Positions 1 to 35,452 of a stretch of DNA of 35,452 nucleotides are shown here, one piece after another. Every line of letters starts with the position of its first letter. Positions within the stretch are counted from its first letter, which is position 1. The position numbers and the translations under genes are program-made. The notes below the pieces were generated by a model. The model ran no database searches and had not been told where the DNA came from. It saw nothing but the letters and a program-made list of their open reading frames with translations. Origin of the DNA: a virus. Where the stretch lies: positions 1 through 35,452 of the IMG/VR virus record IMGVR_UViG_3300021085_000103. One strand, given 5' to 3'.

Positions 1-200
1 TGTGTCGTCCTCGATATAAGGGCGGGCGCGATATTAAAAAATAGTTTTGTGTCCCCCTATGTCCTATTATGCCGAAAGAACTATAATCTTCCTGTGTTTT
101 AGTTACCCCGGTATGTCAGTATTGTTGGTTTTCCGTAAAAAAAACGTCTTATACTACTGCTGCTTGTGGAGTATTGGCCAAAATACTGCGTATCTATCCC

Positions 201-244
201 CGACCAAACCCTGACCAAACCGTGACCATGCCCTGACCATGTGT
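201..244 (+). repeat. Four 11-bp tandem repeats, forward array
   Basis: Four units start at 201, 212, 223 and 234, each of the type TGACCAAACCC or TGACCATGCCC (the first begins CGACCA). The exact 11-bp period puts every copy on about the same face of the helix, as expected for cooperative protein binding. The array faces the inverted array at 291-323 across about 46 bp. Confidence 0.8.
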
Positions 245-290
245 TGATTACTGGTTTCTTGGGGTTGTGTTATCTGTTTGTTCAACAGTC

Positions 291-323
291 TTGGTCAGGG
301 GTCGGTCAGGGTTTGGTCAGGGT
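291..323 (-). repeat. Three 11-bp tandem repeats, inverted array
   Basis: TGGTCAGGG, CGGTCAGGG and TGGTCAGGG begin at 292, 303 and 314, again with an 11-bp period. They are the reverse complement of the forward array, so the region could form a large stem-loop or a two-sided nucleoprotein complex. A further TGGTCAGGG lies at 380-388. Confidence 0.8.
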
Positions 324-474
324 TATTTATATGCTGGGTGGTCAGTTTTAACTTACTGTTTATATACCGTAGCCTTTCCTGGTCAGGGTGGTCTATTAAC
401 TTATAGAAAGTTTTCGTTTAGTGGTAAAACCATATAAAAACCATCCCAATACCATACAATAAAAGGAAATTGAT

Positions 475-729
475 TTATCCCTGACCACCCTGACCATCAT
501 TCTTGTCCTCGATGATATCTAATAATTTTTTGATATCGGTAAATGCTGAAGTGAAGTCAATAGGAAGTGTTATTTTACCATCGTTGGCTTCTACGTAGTT
601 TAGTAGCCCTTCAACTGCTGTGCGTATTAAAAAAGATGGCTCAACCGACATTGACTCTGCAATCCGGCAGAGTTCATCATGTTGCTCAGAGTTCATTCTG
701 ATGCCCATTGCGTGCGTTTTTGCCTTCAT
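475..729 (-). CDS. Ribbon-helix-helix (Arc/CopG-type) regulator
   Basis: This is an 84-residue protein from the ATG at 729. Its N-terminal half reads as an RHH fold: a basic strand (AMGIRMNSEQ) followed by two helices around RIAESMSVEPSFLIRTAVEGLLNYV. RHH proteins are dimeric DNA-binding repressors that bind tandem operators, which fits the TGACCA arrays just downstream. The ATG at 729 is preferred over 750 because a sigma70-like promoter (TTGGCA, 18 bp, TACAAT) ends 8 nt before it, so the upstream ATG would lie inside the promoter. The tail is Gly-Gln rich. It shares an LLNYV-x-LP pattern with the divergent gene at 928, suggesting distant paralogy. No target has been shown. Confidence 0.7.
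   Translation of the reverse strand: MKAKTHAMGIRMNSEQHDELCRIAESMSVEPSFLIRTAVEGLLNYVEANDGKITLPIDFTSAFTDIKKLLDIIEDKNDGQGGQG
479..496 (+). repeat. Two CCCTGACCA repeats overlapping the end of the RHH gene
   Basis: Two 9-bp copies of CCCTGACCA lie back to back inside the last codons of the leftward RHH gene, where they encode its Gly-Gln-rich tail. They match the repeats at 201-244. The gene's 3' end is therefore itself part of the repeat family. Confidence 0.7.
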
Positions 730-736
730 TACCCAC

Positions 737-766
737 ATTGTATCACACATATAGGTAGCGTGCCAA
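737..766 (-). promoter_or_regulatory. Promoter for the leftward RHH gene (leaderless?)
   Basis: On the minus strand, TTGGCA (766-761) is followed after 18 bp by TACAAT (742-737). The expected start of transcription is near 730, next to the ATG at 729, so the message would be leaderless or nearly so. Confidence 0.55.
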
Positions 767-877
767 ATTAAATATGCGTAAGTGTGTTTTTTTTTGCTTA
801 TCTAACTGCATCGCACTTAGTGATTTGCGTCATGGAATCCATTAAGGGGCAATGGTTGCAGTCGTTTTTGTTTGACT

Positions 878-908
878 ATGTGAACAAAACAAATAAAGGT
901 GTTCACAT
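878..908. promoter_or_regulatory. Operator-like dyad (ATGTGAACA / TGTTCACAT)
   Basis: A perfect 9-bp inverted repeat, ATGTGAACA at 878-886 and TGTTCACAT at 900-908, surrounds a 13-bp AT-rich centre just upstream of the ATG at 928. A possible -35 (TTTGAC, 871-876) sits beside it. This is a good candidate operator for the rightward early transcript. The binding protein is unknown. Confidence 0.5.
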
Positions 909-927
909 CGTGACACATGATAAGATT

Positions 928-1125
928 ATGAGAACAGAGGGCAAGCTACAGGTCAGAACTATTAGCATTTCGTGGGAGCAGCATGTTAGGTTGCAGAATG
1001 TGGCTAAGGCCTCTGGTTTGAAGGTAGTTGAGTTGCATAGAATGGCATTGGCTAATTTATTAAATTATGTGGCTGAAAAAGGTAGTTTGCCTACCCCTAA
1101 TTTAAGTGGAGGGGATGCCCAGTGA
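928..1125 (+). CDS. Small RHH-like DNA-binding protein
   Basis: This is a 65-residue protein from the ATG at 928, which lies downstream of the dyad. The open frame extends upstream, but that part crosses the operator and looks non-coding. The pattern QVRTISISWEQH, then two helices ending in LLNYVAEKGSLPTP, resembles RHH proteins and the end of the RHH domain of the divergent gene at 475-729. Its stop overlaps the GTG of the excisionase-type gene (GTGA), suggesting translational coupling. I infer an early regulator. The assignment is weaker than for the leftward gene. Confidence 0.5.
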   Translation: MRTEGKLQVRTISISWEQHVRLQNVAKASGLKVVELHRMALANLLNYVAEKGSLPTPNLSGGDAQ

Positions 1126-1388
1126 AAGTTGAGATTGCATTTACTGCTGATCAGTTGGGCGAGATTGCCGCCAGTGTAGTCGCTGAGATGGAGCGACAAG
1201 GCAAGGTGATGGTTGAACCAGTGCGTAAAACCCCATATTCGCTGAAGGAGGCGGCTCATCATATGGCGGTAAGTGAGCGAACCATAAAGCGATGGATTGA
1301 GTCTGGTCGTATAAATACTGTGCCTGGTTGTGGTCGTATTTTGATTATAGCGGATTCTTTAAAGGATATACAGAAAGGAGTAGCGTGA
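1122..1388 (+). CDS. Excisionase-type MerR-like HTH protein
   Basis: This 88-residue protein has a GTG start and a good ribosome binding site (GGAGGGG). The C-terminal half carries the excisionase/MerR HTH pattern: YSLKEAAHHMAVSERTIKRW, then a short wing with SGRINTVPGCGRILI. Proteins of this kind act as recombination directionality factors or small regulators. With a tyrosine integrase and an attP-like site at the other end of the phage, an Xis role is plausible. It overlaps both neighbours by 4 bp, so it belongs to a tight early operon. The N-terminal 40 residues are not recognised. Confidence 0.6.
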   Translation: MKVEIAFTADQLGEIAASVVAEMERQGKVMVEPVRKTPYSLKEAAHHMAVSERTIKRWIESGRINTVPGCGRILIIADSLKDIQKGVA

Positions 1389-1606
1389 ATTATCGTGCTA
1401 TAGGTTTTGGTGAGGGTGACTTTGAGTGTTGCCGTGATCATGAGCGTCAGGACTGTGCTGTGTTGGATAAGTCAGAGCCTCCAGTAGCTCAATCAGTTTA
1501 TGTGTGTGGTTGGTGTTTTAGTATTGTTGAACCATCCGCTCTCAACTGGACGGATTCTAGTGTCTATGTCTGTGATTGTTGTGCTGAAGATTACTTTACG
1601 AAATAA
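1385..1606 (+). CDS. Small Cys-pair protein, possible zinc ribbon
   Basis: This is a 73-residue protein from the GTG at 1385, preceded by AAAGGAG. The upstream in-frame ATG at 1328 lies inside the previous gene and has no ribosome site. Two Cys pairs (CGWC and CDCC) about 24 residues apart suggest a zinc ribbon. An earlier CC and a lone Cys are also present. The function is unknown. Its TAA overlaps the ATG of the next gene. Confidence 0.55.
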   Translation: MNYRAIGFGEGDFECCRDHERQDCAVLDKSEPPVAQSVYVCGWCFSIVEPSALNWTDSSVYVCDCCAEDYFTK

Positions 1607-2130
1607 TGGCTCAGGACAGAAAAACTATTGAAGCTGAGGTAATGGATCATGCCTTTTATCACGGTGGCAATGCCCCGGATTTGGGATGGTCGGCGCACGA
1701 TCAAGATTATTGCCGACCAGATCGTGAGGTCATCGAGCGTGAAGAGGATAGGATGATGGAGGCTATACCCGAAGAGTATATGAGCCGTTTGCGGAGCAAG
1801 GAGCGTAGTCATGCTCTTATGCGCATGTTTGATGAGGTTTTATCAGATTTTGTAAGGGATGGTGATCCGGCTGGTGTCGGACGTAAGGTTTTATCGGTGG
1901 CTAAGTTTTGCGGTCATAAGGCTGTTGATGGCTATTCTCTGGGCGAGCTTGCTACTGCTGGCATGGAGACGAAAGCGGCTGTATCGGCAAGGATTCGTAA
2001 GACATGCAATCAACCTATAGAGGCGGTTGATGGTATCGCACAGGCAAGATTTCAGCAGGGACCGCAACAGCGCGCGGTTTCTGCTGAGGCCCAAAAGGGC
2101 AATAAGAACCGCGCTGGAAACAAAAAATAA
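1606..2130 (+). CDS. Hypothetical early protein
   Basis: This is a 174-residue protein with an acidic N-terminal third and a basic, Gln/Lys-rich tail ending in NKNRAGNKK. Residues about 110-140 (GYSLGELATAGMETKAAVSARIRK) look like a helix-turn-helix. DNA binding is possible, but I do not recognise a family. The ATG overlaps the previous TAA, so it is coupled to the operon. Confidence 0.6.
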   Translation: MAQDRKTIEAEVMDHAFYHGGNAPDLGWSAHDQDYCRPDREVIEREEDRMMEAIPEEYMSRLRSKERSHALMRMFDEVLSDFVRDGDPAGVGRKVLSVAKFCGHKAVDGYSLGELATAGMETKAAVSARIRKTCNQPIEAVDGIAQARFQQGPQQRAVSAEAQKGNKNRAGNKK

Positions 2131-2132
2131 AA

Positions 2133-2366
2133 ATGAACGATAAAGAAGCACTAAAAGATATTGTCTGCGCGCTAATCGCGTCAGGAAGTTACACCCATAA
2201 AGATGAGGTTCCAGATTGGGACACAGCTTTGGGTTTGGGTTGGCGAGTCACATGGCATGGCAGGGTTGTCACGCATGCCCATTCGATTCTGGATCGCATA
2301 CATGAATCATGTGATGGGGTTGATGGATCTCCAACGGTTCCGATGTTAGGAGTAACACAAGATTAA
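2133..2366 (+). CDS. Hypothetical small protein
   Basis: This is a 77-residue acidic protein with no recognised motif, starting just after an A-rich stretch and 2 bp after the previous stop. It has several His and Trp residues. It is included because it fills the operon with tight spacing and no competing frame. Confidence 0.5.
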   Translation: MNDKEALKDIVCALIASGSYTHKDEVPDWDTALGLGWRVTWHGRVVTHAHSILDRIHESCDGVDGSPTVPMLGVTQD

Positions 2367-2377
2367 CGACTAAGAAG

Positions 2378-2707
2378 ATGATTGTTTTTACAGTAATATT
2401 GTGTTTTTGCGTTGTGGTTTTTGGGTCTTACACTTGGTGGTCTGCCAGAAATTGCATGAATAAGAGCCATTTGTCGCACTTGTCTGCGATGGAGTCCGTT
2501 GTTAGGTCTAAAGAGTATCATGAGGCTGGTAATGAAATGTTTAATAAGTCGATAGATTCATATAAAGAAGGTCAGCAATTTTGGGCGGCTGCTACTGAAG
2601 CTTTGCTGGATGCTAAAAGGCGTGAACGTGAAGTCGATAACGTGTTGGAGGATCTAAAGGCTAATTCATTATTGCCTATAGATTACAAGACAGGAGAGGC
2701 CGCGTGA
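2378..2707 (+). CDS. Small membrane-anchored protein with helical tail
   Basis: This is a 109-residue protein. Residues 1-22 are strongly hydrophobic (IVFTVILCFCVVVFGSY) and read as an N-terminal membrane anchor. The rest is charged and helical, with coiled-coil character in DAKRREREVDNVLEDL. No family is recognised. Its stop overlaps the GTG of the ParB-like gene by 4 bp. A membrane role in the early region is unexplained. Confidence 0.55.
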   Translation: MIVFTVILCFCVVVFGSYTWWSARNCMNKSHLSHLSAMESVVRSKEYHEAGNEMFNKSIDSYKEGQQFWAAATEALLDAKRREREVDNVLEDLKANSLLPIDYKTGEAA

Positions 2708-3867
2708 ATTATTTTGAGCTAATTGATATTGCCAAAATTGCGCCATTGGAGAGCAATCCAAGGAAGAATTTTGATACTAGATCATTGGATGAATTATGTT
2801 CCAGTATTAAGGAGCATGGTATTATTCAGCCTCTAGTGGTTCGTCATTCAGCCCTTGTTGAAGGTAGCTATGAGTTGGTGGCGGGTGAACGGCGATGGCG
2901 TTGTGCTAGGAAATTAGAACTGGTGCAGTTGCCTTGCATGATACGCAATCTGGATGATTTAGAGGTGGCTGAGATTCAGTTGATCGAGAATATAGATCGC
3001 CATAATTTAGATCCTTTAGAGGAAAGTAGTGGTGTTTGCCGATTAGTTGAACTTGGTGTCCATCCAAGCGACTTAGCTGAAAGGCTTGGTCGGGCGGAGG
3101 ATTGGGTTCAGTTGCGGTTAGATTTACCAGAACTGCCCGATATGGCTAAGGATGCTTTGACTAATGGTGTCCTGGGTCTTGGAGGGGCTAGGCAGTTGCT
3201 GAGAGTTGATCAGGGTATGCGTGAGGAGGCAACACAGCGTTTGTTGGAAATAGAATCGCCTCTTACGGAGAGAACTGTTAGTGAGGTATTGCGCAATCGT
3301 TATCATGAGCCACGGCGTAGGCGTGAGCTTTGGAAGTCATTGAGGCAACCTATGCTTGTCAAATTCGCTGGTAATGCAACTCCTATTGATGATGTTGAGA
3401 AAAGCTATCAATATGTTCGTGCTTGGGGTGCTGGTATTGGTCATTTTTTTAATGTTGATGATGAAGTTGGTGGTCTTTCAAGGCATCCGGCGGAGTCTGT
3501 TGTTAGCTGGGGTGATTTAGCTCTTCAACATGATGTCCCGACATTATTGGTATGTGCTGGTGGTGTTATAAGTATCGATAATGTGGTCGAGGTTGTTGAT
3601 CGTAGGATTATAATAGATGCGGAAAGGGCTTTGAGGGATCAAGGTAAGTCTCATACCCTTGGCCCACGTAAAACAGTTGTTAAAGATGAGTTGAATGATG
3701 TCGGTGTTGTTGATGGTGATGCCGAGCAAGATTATGATGAGACTGCTGATCAATTTGTTGTCAGGCATGTGATGTCGGCGTTAGAGTTGAGGCATGATGA
3801 TGTAGAGCTTGCTGAACTTCTCATGCCTGTATTGGAGCTTATGGCAGAAAGGGGGGTAGGTGAATGA
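2704..3867 (+). CDS. ParB/Spo0J-like protein
   Basis: This 387-residue protein uses a GTG start with a GGAG ribosome site. The N-terminal ParB domain is clear: NPRKNFD (about 18-24), HGIIQPLVVR, the CTP/phosphate-binding GERRWR (about 61-66) and ENIDRHNLDPLEE, followed by the HTH-like LAERLGRAEDWVQLRLDLPEL. ParB proteins bind centromere sites and partition plasmids, and many phages use the fold in regulation or as a nuclease-like enzyme. No ParA is present in the window, so plasmid-type partition is not supported. The C-terminal 180 residues are unrecognised and acidic. It overlaps the methyltransferase start. Confidence 0.8.
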   Translation: MNYFELIDIAKIAPLESNPRKNFDTRSLDELCSSIKEHGIIQPLVVRHSALVEGSYELVAGERRWRCARKLELVQLPCMIRNLDDLEVAEIQLIENIDRHNLDPLEESSGVCRLVELGVHPSDLAERLGRAEDWVQLRLDLPELPDMAKDALTNGVLGLGGARQLLRVDQGMREEATQRLLEIESPLTERTVSEVLRNRYHEPRRRRELWKSLRQPMLVKFAGNATPIDDVEKSYQYVRAWGAGIGHFFNVDDEVGGLSRHPAESVVSWGDLALQHDVPTLLVCAGGVISIDNVVEVVDRRIIIDAERALRDQGKSHTLGPRKTVVKDELNDVGVVDGDAEQDYDETADQFVVRHVMSALELRHDDVELAELLMPVLELMAERGVGE

Positions 3868-4408
3868 GTTGGTATTACCTGAAGGCGAAGTCACAGAACT
3901 TGCGCTCTTCGCGGGAGCTGGAGGAGGCATCCTTGGTGGAAGTATGCTGGGGTGGCGAACCGTGGCTGCAGTCGAAATCGAAGACTATCCAAGGAGGGTT
4001 TTGCTACAACGGCAAGCTGACGGATTGCTACCTCGATTCCCTATCTGGGATGACGTTCGCACATTCAATGGATATGAATGGCGAGGGAAAGTTACAGTTG
4101 TCAGCGGAGGATTCCCATGCACAGACATCAGTGCCGCAGGAAAAGGTGCTGGAATCGAAGGAGAGCAATCTTCCTTGTGGAGAAGTATGGCGAGAATCAT
4201 ACATGAAGTTCAGCCGAAATTCTGCTACCTTGAGAACTCACCGCTCCTTGTTTCCAGAGGTCTTGGAAATGTCCTCTCAGATTTATGCCAAATGGGGTAT
4301 GATGCAAAATGGGGTATTATGGGAGCGCATCACGTTGCCGCTCCCCACAAAAGAGATCGTATCTGGATTTTGGCGTACCCCAGAGTGTGCGAAGGGGGGG
4401 ACAGTTAG
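3860..4408 (+). CDS. C5 cytosine methyltransferase, catalytic part (motifs I-VIII)
   Basis: This is a 182-residue protein from the GTG at 3860. It shows motif I LFAGAGGG (16-23), motif IV GGFPCTDIS with catalytic Cys at about 87, motif VI ENS (normally ENV) and motif VIII HKRDRIWI (163-170). It ends before the target-recognition region and motifs IX-X. Those motifs are found in the overlapping +1 frame, so an active enzyme probably needs both polypeptides, as in the two-subunit enzymes M.AquI and M.EcoHK31I. Codon choice differs from its neighbours: Gly is mostly GGA rather than GGT and third bases are rich in A and C, as expected for dual coding. It may protect phage DNA from host restriction. 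Confidence 0.85.
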   Translation: MNELVLPEGEVTELALFAGAGGGILGGSMLGWRTVAAVEIEDYPRRVLLQRQADGLLPRFPIWDDVRTFNGYEWRGKVTVVSGGFPCTDISAAGKGAGIEGEQSSLWRSMARIIHEVQPKFCYLENSPLLVSRGLGNVLSDLCQMGYDAKWGIMGAHHVAAPHKRDRIWILAYPRVCEGGDS

Positions 4409-5255
4409 TATGCAAGTCTTAGATGAAATGGCGGGTGGTAATTGGAAAAGGAAGTCTGGACATATGAGACAACTAAGGTTGCAAGATCAGGTCAGGCATG
4501 AGGGTTTATGGCCGAAGTATTGGTTGACCCCCACATGTGTTAATGTTGAGCCAACTGAGGAAAGGCGCGAAAGTCGTAGGGAGTTTAGGCATAGTATCGG
4601 TAGAAATGATTCTCCCGGTTGTCTTGCTGAACAGGTCGCTGTTGAAAGTTTTTGGCCTACTCCTACATGTCAGGAGACTGAGCATCCAAACGCCGTTATC
4701 AATAAAAATGGTCGGCGTGTATCGGTCGATGGTAATTCTGATCACAGTCTGAATTTAGCGGATTCTGTTAAGACTTGGCCTACGCCTAGGTCTAGGGATT
4801 GGAAAGGTTGCAATTCTGTTGAGGGCTTAACGCGATCTGATGGTAAGTCGCGCATGGATGCTTTGCCTAATGCTGTAGCATTTCCAGATTATGTTACTCC
4901 TAGGGTTGGCGGAGAAGAAAGTTTTGAGTCAGTGTCTAAGCGTAAAGGTGAAGCCGCGGCTGGAACTCATAATACTTTGTCTAGTGTTGAAAAAGAGCAT
5001 GGCAAGCAAGAGGGACAGCTTTCTCCTGATTGGACAGAGTGGTTAATGGGTTGGCCTGTTGGTTGGACGCGCATGGAGCCATTGGCTGATTATGATTGTC
5101 GTGATTGGCTACTAGATCCCGCTGAAGATGTTGAGGATCCTGTTGCTCGCGTGGGCAAAGGGATAGCTGATAGGAATAGTCGTTTGAAGGCTATTGGTAA
5201 TGGGCAAGTTCCTTTGTGTGCTGCTGTGGCTTTTAAAATTCTTATAAGCGAATAA
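3864..5255 (+). CDS. Overlapping-frame methyltransferase partner (TRD and motifs IX-X)
   Basis: This frame is +1 to the catalytic gene and stays open for 463 codons. The possible starts are the ATG at 3864, which shares the AAAGGGGGG ribosome site, or the ATG at 4050. From about residue 62 it resembles a known phage methyltransferase-associated family: AQTSVPQEK, then KWGMMQNGVLW (143-153), repeated W-x-TP elements (FWRTPE, WLTPT, FWPTPT, TWPTPRSRDWKG), WLMGWPVGWT and motif X-like RLKAIGNGQVP (440-450). The KWGMMQNG part lies opposite motifs VI-VIII of the other frame, so both frames carry conserved protein over the same bases. It probably supplies target recognition. Confidence 0.75.
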   Translation: MSWYYLKAKSQNLRSSRELEEASLVEVCWGGEPWLQSKSKTIQGGFCYNGKLTDCYLDSLSGMTFAHSMDMNGEGKLQLSAEDSHAQTSVPQEKVLESKESNLPCGEVWRESYMKFSRNSATLRTHRSLFPEVLEMSSQIYAKWGMMQNGVLWERITLPLPTKEIVSGFWRTPECAKGGTVSMQVLDEMAGGNWKRKSGHMRQLRLQDQVRHEGLWPKYWLTPTCVNVEPTEERRESRREFRHSIGRNDSPGCLAEQVAVESFWPTPTCQETEHPNAVINKNGRRVSVDGNSDHSLNLADSVKTWPTPRSRDWKGCNSVEGLTRSDGKSRMDALPNAVAFPDYVTPRVGGEESFESVSKRKGEAAAGTHNTLSSVEKEHGKQEGQLSPDWTEWLMGWPVGWTRMEPLADYDCRDWLLDPAEDVEDPVARVGKGIADRNSRLKAIGNGQVPLCAAVAFKILISE

Positions 5256-7634
5256 ATGGATGCTACAGAATTACGTGCTGTTTTGCCCGGCACATCGTTA
5301 TGGAGGGCATTGGGTTTATCTGGTTATGATCAGGTTGTCGCTTTAGATGGGGGTAAAAAAGAGGTTAAAATATGTTCGCCTTTCAGGGCTGACAGTTCCC
5401 CTTCTTTTTCCGTCACTTTGAGTAGCAATGATGGGTCTATTATTTGCACTGATTGGTCTGAAGACAGGACATGGAACGATTGGGCATTGATAGCTTATGT
5501 GCAAGGGGTCGATGAGGGCGATAGCGTTTCGGTATTGAAAGCCTGGCATGATCTGGCTGGCGTTGATTGGGGTAAGGTTGGTAAGGCTTCAGCTAAGGTT
5601 AAGCCGAAGCCTAAAAGCGTTGAGATAAAGATGCCTTTAGTTCAGCAGACGGCGCAGGGAGATAGACCTAGTAAGGTGAAGGAGGTGACATCAGCACAAA
5701 GTTCTTCCGTCTTGGTGGCATCATACGATTACTGTGATGAAAATGGGGTATTGCTTCATCAAACATTGCGTTATGATCCTAAGAAGTTCATGCAAAGGCG
5801 CAGGGCTAAAGATCATGAGACAAGCAGTGATGGTTGGATTTGGTCTTTAAAGGGTGGTCGATTAGTCCCTTATCGTTTACCTGAAATAGTCGATAATCCT
5901 CATGCTATGATTCTTATAGTTGAGGGTGAAAAGGATGCGGATCTTGTCGCTGGTTTGCTGGCTGACCGTAACATAGTTGTCACAACTCTTCCAATGGGTT
6001 GTGGTAAGTGGCGTGATGAGTATGCTAGTCATTTTGTTGGTCGCAGGGTTTGTGTATTAGCTGACTTTGATGAGCCTAGAGAAGATGGCAAGGCCGCGGG
6101 TTTTGATGGCGCTCTCAAAGTCGGTAAGGTTTTAAGGGATGTTTGCCAGAGAGTTGGATTGCTTGAGCTTACTGGTTTTTGGGCTTCGGCTCCTTACGGT
6201 AGTGATGTTTCTGATTGGGTTGAGCTTGGTCGTGATTCAGGGGTTTGTGATCGTGAAATGGCAGACAGGTTGGAGCGTTGCATACGTGATGCTAGATTGC
6301 CTAGGGGCGTGGTCTATGAGGGTTGCGTAGCTGGTGGCCCATCTAGCTTAAAGGTTGATGAAGATATTTTGGCTAGGCGTTTGGTTAATGATGAGGAGCT
6401 TATTTTTACTGCGGCTAGTTTTTGGCGGTATGATGGTTTAGGGTTGTGGGAGCGTGAACCAGATCCTTTCAGGGTAGAGTCTGTTATACGTGATGCGATG
6501 AGAGCATGTGGTGGTGGGGGGTTGATTACTAAGTCTAGGATTAGTTCTATCTATGGGTTGGCTAAGTCGGTGAGGCATTGCTCTGCTGACAGGATGAATC
6601 GACAACCTGGTGGCATGGTTAATGTAAAAAATGGACTGCTTGATACAAAAACTGGCCAGCTTTTGCCTCATAGGGCTGATTATTATATGCAGACTAGAGT
6701 TCCGCATAAATGGGAACCTAAAGCATTGTGCAAGGTTTGGTTAGATTGGCTGGAGGAGAGGCATCCTGATAAGGAGACTAGAACAGCTATACAGGAAATG
6801 TTTGGTTATGTTTTGGCAACGGATATAAATTTCCATGTATTCTTCTTTCTTTTCGGTGACGGCGGAACTGGCAAATCGACATGCGTCAGTGTTTTGGAGG
6901 AGTTAGTAGGTGAGGCTAACAGGGTCAGCATCCAGCTTGAGGAACTTGATAATGCCTTTATGAGATCGCAGCTTGCTGGTAAGAGTTTGTATCTTTGTAA
7001 AGAGCTAACAACCAAGAGTTTTGCACATATTGGTCTAATTAAGGCTATTGTGTCGGGGGATCCTATACCAGTTGATGTGAAGTATTCTCAGCCGTATGAC
7101 TTCAAGCCATTTGGTAAAATGGTTATGGAGTCAAATGTGATTGCCTCTACTCCTGATAGTTCTGGTGGTTTTACGCGCCGTTTTGTTCAAATCGATTGGG
7201 ATAGACCTATTGCGAGAGAGAAGATGGATTTCAATCTTATCGATAAGTTTCGGGATGAGATGCCCGGTATCCTAGCGTGGGCTATGGAGGGGTTGATCAG
7301 GTTGAGAAAGCGTGGTCATTTCCCTCTGACAGCAAAGGCAGAGCAATCGAGGGATCAGTTGATGAGGCATAGGTCGCAAATCGCTAGTTTCTTGAGTTCA
7401 AGCTATTTGGTTGAAGAGGAAAGTTGTCACATGCCTGTGAGGATTCTTTATGACAAGTATTACGATTGGTGTGATGAATATGATGTTGTGCCTTTTTATA
7501 AGGAGGTGAATACATTCATGAGGGAGGTCATGAGCAAGAAACCAGAATGGCGCGCGCGCAAAAAGCGTATCCGTGTTGATGACGGTAGGCAGTGGGTGAT
7601 TGCGGGTTTGGGATCAGGGGAGAAAGGTGTTTAG
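5256..7634 (+). CDS. Phage primase-helicase (P4/D5 type)
   Basis: This 792-residue replication protein has three parts. The N-terminal segment (39-53, CSPFRADSSPSFSV) resembles a CHC2 primase finger without the full metal ligand set. A Toprim domain (about 217-300) has EGEKD and the acidic ADFDEP. A C-terminal D5-like SF3 helicase has Walker A GDGGTGKST starting at 534. It should prime and unwind phage DNA at an origin, possibly the repeat region at the left end. It starts 1 bp after the methyltransferase partner and is followed closely by the next gene. No ribosome site is clear. Confidence 0.9.
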   Translation: MDATELRAVLPGTSLWRALGLSGYDQVVALDGGKKEVKICSPFRADSSPSFSVTLSSNDGSIICTDWSEDRTWNDWALIAYVQGVDEGDSVSVLKAWHDLAGVDWGKVGKASAKVKPKPKSVEIKMPLVQQTAQGDRPSKVKEVTSAQSSSVLVASYDYCDENGVLLHQTLRYDPKKFMQRRRAKDHETSSDGWIWSLKGGRLVPYRLPEIVDNPHAMILIVEGEKDADLVAGLLADRNIVVTTLPMGCGKWRDEYASHFVGRRVCVLADFDEPREDGKAAGFDGALKVGKVLRDVCQRVGLLELTGFWASAPYGSDVSDWVELGRDSGVCDREMADRLERCIRDARLPRGVVYEGCVAGGPSSLKVDEDILARRLVNDEELIFTAASFWRYDGLGLWEREPDPFRVESVIRDAMRACGGGGLITKSRISSIYGLAKSVRHCSADRMNRQPGGMVNVKNGLLDTKTGQLLPHRADYYMQTRVPHKWEPKALCKVWLDWLEERHPDKETRTAIQEMFGYVLATDINFHVFFFLFGDGGTGKSTCVSVLEELVGEANRVSIQLEELDNAFMRSQLAGKSLYLCKELTTKSFAHIGLIKAIVSGDPIPVDVKYSQPYDFKPFGKMVMESNVIASTPDSSGGFTRRFVQIDWDRPIAREKMDFNLIDKFRDEMPGILAWAMEGLIRLRKRGHFPLTAKAEQSRDQLMRHRSQIASFLSSSYLVEEESCHMPVRILYDKYYDWCDEYDVVPFYKEVNTFMREVMSKKPEWRARKKRIRVDDGRQWVIAGLGSGEKGV

Positions 7635-7635
7635 T

Positions 7636-8400
7636 ATGAATTGGTCTGAATGTAATTTTGAAAATTTGAAGGACTGTGCCAAGCTTTACGAGCTTACCTT
7701 GCCTACGGCAAAATCATGGATTGCTAAGTCGGAGGAGAAAGTTCCTTGGCGAGATCCGTTTTTTGTGTTGGAGTGGTATCGGAAATCTTTTGGGCGTGAG
7801 CCAAGGAAAGGTTTCATAGACCGTATTAACATTTTACAGGCGCAGATGTTGCGGTGTGAAGATGTTGTGGAGGAAAATTTTCATCCTGGTTCATCGAATG
7901 GTGTGGCGGGAGATCCGGCGACAAAAGTGGCTTATCGTTCACTTATTGAAACAAAGGTGAATCAGGATGATCTGCTGTATAGGAAGCGGTTTTATGAGGA
8001 GGTTTGTTCTGATTTGGCCAATGCTAGAACACTGGCAAGGATAGCTTCTGAGGAGCGCGAGGCGTATGATAGCTATAAAGATTTGAAGGCTAGGGGTCTT
8101 GATTATTCGGCTGAGGTTAGGCGGTGGCAAGATTTGACTAAGGTTAAGCGTGATTGGGCTAAGACTCAGGATGCTGTTGATTTAGCTTTTGTGGCTTTGC
8201 GGGAGTGGCTCAGGAGTGAGTGGGAACCGCAATGGAAGCAGTTAAAGACTGCATTAGATGGTCGGCGTTTAGGTATGGATGCGAGGGAGGATTTGAAGCT
8301 GGTGGCTGATGATCCAGTGGAGTGGCGGCGGGTGTGGGATATGAACATGGAACGTGTAATTTTAAACGTATTAGACAAAGAAAACGATGAACTTAAATGA
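7636..8400 (+). CDS. Hypothetical helical protein, possible terminase small subunit
   Basis: This is a 254-residue protein from the ATG at 7636, 1 bp after the primase stop and with an AGAAAGG-like ribosome site. The N-terminus (CAKLYELTLPTAKSWIAKSEEKVPW) looks like an HTH. The rest is charged helix with many Arg, Lys and Trp. Terminase small subunits have an N-terminal HTH and helical oligomerisation region, and none is otherwise obvious upstream of the large subunit. Four genes lie between, so this is only a candidate. Confidence 0.55.
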   Translation: MNWSECNFENLKDCAKLYELTLPTAKSWIAKSEEKVPWRDPFFVLEWYRKSFGREPRKGFIDRINILQAQMLRCEDVVEENFHPGSSNGVAGDPATKVAYRSLIETKVNQDDLLYRKRFYEEVCSDLANARTLARIASEEREAYDSYKDLKARGLDYSAEVRRWQDLTKVKRDWAKTQDAVDLAFVALREWLRSEWEPQWKQLKTALDGRRLGMDAREDLKLVADDPVEWRRVWDMNMERVILNVLDKENDELK

Positions 8401-8641
8401 CATAAGGAAGCAGGGAATGACTGCAGCTAAGACTAAGGCGCGCGTTGCCGCCGAGCGCATGGATTGGTCTGTAAGGCAGTTTGAGAAAGCAGGGCTTTTT
8501 TCTATAAGCCTTATCAGGGGCTATGCTGAGGCAAGTGTATATATAGATCGGAAAGACTATGTGTTGCTGGGGCAGTTAGGCGATGACTATTTGATTGGTA
8601 AATTAAAACTAAAACAAAACAAAAATGATGAGAAACGATAA
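8387..8641 (+). CDS. Hypothetical small basic protein
   Basis: This is an 84-residue basic protein that overlaps the previous gene by 14 bp and the next by 17 bp. Residues 10-65 could form helices with a possible HTH (WSVRQFEKAGLFSISLIRGYAEA). No family is recognised. Confidence 0.5.
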   Translation: MNLNDIRKQGMTAAKTKARVAAERMDWSVRQFEKAGLFSISLIRGYAEASVYIDRKDYVLLGQLGDDYLIGKLKLKQNKNDEKR

Positions 8642-8927
8642 AGAACAAGGTAGCCTTTTAGGCTTATTGAAGATGACGATGGATAACAAGCTGACCATAA
8701 AGCAGCTCTTAGTGCTTTTGCACTTAGATTCCCCGGTGAAAGCATCGCAAGTAGCAGAAATATGCGGTGTTACTATGGCTGGAGCAACAGGCATCATAGA
8801 TCGCATGGAGCAAGCACAATATGTTCGCAGGGAGCATAGTAAGTCTGATCGCCGATGTATAATGGTTGAGAGAACTGTCGCTGGAAGTGAAGCTTTAAAA
8901 AACATAATCAATGTCATCCCACGATAA
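8625..8927 (+). CDS. MarR-like winged-helix regulator
   Basis: This is a 100-residue protein (the ATGs at 8625 and 8628 are both possible). It carries a MarR-type winged helix: LTIKQLLVLLHL, then KASQVAEICGVTMAGATGIIDRMEQAQYV and the wing RREHSKSDRRCIMVERT. MarR proteins bind DNA as dimers and usually repress. This one is short and lacks much of the dimerisation helices. Its position before the packaging genes suggests a role in the early-to-late switch. That is inference. Confidence 0.7.
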   Translation: MMRNDKEQGSLLGLLKMTMDNKLTIKQLLVLLHLDSPVKASQVAEICGVTMAGATGIIDRMEQAQYVRREHSKSDRRCIMVERTVAGSEALKNIINVIPR

Positions 8928-9261
8928 ACAAGAGCGCAGTAAGGCTGTTGCTAGGATATTGCTAAAGACGGCTAATATGATGGGTTGCAAGGTTGAGCAA
9001 ATCATAGCGCGAGATGTAGGTAATCCCACGGTGAGTCGAGCGCGGATGGCGTTTTGTTATATAATACGTCCACTTCTACAAAACCATGAAACTGGTGCTA
9101 TCCTTGGTCGCCGTAATAGCGGAACTATTGATAGTAGTTGGCGGCGTTGCCTCAAGCTGATGCAAACCAACAAGGTGTATAGAGATAAGGTTAATACTTT
9201 GTTGGAAGATTGTGATGGAGATCGTGAAAAGTTTCAACTAAGTAAGAAGGTTAGAGTCTGA
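8911..9261 (+). CDS. Protein like DnaA domain IV
   Basis: This is a 116-residue basic protein. The region about 40-100 (VSRARMAFCYIIRPL, then ILGRRNSGTIDSSWRRCLKLM) resembles the DNA-binding domain IV of DnaA, where the signature is roughly GGRDHSTV. There is no AAA+ ATPase part. It could bind DnaA-box-like sites in phage DNA and recruit or block host initiation. It overlaps the MarR-like gene by 17 bp. The resemblance is by eye only. Confidence 0.5.
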   Translation: MSSHDKQERSKAVARILLKTANMMGCKVEQIIARDVGNPTVSRARMAFCYIIRPLLQNHETGAILGRRNSGTIDSSWRRCLKLMQTNKVYRDKVNTLLEDCDGDREKFQLSKKVRV

Positions 9262-9265
9262 TATC

Positions 9266-9739
9266 ATGGGTTTTCGGAAGCCAATCTTAGCTCGTATTTA
9301 CTCATGTTCGCATGTTAAATATAATTGGATTTTGCGCATGTGCGATGGGGTCGTTAAATATTTTGTCGATAAGGATTTGGCGAAACAATGGTGCATTGAT
9401 AATGATATTGTTTTGATGACTAATACTATTAGGGCGAATAGATCCCATTATGTTACAGGAAAATCTGGTTACATTTACATCATTTCGGGAGCGGAATCTG
9501 TTAAGGTTGGCTATACGACTAATGAACCTGCTGATAGGCTCAAGGCTTGTCAGACAGGCTCACCAGTTGATCTCAAATTGGTTTATTGCGAGTTATTTAA
9601 AGATGTGGTGGCAGTCGAGAGGGTTTTGCATGATAGACTTTTTGAGTTGGGTTTTTGGGATCAGGGTGAGTGGTTTAAATGTGATGCCGATGAGGTGGTT
9701 GAATTATTAAATATGTTCAAAAATGAAGGGTTTACTTAG
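9266..9739 (+). CDS. T5orf172/Mug113-type GIY-YIG nuclease-like protein
   Basis: This is a 157-residue protein. The C-terminal 90 residues match the T5orf172/Mug113 branch of GIY-YIG domains: GYIYIISGAESVKVGYT, ADRLKACQTGSP, then VAVERVLHDRLFELGFWDQGEWF with the conserved Glu and Trp-Phe. These are predicted DNA-nicking enzymes. The N-terminal part (1-65) is unrecognised. It sits directly before the terminase and overlaps it by 17 bp, which could mean a packaging-linked nick or a homing-like element. Confidence 0.75.
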   Translation: MGFRKPILARIYSCSHVKYNWILRMCDGVVKYFVDKDLAKQWCIDNDIVLMTNTIRANRSHYVTGKSGYIYIISGAESVKVGYTTNEPADRLKACQTGSPVDLKLVYCELFKDVVAVERVLHDRLFELGFWDQGEWFKCDADEVVELLNMFKNEGFT

Positions 9740-11570
9740 TAAGGAGTTAAGCACCAGTGTGGCGCGTGCTTGGAGGCCTCGCGATGAAGTCGGTTTTGTT
9801 GATTGGTGTAAGGGTAATATTTTTCTAAGGGAAAGTGAAAGTCCTGATTACGCTGGTAGATACAGCCCGGCGATGGTTACACCTGTGGCTAGGTTGTTTG
9901 AAAACTTTCTTGATGACCCAACTATGAGACTGTTGGTTTTGAGTAAGTGTTCTCAGTCTTCGGCATCAAGTCATGCTTTATTTGAAATTGTCAGGCGTGT
10001 GGAAAGTGGTGTTCCTGGTAATATTGTTTATGTCATTCATAGTGCTGAAGAGGCGCGTAATATTGGTCATAGATTGGATGCGCTTTTGGCGGATTGTGTC
10101 GGTGCGAGTGGTGTCGTTGACGAGGTTTCTGCTGATGATAAAAGCACGTTGGTAAAGCGTTTGCCCGGCAAGACGATTTGGTTGACTGGTGCTGGTTCGG
10201 CGGGTGCTTTAGCTTCAAAGCCTGGTGTTAGTTTAGTGGTGGTTGATGAGGTTGATAAGCACAAACTCCTCAAGGGTGAGGCTGAAACAATCGAGTTGGC
10301 GAGTCAGCGTGGTAAGACTGTTGGTGATCGTAAGGTGATTGCTTTTTCTACTCCTACTACTGACTCAGGTCAGATATGGCGGGCTTTTCTTGATGGTTCA
10401 AGATCTGAGTATTTATGCCCCTGCCCTAATTGCGCGGAGATGATTCCTATGGAAATCGACATGCTTAGGTGGGGACATTGTAAAGACTTGGCTGGTGAGT
10501 ATGATTTAGCTCAGGTCGAGGCTGAGACTTTATTACAATGTCCTGAGTGTGGTGAAACTTATGATGATTCACAAAAGAGGAGTATGGTTGATGATGGTGT
10601 GTGGGAGCCTACTAATTATTATGAGGATGGCGATCTCCAGATAGAGGGTGCTGAGAATGTTGGTAAGCGCCCACGATGGAGGCCTGGTGTTATGAGTGCT
10701 AGATTAGGGGACATGCACTCTTTTTGGCCCGGTTCTAGTTGGGGTGATCTTGCTGTTGATAGAATTAAGGTGGCGGGTGATCCTCTCAAAATACATGGTT
10801 TTCTTAATAACAGGGAGGGTAAGCCTTTTAAGGAGGGCGGTATGTCCAGTGTCGAATTGAGACATATTGAAAGTCTTCGCGGTGCTTACAAGCGTGGTCA
10901 AATTCCAGTTAAGCCAGAAATCGTTATTTTTGCTGCTGATACACAGGATGCTGCGTGGAAATGGGTTCTGGGGGCTTTCACTAAAGAAGGTGACTTTTAC
11001 TTAAGTGATTATGGAATTAGCCTAAGTTGGCGCGAGGTCATGGAGCGCGCTAGAGATGGCGTGCGCTTTGAGGGTGAAGATTACATGGCACATTTTTGTG
11101 GCGTGGACGAGGGTGGTCACAGGACAAGGGAGGTGCGTAAGAATGTGCTGAATCTAGCTCCTTGGTTTGTTCCCATGAAGGGTTTGGGGGGCATGCAAGT
11201 GAAGACAGTTGTCGGGTGGAGGACACACCAAGTTGATCCAGATGCTGATCCTAATCGTGGTGTCGCGTTAGATACTGTCGAGTGTTTGACGTATGATGAC
11301 GATTGCTTTAAGCGCGAGTTGTATCGTGATCGTATTTTGTCAGGGAAAAAACAGCGTGATGCTTTAGACGGTGGGCGTAACATATGGTTCCCTATTGACA
11401 TGGATGAATCTTTTGCGAGAGAGCTGTGCGCGGAGCAGTTGATCAAAGGTGAAAACCCGCGAACTGGTCAGATCGGATGGTTTTGGCGTGTAAAGGGGGC
11501 TAATGATTTTGGTGATGCGACTAAGATGTGTCTGATACTTTACGCTGCTAGTGCAGCTATAATAAAATGA
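9723..11570 (+). CDS. Terminase large subunit (lambda GpA type)
   Basis: This 615-residue packaging motor resembles the GpA family. Visible marks are the N-terminal FVDWCKGNIFLRESE, a Walker A-like KCSQSSAS (75-82), Walker B VVVDEVD (about 168-174), two CxxC pairs (CPCPNC and CPECGE) and a C-terminal nuclease region. In place of the usual G-K-T/S loop the protein has S-S-A-S, with the Lys at the front. Lambda GpA also has a deviant Walker A with an early Lys. The family cuts at cos sites and fills the head through the portal. It is followed directly by head genes. Confidence 0.9.
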   Translation: MKGLLSKELSTSVARAWRPRDEVGFVDWCKGNIFLRESESPDYAGRYSPAMVTPVARLFENFLDDPTMRLLVLSKCSQSSASSHALFEIVRRVESGVPGNIVYVIHSAEEARNIGHRLDALLADCVGASGVVDEVSADDKSTLVKRLPGKTIWLTGAGSAGALASKPGVSLVVVDEVDKHKLLKGEAETIELASQRGKTVGDRKVIAFSTPTTDSGQIWRAFLDGSRSEYLCPCPNCAEMIPMEIDMLRWGHCKDLAGEYDLAQVEAETLLQCPECGETYDDSQKRSMVDDGVWEPTNYYEDGDLQIEGAENVGKRPRWRPGVMSARLGDMHSFWPGSSWGDLAVDRIKVAGDPLKIHGFLNNREGKPFKEGGMSSVELRHIESLRGAYKRGQIPVKPEIVIFAADTQDAAWKWVLGAFTKEGDFYLSDYGISLSWREVMERARDGVRFEGEDYMAHFCGVDEGGHRTREVRKNVLNLAPWFVPMKGLGGMQVKTVVGWRTHQVDPDADPNRGVALDTVECLTYDDDCFKRELYRDRILSGKKQRDALDGGRNIWFPIDMDESFARELCAEQLIKGENPRTGQIGWFWRVKGANDFGDATKMCLILYAASAAIIK

Positions 11571-11800
11571 GCAAAAATGATATAACAGGTGACGAGATCG
11601 TGACAGGTGCTGTGACTGAAGCCTATCGGTCTGGATGGGATAGGATATTTGGCAGTAAGATTGACAGTGATCGAACAGATCATGGCAACTCTATCAAACG
11701 CGATTATCAAGGCGATAGCGGAGGATTTCACTCGCGCACAATTAGTTCAGATGAGGCAAGCGGCTGTGGCTGCGGTCATGAAGGATCTTCCGAGAGTTGA
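11567..11800 (+). CDS. Small overlapping ORF after the terminase
   Basis: This is a 77-codon frame whose ATG overlaps the terminase stop (ATGA). The first 38 residues (DEIVTGAVTEAYRSGWDRIFGSK) look protein-like. The second half overlaps the next gene by 119 bp and is Ser/Gly/Asp-rich without structure. It may be a real small gene with a long overlap, or only leader sequence for the gene at 11682. Confidence 0.3.
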   Translation: MSKNDITGDEIVTGAVTEAYRSGWDRIFGSKIDSDRTDHGNSIKRDYQGDSGGFHSRTISSDEASGCGCGHEGSSES

Positions 11801-11972
11801 GATCACAGGGGCGAACTATGATGTGGGTGGTCAGTCTGGAGAATTTATACAAGGGAAGCCTAGAGATGTTGTCGAATACGCACAAGCTGCCATCGATTAC
11901 ATTGACAGCACTGTGAAGCGTAACAATAACGTGGTCTTTGGTGATTTTTCAAACCGCCCGGCTGGCTGGTAA
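11682..11972 (+). CDS. Small head-module protein (gpW-position)
   Basis: This is a 96-residue protein from the ATG at 11682, preceded by TTGACA at 11661, the recurring late-gene motif. It has a helical N-terminus (IIKAIAEDFTRAQLVQMRQAAVAAVM) and a polar tail with YAQAAIDYID. Its place between terminase and portal is that of the gpW-type head completion protein, but the sequence is not diagnostic. It ends next to the portal gene. Confidence 0.55.
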   Translation: MATLSNAIIKAIAEDFTRAQLVQMRQAAVAAVMKDLPRVEITGANYDVGGQSGEFIQGKPRDVVEYAQAAIDYIDSTVKRNNNVVFGDFSNRPAGW

Positions 11973-11993
11973 TTGACAGTTGCTGATCATGGC

Positions 11994-13472
11994 ATGGCAA
12001 AACGTGGAACGCGAGGAGGTAAAAAGCACAAGGAGCGCAAGGCGGCGGAATCTGTAAAAAAGGATCTGCTTAAGGCTGTTGACCTCAATGTGGGCAACGG
12101 ATTTGGTAATGGTTGGAGCGCGGCAACACCTAGTGAGCGCCGTGGGTATGTTTGGTGGCCTAATTTGGATACCAGTAAAGAGTTACCCCCGCACACTCGT
12201 CTTGAAATACTAAGAAAAGCGCGCTGGGCGGATGCTGAAGTTGGGCTGGTTCGTCGTGCGGTTAGTGGATTGGCTGATTTGGTTGGCTATCAAAAGCCAC
12301 AGGCGGAAACAGGTGATCCTGAATGGGATCAACTTGCTGAGGATGCTGTTTTGAGAAGATGGGATAATCCTTTGGCTTTCGATCAGGCGGGTAAGATGGA
12401 TGCCTGGTCATGGCAAGTTGCTTTGACTCGATGTCGATTTCGTGATGGGGATAACCTGACAGCTTTAGGAAGCACGCAATCGGGTGGTGCTACTATGCAG
12501 TTCTATGAGTCGCATCAAATAGACAGTGGTGATAAGACAACAAAGAATTTAATTGATGGTGTTTATCTAGGGCGAGGAGGTAAGCATACAGGATATAATA
12601 TAGTTGGCTCTAATTTAGATGGTGAGAAAACTAACAAGAAACTTGGGGCTAGAGATGTTATATATCATGCTGACTTTGAAAGGCCCGGTCGTATCAGGGA
12701 GCCGTCCAAGCTGGCACATGCGATAAGCAACATTGTTGATATTTTAGAGATCCTTGCGGATACAAAGCATGGTATCAAAATTGCGGCGCAGCTTGGAGTG
12801 GTGATGACTACTCAGGCGGGTAGTGGAAATTCACAAATGTCTGAAACCTTAGCTAGTTTTCTTAGTAAGCAGGGAGTCGGAACAAATTCTGATGGTGATG
12901 ATGTAGAAATTAATCTCGATGAAATTATGAGAGGTGGTCGCAGTCAAAGCCTCCCGGCTGGTGCTGACATGAAGACCTTACAGGATTCGCGACCACATCC
13001 AAACCAGTTGGATTTACTTCGATGGCTTGTGCGCGACATAGCGTGGGGTGCTGGAGTTGCGCCTGAAATATTATGGGAGCAAGCTGGATTAGGTAGTGCC
13101 GCTACTCGTTACCTCATGGCGGAAACTCGCAGATGGATTGAGAATCAGCAGCGTGTTCAGCGTTACGCTTGTCAGCGTATGTGGACATACACCTTGGCTC
13201 AGGAGATCAAGGCGGGTCGTGTGCCTAAGCCGACAAGCGATAGGTGGTGGTCGTGCAAGTGGATACCACAGGCTGACATGACGATTGATCGTGGGCGGGA
13301 TGGAGCCTTGGAGATAAAGCAGATTGAAAAAGGATTGCTGACCTATCAGGAGTCTTATGCCAAGCGTGGTAAGGATTGGCAGGAAGAGATGCGACAACTT
13401 GCTAAGGAAAAGGCGTTGATGGTTGAACTTGGCATATCTGGTGATGATTTGAACACAGGTAAAAATTTATGA
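11994..13472 (+). CDS. Portal protein (lambda GpB type)
   Basis: This is a 492-residue protein from the ATG at 11994, preceded by TTGACA and 15 nt. The basic N-terminus, TRLEILRKARWADAEVGLVRRAVSGL, the RDGDNL segment and the WLVRDIAWGAGVAPEILW helix region are typical of lambda-family portals. The dodecameric portal forms the DNA channel between head and tail and docks the terminase. It is followed with a 4-bp overlap by the SSB-tip protein. Confidence 0.85.
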   Translation: MAKRGTRGGKKHKERKAAESVKKDLLKAVDLNVGNGFGNGWSAATPSERRGYVWWPNLDTSKELPPHTRLEILRKARWADAEVGLVRRAVSGLADLVGYQKPQAETGDPEWDQLAEDAVLRRWDNPLAFDQAGKMDAWSWQVALTRCRFRDGDNLTALGSTQSGGATMQFYESHQIDSGDKTTKNLIDGVYLGRGGKHTGYNIVGSNLDGEKTNKKLGARDVIYHADFERPGRIREPSKLAHAISNIVDILEILADTKHGIKIAAQLGVVMTTQAGSGNSQMSETLASFLSKQGVGTNSDGDDVEINLDEIMRGGRSQSLPAGADMKTLQDSRPHPNQLDLLRWLVRDIAWGAGVAPEILWEQAGLGSAATRYLMAETRRWIENQQRVQRYACQRMWTYTLAQEIKAGRVPKPTSDRWWSCKWIPQADMTIDRGRDGALEIKQIEKGLLTYQESYAKRGKDWQEEMRQLAKEKALMVELGISGDDLNTGKNL

Positions 13473-13729
13473 GTAATAAGTATAGCCACGACATAGTGGC
13501 GACAGTTGGGAGTTATGTTGATAGCTCAGGGCAAGATAAAAAGCGTTACCAAAAAGTTGGAGCAGCTTTCACTGATGATGAGGGTCGGATCTCGTTAAAG
13601 GTCGATGCTGTTCCCTGTTCGCCTCAATGGTCGGGGTGGTTGTCTTTGTATCCCAAAAAACAAGAGTTGCAGTCGCCTGCCCCAAATACGGATCCTGTTC
13701 GGGATGGTCAGGATGACATTCCGTTTTAG
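13469..13729 (+). CDS. Small protein with an SSB-like acidic C-terminal tip
   Basis: This is an 86-residue protein ending in QDDIPF, the same ending as the partner-binding tip of bacterial single-strand DNA-binding proteins. The body (RYQKVGAAFTDDEGRISLKVDAVP) looks like a short beta-rich fold resembling small SSB-like or uncharacterised plasmid and phage proteins. It sits between portal and protease, where such a protein is not expected. It might recruit host repair or replication enzymes to phage DNA. Confidence 0.5.
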   Translation: MSNKYSHDIVATVGSYVDSSGQDKKRYQKVGAAFTDDEGRISLKVDAVPCSPQWSGWLSLYPKKQELQSPAPNTDPVRDGQDDIPF

Positions 13730-13755
13730 CGCATTTGACGCGCGGGCTTCACGTT

Positions 13756-14976
13756 ATGGCTAATAAAACATGGTTCTCTATTGAGGCTCGCGGTGGAGGC
13801 GAGGGTAAGCCCCAAACGGCGGCTATCGAAATTTATGACGAAATTGGTGGCTGGGGAGTTTCAGCCGCCGATTTTAAAAAGGAACTGAGTTCCTTGGGGG
13901 AGGTAGATGGCATTGAGTTGTCCATACATTCTCCCGGTGGTAGCGTGTTAGATGGGTGGGCAATCTATAATTTAATTAAAGGATCAAAATCTCATGTGGT
14001 TGCAAAGATCGATGGTCTTGCTGCAAGCATGGCAACGGTAGTGGCTATGGCTGCTGATGAGGTTCATATGCCCGAAAACGCTTTTTTCATGGTTCATGAT
14101 CCTTCTGGATTCGCTGTAGGAGGTGCTGAGGAGATGCGTGAGTATGCAGATCTTTTGGATAAGATGGAGGCTGGCATCAGAGCGGCTTACGTTGGTAAGA
14201 CAGGACAAAGTGAGGAGGTCATCGACAAGCTGATGGCCGAAGAAACTTGGCTCACTGGTTCCGAAGCTAAGGAACTAGGATTTGTCGATGTGGTTACTGA
14301 TGCTTTGGAGATGGCGGCTCTCAACGGTGCGGTAACAGCGTGTGCTGAGGATCTTAAAAAAGCTGGTCTTAACATACCTGTGGCTGATGCGATGATCATA
14401 GAGGCAGTGGCAGAACAGGAGGCCGAAGAAGCTGAAGAAGCTGAAGAAGTCGAAGAAGTCGAAGAAGTCGAGGAAGTCGAGGAAGTCGAGGAGGCCGATA
14501 AAGTCGAGTGCTGCTTGCCGGCCGATCAAGACGAAACAGATTTAGATGAGTATGGTGAGTTAATCACTGAACCATCAAAAGACGAGCCAATGGGGTTCGT
14601 TGAAAAGGTTAAAGCTGCGATCATTGGTCGCGGTGGTTCTGATGCGCTGGCAGAGTCTGCCAAGCTGCGCGGAACTATTAATTCATTGGAGGCTAAACTA
14701 GCTGACAGTGAGCATGCTCTTAATGAAGTGCGCGAGGAAGTCGCAGCAAAAGTTAATGAGCTAACAGCACTACGCGCCGATCAGGCGAGCGTGTTGGATC
14801 TCGTTACCGAGGCAGGGTTCGCGCCTGATGTGGCTGCGTCTATGCCTATGCCTGACGGCGGTGATGGGGATGAGATCAAGGCAGCGGAAGCAGCACTTGC
14901 TGATGCTGAAACAAAAGGCGGAAGAGAAGTTTATGCAGCGGTCAAACGCTTGCAAGATCTCCGCAATCAACAATAA
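13756..14976 (+). CDS. ClpP-like head maturation protease with scaffold-like tail
   Basis: This is a 406-residue protein from the ATG at 13756, preceded by TTGACG and 15 nt. Residues 1-185 are a ClpP/S49-type serine protease with HSPGGSV, Ser91 in DGLAASMAT and His114 in MVHDP. Residues about 215-255 are an acidic repeat of E-E-A/V units encoded by a 9-bp DNA repeat. Residues 290-406 are coiled coil (LRGTINSLEAKLADSEHALNEV), typical of scaffolds. Protease and scaffold are thus one chain, as in several lambda-like phages. It directly precedes the capsid gene. Confidence 0.85.
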   Translation: MANKTWFSIEARGGGEGKPQTAAIEIYDEIGGWGVSAADFKKELSSLGEVDGIELSIHSPGGSVLDGWAIYNLIKGSKSHVVAKIDGLAASMATVVAMAADEVHMPENAFFMVHDPSGFAVGGAEEMREYADLLDKMEAGIRAAYVGKTGQSEEVIDKLMAEETWLTGSEAKELGFVDVVTDALEMAALNGAVTACAEDLKKAGLNIPVADAMIIEAVAEQEAEEAEEAEEVEEVEEVEEVEEVEEADKVECCLPADQDETDLDEYGELITEPSKDEPMGFVEKVKAAIIGRGGSDALAESAKLRGTINSLEAKLADSEHALNEVREEVAAKVNELTALRADQASVLDLVTEAGFAPDVAASMPMPDGGDGDEIKAAEAALADAETKGGREVYAAVKRLQDLRNQQ

Positions 14977-14999
14977 CTACAAATATATAGAATAATATT

Positions 15000-15920
15000 A
15001 TGGCTACAAATCTAGCTCCATCCGAAATTCTTGTCCAAACCATCGATGCGTTCAAAAAGCGTGTTCCGGCTCTGGGCATGATGTCTACTGACTTTTCTGA
15101 CTCTCGCAGTCGCAAAGATCAGACTATCAAAGCTCACATCCGCACTCTCCCATCCGTGGGCGATTACGGTGCTAACGGCTATTTCTCCAACTCAAACGAT
15201 GCACAAACATTGCTTACTGACGTTGATCTAACCCTAGACCAGCACAAGCACGTTACGCTTAACCTCACTCACCTGAAGATGCTTTCTGATGACAAGCGTA
15301 ATACTCAGATCGGTGACTCAGCCTATGTTTTGGGTAAGTCAATGGTTGACTCAGCACTTGCTAAAGTTACCGCTTCAGCCTTTTCAACCTCCGAGGTTGT
15401 TTCTGTTGCTAACAGTGACTTTGATGCCTTAAACAGCGCGCGTAAGAACCTTGTTCAGCAAGGTGCTAATGTCGATGCTCTCTATGGTCTTGTAAACAGC
15501 GATTTCGCTGCAAGCCTTAATAGTGATACACGCATCGCTTCTAAGGACTTCCGTGGGCAAGAGACTACTACCTCTGGTCTTCATGTCCTCAATGGTGTAG
15601 CTGGTTTCCAGCAGATTCGTGAATACGCTGATCTCCCTGCAAATGGTGAAAGCCTTTCAGGTGTGTTCTTCGATCCCCGCGCAATCTGTTTGGCTACTCG
15701 TCTGCCTAGTGACAGCACTGATCTGGCTCGCTCACTTGGCGTGCCTAACATCGCTGACACTACCGCCGTGACTGACCCTGAGTCAGGACTTTCCTTCTTA
15801 GGAATCATGCACATGCAACCTGGCACTCTTGATCTGTTCCTCACTGTTACTGTGCTTTACGGATCAACTGTTGGTGGTTCTGCTCTTGAGAACAGCGGTT
15901 TCCGCATCACATCAGCTTAA
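15000..15920 (+). CDS. Major capsid protein
   Basis: This is a 306-residue protein in the major capsid position, after the protease-scaffold gene. The sequence is consistent with an HK97-fold capsid protein without a cleaved delta domain (VDLTLDQHKHVTLNLT, then DALNSARKNLVQQGANVD and the LYGLVNSDFAASL region). Codon use is clearly richer in C-ending codons (ATC, TTC, CGC) than in neighbouring genes, which fits very high expression. The start has no ribosome site and an AT-rich leader. A short gene and a strong terminator follow. Confidence 0.8.
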   Translation: MATNLAPSEILVQTIDAFKKRVPALGMMSTDFSDSRSRKDQTIKAHIRTLPSVGDYGANGYFSNSNDAQTLLTDVDLTLDQHKHVTLNLTHLKMLSDDKRNTQIGDSAYVLGKSMVDSALAKVTASAFSTSEVVSVANSDFDALNSARKNLVQQGANVDALYGLVNSDFAASLNSDTRIASKDFRGQETTTSGLHVLNGVAGFQQIREYADLPANGESLSGVFFDPRAICLATRLPSDSTDLARSLGVPNIADTTAVTDPESGLSFLGIMHMQPGTLDLFLTVTVLYGSTVGGSALENSGFRITSA

Positions 15921-15931
15921 CATTTATCATT

Positions 15932-16168
15932 ATGCACATTGCGATTGGATACCAAAGCGTCAAGGGTTACGAAAACCCAAAGATGTTATATTGCGGTGAA
16001 GACCGTGGTGTAGCACTATCATTCACTGAATCTGCTGCTGAAGGCATTGCTAGGGTTGAGATTTTCTCACATCCTATCCCTGCCCAGCGCAAATTCTTTG
16101 CAGCACAAAAAGCAACTCCGGCGAAGGGAAGCAAGAAAGTTGTAAAGAAGGTGACGGAAGATAAGTAA
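15932..16168 (+). CDS. Small capsid-associated protein
   Basis: This is a 78-residue protein with a very basic C-terminus (KKVVKKV). It follows the capsid gene by 11 bp and precedes the terminator, so it is cotranscribed with capsid. It could be a head decoration or DNA-contacting protein. No family is recognised. Confidence 0.55.
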   Translation: MHIAIGYQSVKGYENPKMLYCGEDRGVALSFTESAAEGIARVEIFSHPIPAQRKFFAAQKATPAKGSKKVVKKVTEDK

Positions 16169-16192
16169 GCTTTACGGCTTGTATTAACAGTG

Positions 16193-16226
16193 ACTGACCT
16201 AGCTACGGCTAGGTCAGTTTTTTTTT
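16193..16226 (+). terminator. Rho-independent terminator after the capsid genes
   Basis: A perfect 11-bp stem (ACTGACCTAGC / GCTAGGTCAGT) with a 4-nt TACG loop is followed by a run of nine T at 16218-16226. It would separate highly expressed capsid transcripts from downstream connector genes. Confidence 0.92.
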
Positions 16227-16250
16227 GGCTTTGACATGGTGGCTATTTGT

Positions 16251-16568
16251 ATGGACGAGGGTTATCGTAGTTTTTTGACTAAAGGACAGGCTTTTTTGGA
16301 GGATTTGTTTGGCGGGCAACTTGTGTGGAACGGTAGAAATTATTCTTGTGCTAATTCTGGATCTCGTAATGGCGATCAGCTTGAGGACGGCGGTTTTGTC
16401 GAAGTTGGCAATCGAAATGTTAGGATCTTGAAAACTTCTATGGTAGCTCCCCCGGTTATAGGTGAGCTAATGTTTCTTAACGATCAGGAGGTTCGTTTGG
16501 TCGAGATCGGTGATCGCGAGTGGGATGTGGCTTGGCATTTGCAATTTCAACCAGTTCGCGGAGAATGA
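16251..16568 (+). CDS. Head-tail connector-like protein
   Basis: This is a 105-residue protein from the ATG at 16251, preceded by TTTGACA and 14 nt; an ATG at 16236 is also possible. It is beta-rich with an ending (NDQEVRLVEIGDREWDVAWHLQFQPV) typical of small head-tail joining proteins of the gpFII type. It overlaps the next start by 4 bp. Confidence 0.6.
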   Translation: MDEGYRSFLTKGQAFLEDLFGGQLVWNGRNYSCANSGSRNGDQLEDGGFVEVGNRNVRILKTSMVAPPVIGELMFLNDQEVRLVEIGDREWDVAWHLQFQPVRGE

Positions 16569-17230
16569 GGGTTAAAGTCACGATTAGCGATAAAGAGATC
16601 AATAAGCAGCTAAAGAAGCTGGCTAAAAAGGCTGGCCTAGTTAATAATGATTTTGTTGATTATGCTGCGGGTGTAGCGCAGAGGCGGGTCGTGATGAATG
16701 TGCAACCATTTGGCCCGCCTAGTAAAAAGGGTAAGCCTAAATCATTAGGTGAGGGTGCGGTGAAGAAGAGCTTATTCAATGCTTTTCAGGTGGTATCGAA
16801 TAGCTACACAGGTAGTGATTTGGTTAGCGGTTTAAGTGAGATGCACCAGTTGCATCAAAGAGCAAGAAACAGCCGAGGTCGTGTTGGTCATAAAAGGGCG
16901 AACCGACCCAAGGTGAAGTATTCTACATTTCAAACTTACATGCAAAAGGTTATGGACAAGGTTGGGATGGCGAAAGGTGGATTCGCAGATAAGAGCGGTC
17001 AGTTGGATAATGGTCGAATCCCGGTATGGGTTAAGCGACATTCTGGTGAGGGAACTGCAACTAGGAAAGAGAAGCATCATGTTGCTGAGTGGAAATTTGC
17101 AAATGACAAGTCTTACACCAAAGATGGATACGTTATGGGGGCTTCTAATTTGGACAAGGTGCTTAAGGGTCAGCAAAAGTTTTTAAAGAAGAGCTTGGAG
17201 GGTAAGCTGAGGCGAATGGGTAAGCTTTGA
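16565..17230 (+). CDS. HK97 gp10-like tail completion protein
   Basis: This is a 221-residue basic protein from the ATG at 16565, which overlaps the previous stop. The N-terminus (ISDKEINKQLKKLAKKAG) and length fit tail-completion proteins of the HK97 gp10 or lambda Z kind. The many Lys and Arg residues fit a position near DNA at the connector. Its TGA lies inside the TTGACA motif of the next gene. Confidence 0.6.
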   Translation: MRVKVTISDKEINKQLKKLAKKAGLVNNDFVDYAAGVAQRRVVMNVQPFGPPSKKGKPKSLGEGAVKKSLFNAFQVVSNSYTGSDLVSGLSEMHQLHQRARNSRGRVGHKRANRPKVKYSTFQTYMQKVMDKVGMAKGGFADKSGQLDNGRIPVWVKRHSGEGTATRKEKHHVAEWKFANDKSYTKDGYVMGASNLDKVLKGQQKFLKKSLEGKLRRMGKL

Positions 17231-17246
17231 CATTAGCTGTTTTATT

Positions 17247-17696
17247 ATGACTACGAGTGATAGAGTTCTAGCTGTTTTGGCTGAGTGGATTGTTGAACAG
17301 GGCATGCTACCCGCTGATGTGTATCCGCGCCTACGTGACTACGATGGTAAGAAGGGGGCGCTAGAAGTATATTTAGATGCTGATGACCCGGTTGAGCATG
17401 AAGTGTTGAGGGGTGTTGATACTATTTCTGGAGAGATTGTGGTTGATGTTAGCGTTGATGATACTACTCAAGATGAGCGTCAAGCATTGTTGAGCTACAT
17501 TGCTACATCATACGATGTGGATAATTTCATGTCCTGGGCAAATGATCCTAGCGAAGATAGAGGTTTGCTTGCTGGTGAGGATGTTAAGATTTACGACATA
17601 CGGATTACTCTTGGCGGATCATGGGGTGTTGATGGGCGTAGGCAGAGGGGTAGGATTGATTGGGAGGTAGTAGCCTCACCAATGGTTGCCATTTGA
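17247..17696 (+). CDS. Tail terminator-like protein
   Basis: This is a 149-residue acidic protein preceded by TTTGACA and 14 nt. The pattern of a helical N-terminus (VLAVLAEWIVEQG), a central beta region and the end IYDIRITLGGSWGVDGRRQRGRIDWEVV is typical of lambda gpU-type tail terminators that cap the tail tube. Its position before the tube gene agrees. Confidence 0.55.
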   Translation: MTTSDRVLAVLAEWIVEQGMLPADVYPRLRDYDGKKGALEVYLDADDPVEHEVLRGVDTISGEIVVDVSVDDTTQDERQALLSYIATSYDVDNFMSWANDPSEDRGLLAGEDVKIYDIRITLGGSWGVDGRRQRGRIDWEVVASPMVAI

Positions 17697-17716
17697 CGGT
17701 AAGCTTACCTGTTATT

Positions 17717-18100
17717 ATGGCAGCAATCGTATATGGAGATATTAATTTTGGAATGGCCGCAGAATCTGGCCTTTACGTGGAGTCTGTAGACTTCGATACA
17801 TCAGTGGACACAGTTTTCATTGGAGATGAGCAAGGGGCAGATGTTGCTGGTGCAACATTCAATCCTTCAGCTTCTTTTTCGATTACAGGTTTTACTAACA
17901 CAGTTGGCAGTCTAACTGCGAAAACAGGTGAAAGTATTGTTTTGGCTAACGCTATTGATTGGGCAGATGTCTTGAGCAATGGTTATACAGGTGGTGGGCA
18001 AACTATCATTACTGGAGTCAAAGTCGGCTTGAACCACAAAAATGCGGAATCTAAAGATGTCAGCGGTATGTTCAAACCGTTTTTGGCAGCTTCCGCCTAA
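17717..18100 (+). CDS. Major tail (tube) protein
   Basis: This is a 127-residue protein from the ATG at 17717, with TTTGACG upstream. Upstream in-frame codons lie inside the previous gene. It is small, beta-rich and Gly/Ser/Thr-rich. It lies between the tail terminator and the chaperones and ends in front of a strong terminator, the usual arrangement for an abundant tube protein. There is no diagnostic motif. Confidence 0.65.
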   Translation: MAAIVYGDINFGMAAESGLYVESVDFDTSVDTVFIGDEQGADVAGATFNPSASFSITGFTNTVGSLTAKTGESIVLANAIDWADVLSNGYTGGGQTIITGVKVGLNHKNAESKDVSGMFKPFLAASA

Positions 18101-18114
18101 TTAAATTTAAAAAC

Positions 18115-18151
18115 AGCGGGGTAGAGGGAGTTGTCCCCTGCCCCGCTTTTT
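18115..18151 (+). terminator. Terminator after the tube gene
   Basis: AGCGGGG (18115-18121) pairs with CCCCGCT (18141-18147), with an inner AGGG/CCCT helix and five T at 18147-18151. It ends right at the next ATG (18152), so readthrough rather than a new promoter may feed the chaperone genes. Confidence 0.85.
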
Positions 18152-18583
18152 ATGAGAACTATGAGAAATAATAAAGGATCGAGCTTGAGCCTCGATGATA
18201 AGACAAGGACTACAGATATACGGCTAGCGGCCGCTTTAATGTGTGTAGGTTTTAGACCGACCTCTGCGCCGTTTACCATTAAGCGCCCAGATCGTCCTGG
18301 TTCATGGATGCAGTTCACTTTCAATGAGATGAGTGATTGCGGTAAGTTTAGGGCTGCTGATTTAATCAAGCATTGGCATGAAGGTGTTAAGTTTATTGAT
18401 AAAAACCCGGATCATGCTTTTTCTTATGTCATGGCTGCGTTGTTGCAGCACAAGGCTATCATAGATGGCTTAAAGGATTCTGAGGATGTTGCTTTCATTC
18501 GTCAGGGTTTATCGGTTGCTATGTTGCCCATGAACGCGACAGCGGAGTGTGAGAGACAGATACTTGGAAGGGAGTCCAAGTGA
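18152..18583 (+). CDS. Hypothetical tail-module protein before the chaperone
   Basis: This is a 143-residue protein; the ATGs at 18152 and 18161 are both possible. An earlier TTG would start inside the terminator and is rejected. The sequence has a helical C-terminal half (AFSYVMAALLQHKAIIDGL). Its place between tube and chaperone suggests a tail assembly role. No family is recognised. Its end carries the ribosome-site hairpin of the next gene. Confidence 0.6.
   Translation: MRTMRNNKGSSLSLDDKTRTTDIRLAAALMCVGFRPTSAPFTIKRPDRPGSWMQFTFNEMSDCGKFRAADLIKHWHEGVKFIDKNPDHAFSYVMAALLQHKAIIDGLKDSEDVAFIRQGLSVAMLPMNATAECERQILGRESK
18562..18581 (+). promoter_or_regulatory. Hairpin presenting the chaperone ribosome site
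   Basis: ACTTGGA (18562-18568) and TCCAAGT (18575-18581) form a perfect 7-bp stem. The AGGGAG ribosome site fills the loop, and the GTG start at 18580 is partly inside the stem. This could limit initiation unless ribosomes translating the upstream gene open it, which would couple the two genes. Confidence 0.55.
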
Positions 18584-18966
18584 GCCTTATTGAATATACT
18601 TTTTTTAGTAAGCGTCCGAAGATTTCAGGTGTTCAGCTATACCCTCTTACGGCGGGTAGGTTGATAGTGCTGGAGCAAAGAGGAAACCCTTTGGCTGGTG
18701 CTGGGACAGATGATAACCCTGATCCGTTTGCTTTGTATGAGGCATTGATGGTTGCTAGTTCTGATTCAGATCAGTTGGCTGAAATGTGCTTGCTTGATGA
18801 TCATGATTGGAAAAAAGAAGTTCGTAAATTTGGCTTTGATGTGCCAGATGTTGTTCTTACTGATTTTCAAAAAGTCATCGAGGATGAAATGGATGCGATC
18901 AAGCAAAGTCAGGTAAAGCCGAAAAAAAAAGCGGCTTCCGCCCCCCGGTCGCGCACGAAGAAGTAA
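18580..18966 (+). CDS. Tail assembly chaperone (G-type)
   Basis: This is a 128-residue protein with a GTG start. It occupies the place of lambda gpG, between the tube and tape-measure genes, and has an acidic helical body. Codons 115-117 are AAA AAA AAA inside a run of nine A (18922-18930), a slippery site for -1 frameshifting. In frame it ends with a short basic Ser/Arg/Lys tail. After slippage it continues in the frame ending at 19190, giving the G-T type fusion that loads the tape measure. Confidence 0.8.
   Translation: MSLIEYTFFSKRPKISGVQLYPLTAGRLIVLEQRGNPLAGAGTDDNPDPFALYEALMVASSDSDQLAEMCLLDDHDWKKEVRKFGFDVPDVVLTDFQKVIEDEMDAIKQSQVKPKKKAASAPRSRTKK
18922..18930 (+). promoter_or_regulatory. 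Programmed -1 frameshift site (nine A)
   Basis: Nine A in register AAA AAA AAA precede GCG. Slipping one base back moves ribosomes into the frame ending at 19190. It is located where lambda-like phages place their chaperone frameshift. Confidence 0.8.
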
Positions 18967-19190
18967 GCGATCCGGCTCCTTGGCTGGCATCTTATGTAGC
19001 TAGTTTAGTTAGGTTGAGTGGGTGGAGTTGTGACTACATCCTGTGGATGCTGCCATACAGCACAGGATTGCAGTTGCTGCATGCCGAGTCGATCTACAAT
19101 AATAATGCGGTTGAGTATGTAATTGCTCGCACAGCCAATCCTGATACGGGGCTGGCCGCGCAATTTGACAAGATGAGGTCTAAGGATTGA
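18930..19190 (+). CDS. Tail assembly chaperone, T part (made by -1 frameshift)
   Basis: This 86-codon frame has no convincing start codon of its own at its head and is open from the slippery run to the TGA at 19188. After the slip the sequence reads SGFRPPVAHEEVSDPAPW, then helices (LASYVASLVRLSGW, YILWMLPYSTGLQLLHAE) and an acidic-basic tail. The full fusion from 18580 would be about 203 residues. In lambda the G-T fusion is made at a few percent and binds the tape measure. The tape measure follows 16 bp later, as expected. Confidence 0.8.
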   Translation, partial: SGFRPPVAHEEVSDPAPWLASYVASLVRLSGWSCDYILWMLPYSTGLQLLHAESIYNNNAVEYVIARTANPDTGLAAQFDKMRSKD

Positions 19191-19206
19191 CAACGCTAGA
19201 CGCATC

Positions 19207-22062
19207 ATGGCTGCGGGTTTAACATTTTCGATTAAGGGTGATTCGACTGGTTTTGTATCGTCTGTAAAAAAAGCCGAAAAATCAATAGGTAGTCTTACGG
19301 ATAAGGTTCGGGGTTTTGGTTTTGGTAAGCTTAGTGCTGGTTTTAATAAGGCATCAGCATCGTTAAATTCTTTTGCTAGATCTAGTCAGCAGAAGTTGTC
19401 GTTAGCTAAGGAGGTTGCGAAGCTTGATAAAAATCTGAGCGATTTAAGCAAGCGTAAGGCTAAGGTTAATATAGATCTTAAGAGTGCTAAGGCTTTAGCT
19501 AAGTTTAAGGATTTGCAGGCTCAAATGCGGGTGTTGCAATCAAAGCCTATGACGGTGAAGATTGCGGCACAACAGCGTGATTTAATTACCAAACTTAAGT
19601 CGGCTAAAACAAGAATCCGAACTTTTCAAAAAGACGGTGCAGTTGTTAATTTAAGATTAAATGCAAAACAGGCGCTTGGCAGGGTGAAGGTCTTTGAAGG
19701 ACAGTTAAAGCGCATAAAAAGTAAGACGATAGTTCTGAAGGCCAAACGCAATAACGTCTTGCCTCAATATAAATCTGATTTGGTTTCTATCAAAGTGGCT
19801 GCGGCAGCAATAAAATTTGTTGGCTTTGATAAGTTGAAGCGTAAATACCCGGCTTTGGATAATGTTGCGTCTGGTCTTAAGAAGGTTGGTGTAGCTGCTG
19901 CGGGGAAAACGGCTGCGGGTCTTACTAAAGCAGCTAAGGCTATGGACTTTTTGGCAAAATCATCAAAGAGGGCTATACTCAATAAGTCTATAGCGGTTGG
20001 AGCCGTGGTGTCTTTGAAGTCATTGAAGGGTGCAGCTACTGTAGCTGGTCAGGCTATAGGCAAGTTGGCACGTAAGATGAAGTCTTTGGGGTCTGCTGGT
20101 TCTTCTGGTTTGAGTGCTTTTAAGAACATGACTTTTACTGCCTTTAAAGCTGGTGCTATTGCCGCTACGGCAGCAGTGGCTGGATTGGTTATAGCTATAA
20201 AATCGGCGGTATCAAATGCCTCAAACTTAGAAAACCTTGGAGTTGCTTTTACGGCGATTACAGGTAGCGCCACTGGTGCGGCAGATCTAATTGGTCACTT
20301 GCGTGAAGAAAGTAAGAGAACTGGTGTTGAGATAGGCTCGATGGCTACGATGGTTCGTAGACTTATGGCAAATGGCATGGATGTTACCGAGGCTAAGAAG
20401 ATGACATCCTCTTTGTTGGATATATCTGGAACGCTTGGACTTGGAACTGAGGAGGCAAAGTTGCTAGGTATTGCTATCTCACAGGTTCAGGCTAAGGGAG
20501 TTGTGTCGATGGAGGAGCTTAGGCAGCAAATTGCTGAGAAGGGTGTGCCTGTTTTTGATGTTTTAGCTCAGAAACTAGATGTCACTAAAGGTAAGTTGAT
20601 GGAAATGGTCGCTAATGGCGAGGTCGGAGCGGAAGTATTGATGGAAGCTTTTTCAAATCTTGAGGGTCCATTGGCTAAGTTTAGGGGCGGTGCTGAAAAA
20701 ATGGCTATGACCGCTCAAGGATCTTTCAATCGGCTTAAGGCTACCATAGCAGATGTGTTTGCTGATGCTGGAGCGCCGTTGCTTGACGGTTTGGCGGCGG
20801 GTCTTAATGTAATCACTAATAAGATTATTGAGATGGGTTCTAAGCTGAAAGCTTATGCAGAGGCGGCTGGGGTTTTTGTGCGAACTATGGCCAAGGCTTT
20901 TCAGCAAGGTAAGATGGGTGAGGTATTAAAACTTAGCTTAGTTGCTGCTGCAAAAGAGTTTGTGAATCGTATGTTTGCAGGTCTTAAAACTGCGGTTTCT
21001 TTTACAACAATGGCCATTATTGAAGGTGTTAAATCTGCGTTCAGTAAAGTAACTGATATGAATTTCTGGGTTGGGGTTGTTGAAATTTTCAAAAGTGCTT
21101 GGACTCTGTTGAAGGCTGTAGGTTTGGAGGTTGTGGCGGCTATGCCTGGTAGTGGTGACGCACAGAGAAGGGCTGCTGACTCTGCTTTCAGTTTGTCTAG
21201 GGCGCAGTTTGGTTTTGGTATGAGGCAAATGGAAAGGGCTGGCGATGGTCAGTCTATAGGTGGCATCTTGAGTACCGCTCTTGAGGCTGCTTTGGGTGAG
21301 TATCAAGAGGCTATGAACAATCCATTGTTGAACAACACAGATGAACTTGAGCGGTTGAAGCAAATTTATGAAGAAATGCGTAAACTTGCTGAAGAAGATA
21401 AAAAGAAGCGACAGGATGCGATGAATGAAATTGCGCCGCCTGATGAGTTTAAGCGCAAACCTAAAGAGGAAAAAGGTGGGGTTGTGGGATTCATTAAGCC
21501 TATTGTTACGTCTATGCAGCGAATTGGTGGAGCTTCCATCAAGGGGGTCACAAACAACCTAAATAAAACTAGAAACGATCTATTGCAGAAAATGGCCAGT
21601 TCGCTTGAGATTATAGAAAAGAAGGATGCCGTTGGTGATAAAAAGGATGCAAAGGGTTTTACCGAGCGAAAAATCACGGATGCTGACCTAAAGGATATGA
21701 CTATCGAAAAAAAGGTGGCCAAGGTGGTGGGTAAGGCGAGCGGCTCAAATATTGGTAGTGCTATAAACTCCATCACGGATGAAATACTCAACATGATGCC
21801 AAAGAAGAAGGATTCTGGTGTTAGTAAAAAAGATCAGGGTGTCGGGGCTAAGGTGGCTGGAGTTGTGGGCAAAGCTGTAGGCTCAAGTATACGCCCGGCT
21901 ATTGGCACAGTTAATGATGCTATGAAGAAGATGATGCCGAAGCAAAATGATCCTGTAGCTAATGCTGATCCATTTTTAAAGCTAGATGAACAACGTAATG
22001 CTTACCTGAAAAGTATAGATTCTCAGATAAACAAAATTGGTGGTCCCGCTGTTTTTGGCTAG
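19207..22062 (+). CDS. Tape measure protein
   Basis: This is a 951-residue protein preceded by TTGACA and 14 nt. It has a Lys/Ala-rich coiled N-terminal 250 residues, a hydrophobic stretch at about 310-335 (AGAIAATAAVAGLVIAI), and a conserved tape-measure domain with AFTAITGSATGA, GTEEAKLLGIAISQVQAKG and SMEELRQQIAEKGVPVFDVLA. It ends with repeated modules of the form KVVGKASGSNIG...INSITDEILNMMPKK. Such proteins set tail length and enter the host membrane during DNA injection. Confidence 0.9.
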   Translation: MAAGLTFSIKGDSTGFVSSVKKAEKSIGSLTDKVRGFGFGKLSAGFNKASASLNSFARSSQQKLSLAKEVAKLDKNLSDLSKRKAKVNIDLKSAKALAKFKDLQAQMRVLQSKPMTVKIAAQQRDLITKLKSAKTRIRTFQKDGAVVNLRLNAKQALGRVKVFEGQLKRIKSKTIVLKAKRNNVLPQYKSDLVSIKVAAAAIKFVGFDKLKRKYPALDNVASGLKKVGVAAAGKTAAGLTKAAKAMDFLAKSSKRAILNKSIAVGAVVSLKSLKGAATVAGQAIGKLARKMKSLGSAGSSGLSAFKNMTFTAFKAGAIAATAAVAGLVIAIKSAVSNASNLENLGVAFTAITGSATGAADLIGHLREESKRTGVEIGSMATMVRRLMANGMDVTEAKKMTSSLLDISGTLGLGTEEAKLLGIAISQVQAKGVVSMEELRQQIAEKGVPVFDVLAQKLDVTKGKLMEMVANGEVGAEVLMEAFSNLEGPLAKFRGGAEKMAMTAQGSFNRLKATIADVFADAGAPLLDGLAAGLNVITNKIIEMGSKLKAYAEAAGVFVRTMAKAFQQGKMGEVLKLSLVAAAKEFVNRMFAGLKTAVSFTTMAIIEGVKSAFSKVTDMNFWVGVVEIFKSAWTLLKAVGLEVVAAMPGSGDAQRRAADSAFSLSRAQFGFGMRQMERAGDGQSIGGILSTALEAALGEYQEAMNNPLLNNTDELERLKQIYEEMRKLAEEDKKKRQDAMNEIAPPDEFKRKPKEEKGGVVGFIKPIVTSMQRIGGASIKGVTNNLNKTRNDLLQKMASSLEIIEKKDAVGDKKDAKGFTERKITDADLKDMTIEKKVAKVVGKASGSNIGSAINSITDEILNMMPKKKDSGVSKKDQGVGAKVAGVVGKAVGSSIRPAIGTVNDAMKKMMPKQNDPVANADPFLKLDEQRNAYLKSIDSQINKIGGPAVFG

Positions 22063-22088
22063 GCTGTTGACAGATCTCATCGTTATGT

Positions 22089-22847
22089 ATGAGTAATGTT
22101 AATTTTTATGGCTCGCGTGGGAAGCTGGTCAAAAACTGGAATATCTCAATCGAGAGGACTAAGGAAAAAATCTGGACGGTGGTTCAGACTTATCATTGCC
22201 ATAGAGATGATGCGGTAAGATTGATGCCACGGATAGGGGCTAGGCATCCAGATTTCAGTTTTGTTAAGCTTGAGGATGTTAATGTATCTGGAATGGAGGG
22301 TGATTGGGTTGATATGCAAGCCCGGTATGTAGGAATTGATCCTGATGATGAGGCTTATACAAGGGGCTTAAGGATGAATACAGGCGAGGAGCATGTGGCA
22401 ACAAATCGTTATTTTAGTGATGTTCCTGAAGATGATAGAAATGAGGCGGTCAAGCTTGCAACGCAACCTCCTAAAAACAAAGATGGTTCGGTTAAAGTAA
22501 TCGATATCACAGGTTGGGACTTGATAGGTGGTGATGGTGGAGATCGTGGCAATAAGCTAGAGTTGTATGAGATGATTCAGGGTGGTATTGAGGCTTACTT
22601 AGAGCCGCGCATTGAGTTTTTTCATCGTTATGGTTCTGAGGAAATGCCTGATGATTTAAACAATATAGGAAAGCGTGGTGATGTTCCTGAAGGATCTCCT
22701 CCAATTAATTCGGAGCGTGAATGGTTGTTTACAGGTTACAATATCACTGAAAAAGCTAAGGACGTTTTTGACATAGAAAAAACGTGGTTGTTGAGTGGTC
22801 CTGGTGGTTGGAATGAAAAGCTTTATCCCGGTGTAGTAGCACAATAG
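22089..22847 (+). CDS. Distal tail structural protein (unrecognised)
   Basis: This is a 252-residue acidic protein preceded by TTGACA and 16 nt. It follows the tape measure, where distal tail and tip proteins are found. Trp- and Tyr-rich ends suggest a beta-rich fold. No family motif is visible. It is 4 bp from the Ser-Gly-rich gene. Confidence 0.55.
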   Translation: MSNVNFYGSRGKLVKNWNISIERTKEKIWTVVQTYHCHRDDAVRLMPRIGARHPDFSFVKLEDVNVSGMEGDWVDMQARYVGIDPDDEAYTRGLRMNTGEEHVATNRYFSDVPEDDRNEAVKLATQPPKNKDGSVKVIDITGWDLIGGDGGDRGNKLELYEMIQGGIEAYLEPRIEFFHRYGSEEMPDDLNNIGKRGDVPEGSPPINSEREWLFTGYNITEKAKDVFDIEKTWLLSGPGGWNEKLYPGVVAQ

Positions 22848-22851
22848 GACT

Positions 22852-25800
22852 ATGGTAAGAAAAGTCCCAGATAAGGTTCGCGTTGGTGAGCCAATTAAGG
22901 CCGAGGATTATAACCTCATCATCGATGGCTTGCGTTATCTTTTGAGTGCTGAGGGTGTTGTCAGTGATTACGGTAATGATGATACTGTTTCTTTAAATGC
23001 CTTTCACCCTCAAATTGAGTGGGCTGGTAAGGATGAGCCTGAAAAATTAAGGGTAGTTTTTGAACAGGCGCATGTGCATTGCGTGGTTAGTAATAAGAAG
23101 TTCCCTGTTTTTCGTTGTGAAGAGGAGTTTGAGAAGGTTGTGGCAAATGGCGATTCCTTTGATCTATTGCTTTATATCGACCCCAGCACCAACGCTTGTA
23201 AGGGTGTTAAGTTTGTTAATGTGCTTGATGAGGATGCTGCTGATCCTTGTGTTGGTGGTAGTGGTGATAACCTTGATCCTGTTGATACTGATGGCGATGT
23301 TGAGAGGTTTAGAATCATTGATTTCAATTTGGTCGAGGCGGAATCACAAAGTTCTGGTGAGCAAGCTAGACCTGTGTGGGACATCAAAACATTTTATCAG
23401 TCAGATGTAATATGGAATCCCGGTCCCAAGTGTCGTTTTGGTGTTGAGTGGGATCGCCCCTCTGTTCATGGGGGTAATGTTAAGACTACTCAGGTATATG
23501 TTAATGAGGGAACAGCTAGTTTTTCTAACATTCTAGCAAAGAGGTGGAAGCCGTATTTCCCAAGCTGGCAAGGTGCGAGTTTAGAGACTAGACCAAGGAT
23601 TGCTTTAGATCTGGAAGGTTACATGCAGGGCAAATCCACTGGCACTTACTTTTTGGTTGGTGGGTTTTGCCAAAATGGCGGCGAGGTTAAGTTGTTAAGC
23701 CAAGAGGAATATGCTGAAGTATTAGGTCAATTTCCTGAAGATGCTTTCATTGTTGATATAGCAGAGGTTGTTATCGATTTGATACCTATAGATGAATTTG
23801 ATGGGTACAATGAAGCTAATCCGGCGCAACCAACACAGGGTGATGCTTGGACTATTGTCGATTTAAGACAGCTAATTTGCTCAGATGTAATAATGTCTGA
23901 AATCCCCCCTTGTGGTGGTGAAGATCCTGGTAGTAGTTCTAGTTCTAGCTCTGGCTCATCATCCGGCTCTCCATCAGGATCTCCTGATGGCTCTGGTGAT
24001 GGATCAGGATCAGGCTCAGGTGGAGGCTCAGGATCAGGTGATGGATCAGGCTCAGGCTCAGGTTCTGGCTCAGGCTCAGGTTCTGGTGATGGATCAGGTT
24101 CTGGTGATGGATCAGGTTCTGGTGATGGCTCAGGTTCTGGTGATGGATCAGGTTCTGGTGATGGATCAGGTTCTGGTGATGGATCAGGTTCTGGTGATGG
24201 ATCAGGTTCTGGTGATGGATCAGGTTCTGGTTCTGGTTCTGGTTCTGGTTCGGGATCTGGTTCAGGATCAGGTGGTGATTCTGGGTCAGGATCAGGTGAT
24301 GGGTCGGGTTCTGGGTCTGGCCCAGTTCCCCCGAATCCGAGTGTGCCTGGTGAATGTCCAGAACTTGCGTGTCTTAATATTGATGGTGAAGATATCACTA
24401 CTGAGTTTGGAACTTCATCGTTTCAGGATTCTGAAGGCGGTGGTTTCACAGAGCATATATGCAGTTATTTTGTAGGGGATTTTAGGGTTGAGCAGCGTCA
24501 GATTCTTAAAGTAGTTGATGAGAATCTCTGGGACGGTTTAAATAATATAGAGGCATTAGATTTCATCAGGGATGACGCGGGTAATGTTGTGCCTAATGCG
24601 GTAACTACAATCTCAAATGAATTTGGTGAGGTTGATGATCCTTCACATACTTTTCAAGGTCAGATAGGTGATTTCGATGAAGAGATCGAGTTAAGCGGTG
24701 TAAATATTAAGCCGTGTGGTTCGGGGTCTGGTTCTGGTTCTGGTGGTAGCTCAGGAGATACTGGTGATTCTGGTGGTGATTCTGGGGGTGGTTCAGGTGG
24801 TAGTTCGGGTGGTAGTTCGGGTGGTGGTTCAGGTGGTAGTTCAGGAGGAGGTTCTGATGGTTCAAGTGGTGGCAGTGGTGATCCTAGTGGTTCTGGTAAT
24901 GATGAGGATCCTTGGCCCGGTGATCAGTCATGTATCAAGGTTAATGGTGTGCAACAGTATGCAACACCAGTAAATGACTTGATTGATGTTTTACCTGAGA
25001 CTTACAAGTGGACTTATTCTTTTGATGATGCTTTTGTTGGGATTACACCATCAGGGACTGTAAATTTAAAAGATGAGCCGTTTGGTGAGATTCTTAAAAC
25101 TTATCCAGATTTGGATAGTTTTTTAGCGGCACTTGATGAAGGTATCGAGGACGATTATTTAAAGAATTTCGAGCGATGTGGTTCGGGTAGTTCTAATTCA
25201 GGTTCTAATGGTTCTAGTGGTGATGGCTCAGGTTACGGTGGGTCAGGTGGTTCTGATTCTGGTTATGGCTCTGGTGGGTCAGGTGGTTCTGACTCTGGTT
25301 CTGGAGGTGGTGGTTCTGGTGGTGGCTCAGGTTCTGGTGATGGCTCTGGTGGGTCAGGTGGAGGCTCAGGTTCTGGTGATGGCTCTGGTGGTGGCTCTGG
25401 CTCTGGTGGTGGCTCAGGGTCTGGTGGAGGATCTGGTTCTGATTCTGGGACGAGTAAGGACTCCGCTATTGTCCCGGTAAACTGGACTCCTACTGGTTAC
25501 GTGGCGCTATACACCTTGGAATCCCCTGATGTGCGTTTTGAGGATGTTATGGTTGTTGAGAATCATAATAACTTACGCAAATGGAGTGTTCCTATATGCG
25601 GAAGATACAAGAGTGTCTGCGAACAAGATACATTCAGTGTGGTAAGTGTGACTACTGATAAGCCTGTTTCTATTGGTGTATCGATTACGTCTGATGGGCT
25701 ATTGAATTTTGAGGGATCATTTTTGCCGTGGAACAGGCCAAAAAGGGTTGTGGTTAAAATTTCTGCTATCAGAAGAGGATTCAAGGGTGTTAGGTTTGAG

Positions 25801-25857
25801 GCAAAAACTTCACAAGAGTTTGCGGCAAACGAGAAAAGATTAGCTTTAGATATCTAA
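22852..25857 (+). CDS. Large modular tail adhesin with Ser-Gly-Asp linkers
   Basis: This 1001-residue protein is built of four globular parts joined by three low-complexity linkers. Part 1 is residues 1-360. Linker 1 (about 361-495) is mainly GSGSGDGS. Parts 2 and 3, of about 115 and 90 residues, each begin soon after a linker with Cys ([15 protein letters not shown]) and end with CGSG. Linkers 2 and 3 are GGSSGG- and GSGG-type. Part 4 (about 870-1001) is beta-rich. Ser next to Gly and Asp looks like eukaryotic proteoglycan attachment sites. A sulfotransferase and two glycosyltransferases lie just downstream, so modification of these linkers is plausible. It is probably a tail tip or fibre protein. 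Confidence 0.7.
24079..24222 (+). repeat. Eight 18-bp tandem repeats (GSGDGS-coding)
   Basis: Eight in-frame copies of GGTTCTGGTGATGGATCA, with one GGCTCA variant in the third unit, encode Gly-Ser-Gly-Asp-Gly-Ser. The near identity of the copies indicates recent expansion by slippage, so linker length is likely to vary between related phages. Confidence 0.9.
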
Positions 25858-27278
25858 TGGGTTTTTGGATAGATCCAGACGGTAATGGTGTTTTCATACC
25901 TGATTGTGATCCTTTGCCTTGGGATCCAAGTAAGAATGGCGCTGGTGAACCTTATGATCCTAACGACCCGGCTTGCGTTGGGGGTGGTGGTTCTGGATCG
26001 GTTTATGGTAGCAGTAAGAGTAGTTCTAGTAGTAGTAGTTCTGCGTCTAGCTCAAGTAGCTCAAGTAGCTCAAGTAGCTTAAGTAGCTCAAGTAGCTTAA
26101 GTAGCTCAAGTAGCTCAAGTAGCTCAAGTAGCTCAAGTAGCTCAAGTAGCTCAAGTAGCTCAAGTAGCTCAAGTAGCTCAAGTAATTCAAGTAGCTCAAG
26201 TGCTTCAGGTAGTTCAGTTTCGTCTGGTGGTGATTGTCCTAAGTATTGTGCCTTGTTTGATTATGGTGGGGTTAAATATCCAGTCACTTTTACAGGCGTA
26301 TATGTCCCCGATTTATACTTCAGTGAAGAATTAGGTATGTATGTTGGGGGATGTGTTTTTTCAAGTCCTCCCGGTGTGTCCCCTTTTTACACGATGCAGC
26401 AAGCTGGTGATGGCGTGTGGGTGTTTAGAAATTCACAAGGTGAAGTTTTCGGAACAAGTGATAGCCCGGTTGGTGAATTTAACTCTAAAGTTGAATTTTT
26501 TGATGATGAGTGTCCACCAGATTCTTCTGGCTCTCCACCGCCTCCGCCCCCACCACCATCATCCTCATCAGGATCATCATCCGGTGGTAATTCGGGTTGT
26601 ATCTGTGTGCGTTGGTATAAAACAGACGATCCAGATAATGAGGATGAACAGGGTGAAGATAGTCAGTGTAGTGACCTTGTAGATCTTTGTCTTATGATCC
26701 CTCCTGGCACTCCTTGTGATGTTAAGGGTTATAACTTTTTCATACTGGGTGGCCCACTTGATAACAGTAGCTTGGTGATCGAGACAGAGGGTCCAAATGC
26801 TCCACGAAAGTATTTTCGGTCTGGTGAAATCATTGAAGGTAGCTGGGATTATGGTCAGGAAATTGTTAGAGGTGATTACACATATACCATATCAGATGGT
26901 GAATGTGATTCTTCATCTAGCTCTAGCTCTAGCTCTGGCTCTGACCCTTGTTGCACCCCAAGTTCTGCGGATGCGTTTTTCGAGTTCTATCATTTTTATG
27001 CTAACCGTCAAGTAACAGTCAACACAAGCCTTGGTAGGAGTGGGTGTAATAGGTATGTAGCAGAAAGTCCCCTTTTTGAAAATTGTGGTGGCTATTATCA
27101 GTCAAAAGAATGGTTTATAGATATAGTTTACGATGGGACAAGCTGGAGGGCTACCCTTGGCACAGAGTGCTTTGCTGCCATCTACCAGTTTACAGGTGGA
27201 AATGATCCTTGTAATCCATCAGGTGAATATACACCTGACAGTAATTTTAGTAATGGAGAATTGACCGTAACTGTATAA
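25857..27278 (+). CDS. Poly-Ser modular tail protein
   Basis: This is a 473-residue protein whose ATG overlaps the previous TAA. A short Pro/Asp-rich N-terminus (1-40) leads into an almost pure Ser tract (about 50-125). Cys-marked modules follow: one from CPKYCALF, one from CICVRWY after a PPPPPPPP-SSSS linker, and one from DPCCTPSS after a short Ser run. The module-and-linker plan matches the preceding gene. The Ser tract could carry O-linked glycans or sulfate. A sulfotransferase begins 5 bp after the stop. The role as a tail or fibre component is inferred from position. Confidence 0.65.
   Translation: MGFWIDPDGNGVFIPDCDPLPWDPSKNGAGEPYDPNDPACVGGGGSGSVYGSSKSSSSSSSSASSSSSSSSSSSLSSSSSLSSSSSSSSSSSSSSSSSSSSSSSSSSSSNSSSSSASGSSVSSGGDCPKYCALFDYGGVKYPVTFTGVYVPDLYFSEELGMYVGGCVFSSPPGVSPFYTMQQAGDGVWVFRNSQGEVFGTSDSPVGEFNSKVEFFDDECPPDSSGSPPPPPPPPSSSSGSSSGGNSGCICVRWYKTDDPDNEDEQGEDSQCSDLVDLCLMIPPGTPCDVKGYNFFILGGPLDNSSLVIETEGPNAPRKYFRSGEIIEGSWDYGQEIVRGDYTYTISDGECDSSSSSSSSSGSDPCCTPSSADAFFEFYHFYANRQVTVNTSLGRSGCNRYVAESPLFENCGGYYQSKEWFIDIVYDGTSWRATLGTECFAAIYQFTGGNDPCNPSGEYTPDSNFSNGELTVTV
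26049..26201 (+). repeat. Seventeen 9-bp tandem repeats (Ser-Ser-Ser-coding)
   Basis: Seventeen units of AGCTCAAGT or close variants (AGCTTAAGT, AATTCAAGT) encode three Ser each, with occasional Leu or Asn. All copies keep frame, so changes in copy number would alter stalk length without breaking the gene. Confidence 0.9.
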
Positions 27279-27283
27279 AAAGC

Positions 27284-27874
27284 ATGAGTAGTATTTATAT
27301 ACATATACCCAAAACCGCTGGCACTAGCGTGGCTTTTGCTATGGGGGTTGGTAGGAATCATTACACGTATCGTGACTTGAAAGATGATGGTCGGCTTGTG
27401 GGTAATTATGTCTTTACATGTGTTAGGAATCCTTATGATCGAGCGGTTAGCTGTTACTATTACATTAAGCATATTGTTCAGCTTGCTAAGTCAGAGGGGC
27501 GCAGTTTCCCTCATTTCATAGACGATGCAGTAGATGTTAGTGATTTTTGGGCAAATTATACAAGTGGCAATCGTTTTGAAATGTTATTCAACAATGTTAT
27601 CTATTTAAAGCCTCAGTATAAGTGGCTTGAAAATGATTATTCTGGTTACGTGTCGAATAGGATCGATTTTATAATGAGGTATGAAAACTTGGCCGCTGAT
27701 TGGTCACACATACAGGATCTTTTTGGGTATCAAGACTTGGGCAAGGAGAATGAGTCGGTGCTACGCGCTGGGCAAAATTGGGGAGATGTTTTATCCCATG
27801 ATGCTAAGTTGAGAATTAGCTCATTATATGCGCAGGATTTTGCAAGGTTCGGCTATTCTGATGCTGAGGTTTGA
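27284..27874 (+). CDS. Sulfotransferase (PAPS-dependent, Sulfotransfer_2-like)
   Basis: This is a 196-residue protein with the two PAPS-binding signatures of carbohydrate sulfotransferases: the 5'-phosphosulfate loop HIPKTAGTS (7-15) and the 3'-phosphate site VRNPYDRAVS (47-56). His26 in NHYTYRD is in the place of the catalytic base of heparan-type 2-O enzymes. The C-terminal RYENLAADW and LYAQDFARFGY are also typical. It should transfer sulfate from PAPS to a sugar or other hydroxyl in the cytoplasm. It lies directly after the poly-Ser tail gene and before a glycosyltransferase. Few phages are known to carry such a gene. Confidence 0.85.
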   Translation: MSSIYIHIPKTAGTSVAFAMGVGRNHYTYRDLKDDGRLVGNYVFTCVRNPYDRAVSCYYYIKHIVQLAKSEGRSFPHFIDDAVDVSDFWANYTSGNRFEMLFNNVIYLKPQYKWLENDYSGYVSNRIDFIMRYENLAADWSHIQDLFGYQDLGKENESVLRAGQNWGDVLSHDAKLRISSLYAQDFARFGYSDAEV

Positions 27875-27891
27875 CAATCGGTAACTGGTGG

Positions 27892-28698
27892 ATGAGTAAT
27901 GAAAATAGCGTAGTTGGGTCAGTGAATAGGGCTGATGGAAGTTTGGATAGGCAAAGCCCTGGTGCTGGTGTTGCTTCGGTAGACCAAGGACAAGCAAAGA
28001 GTAAGGTTAATTTGTATGATTACTTTTCTGATGTTCAGGTTGTGCATCTTGAAAAGTTTCCGCAGAGATGGCTCAGGTTTGAGGAGAGGGCAAAGGCTGT
28101 TGGTGTTTCTGGTTATAAGAAGTTTAAGGCGGTGCTTGGTGATGCAGCTAATCCTCCGATTTGGTGGAGGGCTGGTAATGGCGCATGGGGATGTATGATG
28201 AGTCATTTACATATCGTTCAGAATTATTTAACTCGCGGTGATGATGGTCATCTTTTGGTTTTTGAAGATGATGCTCTTTTTTCTGAGGACTTTGCTCAAC
28301 GATTGCCTGAGATCATGGAAGAGGTTGGGGATGATTGGGATATGCTTTACTTTGGAGGTCAGCATTTACACACGCACAGGCACAGGCCGTGGAAGTGCAA
28401 AGATAATAAGAATGTAATTAACGCTTATAACGTAAATCGGACGCATGCTTTTGCTGTAAATAAAAGATTCGCTGTGAAGTATCAGCAACATATTATTCAT
28501 GCCCCGGACTATATTGATTATAATTGGGTAGCGCATGTTGATCATCAGTTAGGAGTTCTGCATGAAAAGGGGCAGTATAAGATTTACGCTGTGACTCCTT
28601 GGATCAATGGTCAAGCCGCTGGTAAAAGTTGGACTTGTGGTCGTGAAACAAATGATCATTGGTGGCAGATCGAGCCAAAGCAGATTGTTCACAAGTGA
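27892..28698 (+). CDS. GT25-type glycosyltransferase
   Basis: This is a 268-residue protein from the ATG at 27892, preceded by TTGACA and 15 nt. Residues 1-45 are a polar, disordered leader. The GT25 (LPS glycosyltransferase) domain follows: VVHLEKFPQRWLRFEERA, GAWGCMMSHLHIVQNYL and the metal-binding FEDDA at 124-128, then WDMLYFGGQH. GT25 enzymes add galactose or glucose in LPS, and related domains modify collagen hydroxylysine. It stands between the sulfotransferase and a second glycosyltransferase. Confidence 0.8.
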   Translation: MSNENSVVGSVNRADGSLDRQSPGAGVASVDQGQAKSKVNLYDYFSDVQVVHLEKFPQRWLRFEERAKAVGVSGYKKFKAVLGDAANPPIWWRAGNGAWGCMMSHLHIVQNYLTRGDDGHLLVFEDDALFSEDFAQRLPEIMEEVGDDWDMLYFGGQHLHTHRHRPWKCKDNKNVINAYNVNRTHAFAVNKRFAVKYQQHIIHAPDYIDYNWVAHVDHQLGVLHEKGQYKIYAVTPWINGQAAGKSWTCGRETNDHWWQIEPKQIVHK

Positions 28699-28789
28699 AG
28701 TCCTAAAAAGTAAACGCAGTTTGCGTTATTAATTATGGCAAAAAATATACATTAAACTTGTGTAGGAGTTGACATACGTCAGACAAGCT
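28699..28789 (+). promoter_or_regulatory. Intergenic leader with small hairpin
   Basis: This 91-bp gap holds a 6-bp hairpin (AACGCA-GTT-TGCGTT, 28713-28727) and ends with TTGACA 15 nt before the next ATG. There is no T-run, so it is not a clear terminator. Confidence 0.35.
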
Positions 28790-29404
28790 ATGAGCAAGAT
28801 ATTGCATCAAGTCTGGATTCAAGGGGAGAGTGAACTACCACAAGAGTATATTAAATCTAGGTCTAAGTGGCGTGAAGACCTCCCAGATGATTGGGAGATG
28901 ATGCTTTGGGATAATAACATGGCGCGTGAGAAGTGGCATGACTATAAGGAGGTCGAAGCCTCTTGCAGCTCGCACGCTATGCGAGGAGACTTAATTTTGG
29001 CTCGCGCTCTTCGTGATTACGGCGGATTAGCCTGCGGTGCAGATGTTATCCCTAACAATATACCTGATCTGCTGAATTTTGTATCCAGCACTGATACTAT
29101 GATTGTGACCAATCCAAAGGGTAAGGCTTGCTCAAATGGTATTACATGGTTTCGTGATGTTGAGCATGAGTTTTGTTCGTGTGTTTGTAGATATCAATTA
29201 CTTTACCGTGACAAGCTCCCAACTGGCAATGTTTGGCATCTAACGGGTCCTGGTGCGTGGTGGGGCGCACTCGCAGTTGGACAATGGAACTTGACTATGG
29301 TTACAGATCGAAAAGCCTTTACTCACTTATGTAGAGATATAGGAAAAGAGGCTTCAAATCCCGAAGGATGGGTAAATCCAGTCTACGCGGGTAGTTGGCA
29401 TTAG
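28790..29404 (+). CDS. GT32-like glycosyltransferase with altered DxD
   Basis: This is a 204-residue protein from the ATG at 28790. The start KILHQVWIQGE and the region RGDLILARALRDYGGLACGADV (helix then metal site, ending at residue 86) match capsular or mannosyl GT32 enzymes. In those the site is usually YGGIYLDTDV. Here the first Asp of DxD is Gly and only Asp85 remains, so metal binding may be changed or activity lost. Cys is unusually common. It probably acts on a sugar nucleotide together with the neighbouring enzymes. Confidence 0.7.
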   Translation: MSKILHQVWIQGESELPQEYIKSRSKWREDLPDDWEMMLWDNNMAREKWHDYKEVEASCSSHAMRGDLILARALRDYGGLACGADVIPNNIPDLLNFVSSTDTMIVTNPKGKACSNGITWFRDVEHEFCSCVCRYQLLYRDKLPTGNVWHLTGPGAWWGALAVGQWNLTMVTDRKAFTHLCRDIGKEASNPEGWVNPVYAGSWH

Positions 29405-29405
29405 T

Positions 29406-29927
29406 ATGAGTAGTATAGATAAATACCAAGAACGGTATCTTGCTCATCAAGCAAGGAAGAAGGATGTTCTTATCGAGATAGTCAGGCAAAGGCATAGCAA
29501 TAGGATGTTTGCACCAGAGCCTGTGAGTGATAAAGATATTAATGAGTTATTGATGGTGTGTGATTTTTGTCCATCATCGTGTGATAGGTTGGGTATTGAT
29601 AAGGTCGTGGTAAATGGGAGGGATGATAAGAATCTCTTAGGTGGTTTGCTTGTCGGTGGTGTTGGTTGGATTCACAGGTCTTCACACATCATACTTTTAT
29701 TTGCAGATAGAGTTGCTTACAAGGCGGGTGATGAAGTCGGGTTCATGCCTTACTTAGATGCTGGGGTGGTAATACAGCAACTTTACCTAACGGCTACCAG
29801 CATGGGTCTTCATTGTGCTTATGCGAACCCCAACATTAGGGAGAGGCACAGGGTATTTATGGAGGATCTTTATGGTGATCGTATATTTTGCGGTGCTTTT
29901 GCAGTTGGGCATCCTTTTGAATCATGA
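29406..29927 (+). CDS. Nitroreductase-family flavoprotein
   Basis: This is a 173-residue protein with nitroreductase-fold signatures: the FMN-phosphate-binding RQRHSNRMFAPEPVSD (about 26-41) and the helix DAGVVIQQLYLTATSMGLHC, followed by an Asn-Pro-Asn loop. Family members use FMN and NAD(P)H to reduce nitro groups or quinones, or to oxidise peptide heterocycles. The protein is at the short end for the family. Its role inside a glycosylation and tail-fibre block is unclear. It starts 1 bp after the GT32-like gene. Confidence 0.75.
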   Translation: MSSIDKYQERYLAHQARKKDVLIEIVRQRHSNRMFAPEPVSDKDINELLMVCDFCPSSCDRLGIDKVVVNGRDDKNLLGGLLVGGVGWIHRSSHIILLFADRVAYKAGDEVGFMPYLDAGVVIQQLYLTATSMGLHCAYANPNIRERHRVFMEDLYGDRIFCGAFAVGHPFES

Positions 29928-29954
29928 CTGCGATTGACGCGATGATATCAAGTT

Positions 29955-31727
29955 ATGCGCTTCTATTACGATCTTGATCTGGGTCAGTTAGTTCAGACCC
30001 CCGGCTACCCCAATCCACTAAATATCGTTGATTTCAAAAGGGGTGATGCTGCGGAAATTAGGCTTGGATTTTATGAGGGTGGTCGGCAAGTTTCGATAGG
30101 ATCTTCGGCTGTTTTAGAGTTCGCTTTAAAACCAGTTGGCAAATATGATCTCGACCCTGTTGTTTCGAGTGATGATTGGACTTACGGCGGTGATGAGACT
30201 CCTGAGTATATCTGTAGTCCATCATTTAACACCATAGCTCTCAACGCACTATTTAATCATGCTGATGCTGATTACGAGAATGATATCAGTAGTGTTGATC
30301 TCATGTTTGAAATTACGTGGAGCGTTGATCTTGGTATTTCATGGGTATCTACAGATACAATTACGGCGCGTGTCTATAATGATGTGATCAAGGGTATTGA
30401 GGGTGTTCCTTTACAGGGTCCACCAGCTTACCCTACCTCTGCTGTAATACATAATTTGACAGATAACATAACCGTCACTGAGCCAATAAATCTGGATACA
30501 TTAGAAGGTCTGCAAGGCCCAGCGGGTGCAGATGGAGCAACAGGCCCAGCGGGTGCAGATGGAGCGACAGGCCCAGCGGGTGCAGATGGAGCGACAGGCC
30601 CAGCGGGTGCAGATGGAGCAACAGGCCCGGCTGGTGCTGATGGTGCTGATGGTACTGACTCAACTGTGCCTGGTCCACAAGGCCCAGCGGGTGCTGATGG
30701 TGCAGACAACGCAACTCTCGATTCTGTCACCAGCAACGGAGCAACTACAACCAATGATATTACTGTAGGAAATCGCATCATAACTGGCAACAATGTAGCC
30801 AGTGGTGCAACAGCTACAGCCATAGGGGGGCAAAACAATACAGCTAGTGGTCAAAGTGCTGAGGTTCTAGGAGGTGATGGTTCGACTGCTAGTGGTCAAG
30901 GCTCAAGTGTGATTGGTGGTAGTAATCACCAAAATGCAGCAAACTGGACAGCTACAGTTGGAGGTTTGAATCAAACAGTTGCAAGCGGAGCAGCTAGGGG
31001 TGCTATTTTGGCGGGTTTTGGTCACAATTTGAATCACTCTGATTCTGTAATTATTGCTGGAAACACCATAACGTCAGACGCACCCAATACAGTTTTTGTT
31101 CCGAACCTAAATGTTAAAGACGGATTTAAGATGCCAACAGGCGCAAGCGATGGTGAAGTTCTAACCACTGACGCGAATGGCGTAGGCACATGGCAACCCG
31201 CTTCGGGTGGTGGTGGCGGTGGCTCAAGCGTTGTGGCGAGTTATTACGATGATGCTCTTGTTCTCGCTAAAACAACTGGTGCAAACGAAATCTACGACAT
31301 CACAGGTCTATCCTATGCGATGACTGCGGGCAAGATGTATCATGTAAAATGCTACTACTGGCACTCCAGTGGCGGTTCTACTCTTTCGGGAGGTTCTAAT
31401 AGCTGGCCAGCTAGTGCATCTTACTGCGATCTTGGTTTTATTCCTTGGGGTAATACTGATGGGGTGAGGCAGGGGTTTCAGGGCTGGTGGGGTGACGATA
31501 ACGCAATCACACCAAGCAATACTTTTTCATACGCTCCGTGGGCTTATAATGCGACAAAACACCAATGCGATTTGGGTTATTATGGCTATAATGGATGGGC
31601 AAGGCTTGAGGGTATCTTCACTGCTCCTACAAGCTCAACCTTTACCCCTACCATCACCATTTATGGGGATCATAATGCAGGATCACTTACGGTTGCATTT
31701 CAAGGTGTCATCCATGAAATCGGATAA
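29955..31727 (+). CDS. Collagen-like tail fibre with YadA-head-like repeats
   Basis: This is a 590-residue protein preceded by TTGACG and 15 nt. Residues 1-185 form a beta-rich N-terminal domain suited to tail attachment. Residues about 188-255 are Gly-X-Y repeats (GPAGADGAT units), so this part should be a collagen-like triple helix. Residues about 270-350 hold YadA-head-like repeats ([26 protein letters not shown]). A Gly-rich linker then leads to a Trp/Tyr-rich C-terminal domain (about 425-590), the likely receptor-binding part. A trimeric fibre is inferred. Confidence 0.85.
30516..30623 (+). repeat. Four 27-bp repeats coding for collagen-like GPAGADGAT
   Basis: Four nearly identical 27-bp units each encode three Gly-X-Y triplets, followed by diverged copies to about 30708. 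The low divergence suggests recent expansion. Confidence 0.9.
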
Positions 31728-32254
31728 TGAAAACTTACGTCATTAGCTTAAAGGAAAGATCGGACAGGCGGGAGAAGTTCTCCCTGCCTTTTGATTATGA
31801 GTTTCTTTTGCAAGACAGGGTGACGGGAGTTCATGGTGTTCGTTGGTGTTTGGCAAACCTTGGTTGTATGCTTGGTCATAGGCAAGCAATCCAACTAGCA
31901 AAAGAACAAGGGCTGGACGAGGTTCTTGTTCTGGAGGATGACGCTAAATTAGAGAATGGGATTCCAAATAAAATGCCCCATGCTGTCACTTTTCTAGGTG
32001 GTGATAAACATCATGGTTATATCGTCGGTAGCCATGCTGTGTATTACCATTCATCCTCATTTGACCCTCTACTTGAGTCATTACCAACACTTGAGCAGTT
32101 ACAAGATTCAAAGCATCCACCGATGCTTGACCCCTACGACTTATGGCTAAGTCGGCAAGGAGTGGGGTATGCAAATTCATTCATTTCTTTTGATGAAGAA
32201 AACGGAGACATCCCCCACGGAGGTAAAATCAAACAAGAACTATTAACAGCATAA
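31727..32254 (+). CDS. Second GT25-like glycosyltransferase
   Basis: This is a 175-residue protein whose ATG overlaps the fibre gene's stop. It starts KTYVISLKERSDRREKF, has GCMLGHRQAIQLAKEQG and the metal site LEDDA (E70-D71-D72), and ends with a DLWLSRQG segment, all typical of GT25. It is much shorter than the first GT25 protein and resembles compact phage forms. Its coupling to the fibre gene suggests that the fibre, or a glycan displayed on it, is the acceptor. Confidence 0.7.
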   Translation: MKTYVISLKERSDRREKFSLPFDYEFLLQDRVTGVHGVRWCLANLGCMLGHRQAIQLAKEQGLDEVLVLEDDAKLENGIPNKMPHAVTFLGGDKHHGYIVGSHAVYYHSSSFDPLLESLPTLEQLQDSKHPPMLDPYDLWLSRQGVGYANSFISFDEENGDIPHGGKIKQELLTA

Positions 32255-32258
32255 CATT

Positions 32259-32558
32259 ATGGAAAATGCAGAAGAACTATTGGCAAGACAATCGGCAGAT
32301 CATGAAGCATGGCTTAACAGAGTCCCTGACTCAGTAACAAACTATCAGATCAAACAAGCACTCAACACTGTCCCTCAAGATCGGACAGCCGTTGAAGCAT
32401 TGGTGGCTGCTAGTGAAGATCAGAACTTAATAGACGGCTGGAATCATGCAGCCAGCTTCAAGAAAGATCACGCATTATTTATTGGGGCTGTGGCACTACT
32501 TGGTTGGTCGCAGGAGAAGGTGGATGACTACCTCAAGCTTGCCGTTACCTTTGAATAG
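32259..32558 (+). CDS. Small tail-associated protein
   Basis: This is a 99-residue acidic protein. The segment VTNYQIKQALNTV resembles short proteins often found after tail fibre genes in lambda-like phages. The rest is helical. Its function is unknown; a tail or fibre-assembly role is inferred from position. Confidence 0.5.
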   Translation: MENAEELLARQSADHEAWLNRVPDSVTNYQIKQALNTVPQDRTAVEALVAASEDQNLIDGWNHAASFKKDHALFIGAVALLGWSQEKVDDYLKLAVTFE

Positions 32559-32580
32559 CTTTGACGTAACTGCTCATTGT

Positions 32581-32745
32581 ATGAAAGCGATTCTCAGTAG
32601 GCTCAAGGAGCCAAGCACTTGGAAAGGTTTAATTAGTCTAGCGGCTATCGCTGGCTGGCAACTAAACATGGCACAGGAGGAGCAGATTGTTGCAACGGCA
32701 CTTTCGTTAGTAGCACTCATCGAAGTTTTAAAAGTAGGTAAATGA
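32581..32745 (+). CDS. Small holin-like membrane protein
   Basis: This is a 54-residue protein from the ATG at 32581, preceded by TTTGACG and 14 nt. A start inside the previous gene in another frame is rejected. The sequence LKEPSTWKGLISLAAIAGWQL, followed by a second hydrophobic helix (IVATALSLVALIEVL), fits a small phage holin with one or two membrane helices. It begins the lysis cassette. Confidence 0.65.
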   Translation: MKAILSRLKEPSTWKGLISLAAIAGWQLNMAQEEQIVATALSLVALIEVLKVGK

Positions 32746-32906
32746 AAAAGTTATTTGCGATTATACCCTTACTTGCTTTTGCCTCATGTGGTCAGGACTT
32801 TGATCTAGGCCCGGTTTCCGTTGGTCTACATACTGAGTTTTACGAGGCGGAGTATTCCAGTAAGGGAGGCTTGTCGGTTACGGTCATACAATCCTCTGGA
32901 AAGTAA
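32742..32906 (+). CDS. Small lipoprotein, possible outer spanin
   Basis: This is a 54-residue protein whose ATGA overlaps the holin stop. It begins MKKLFAIIPLLAFASCG, a signal peptide with a lipobox-like FASC, so Cys16 would be lipidated. The mature part is about 39 residues. Small outer-membrane lipoproteins of this kind serve as outer spanins (Rz1-like), though the mature region lacks the usual Pro richness. Its TAA overlaps the ATG of the endolysin. Confidence 0.65.
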   Translation: MKKLFAIIPLLAFASCGQDFDLGPVSVGLHTEFYEAEYSSKGGLSVTVIQSSGK

Positions 32907-33487
32907 TGGGTTTTGAGCTAGTAGGGAAGGTTTTTGATATTCCTAATTTTGAGGAGTATTTGACAACGGTGGATATGTCTTGGGCTGATAGTGTCTGTGT
33001 GCATCACACTGCTAGTCCCAGCCTAGCGCAACGTCCTGAAGGCTGGAAAATAGAACACATGTTTAACTTGGAGGATTATTACAGCAATCAGTTGGGCTGG
33101 AGTTCTGGCCCACATTTGTTCACCGATGAGGAGTCCATTTTTGCAATGTCATCCTTGTGGCGCAGGGGCGTTCATTCAGTTTCTTTTAATCATCGTAGCA
33201 TAGGAATCGAGTGCTTAGGTAATTATGATGATGAGGATCCTAAGAGTGGTCGCGGTCTGGCTTGCATGCGTAACACGGCGATGACAGTAGGATTGATACT
33301 GGATGCTATGGGGCTACCAGCAAATGAAGAAACTGTTTTGTTTCATCGCGATGACCCATCGACAAACAAAACTTGCCCCGGTAGAAAGGTGGACAAGGAT
33401 TGGTTTTTGAGCCTGATAAATTGTGCTATTGAAGAGCTTACAATGGAGCAACGCATGGAGCGTGTAGAAACACATCTTGGACTATGA
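32906..33487 (+). CDS. Endolysin: N-acetylmuramoyl-L-alanine amidase
   Basis: This is a 193-residue Amidase_2/PGRP-type enzyme. Zinc ligands are visible as His33 or His34 in VHHTASP, His147 in FHRDDPSTNKT and Cys157 in TCPG. The GWSSGPHLF and SIGIECLGNYDDED segments are also typical. It cuts the amide bond between muramic acid and the stem peptide. There is no signal peptide, so release depends on the holin. It overlaps both neighbours by a few bases. Confidence 0.9.
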   Translation: MGFELVGKVFDIPNFEEYLTTVDMSWADSVCVHHTASPSLAQRPEGWKIEHMFNLEDYYSNQLGWSSGPHLFTDEESIFAMSSLWRRGVHSVSFNHRSIGIECLGNYDDEDPKSGRGLACMRNTAMTVGLILDAMGLPANEETVLFHRDDPSTNKTCPGRKVDKDWFLSLINCAIEELTMEQRMERVETHLGL

Positions 33488-33750
33488 TCGCTGCTGAAAA
33501 TATTACACTCTGGGCGCGAGAGGGCGGTTTGATTGGTTTGGTTTTATTTTCGCTGTTCGCGTTGATTTTGCTGTTCATCCATGTTCTTTCTCGAAAAGAC
33601 AAGTCTCACACTAATTTCATCGAGCGAATACTTAGCTCTGAAAAAGAAGAGCGCAGAGAGATACACGATCAGCATACTAACACATATAACCGTCTTAGTA
33701 ACTCACTTGATAATTTGTCTGATGAGTTGAGAAAAAGAAAAGGTAGCTAG
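33484..33750 (+). CDS. Membrane-anchored coiled-coil protein, possible inner spanin
   Basis: This is an 88-residue protein with one membrane segment at about 15-33 (LIGLVLFSLFALILLFIHV), then a charged coiled coil (SSEKEERREIHDQHTNTYNRLSNSLDNLSDEL). This topology fits an inner spanin (Rz-like), the partner of the lipoprotein, or a BhlA-like holin. It ends the rightward genes, overlapping the integrase stop tail-to-tail. Confidence 0.6.
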   Translation: MIAAENITLWAREGGLIGLVLFSLFALILLFIHVLSRKDKSHTNFIERILSSEKEERREIHDQHTNTYNRLSNSLDNLSDELRKRKGS

Positions 33751-34829
33751 AATTTTACTTTTTTGGCTAATTGTAAGCCATGTTCGTCCCTTACGTGACC
33801 ATAAACTCTTGCGGCTAAGGAACCACCGTCACTATGTCCTAGCCATTTGCCTACTGTGGCAAAATCTACGCCACTTTCGATGCACCTAGTGGCAAAGAGA
33901 TGTCTGAGGTCATAAACTCTCATGTGATCGATCTCCAGACGTTTACAGGCGTTTCTGAGTGCTATGCGGGGAGTCTTGATGTAGAAAACTTTGCCCCCTG
34001 GTTGTCTTTTCTTGCGTATGATTGGCTCAAGGGCTTCAATTATTGGGATCATTCTTTCCCGCCTGTTTTTTGTGCCTGACTCCCCTCCCCTCACGGTGAT
34101 TCGATCTACACCAACGTCTTCCCAATTTAGCTCCATTACCTCACTAGGCCGCATCCCGCAGTATGCTATCCATTCCATGAAATCGGCTGACTCGTTGCTG
34201 TGGCGCTTTTTTTGTAGCCTTACGTGGTTGATCAGCATTGAGAAGTCTTCAGGGCTTGGCATGCGTTTTATTTTTTCGACTGCTTTGACTCGTTTAAGAT
34301 TCTTGGCTGGATTTGTTTTTCTGTAGCCAGCATCTATTTGTAGTTCTAATACGGCAACCAGACTGCTCAACAGGTTGTTTACAAAAGTTGTGTGATATGT
34401 TTTAGCGATCTTTTCCCACCAAGTGCGTATTACTATCTCCCCGGACATGGCTGGTGGTGAGTCGCATGGTAGTGTCTTTCTCATGATCATGGAGCAACGC
34501 TTCCAATAATCTTTGGTAGATTCTTTGATATCTGGTCGTTGTAATTGTTGGTTTAGCCAAGAATCAATGCAACCCCCTAGCGTGTCTAAGCCTGTAATAT
34601 GTTCGCTGGGCTTGTCTTCATCTTCTTTTAAATCTCTTATCACCAACGGTAGCTTGACTCGCGCGATTTCTAGTTTTTTTGTCTCTAGGCTTTTGCGGAT
34701 AGTTTTGCCAGCAATCTTAATTTGTGCGTAATACACCCCGCTTGCGACTCTGCGGCGCATGTTGGTAATTCTAGTTGATGACCATTCACCCATGCCCCAA
34801 AGTTGGCTGTGAGGTCTATTATTGTCCAT
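33747..34829 (-). CDS. int: Tyrosine site-specific integrase
   Basis: This is a 360-residue protein from the ATG at 34829. Catalytic residues of the tyrosine recombinase family are Arg227 (GMRPSEV), Arg309 in YDLRHLFAT (a Tyr stands where the first His is usual), His332 in LGHS and Tyr343 in ARVYGHV. An N-terminal arm-binding part precedes a core-binding domain. A longer frame up to 34898 would translate the arm-type DNA repeats and is rejected; the ATG at 34793 is an alternative. It lies next to the tRNA-derived core and so should integrate the phage into a tRNA gene. Confidence 0.9.
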   Translation of the reverse strand: MDNNRPHSQLWGMGEWSSTRITNMRRRVASGVYYAQIKIAGKTIRKSLETKKLEIARVKLPLVIRDLKEDEDKPSEHITGLDTLGGCIDSWLNQQLQRPDIKESTKDYWKRCSMIMRKTLPCDSPPAMSGEIVIRTWWEKIAKTYHTTFVNNLLSSLVAVLELQIDAGYRKTNPAKNLKRVKAVEKIKRMPSPEDFSMLINHVRLQKKRHSNESADFMEWIAYCGMRPSEVMELNWEDVGVDRITVRGGESGTKNRRERMIPIIEALEPIIRKKRQPGGKVFYIKTPRIALRNACKRLEIDHMRVYDLRHLFATRCIESGVDFATVGKWLGHSDGGSLAARVYGHVRDEHGLQLAKKVKF

Positions 34830-34842
34830 TAAAAAGCAAATG

Positions 34843-34881
34843 GGGATACCAACAAGGGATACCAACGAAGTCAAAACCAAC
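34843..34881. repeat. Integrase arm-type sites, left side of attP
   Basis: Two direct copies of GGGATACCAAC begin at 34843 and 34856 (13 bp apart), with a partial AACCAAC at 34875. The same repeat in the same orientation lies on the other side of the core at 35064-35086. Flanking repeats of this type are the expected arm sites of a tyrosine integrase. Confidence 0.7.
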
Positions 34882-34915
34882 GCGCTTTTTGCGCGCAATC
34901 CTTTATTTTATAAGG

Positions 34916-34957
34916 TAGGGCTGACAGGACTTGAACCTGTGACCAAAGGATTATGAG
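34916..34957 (-). other. attP core: 3' part of a CAT-anticodon tRNA gene
   Basis: On the minus strand the sequence runs from the anticodon loop CTCATAA (34957-34951) through TCCTT, the T arm (ACAGG, TTCAAGT, CCTGT) and the acceptor strand CAGCCCT to the discriminator A at 34916. The 5' half of the tRNA is absent: the bases beyond 34957 no longer pair with TCCTT beyond two positions. Phage DNA lies on both sides, so this is best read as an intact attP. The host target would be a tRNA-Met or tRNA-Ile(CAT) gene. Confidence 0.75.
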
Positions 34958-34972
34958 TCACTGTTTAATATG

Positions 34973-35058
34973 TGACACATGTTGACAAATAGTGACAAAT
35001 CAGTGCTTTTGACCGATTGCGCAATGCGAAAAACGGCACTATGTGACAGGATATGACA
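34973..35058 (+). repeat. Helically phased TGACA repeats beside the attP core
   Basis: TGACA occurs at 34973, 34983 and 34993, and again at 35044 and 35054, each time exactly 10 bp apart. The two clusters lie between the core and the right arm sites, where excisionase or accessory proteins bind in other phages. Confidence 0.55.
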
Positions 35059-35063
35059 GTGCG

Positions 35064-35086
35064 GGGATACCAACAGGGATACCAAC
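35064..35086. repeat. Integrase arm-type sites, right side of attP
   Basis: Two direct copies of GGGATACCAAC begin at 35064 and 35076 (12 bp apart), followed by ACCAACACCAA. They match the left arm sites. Confidence 0.7.
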
Positions 35087-35099
35087 ACCAAAGGCTCGT

Positions 35100-35303
35100 C
35101 TAATATTCAAGACCGAAGAGTTTTCGCCCATATCGTGATATGGAAAGTTTTTGTTCCTTGGCATCTTCCGCAACTTTTTTGAGTTCATCCTCTGTGACTC
35201 TCACTGCTATAGTTTTATTGCGGTGCAAATGTTTTGGTTTTTTTGCGGGGTGATTCTCCCCGGCTTGGCCAAGCTTAACTGGATTGAGGTTATCTTCGGT
35301 CAT
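35100..35303 (-). CDS. RHH-like small basic DNA-binding protein
   Basis: This is a 67-residue protein with a basic, Pro/Lys-rich leader (1-28) and an RHH-like core: KTIAVRVTEDELKKVAEDAKEQKLSISRYGRKLF. Similar proteins act as CopG-type repressors or MobC-like accessory factors. Its promoter lies against a seven-copy 17-bp array, which is probably its operator. It sits beside the attP arm sites, so it might also affect recombination. The ATG at 35303 is 8 nt from the -10, so the message may be leaderless. Confidence 0.6.
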   Translation of the reverse strand: MTEDNLNPVKLGQAGENHPAKKPKHLHRNKTIAVRVTEDELKKVAEDAKEQKLSISRYGRKLFGLEY

Positions 35304-35310
35304 ACGTAAT

Positions 35311-35338
35311 ACTTTATGTCTAATTAATTTTTAGTCAA
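35311..35338 (-). promoter_or_regulatory. Promoter of the right-end RHH gene
   Basis: On the minus strand, TTGACT (35338-35333) is followed after 16 bp by TAAAGT (35316-35311). The -35 overlaps the first unit of the 17-bp array, so a protein bound to the array would cover the promoter. Confidence 0.5.
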
Positions 35339-35452
35339 CACCAACGGCATCTCAACACCAACGGCATCTCAACACCAACGGCATCTCAACACCAACGGCA
35401 TCTCAACACCAACGGCATCTCAACACCAACGGCATGTCAACACCAACGGCAT
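35336..35452. repeat. Seven-copy 17-bp tandem array
   Basis: Seven units of CAACACCAACGGCATCT run to the end of the window; the last lacks 2 bases and the sixth ends GT instead of CT. There are no spacers, so this is not CRISPR. Units share the ACCAAC core with the integrase arm sites. Candidate roles are operator for the adjacent RHH gene or iterons. The array may continue beyond the window. Confidence 0.9.

Follow-up and report, generated by a model that had tools for sequence, protein, structure and literature searches.

The window analysed here, a stretch of 35,452 nt forming a 35-kb viral record (IMG/VR record IMGVR_UViG_3300021085_000103), very probably encodes one orphan phage C5 methyltransferase as two chains, each with its own start, in reading frames that overlap. 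It also holds ParB-like, D5-type primase, terminase, portal, tape-measure, and integrase genes, a gene content that marks the phage as tailed and probably temperate. A first-pass annotation of the same DNA had claimed that C5 methyltransferase motifs are spread over two overlapping frames with real dual coding, and this claim holds: the 545-nt overlap is open, homologues conserve both frames there, and the comparisons below support true dual coding by a two-polypeptide C5 enzyme.

Organization of the two frames

ORF A (alpha, the catalytic frame; 3860–4408, plus strand, 182 aa) starts with GTG and carries motifs I–VIII. It matches the Pfam DNA_methylase family PF00145 (E 8e-27, residues 15–173, motifs I–VIII), phrog_363, and, in the PDB, M.HhaI over residues 16–173. 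Its translation gives motif I as FAGAGGG (3908–3928), motif IV as GGFPCTDIS (4106–4132, with the catalytic Cys codon at 4118–4120), and motif VIII as HKRDRIWI (4346–4369); motif VI (4232–4240) reads ENS, which is the consensus of the A group in our set of 32 representatives, whereas most C5 enzymes have ENV. The motifs that define PF00145, namely I, IV (PC), VI (EN-), and VIII, thus follow one another in A in that order, as the first-pass annotation had read them from 3860–4408, and A ends about 12 codons past motif VIII. At its N-terminus (3860–3895), the window A has an insertion, NELVLPEGEVTEL, where its relatives read NELALF; both frames and both starts are preserved.

ORF B (beta, the recognition frame; 3864–5255, plus strand, 463 aa) lies in the +1 frame, its ATG 4 nt after the A start. 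It matches phrog_1008, “DNA methyltransferase” (E 1e-28), and no Pfam or NCBIfam model; PHROGs keeps A and B in separate families. In the window, B is made of four parts. The B-core (4176–4382, about B residues 105–173) lies opposite A motifs VI–VIII and is conserved beyond the constraint imposed by A. It is followed by the recognition region with its W-x-TP (WPTP) repeats (4383–5018), which is single-coding, frame A being stop-rich there, and has a codon usage like that of the other genes. Next comes a divergent motif IX, LSPDWTEWLMGWPVGWT (5019–5069), with near-invariant columns (E392, W393, M395, G396, W397, P398, W401, and T402 of A1), and, finally, the motif X region, VARVGKGIADRNSRLKAIGNGQVPLCAAVAFKIL (5142–5243), which scores 54 bits against a profile of motif X as nested relatives encode it in frame A. 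Motif X is thus in frame B in the window, as against frame A in most relatives. The remaining features of PF00145, a variable region (the WPTP repeats), a divergent motif IX, and motif X, are therefore all found in B. An open frame at 3864–5255 with W-x-TP and RLKAIGNGQVP had already been noted; the frame stands, with the refinement that RLKAIGNGQVP is motif X and that a divergent motif IX precedes it. The frame-A string LDAHGAIG* opposite B motif IX was considered as a decayed motif X and rejected, as its profile score was 2.3 bits and 89/300 permutations of the B codons scored as high or higher.

A sequence search of the PDB with B gave no match, AlphaFold (AF2) models of B alone were poor (mean pLDDT of 48 and 58 for the window B and a compact B with 102 sequences, respectively), and Foldseek found no match for the predicted structure of B. 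We therefore base the reading that B supplies the small domain on motif order and selection rather than on structure.

The A/B locus is flanked by a ParB-like gene on one side and a primase gene on the other. The ParB-like gene (2704–3867, plus strand; ParB_N, E 5e-30) lies upstream and probably provides a co-translated context for A and B. According to the ORF list, its TGA, the GTG of A, and the ATG of B all overlap at 3860–3867, so that three frames are coding over those 8 nt. A single Shine–Dalgarno-like run, “aggggggtag”, precedes the A and B starts in the window. The modal spacing from the Shine–Dalgarno sequence is 4 nt to A and, hence, 8 nt to B, and the B ATG is at the equivalent place in 159/159 comparable loci, even where the start codon of A has shifted. 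No restriction enzyme was recognised among the window genes examined; the methyltransferase is therefore probably an orphan enzyme.

The dual-coding overlap (3864–4408, plus strand, 545 nt) has no stop in frame B. Recoding A with the codon usage of the phage gave a mean of 5.6 stops in that frame (P(none) 0.0013), and permuting the codons of A itself gave 3.7 (P(none) 0.004). Elsewhere in this phage, stretches of 182 codons mostly have 3–19 stops in their +1 frame, and one has a single stop. The codons of A are also peculiar, as the first-pass annotation had remarked in calling it GGA-rich for Gly among GGT-rich neighbours: GGT makes up 59% of Gly codons in the other genes and 57% in B beyond the overlap, against 17% in A, where GGA accounts for 54%.

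Selection on both frames

Among 417 related loci, frame B is stop-free across motifs I–VIII in 396, whereas the third frame (frame C) averages about 8.5 stops per locus. The loci with B stops are mostly divergent ones, and in several of them, B opens later; of the 417, the 80 gathered by frame A alone have no B stop. Conservation was measured on 32 representatives (identity under 85%) against a codon-permutation null preserving both the protein and the codons of A: B had no stops where 89 were expected, and its conservation was 32 SD above the null. It was strongest at B codons 1–16 and 97–158 (z 10–21 for the latter) and weak at codons 17–96. In 57 close pairs, A-synonymous changes per possible change came to 0.083 in B codons 49–96 versus 0.031 in codons 97–128. 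The third frame was likewise above its own null, by 12 SD, an excess to be expected from constrained synonymous sites and related sequences, which makes the position of substitutions the cleaner test. By raw pairwise identity, B and the third frame could not be told apart (31–41% versus 31–39%), conditional tests alone distinguishing them, and codon-position comparison with the flanking genes was too noisy to be used by itself; the switch within the gene was used instead.

This test rested on 28 close pairs, full-length and gapless. Substitutions at A positions 1, 2, and 3 amounted to 27, 10, and 63% over motifs I–VIII, 68, 16, and 16% over TRD–IX, and 22, 23, and 55% over motif X, the frame switch being highly significant (chi2 p~1e-63) and agreed on by 25/25 and 26/26 informative pairs. 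As A position 1 is B position 3, the constrained frame runs A, B, A along the gene, and most relatives, therefore, read one enzyme with motifs I–VIII in A, the TRD and IX in B, and X in A. Checking the conservation of each frame separately, as had been proposed with the first reading, thus placed the constraint in frame A over motifs I–VIII and in frame B over the TRD and IX; an overlap conserved in one frame alone, which that reading had named as its refutation, was looked for across homologues and not seen. On this comparative evidence, both frames are shown to be translated and selected, the function-bearing frame changing from one to the other over the length of the gene.

Phage C5 methyltransferases made as one chain (M.HhaI fold) are homologous to A over motifs I–VIII; canonical single-chain enzymes differ in that their one chain includes motif IX and their +1 frame has stops at the chance level. 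In the four canonical C5 genes used as controls, observed and expected stops were 12 vs 13.2, 18 vs 14.4, 14 vs 15.1, and 17 vs 15.3, and the search from the canonical enzyme L199 gave one locus. Searches through B motif IX and through the B-core found no standalone B lacking A: A overlaps in the −1 frame by at least 200 nt at 75/80 genome loci retrieved by B motif IX, and 79/80 viral loci retrieved by the B-core have the +1 overlap with A.

Relatives and variants

Both frames are fully open, with B starting at the same place, in phages of Pseudomonas, Acinetobacter, Vibrio, Salmonella, Klebsiella, and Microcystis. In distant relatives from Mycobacterium, Paenibacillus, Bacteroides, Porphyromonas, and Synechococcus, B is shorter or more divergent, yet recognisable, and retains the TP-repeat and NPxWVEWLMGFPxGWT-like elements. 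Public annotation gives the recognition frame only, as a “hypothetical protein”, in L001 (PP083311.1) and L003 (MG592600.1), the catalytic frame being missed; both frames are annotated in Paenibacillus phage Bloom (gp56/57) and in Mycobacterium phage Koreni (gp77/78, with a late B start).

The nested layout, with motif X in A, motif IX in B, and B stop-free, is found at 316/417 loci. Motif X in B characterises a scattered, recurrent minority, including the window, where A stops after motif VIII and B has the TRD, IX, and X. The nearest relative of the window (L013, 78%) has the nested form, and placing the loci with motif X in B on the tree of A requires 17 changes, at least 8 of which are forced by well-supported branches. 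Some of these loci may be contig frameshifts; in the window, L018, L039, L133, and others, a single indel does not account for the arrangement, in which IX and X are separated by additional residues and frame A is interrupted by stops.

In L213 (1135–3324), an Actinomycetota MAG, one 730-aa ORF joins A (I–VIII), the B-core, the WPTP repeats, IX, and X without any overlap. A B-core model built without L213 gives it a modest 12.7 bits, the maximum of 1000 shuffles being 5.4, and this evidence of fusion comes from one MAG contig. L213 does not have the N-terminal segment of B, which suggests that this segment may serve in the docking of separate chains.

Other arrangements were observed as well. 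Third-frame HNH-endonuclease-like ORFs lie between B motifs IX and X in L173, L174, and L183 (about 3219–3614) and in L181 (about 3267–3731), frame B remaining open through the insert, so that three frames are apparently in use. They resemble the ShiLan element, one of the out-of-frame HNH insertions that likewise cause a frame overlap inside a phage methylase gene (PMC11855218); the ShiLan case differs in that it concerns a mobile insert and no second methyltransferase subunit. The TRD and motif IX stay in frame A in L143, L144, L020, and L044, with motif X in the third frame and B shortened; as the pairs each come from different metagenomes, these may be genuine variants and not errors in the contigs. 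L221 (1527–3414) is apparently split in three: A, then a B-core joined to the WPTP repeats, and further downstream an ORF of its own for IX and X. The related contigs L438 and L260 have a frameshifted look.

Proposed enzyme and alternative explanations

Two-polypeptide C5 enzymes are already known, M.EcoHK31I and M.AquI among them, and the first-pass annotation had invoked both; the comparison is apt for function, while the motif partition of the window equals neither exactly. In M.EcoHK31I (YGGCCR), beta lies inside the alpha gene in a different frame. M.AquI (CYCGRG) is not known to have a 545-nt overlap with a conserved domain. The nested relatives, with X in A and IX in B, share the layout described for M.EcoHK31I: most of them have motif X on the catalytic chain and, of the two motifs, IX only on the small one, unlike the window, which is not nested, since A ends after VIII and B has motif X. 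In M.EcoHK31I, motif IX is on the small chain and motifs I–VIII are on the large one, which is also predicted to carry the TRD (PMC3404938), whereas constraint assigns the TRD to B here. The large subunit of M.AquI has motifs I–VIII and its small subunit the distal variable region with IX–X (PMC3404938), and the window resembles this description in that A has I–VIII and B IX–X; it differs in that the variable region of M.AquI is divided between the chains and all the WPTP repeats of the window are in B. Our best reading is, thus, a two-subunit C5 methyltransferase with an M.EcoHK31I-like overlap and an M.AquI-like motif partition. Such a model is plausible given the known two-polypeptide enzymes and the complementation between enzyme fragments (PMC3404938; PMC5944983), which is described for C5 fragments split near VIII/TRD (PMC3404938).

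Chain A would bind AdoMet and provide the catalytic cysteine, and chain B would contribute the region for target recognition together with motif IX and, in the case of the window, motif X as well. DNA methylation would need the association of A and B, the heterodimer, its activity, and its 5mC product being predicted from sequence. A single ribosome-binding site is probably shared by the two starts, which lie 4 nt from each other, and the likely biological role would be to shield phage DNA from host restriction.

Three alternatives deserve attention. The complete motif order I–VIII, TRD, IX, X would also result, in a window-type arrangement, if ribosomes shifted by +1 from A to B past motif VIII in a programmed way, giving one functional chain, and the fusion in L213 indicates that a single chain is viable. 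We nevertheless find this very improbable, as it leaves unexplained both the selection on B upstream of motif VIII and the invariant B ATG, and nested relatives would need a second shift back to A for motif X; the ATG invariance in 159 loci and the modal spacings of 4 and 8 nt make separate initiation the likelier mechanism. A second possibility is that A alone is functional in the overlap, the openness of B being a by-product of the A protein and base composition and B starting near motif VIII. Consistent with this are the stronger constraint on A over motifs I–VIII (63% of changes at A position 3), the late B start annotated in Mycobacterium phage Koreni (gp77, 26-nt overlap), and the weak conservation of B codons 17–96. 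It is rendered very improbable by B exceeding permutation nulls conditional on A, by the depletion of A-synonymous changes in the B-core, by the invariant ATG, and by L213, which retains the B-core without overlap.

The division of motifs between frames and the few related contigs that look frameshifted (L438 and L260) could, finally, point to a single methyltransferase gene broken by a frameshift, either a pseudogene or a contig error, with the second frame as its downstream half. We give this virtually no credence: the same 545 nt are open and conserved in both frames at hundreds of loci, including isolate phages, and the A, B, A pattern of substitution positions refutes it for the family. 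An indel would leave two halves side by side rather than about 180 codons that are shared and selected in both frames, so the earlier argument that a single indel is insufficient was borne out. The two separately initiated chains, thus, remain our preferred reading.

We lean, with some hesitation, towards a broader scenario in which phage C5 methyltransferases include a large and old class for which dual-frame coding is obligatory: the B-core would have been born by overprinting on motifs VI–VIII, selection would run A, B, A, and the window would represent a partial escape, one among several independent ones, with motif X transferred to B. We found no paper on the breadth of this layout, on codon-level proof or frame-switching constraint, or on the window-type combination, which is weak evidence of novelty, as most subscription journals lay outside the search. 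What the comparison brings is a codon-level demonstration that a single enzyme can occupy two frames that overlap, the frame under constraint changing where one domain gives way to the next. The two-frame layout recurs in hundreds of further phages and prophages, whose records often annotate one frame; many records, therefore, describe half an enzyme, as do those of Pseudomonas phage phPA-G and Vibrio phage 1.236, with the recognition frame only, and cloning such methyltransferases as single genes would be expected to fail. With members that are nested, partly separated, or fused, the family offers a tractable case for studies of overprinting.

Follow-up and report, generated by a model that had tools for sequence, protein, structure and literature searches.

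The late genes of the virus record IMGVR_UViG_3300021085_000103 (35,452 bases, analyzed at full length and called the window here) carry a short element, TTGACR, at a fixed distance upstream of their ATG start codons. The element goes with late genes that are not coupled to a preceding gene, is conserved in related viruses and is not a feature of the host genes that we sampled. With moderate confidence, we interpret UUGACR as an RNA-level, non-Shine–Dalgarno translation initiation element of the late genes that is read by a putative factor; action on RNA, the ribosome as the target and the existence of a trans-acting factor are what we infer from these patterns.

The genes of the window lie mostly in one direction. 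An early block encodes an excisionase-like helix-turn-helix protein, a ParB-like protein, a methyltransferase and a primase, and the landmarks beyond it are as follows.

9723-11570, large terminase
11994-13472, portal
13756-14976, head maturation protease
15000-15920, probable major capsid gene
19207-22062, tape measure gene
32906, amidase
33747-34898, minus strand, integrase

The virus looks like a temperate tailed phage. Accessory enzymes are intermixed with the tail genes downstream of the tape measure gene, with a sulfotransferase, two family-25 glycosyltransferases and a nitroreductase at 27284-32254; for the gene at 28790, the sole match is a weak one, below the cut-off, to a glycosyltransferase domain. 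The non-coding left end (200-500) holds several copies of CTGACCA/TGGTCAG in direct and inverted orientation and may be an origin, partition or attachment region. The product of 8911-9261 resembles DnaA domain IV in a weak Pfam match (E 0.011), as does, judged by eye, the product of 1470-1862 in the related contig L014. The nearest cellular match of the window is a contig in a Chthoniobacterales (Verrucomicrobiota) bin, whose portal is 35% identical, and a search of 387 Verrucomicrobiota genomes returned 18 genes with strong portal matches (E 1e-32 or better). These matches therefore make a host in Verrucomicrobiota likely, although not proven. A second cellular match is a short contig in a Marinovum bin that is itself an IMG/VR virus entry.

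A preliminary description of this DNA had listed 12 late genes with TTGACR 14 to 16 nt, and once 18 nt, before ATG, and we recovered every one of these sites at its position. They are given below with the neighboring features that bear on them.

11661..11684, plus strand, TTGACA-N15-ATG of gene 11682-11972, inside the overlapping reading frame 11567-11800; hexamer kept in L009 and L010
11973..11996, plus strand, TTGACA-N15-ATG of the portal gene; an upstream TAA directly abuts the first T
13735..13758, plus strand, TTGACG-N15-ATG of the head maturation protease gene; kept in relatives
14977..14999, plus strand, A-rich leader without TTGACR before the probable major capsid gene; same in relatives
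16192..16227, plus strand, intrinsic terminator (12-pair stem, then a T run) directly upstream of the element at 16231
16231..16253, plus strand, TTGACA-N14-ATG of gene 16251-16568
17227..17249, plus strand, TTGACA-N14-ATG of gene 17247-17696; the preceding gene ends with the hexamer's TGA
17693..17719, plus strand, TTGACG-N18-ATG of gene 17717-18100; the preceding gene ends with the hexamer's TGA
19187..19209, plus strand, TTGACA-N14-ATG of the tape measure gene; second TTGACA at 19165
22067..22091, plus strand, TTGACA-N16-ATG of gene 22089-22847; kept in the L015 and L023 orthologues
27261..27286, plus strand, variant TTGACC-N17-ATG of the sulfotransferase-like gene 27284-27874; uncertain and outside the earlier list
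27871..27894, plus strand, TTGACA-N15-ATG of the family-25 glycosyltransferase-like gene 27892-28698; the preceding gene ends with the hexamer's TGA
28769..28792, plus strand, TTGACA-N15-ATG of gene 28790-29404
29934..29957, plus strand, TTGACG-N15-ATG of gene 29955-31727, with a collagen-like repeat and probably a tail fibre
32561..32583, plus strand, TTGACG-N14-ATG of gene 32581-32745

Among the 12 sites, the spacer from the end of TTGACR to ATG measures 14 nt in four, 15 nt in six, 16 nt in one and 18 nt in one, and all remaining distances up to 59 nt occur at one start each at most in the window. The comparison with shuffled sequence that had been proposed for this pattern revealed strong enrichment at 14-16 nt: the late region contains 11 plus-strand matches to TTGACR-N14-16-ATG, while 500 dinucleotide shuffles averaged 0.79 and never exceeded 5, and the presence of the element at 11 of 26 late starts corresponds to a Poisson P of about 1e-21 or less. 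The hexamer itself is not over-represented, with 27 copies in the window where 36 are expected. What is special about TTGACR is its position and not its abundance. The gene at 17717, which has a spacer of 18 nt (17 nt in L010, 8580-8605), possesses an in-frame ATT adjoining the ATG and 15 nt after TTGACG (14 nt in L010); this AUU may be the true start or the reference point for the distance. The two genes within 11567-11972 share 119 nt, read in different frames, and L009 and L010 retain both.

Use of the element follows gene arrangement. Across eight loci, we scored late starts as uncoupled when a gap of >12 nt separated them from the preceding gene and as coupled when the genes overlap or adjoin; the element stands at 55 of 84 uncoupled starts compared with 3 of 45 coupled ones (P = 2e-11), counts that come from a simple gene caller on related contigs and are thus not fully independent. 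Some of the 29 uncoupled late starts that lack the element are probably false genes. None of 12 uncoupled early starts has it (P = 1e-5 versus late). That early genes do without the motif, as first described, is true, but the contrast is partly due to coupling, with nearly all early genes overlapping or adjacent. The probable major capsid gene consistently has its A-rich leader in place of the element, in the window and in relatives, and accessory genes among the late genes, such as a glycosyltransferase gene, carry the element too.

Of 58 sites, 54 have 20 or 21 nt from the first T of TTGAC to the A of ATG; the distance from the upstream stop codon, by contrast, varies. In about 36 of the 58, this stop lies between 4 nt inside the element, where the TGA of TTGACR serves as the stop, and 6 nt before it, and the minimal intergenic unit therefore extends from TTGACR to ATG. 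Most remaining sites follow the previous stop by 16-240 nt, some of them directly behind an intrinsic terminator in the window (16192-16227) and in relatives. Some window sites lie inside the coding sequence of another gene or include its stop codon.

The same arrangement is conserved in related viral contigs with portals 39-91% and terminases 36-88% identical to those of the window. Over 19 loci, several of them close kin whose counts are not independent, 40 sites have a distance of 14 nt and 52 a distance of 15 nt, with 10 or fewer at each other distance up to 44 nt; the opposite strand displays no peak at 14 or 15 nt. The window group (the window, L010 and L013; 18 sites) and a marine group (47 distinct sites) each show the element on their own. 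In orthologous genes the hexamer is constant and the spacer sequence varies, as in the portal leader, which reads GTTGCTGATCATGGC in the window, GGTGCGGATCATTGC in L009 and GGCTGCGCCCGTGGC in L010; the element before this gene is also kept in L014, L016, L023 and L028. Strong conservation is limited to the 5-6 bases of TTGACR, and flanking information is slight, with T or C at position -1 in most sites and C or T at -6. An origin of the pattern in chance or in the picking of start codons has a negligible probability: it is refuted by the conservation in relatives, and the shuffle and coupling counts and the agreement of the chosen ATGs with the aligned, conserved protein N termini of relatives also speak against it.

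The fixed distance, the tolerance of 1-2 nt, the packing against stop codons and the absence from coupled genes would all be explained if the hexamer is read in RNA together with the start codon. At about 15-21 nt upstream of AUG, messenger RNA leaves the platform of the 30S subunit; a protein or an RNA attached to UUGACR could therefore hold the message on the ribosome there. We propose that UUGACR in late mRNA would let late genes initiate independently, without a Shine–Dalgarno sequence and without coupling, through a factor that contacts the initiating 30S subunit and recognizes the hexamer about 20 nt upstream of AUG. The candidate reader may be a late factor encoded by the phage or one from the host that host mRNAs do not often use. 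Overlapping late genes would be translated by coupling, making the element dispensable, and the major capsid gene would initiate via its A-rich leader. The suggestion that the motif might be an initiation element, a processing site or a regulator target holds as far as a link to initiation is concerned, given the fixed distance, the restriction to uncoupled late genes and the lack of a -10 box; the element may act on ribosomes, on an RNA-binding regulator or on RNA 5' ends.

An ordinary Shine–Dalgarno interaction does not describe these starts. Most of the genes had been said to lack such a sequence; none is evident on reading the 12 window spacers, and TTGACR itself neither pairs with CCUCC nor lies 4-9 nt from the start but too far upstream, while two genomes of the host phylum have a normal anti-Shine–Dalgarno sequence. 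Pairing of UUGACR with 16S rRNA elsewhere was rejected for want of a suitable complement: we found no fitting site in these two genomes, only the universal h34 GUCAA in one of them. The search for a reader among 11 related virus records yielded no phage bS21 and no S1-domain protein. The gene at 1606-2130, kept in four relatives, was considered as the trans factor and set aside, its structure prediction having an unusable pLDDT of 43 and the wider prophages containing no sequence match to it.

The main rival to a role in translation is that TTGACR forms part of a late promoter from which transcripts start at or very near the ATG, each uncoupled gene or pair being its own unit. TTGACA matches the -35 consensus of sigma-70, the element is missing from coupled genes as it would be inside transcription units, and some elements directly follow an intrinsic terminator, as at 16192-16227 and in relatives. 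The pyrimidine at -1 and the A at +1 are compatible with transcription starting at the A of ATG, and an 88-aa helix-turn-helix protein (1122-1388) weakly resembles sigma region 4. The geometry of a -35 box, however, would place the transcription start about 10-15 nt within the gene, and the claimed lack of a usable -10 was borne out: the sites within 11000-30900 have no such box at a spacing of 16-18 nt (that at 32561 was assessed by eye alone), and no site in that interval is among the promoter-like sigma-70 matches, which leaves these sites without a -35/-10 pair. No RNA polymerase is known to rely on a single element located 15-21 nt ahead of the start, and the families found among the early genes of the window include no RNA polymerase. 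Twelve promoters in 21 kb would also be unusual for the late region of a siphophage-type virus, and we regard the promoter as an unlikely explanation.

Recognition of UUGACR in RNA could also serve an end other than recruitment of the ribosome. A repressor protein, a small RNA or an endonuclease might target it and switch the late genes jointly, without the ribosome being the reader. The late-only use, the start-codon hairpins of the prophage group described below and the rarity of the complement of UUGACR in the late region (3 sites) fit such a target, but none of these agents needs a distance of 14-15 nt to ATG, UUGACR is present inside genes as well, and the window contains no Rfam RNA, tRNA or tmRNA. 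We therefore consider this account quite improbable. A DNA operator at which a phage repressor blocks transcription, like the stoperators of cluster A mycobacteriophages, would share the single orientation, the short intergenic regions and the many copies. Stoperators are asymmetric 13-bp sites at no fixed distance, whereas here 5-6 bases are conserved with little flanking information and the distance to the start codon, superfluous for a block of transcription, is held constant. An operator is accordingly very improbable; recognition in RNA is a better match for 5-6 conserved bases than an isolated operator in DNA.

More distant Verrucomicrobiota prophages, with portals 24-31% identical, have TTGACA 13-17 nt before ATG (24, 21, 9, 15 and 10 sites at 13, 14, 15, 16 and 17 nt, compared with about 3 at other distances). 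After removal of similar proteins, these starts fold with a mean free energy of -9.6 kcal/mol; shuffling the spacers raises it to -6.7 kcal/mol (z -8.1) and swapping them between sites to -7.2 kcal/mol (z -4.7), while 146 motif-free control starts from the same prophages give no hairpin signal (z +1.9). The stem sequences vary among sites, pointing to a structure that forms in RNA. At some of these starts (loci L053-L068) the ATG sits in or beside the loop of a 10-bp stem, as at site 3729 of L063. No hairpin signal emerged in the window or in its close and marine relatives (z about -0.8), and we dropped the hairpin as a component of the element in the window group.

Host genes do not share the arrangement. 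The proposal to look for the element in host genes was followed in 400 kb from two Verrucomicrobiota chromosomes, where these distances show no excess, and host-wide use was rejected on this ground; a count of the pattern in 59 genomes gave a few sites per genome at most. Phages of Synechococcus, Fusobacterium and Acidithiobacillus, hosts from three other phyla, lack the element. It is possible, and we put this forward tentatively, that Verrucomicrobiota phages possess a dedicated ribosome-recruitment code for late mRNAs, in which UUGACR about 15 nt before AUG would be bound by a new phage or host factor bridging mRNA to the 30S subunit, with a start-codon hairpin added in some groups.

Literature searches for the motif returned nothing specific. 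The nearest precedent is the start-associated sequences (SAS) of actinobacteriophages, described in cluster K mycobacteriophages (PMC3203893) and Microbacterium cluster EF phages (PMC7302621) as repeated, in one orientation and of unproven function. Like the present element, they occur in many copies in one orientation, are linked to start codons, are conserved within a phage group, are uncommon in host genes and have been proposed to act in translation initiation. They differ in being 13-bp sequences with a Shine–Dalgarno core (AGGAG, able to pair with 16S rRNA) located 3-7 bp from the start codons of non-structural genes; here only TTGACR is strongly conserved, at -20/-21, with no Shine–Dalgarno sequence and before structural (late) genes. 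The element is thus of the SAS kind, yet not a member of that family. The Microbacterium cluster EC and EG phages have motifs that likewise recur at a limited distance before start codons, 22-30 bp and 14-21 bp upstream, respectively (PMC7302621), but these are 18-bp or inverted-repeat motifs at a looser distance, and EC phages encode a sigma factor, which makes a promoter likely there. Initiation without Shine–Dalgarno sequences is known from the Kozak-like leaders of Bacteroidetes (PMC6847099) and from Verrucomicrobia, in part Shine–Dalgarno-scarce (PMC10783764), and the A-rich capsid leader of the window recalls them; such leaders are a general trait of host genes, whereas TTGACR, at -20, shows no enrichment among the sampled host genes. 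Leaderless genes of Deinococcus-Thermus also have a conserved DNA element near the start codon, but it is a -10 box adjacent to the open reading frame (PMC12340547), whereas the present hexamer is -35-like, stands at -20 and has no -10 partner.

Phages of Verrucomicrobiota have been little studied. Retained in relatives with terminase identities as low as 36-38%, the element offers a simple way into start-site choice by ribosomes (or RNA polymerase) in this group, and it helps to locate late genes and to correct start codons in these phages. Should the ribosome prove to be its target, the element would fall outside the Shine–Dalgarno, A-rich and leaderless classes of initiation signal, and the factor that recognizes it would be new to translation. 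The Akkermansia phage Moulinsart (L092) has 6 sites at 13-17 nt where about 2 are expected, mostly off annotated gene starts. At 2788, 4643 and 15317 it also has a repeated leader, AAAGAGACGG(C/T)(G/A)GGGA, 20-41 nt upstream of three late starts, which may be a separate start-associated sequence of another Verrucomicrobiota phage.

What the first reader, a model, noticed from the sequence alone, without database searches (positions are those of the whole stretch)
22852..32254. Candidate phage system that glycosylates and sulfates its own Ser-rich adhesins
Two tail proteins with extreme Ser-Gly-Asp or poly-Ser linkers are followed directly by a sulfotransferase, a GT25-type enzyme, a GT32-like enzyme, a nitroreductase-family protein, a collagen-like fibre and a second GT25-like enzyme. 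Spacing is tight, with overlapping or nearly adjacent starts and stops at most junctions. Ser-Gly next to acidic residues is the attachment pattern of eukaryotic proteoglycans, which are also sulfated, and GT25 relatives modify collagen. I infer that the acceptors are the phage's own linkers or fibre. The alternative is lysogenic conversion of host surface glycans.
Basis: partly seen in the sequence, partly recalled or inferred. Interest (0 to 1): 0.85.

Follow-up and report, generated by a model that had tools for sequence, protein, structure and literature searches.

The report
Phage cassette glycosylating its Ser-rich linkers
A phage of Verrucomicrobia-type bacteria carries, inside its tail genes, sugar- and sulfate-transferring enzymes that keep turning up in unrelated phages and in host genomes next to proteins with long serine-rich stretches, which suggests that the virus decorates its own tail linkers with sugars, a testable and little-known kind of protein modification.

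Summary
Two serine-rich tail proteins are followed by a sulfotransferase, a GT25, a divergent GT32, a nitroreductase, a collagen-like fibre and a second GT25, at the stated coordinates.

Related tail modules without the enzymes have no serine-rich linker (0 of 77); the two with GT25 have one (the window and L110). The window's GT25 belongs to a distinct subfamily. In Verrucomicrobiota genomes it lies near serine-rich, mostly RHS-type, proteins in 7 of 14 loci (10 of 14 after extension), against 0 of 20 for other GT25s there. A scan with only the C-terminal domain of the first linker protein recovered about 20 metagenomic phages with the same order: linker protein, second serine-rich protein, GT25, variable second glycosyltransferase. 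Linkers vary (S, SD, SGD, ST, SA); only serine is constant. Some host loci also hold sulfotransferases and an APS kinase.

Refinements: the proteoglycan SG-acid pattern is not required; the collagen-like fibre is an unlikely acceptor (no lysine). The GT25 profile lies nearest COLGALT1. One sister clade of phage GT25s lacks serine-rich neighbours. Donor sugar, acceptor atom and sulfation are untested.

The parts
22089..22847 (+). conserved tail protein p2, anchor gene for finding homologous tail modules
   Evidence: 39% identical to a protein of a Verrucomicrobiales prophage; family in 60 of 387 genomes of that order
22852..25857 (+). p3: tail protein with family-wide N-domain, Ser-Gly-Asp linkers (aa ~348-490, 644-682, 774-817) separated by small domains, and a C-terminal domain
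   Evidence: N-part about 28% identical to the 422-aa linker-less relative in L026; linkers listed
25456..25854 (+). C-terminal domain of p3 (KDSAIVP...), shared with other GT25a-bearing (pro)phages; weak resemblance to H-type-lectin-like fibre tips
   Evidence: fold look-up Z up to 6.6, not decisive
25857..27278 (+). p4: second Ser-rich protein, poly-Ser linker aa ~39-132 plus two short ones, GSSKSSSS motif at aa 51-58
27284..27874 (+). sulfotransferase with 5'-PSB (IPKTAGTS) and RNPYDRAVSCY motifs
   Evidence: PF03567 1.3e-8, PHROG 3347 1.2e-15; homologous to cellular cassette STs
27871..28698 (+). GT25a: glycosyltransferase of the Ser-rich-linked subfamily, EDD motif
   Evidence: PF01755; subfamily alignment and tree; PDB profile match COLGALT1 4e-22
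28769..29404 (+). GT32-like enzyme with first Asp of DXD replaced by Gly (GGLACGADVIPN)
   Evidence: weak TcdA_TcdB match; closest relative L254 3.7e-87 with the same change; GT32 domain fused to GT25a in L110
29406..29927 (+). nitroreductase-family FMN protein, role unknown, not seen in other cassettes
   Evidence: PF00881 1.2e-12; no homologue in fetched loci or phage records
29955..31727 (+). tail fibre: conserved N-domain, 17 GXY repeats without Lys, C-terminal domain
31727..32254 (+). GT25b: short GT25-like protein
   Evidence: PF01755 7.2e-8; not close to the GT25a subfamily

Best explanation
The locus is a linker-decoration cassette carried in the late tail operon. p3 and p4 are tail or adhesion proteins whose folded domains are joined by long Ser-rich linkers. 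GT25a, a cytosolic EDD-type transferase of a subfamily nearest the collagen galactosyltransferase domain, is the core enzyme and most likely puts the first sugar on linker serines of newly made p3 and p4 before assembly. The GT32-like enzyme (and perhaps GT25b) extends the chain, and the sulfotransferase caps it with sulfate from host PAPS. The result would be a stiff, hydrophilic, protease-resistant, negatively charged stalk. Shown: the genes, motifs, tight same-strand arrangement, and co-occurrence of GT25a with Ser-rich proteins across phages and host genomes. Inferred: that linker Ser is the acceptor, the order of enzymes, the sulfate cap, and the benefit. The nitroreductase is unexplained.
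For: (1) Homologous tail modules without the enzymes lack Ser-rich linkers (0 of 77, one antisense false positive); window and L110, with GT25a, have them. (2) GT25a subfamily loci in Verrucomicrobiota: Ser-rich protein near in 7 of 14, 10 of 14 with extension and one shorter run, against 0 of 20 other GT25 (Fisher 6e-4 and 8e-6; rows not independent). (3) Scan with the p3 C-domain alone recovered phages with order C-domain/Ser linker - second Ser-rich protein - GT25a - variable second GT. (4) Linker sequence differs between relatives while Ser stays; Thr scarce in most. (5) GT25a and GT32 fused in one relative. (6) Cellular cassettes add GT60-type PF11397, GT32, sulfotransferases and in one case APS kinase beside a poly-Ser RHS protein. 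(7) GT25a profile matches protein-glycosylating COLGALT1 (4e-22) far better than bacterial GT25 (6e-6). (8) No membrane segments in the enzymes.
Against: No biochemistry. Phages L130-L136 (one sister clade of the subfamily), L133, and cellular L216, L219, L220, L222 have GT25a without a Ser-rich neighbour in the sequence held, so the acceptor need not be Ser-rich. Adjacency is indirect; many marine loci are close relatives. COLGALT1 acts on hydroxylysine, not serine. The window's GT32 lacks the first Asp of DXD. Sulfotransferase is rare among phage relatives (clear only in L273).
Confidence: 0.65

Rival explanations
1. Lysogenic conversion: the enzymes alter host surface glycans (LPS or capsule) during lysogeny or infection, and their position beside Ser-rich genes is incidental.
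For: Temperate phage with an integrase. GT25 and sulfotransferase families also serve cell-surface glycans; some cellular relatives lie near polysaccharide-type genes such as a pyruvyltransferase-like one.
Against: Enzymes sit inside the late tail operon with overlaps or short gaps at most junctions, have no membrane segments, and track Ser-rich proteins over unrelated phages and host RHS genes, which conversion does not predict.
Confidence: 0.15
2. GT25a modifies another virion part, such as the capsid, tail tube or collagen-like fibre, not the Ser-rich linkers.
For: In L130-L136 the same subfamily sits among head and connector genes without Ser-rich proteins. Mycobacteriophage capsid and tail tube glycosylation is known (Freeman et al. 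2023, cited in PMC12619734). COLGALT1 similarity hints at collagen.
Against: The window's collagen-like repeats have no Lys, and GT25a does not track GXY proteins (2 of 44 GT25a loci against 2 of 70 tail modules without it). Ser-rich genes are directly next to GT25a in most other phage lineages.
Confidence: 0.12
3. The acceptor is the conserved Lys of the GS[SA]KS motif in p4-type linkers, or that motif is a docking site for the enzyme, and the Ser runs are only spacers.
For: A GSxKS motif with usually a single Lys recurs in the second Ser-rich protein of the 19 phages examined (GSxKI in L218) while the rest varies; COLGALT1 modifies hydroxylysine.
Against: Ser-rich proteins of L110, L210, L213 and L214/L248 beside GT25a have no Lys in the linker; no lysyl hydroxylase was identified.
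Confidence: 0.08

Closest known systems
Serine-rich repeat protein (SRRP) glycosylation clusters of Gram-positive bacteria, e.g. Fap1 (PMC5207161)
   Same: Dedicated glycosyltransferase genes beside a Ser-rich surface protein; stepwise O-glycosylation with variable outer sugars
   Different: No GtfA/GtfB pair recognised in the cassette; core enzyme is GT25; found in phage tails and beside RHS proteins; sulfotransferases and methyltransferases present
Mycobacteriophage virion glycosylation (Freeman et al. 2023, cited in PMC12619734 and PMC13313380)
   Same: Phage-encoded glycosyltransferases modify the phage's own structural proteins
   Different: There capsid and tail-tube C-termini; here Ser-rich linkers of tail adhesion proteins, another host phylum, and a sulfotransferase
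Procollagen galactosyltransferase COLGALT1 (GT25) and Mimivirus R655
   Same: Closest solved structures by profile (4e-22, 7e-15) and by fold (Foldseek 1e-13); EDD region conserved
   Different: COLGALT1 modifies collagen hydroxylysine (R655 is a putative transferase); here the neighbours are Ser-rich and the GXY repeats lack Lys
Proteoglycan Ser-Gly attachment (recalled, not tested as a pathway)
   Same: Ser-Gly repeats near acidic residues, sulfated glycans
   Different: SG-acid pattern is not conserved in relatives; enzymes are of other families

Membership tests
GT25 (PF01755) | Profile score above curated cut-off with EDD motif | tested here: met
   EDD invariant in 16 sequences
GT25a Ser-rich-linked subfamily (defined here) | High score to profile A8, clear of other GT25 | tested here: met
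   window 305 bits; cellular members 167-324, phylum controls under 93 for the matched domain; window is in the profile
Collagen hydroxylysine galactosyltransferase | Acceptor Lys in Gly-X-Y repeats | tested here: not met
   17 GXY repeats, 0 Lys
Sulfotransferase family (PF03567) | Profile above cut-off, PAPS-binding loop | tested here: met
   35.8 bits against 22; IPKTAGTS present
GT32 / Gly_transf_sug (PF04488) | DXD motif | tested here: not met
   GxD instead, shared with L254; PF04488 not matched by the window protein
SRRP glycosylation system | Ser-rich acceptor with adjacent dedicated glycosyltransferases | tested here: met
   (adjacency only, not activity)
SRRP glycosylation system | GtfA/GtfB priming pair | tested here: not met
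   cassette enzymes are PF01755, PF03567, GT32-like and PF00881
SRRP glycosylation system | Accessory Sec export genes | not tested
   not searched
Lysogenic conversion gtr-type cluster | Membrane flippase and membrane-bound transferase | tested here: not met
   no strongly hydrophobic segment in the cassette enzymes, max 19-residue hydropathy 1.33
Phage self-glycosylation | Glycans found on virion proteins | not testable with these tools
   needs mass spectrometry

The most novel reading that the evidence does not exclude
A modular Ser-linker glycosylation system, with a GT25 core enzyme related to collagen galactosyltransferase and exchangeable extension and capping enzymes (GT32, GT8-like, UDP-galactopyranose mutase, methyltransferase, sulfotransferase), is shared by Verrucomicrobiota RHS proteins and several unrelated phage lineages, and makes mucin-like, in some cases sulfated, stalks on phage tails.
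Probability: 0.45. Interest if true: 0.85.

Novelty: new variant of a known kind. Interest (0 to 1): 0.75.

Why it matters
It would explain why many environmental phages and Verrucomicrobiota surface proteins carry extreme Ser-rich linkers, give phage sulfotransferases and GT25 genes (usually filed as auxiliary metabolic or host-takeover genes) a structural role, and offer small soluble enzymes for O-glycosylating plain Ser repeats. Sulfated glycans on phage virions were not found in the papers searched. Linker and enzyme pairs are short enough to test in E. coli.

Tried and rejected
Single-protein scans of viral contigs with p2 and the sulfotransferase found no relatives; with GT25a they first gave only distant T4-like glycosyltransferase clusters. 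No cultured phage record has a close GT25a, C-domain or nitroreductase homologue. Collagen-like fibre as acceptor: rejected for lack of Lys and of co-occurrence. Proteoglycan SG-acid signal: rejected as a requirement. GT32 decay: rejected, since the altered motif is conserved in L254. My first Ser-rich filter kept the longest ORF and missed poly-Ser proteins in L126, L127 and L129; a frame-agnostic recheck corrected this. Tree labels predate that correction. Fold look-up of the p3 C-domain is suggestive of fibre tips and H-type lectins only (Z under 8). Two divergent C-domain loci are informative negatives: L269 has no Ser-rich linker and no GT25a, though a possible sulfotransferase-like gene follows; L274 has neither.

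Full report
What is there. The window is a 35.5 kb viral record with lambda-type terminase, portal, Clp-type head protease, tape measure, endolysin and integrase genes. The portal is nearest Akkermansia phage Moulinsart among cultured phages, and the best-scoring terminase match is the same phage; the portal is 41% identical to a Verrucomicrobiales MAG prophage (L026). The host is therefore probably a Verrucomicrobiota bacterium (inference). The finding's genes are all present at the stated coordinates, with overlaps or short gaps at nearly every junction.

The natural comparison. In relatives the tail order is tape measure, p2, p3 N-domain, fibre. L026 has p2 (39% identical), a 422-aa p3 without any Ser-rich part, and then directly the fibre. 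A scan with the fibre N-domain gave 67 viral loci. Among the related tail loci the stretch from p2 to fibre holds no strongly Ser-rich run and no homologue of the window's enzymes, with one exception, L110. L110 has a p3 with an SDGDSDGG/poly-Ser linker, then a 608-aa protein that fuses a GT25a domain to a GT32 domain with intact DXD, then a methyltransferase. So enzymes and linkers were gained or lost together: two of two with, none of 77 without.

The GT25a subfamily. A profile built from window, L110 and relatives separates a high-scoring subfamily from other GT25s in Verrucomicrobiota. By one uniform rule, 7 of 14 subfamily loci hold a Ser-rich protein within about 10 kb, most of them 22-541 bases away, against 0 of 20 other GT25 loci. 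Extending two loci whose RHS gene ran off the fetched piece added two more, and L217 has a shorter Ser run that falls below the rule, giving 10 of 14. A frame-agnostic rule gives 7 of 14 (9 of 14 extended) and 0 of 20. Most cellular partners are large RHS/YD-repeat proteins with poly-Ser or Ser-Gly-Asp linkers. The L210 locus (related L209 and L221 share parts) holds PF11397 (GT60-type), GT32, sulfotransferase, GT25a, a second sulfotransferase and an APS kinase: the same trio as in the phage window plus a step that makes the sulfate donor.

An independent approach. The last 133 residues of p3 form a domain that recurs in three prophages beside GT25a. A scan with that domain alone, which knows nothing of Ser or of GT25, gave 25 viral loci. 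Nearly all with enough flank have the same order: C-domain protein with Ser-rich linker, second Ser-rich protein, GT25a, then a variable slot holding GT32, GT8-like, another GT25, a 246-aa enzyme with a DXD-like motif, or a glycosyltransferase/methyltransferase fusion; L252 also has UDP-galactopyranose mutase. L273, divergent, has no GT25 but a sulfotransferase-containing protein and other enzymes. The linkers of these close relatives range over poly-S, SD, ST and SA. What stays constant is serine, which argues for serine as acceptor and against a special Ser-Gly-acid signal.

A conserved motif. The second Ser-rich protein usually carries a single Lys in its linker, within GSxK followed by more Ser: 18 of 19 proteins tested match GSxK[SI]x[SL]S and the other reads GSSKSSGS. 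The window has it as YGSSKSSSS. It may be a docking or start site; this is a new observation without a known function, and most of the 19 are close relatives.

Enzyme identity. The GT25a profile matches human COLGALT1 (4e-22) and Mimivirus R655 (7e-15) well ahead of bacterial GT25 enzymes (6e-6), and the AlphaFold model (mean pLDDT 77) agrees. That places it nearer protein glycosylation than LPS synthesis, but does not show its acceptor. The collagen-like fibre is an unlikely one: 17 GXY repeats and no Lys, and GT25a does not track GXY proteins. The window's GT32 has GxD for DXD, as does its relative L254, so this is a conserved variant rather than decay.

Limits. The planctomycete-like clade L130-L136, L133 and four cellular loci lack Ser-rich neighbours. 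Many marine loci are close kin, so P values overstate the independence. No donor, product or virion was measured. Sulfation in the window is inferred from one gene and its cellular company.

Verdict. The proteoglycan analogy and the collagen fibre as target do not. It works like SRRP glycosylation but with different enzymes, and belongs with phage self-glycosylation as a new variant, pending mass spectrometry.

Noticed in passing
window 26007-26030 (p4 aa 51-58) and L249-L273: GS[SA]KSxSS motif with a usually unique Lys in otherwise hypervariable Ser linkers.
   Followed up: partly
L209, L210, L221, L243, L244: Verrucomicrobiota cassette of GT60-type, GT32, two sulfotransferases, GT25a and (L210) APS kinase near an RHS protein with poly-Ser and PT-repeat N-terminus.
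   Followed up: partly
L126, L127, L129 around 9098-9529: Small proteins of 130-135 aa with about 60 Ser nearly in a row starting MPLPASIACCCD, two genes upstream of GT25a.
   Followed up: partly
window 3860-5255: DNA cytosine methylase-like reading split over two overlapping ORFs in different frames; could be two genes or a frameshift.
   Followed up: no
window 29406-29927: Short nitroreductase-family protein inside the cassette with no counterpart in any related cassette.
   Followed up: partly
L049 (G085 C15 1-6000): A p3-type protein with 17% Ser and 17% Gly at a contig end in another Verrucomicrobiota genome; neighbours not in the assembly.
   Followed up: no
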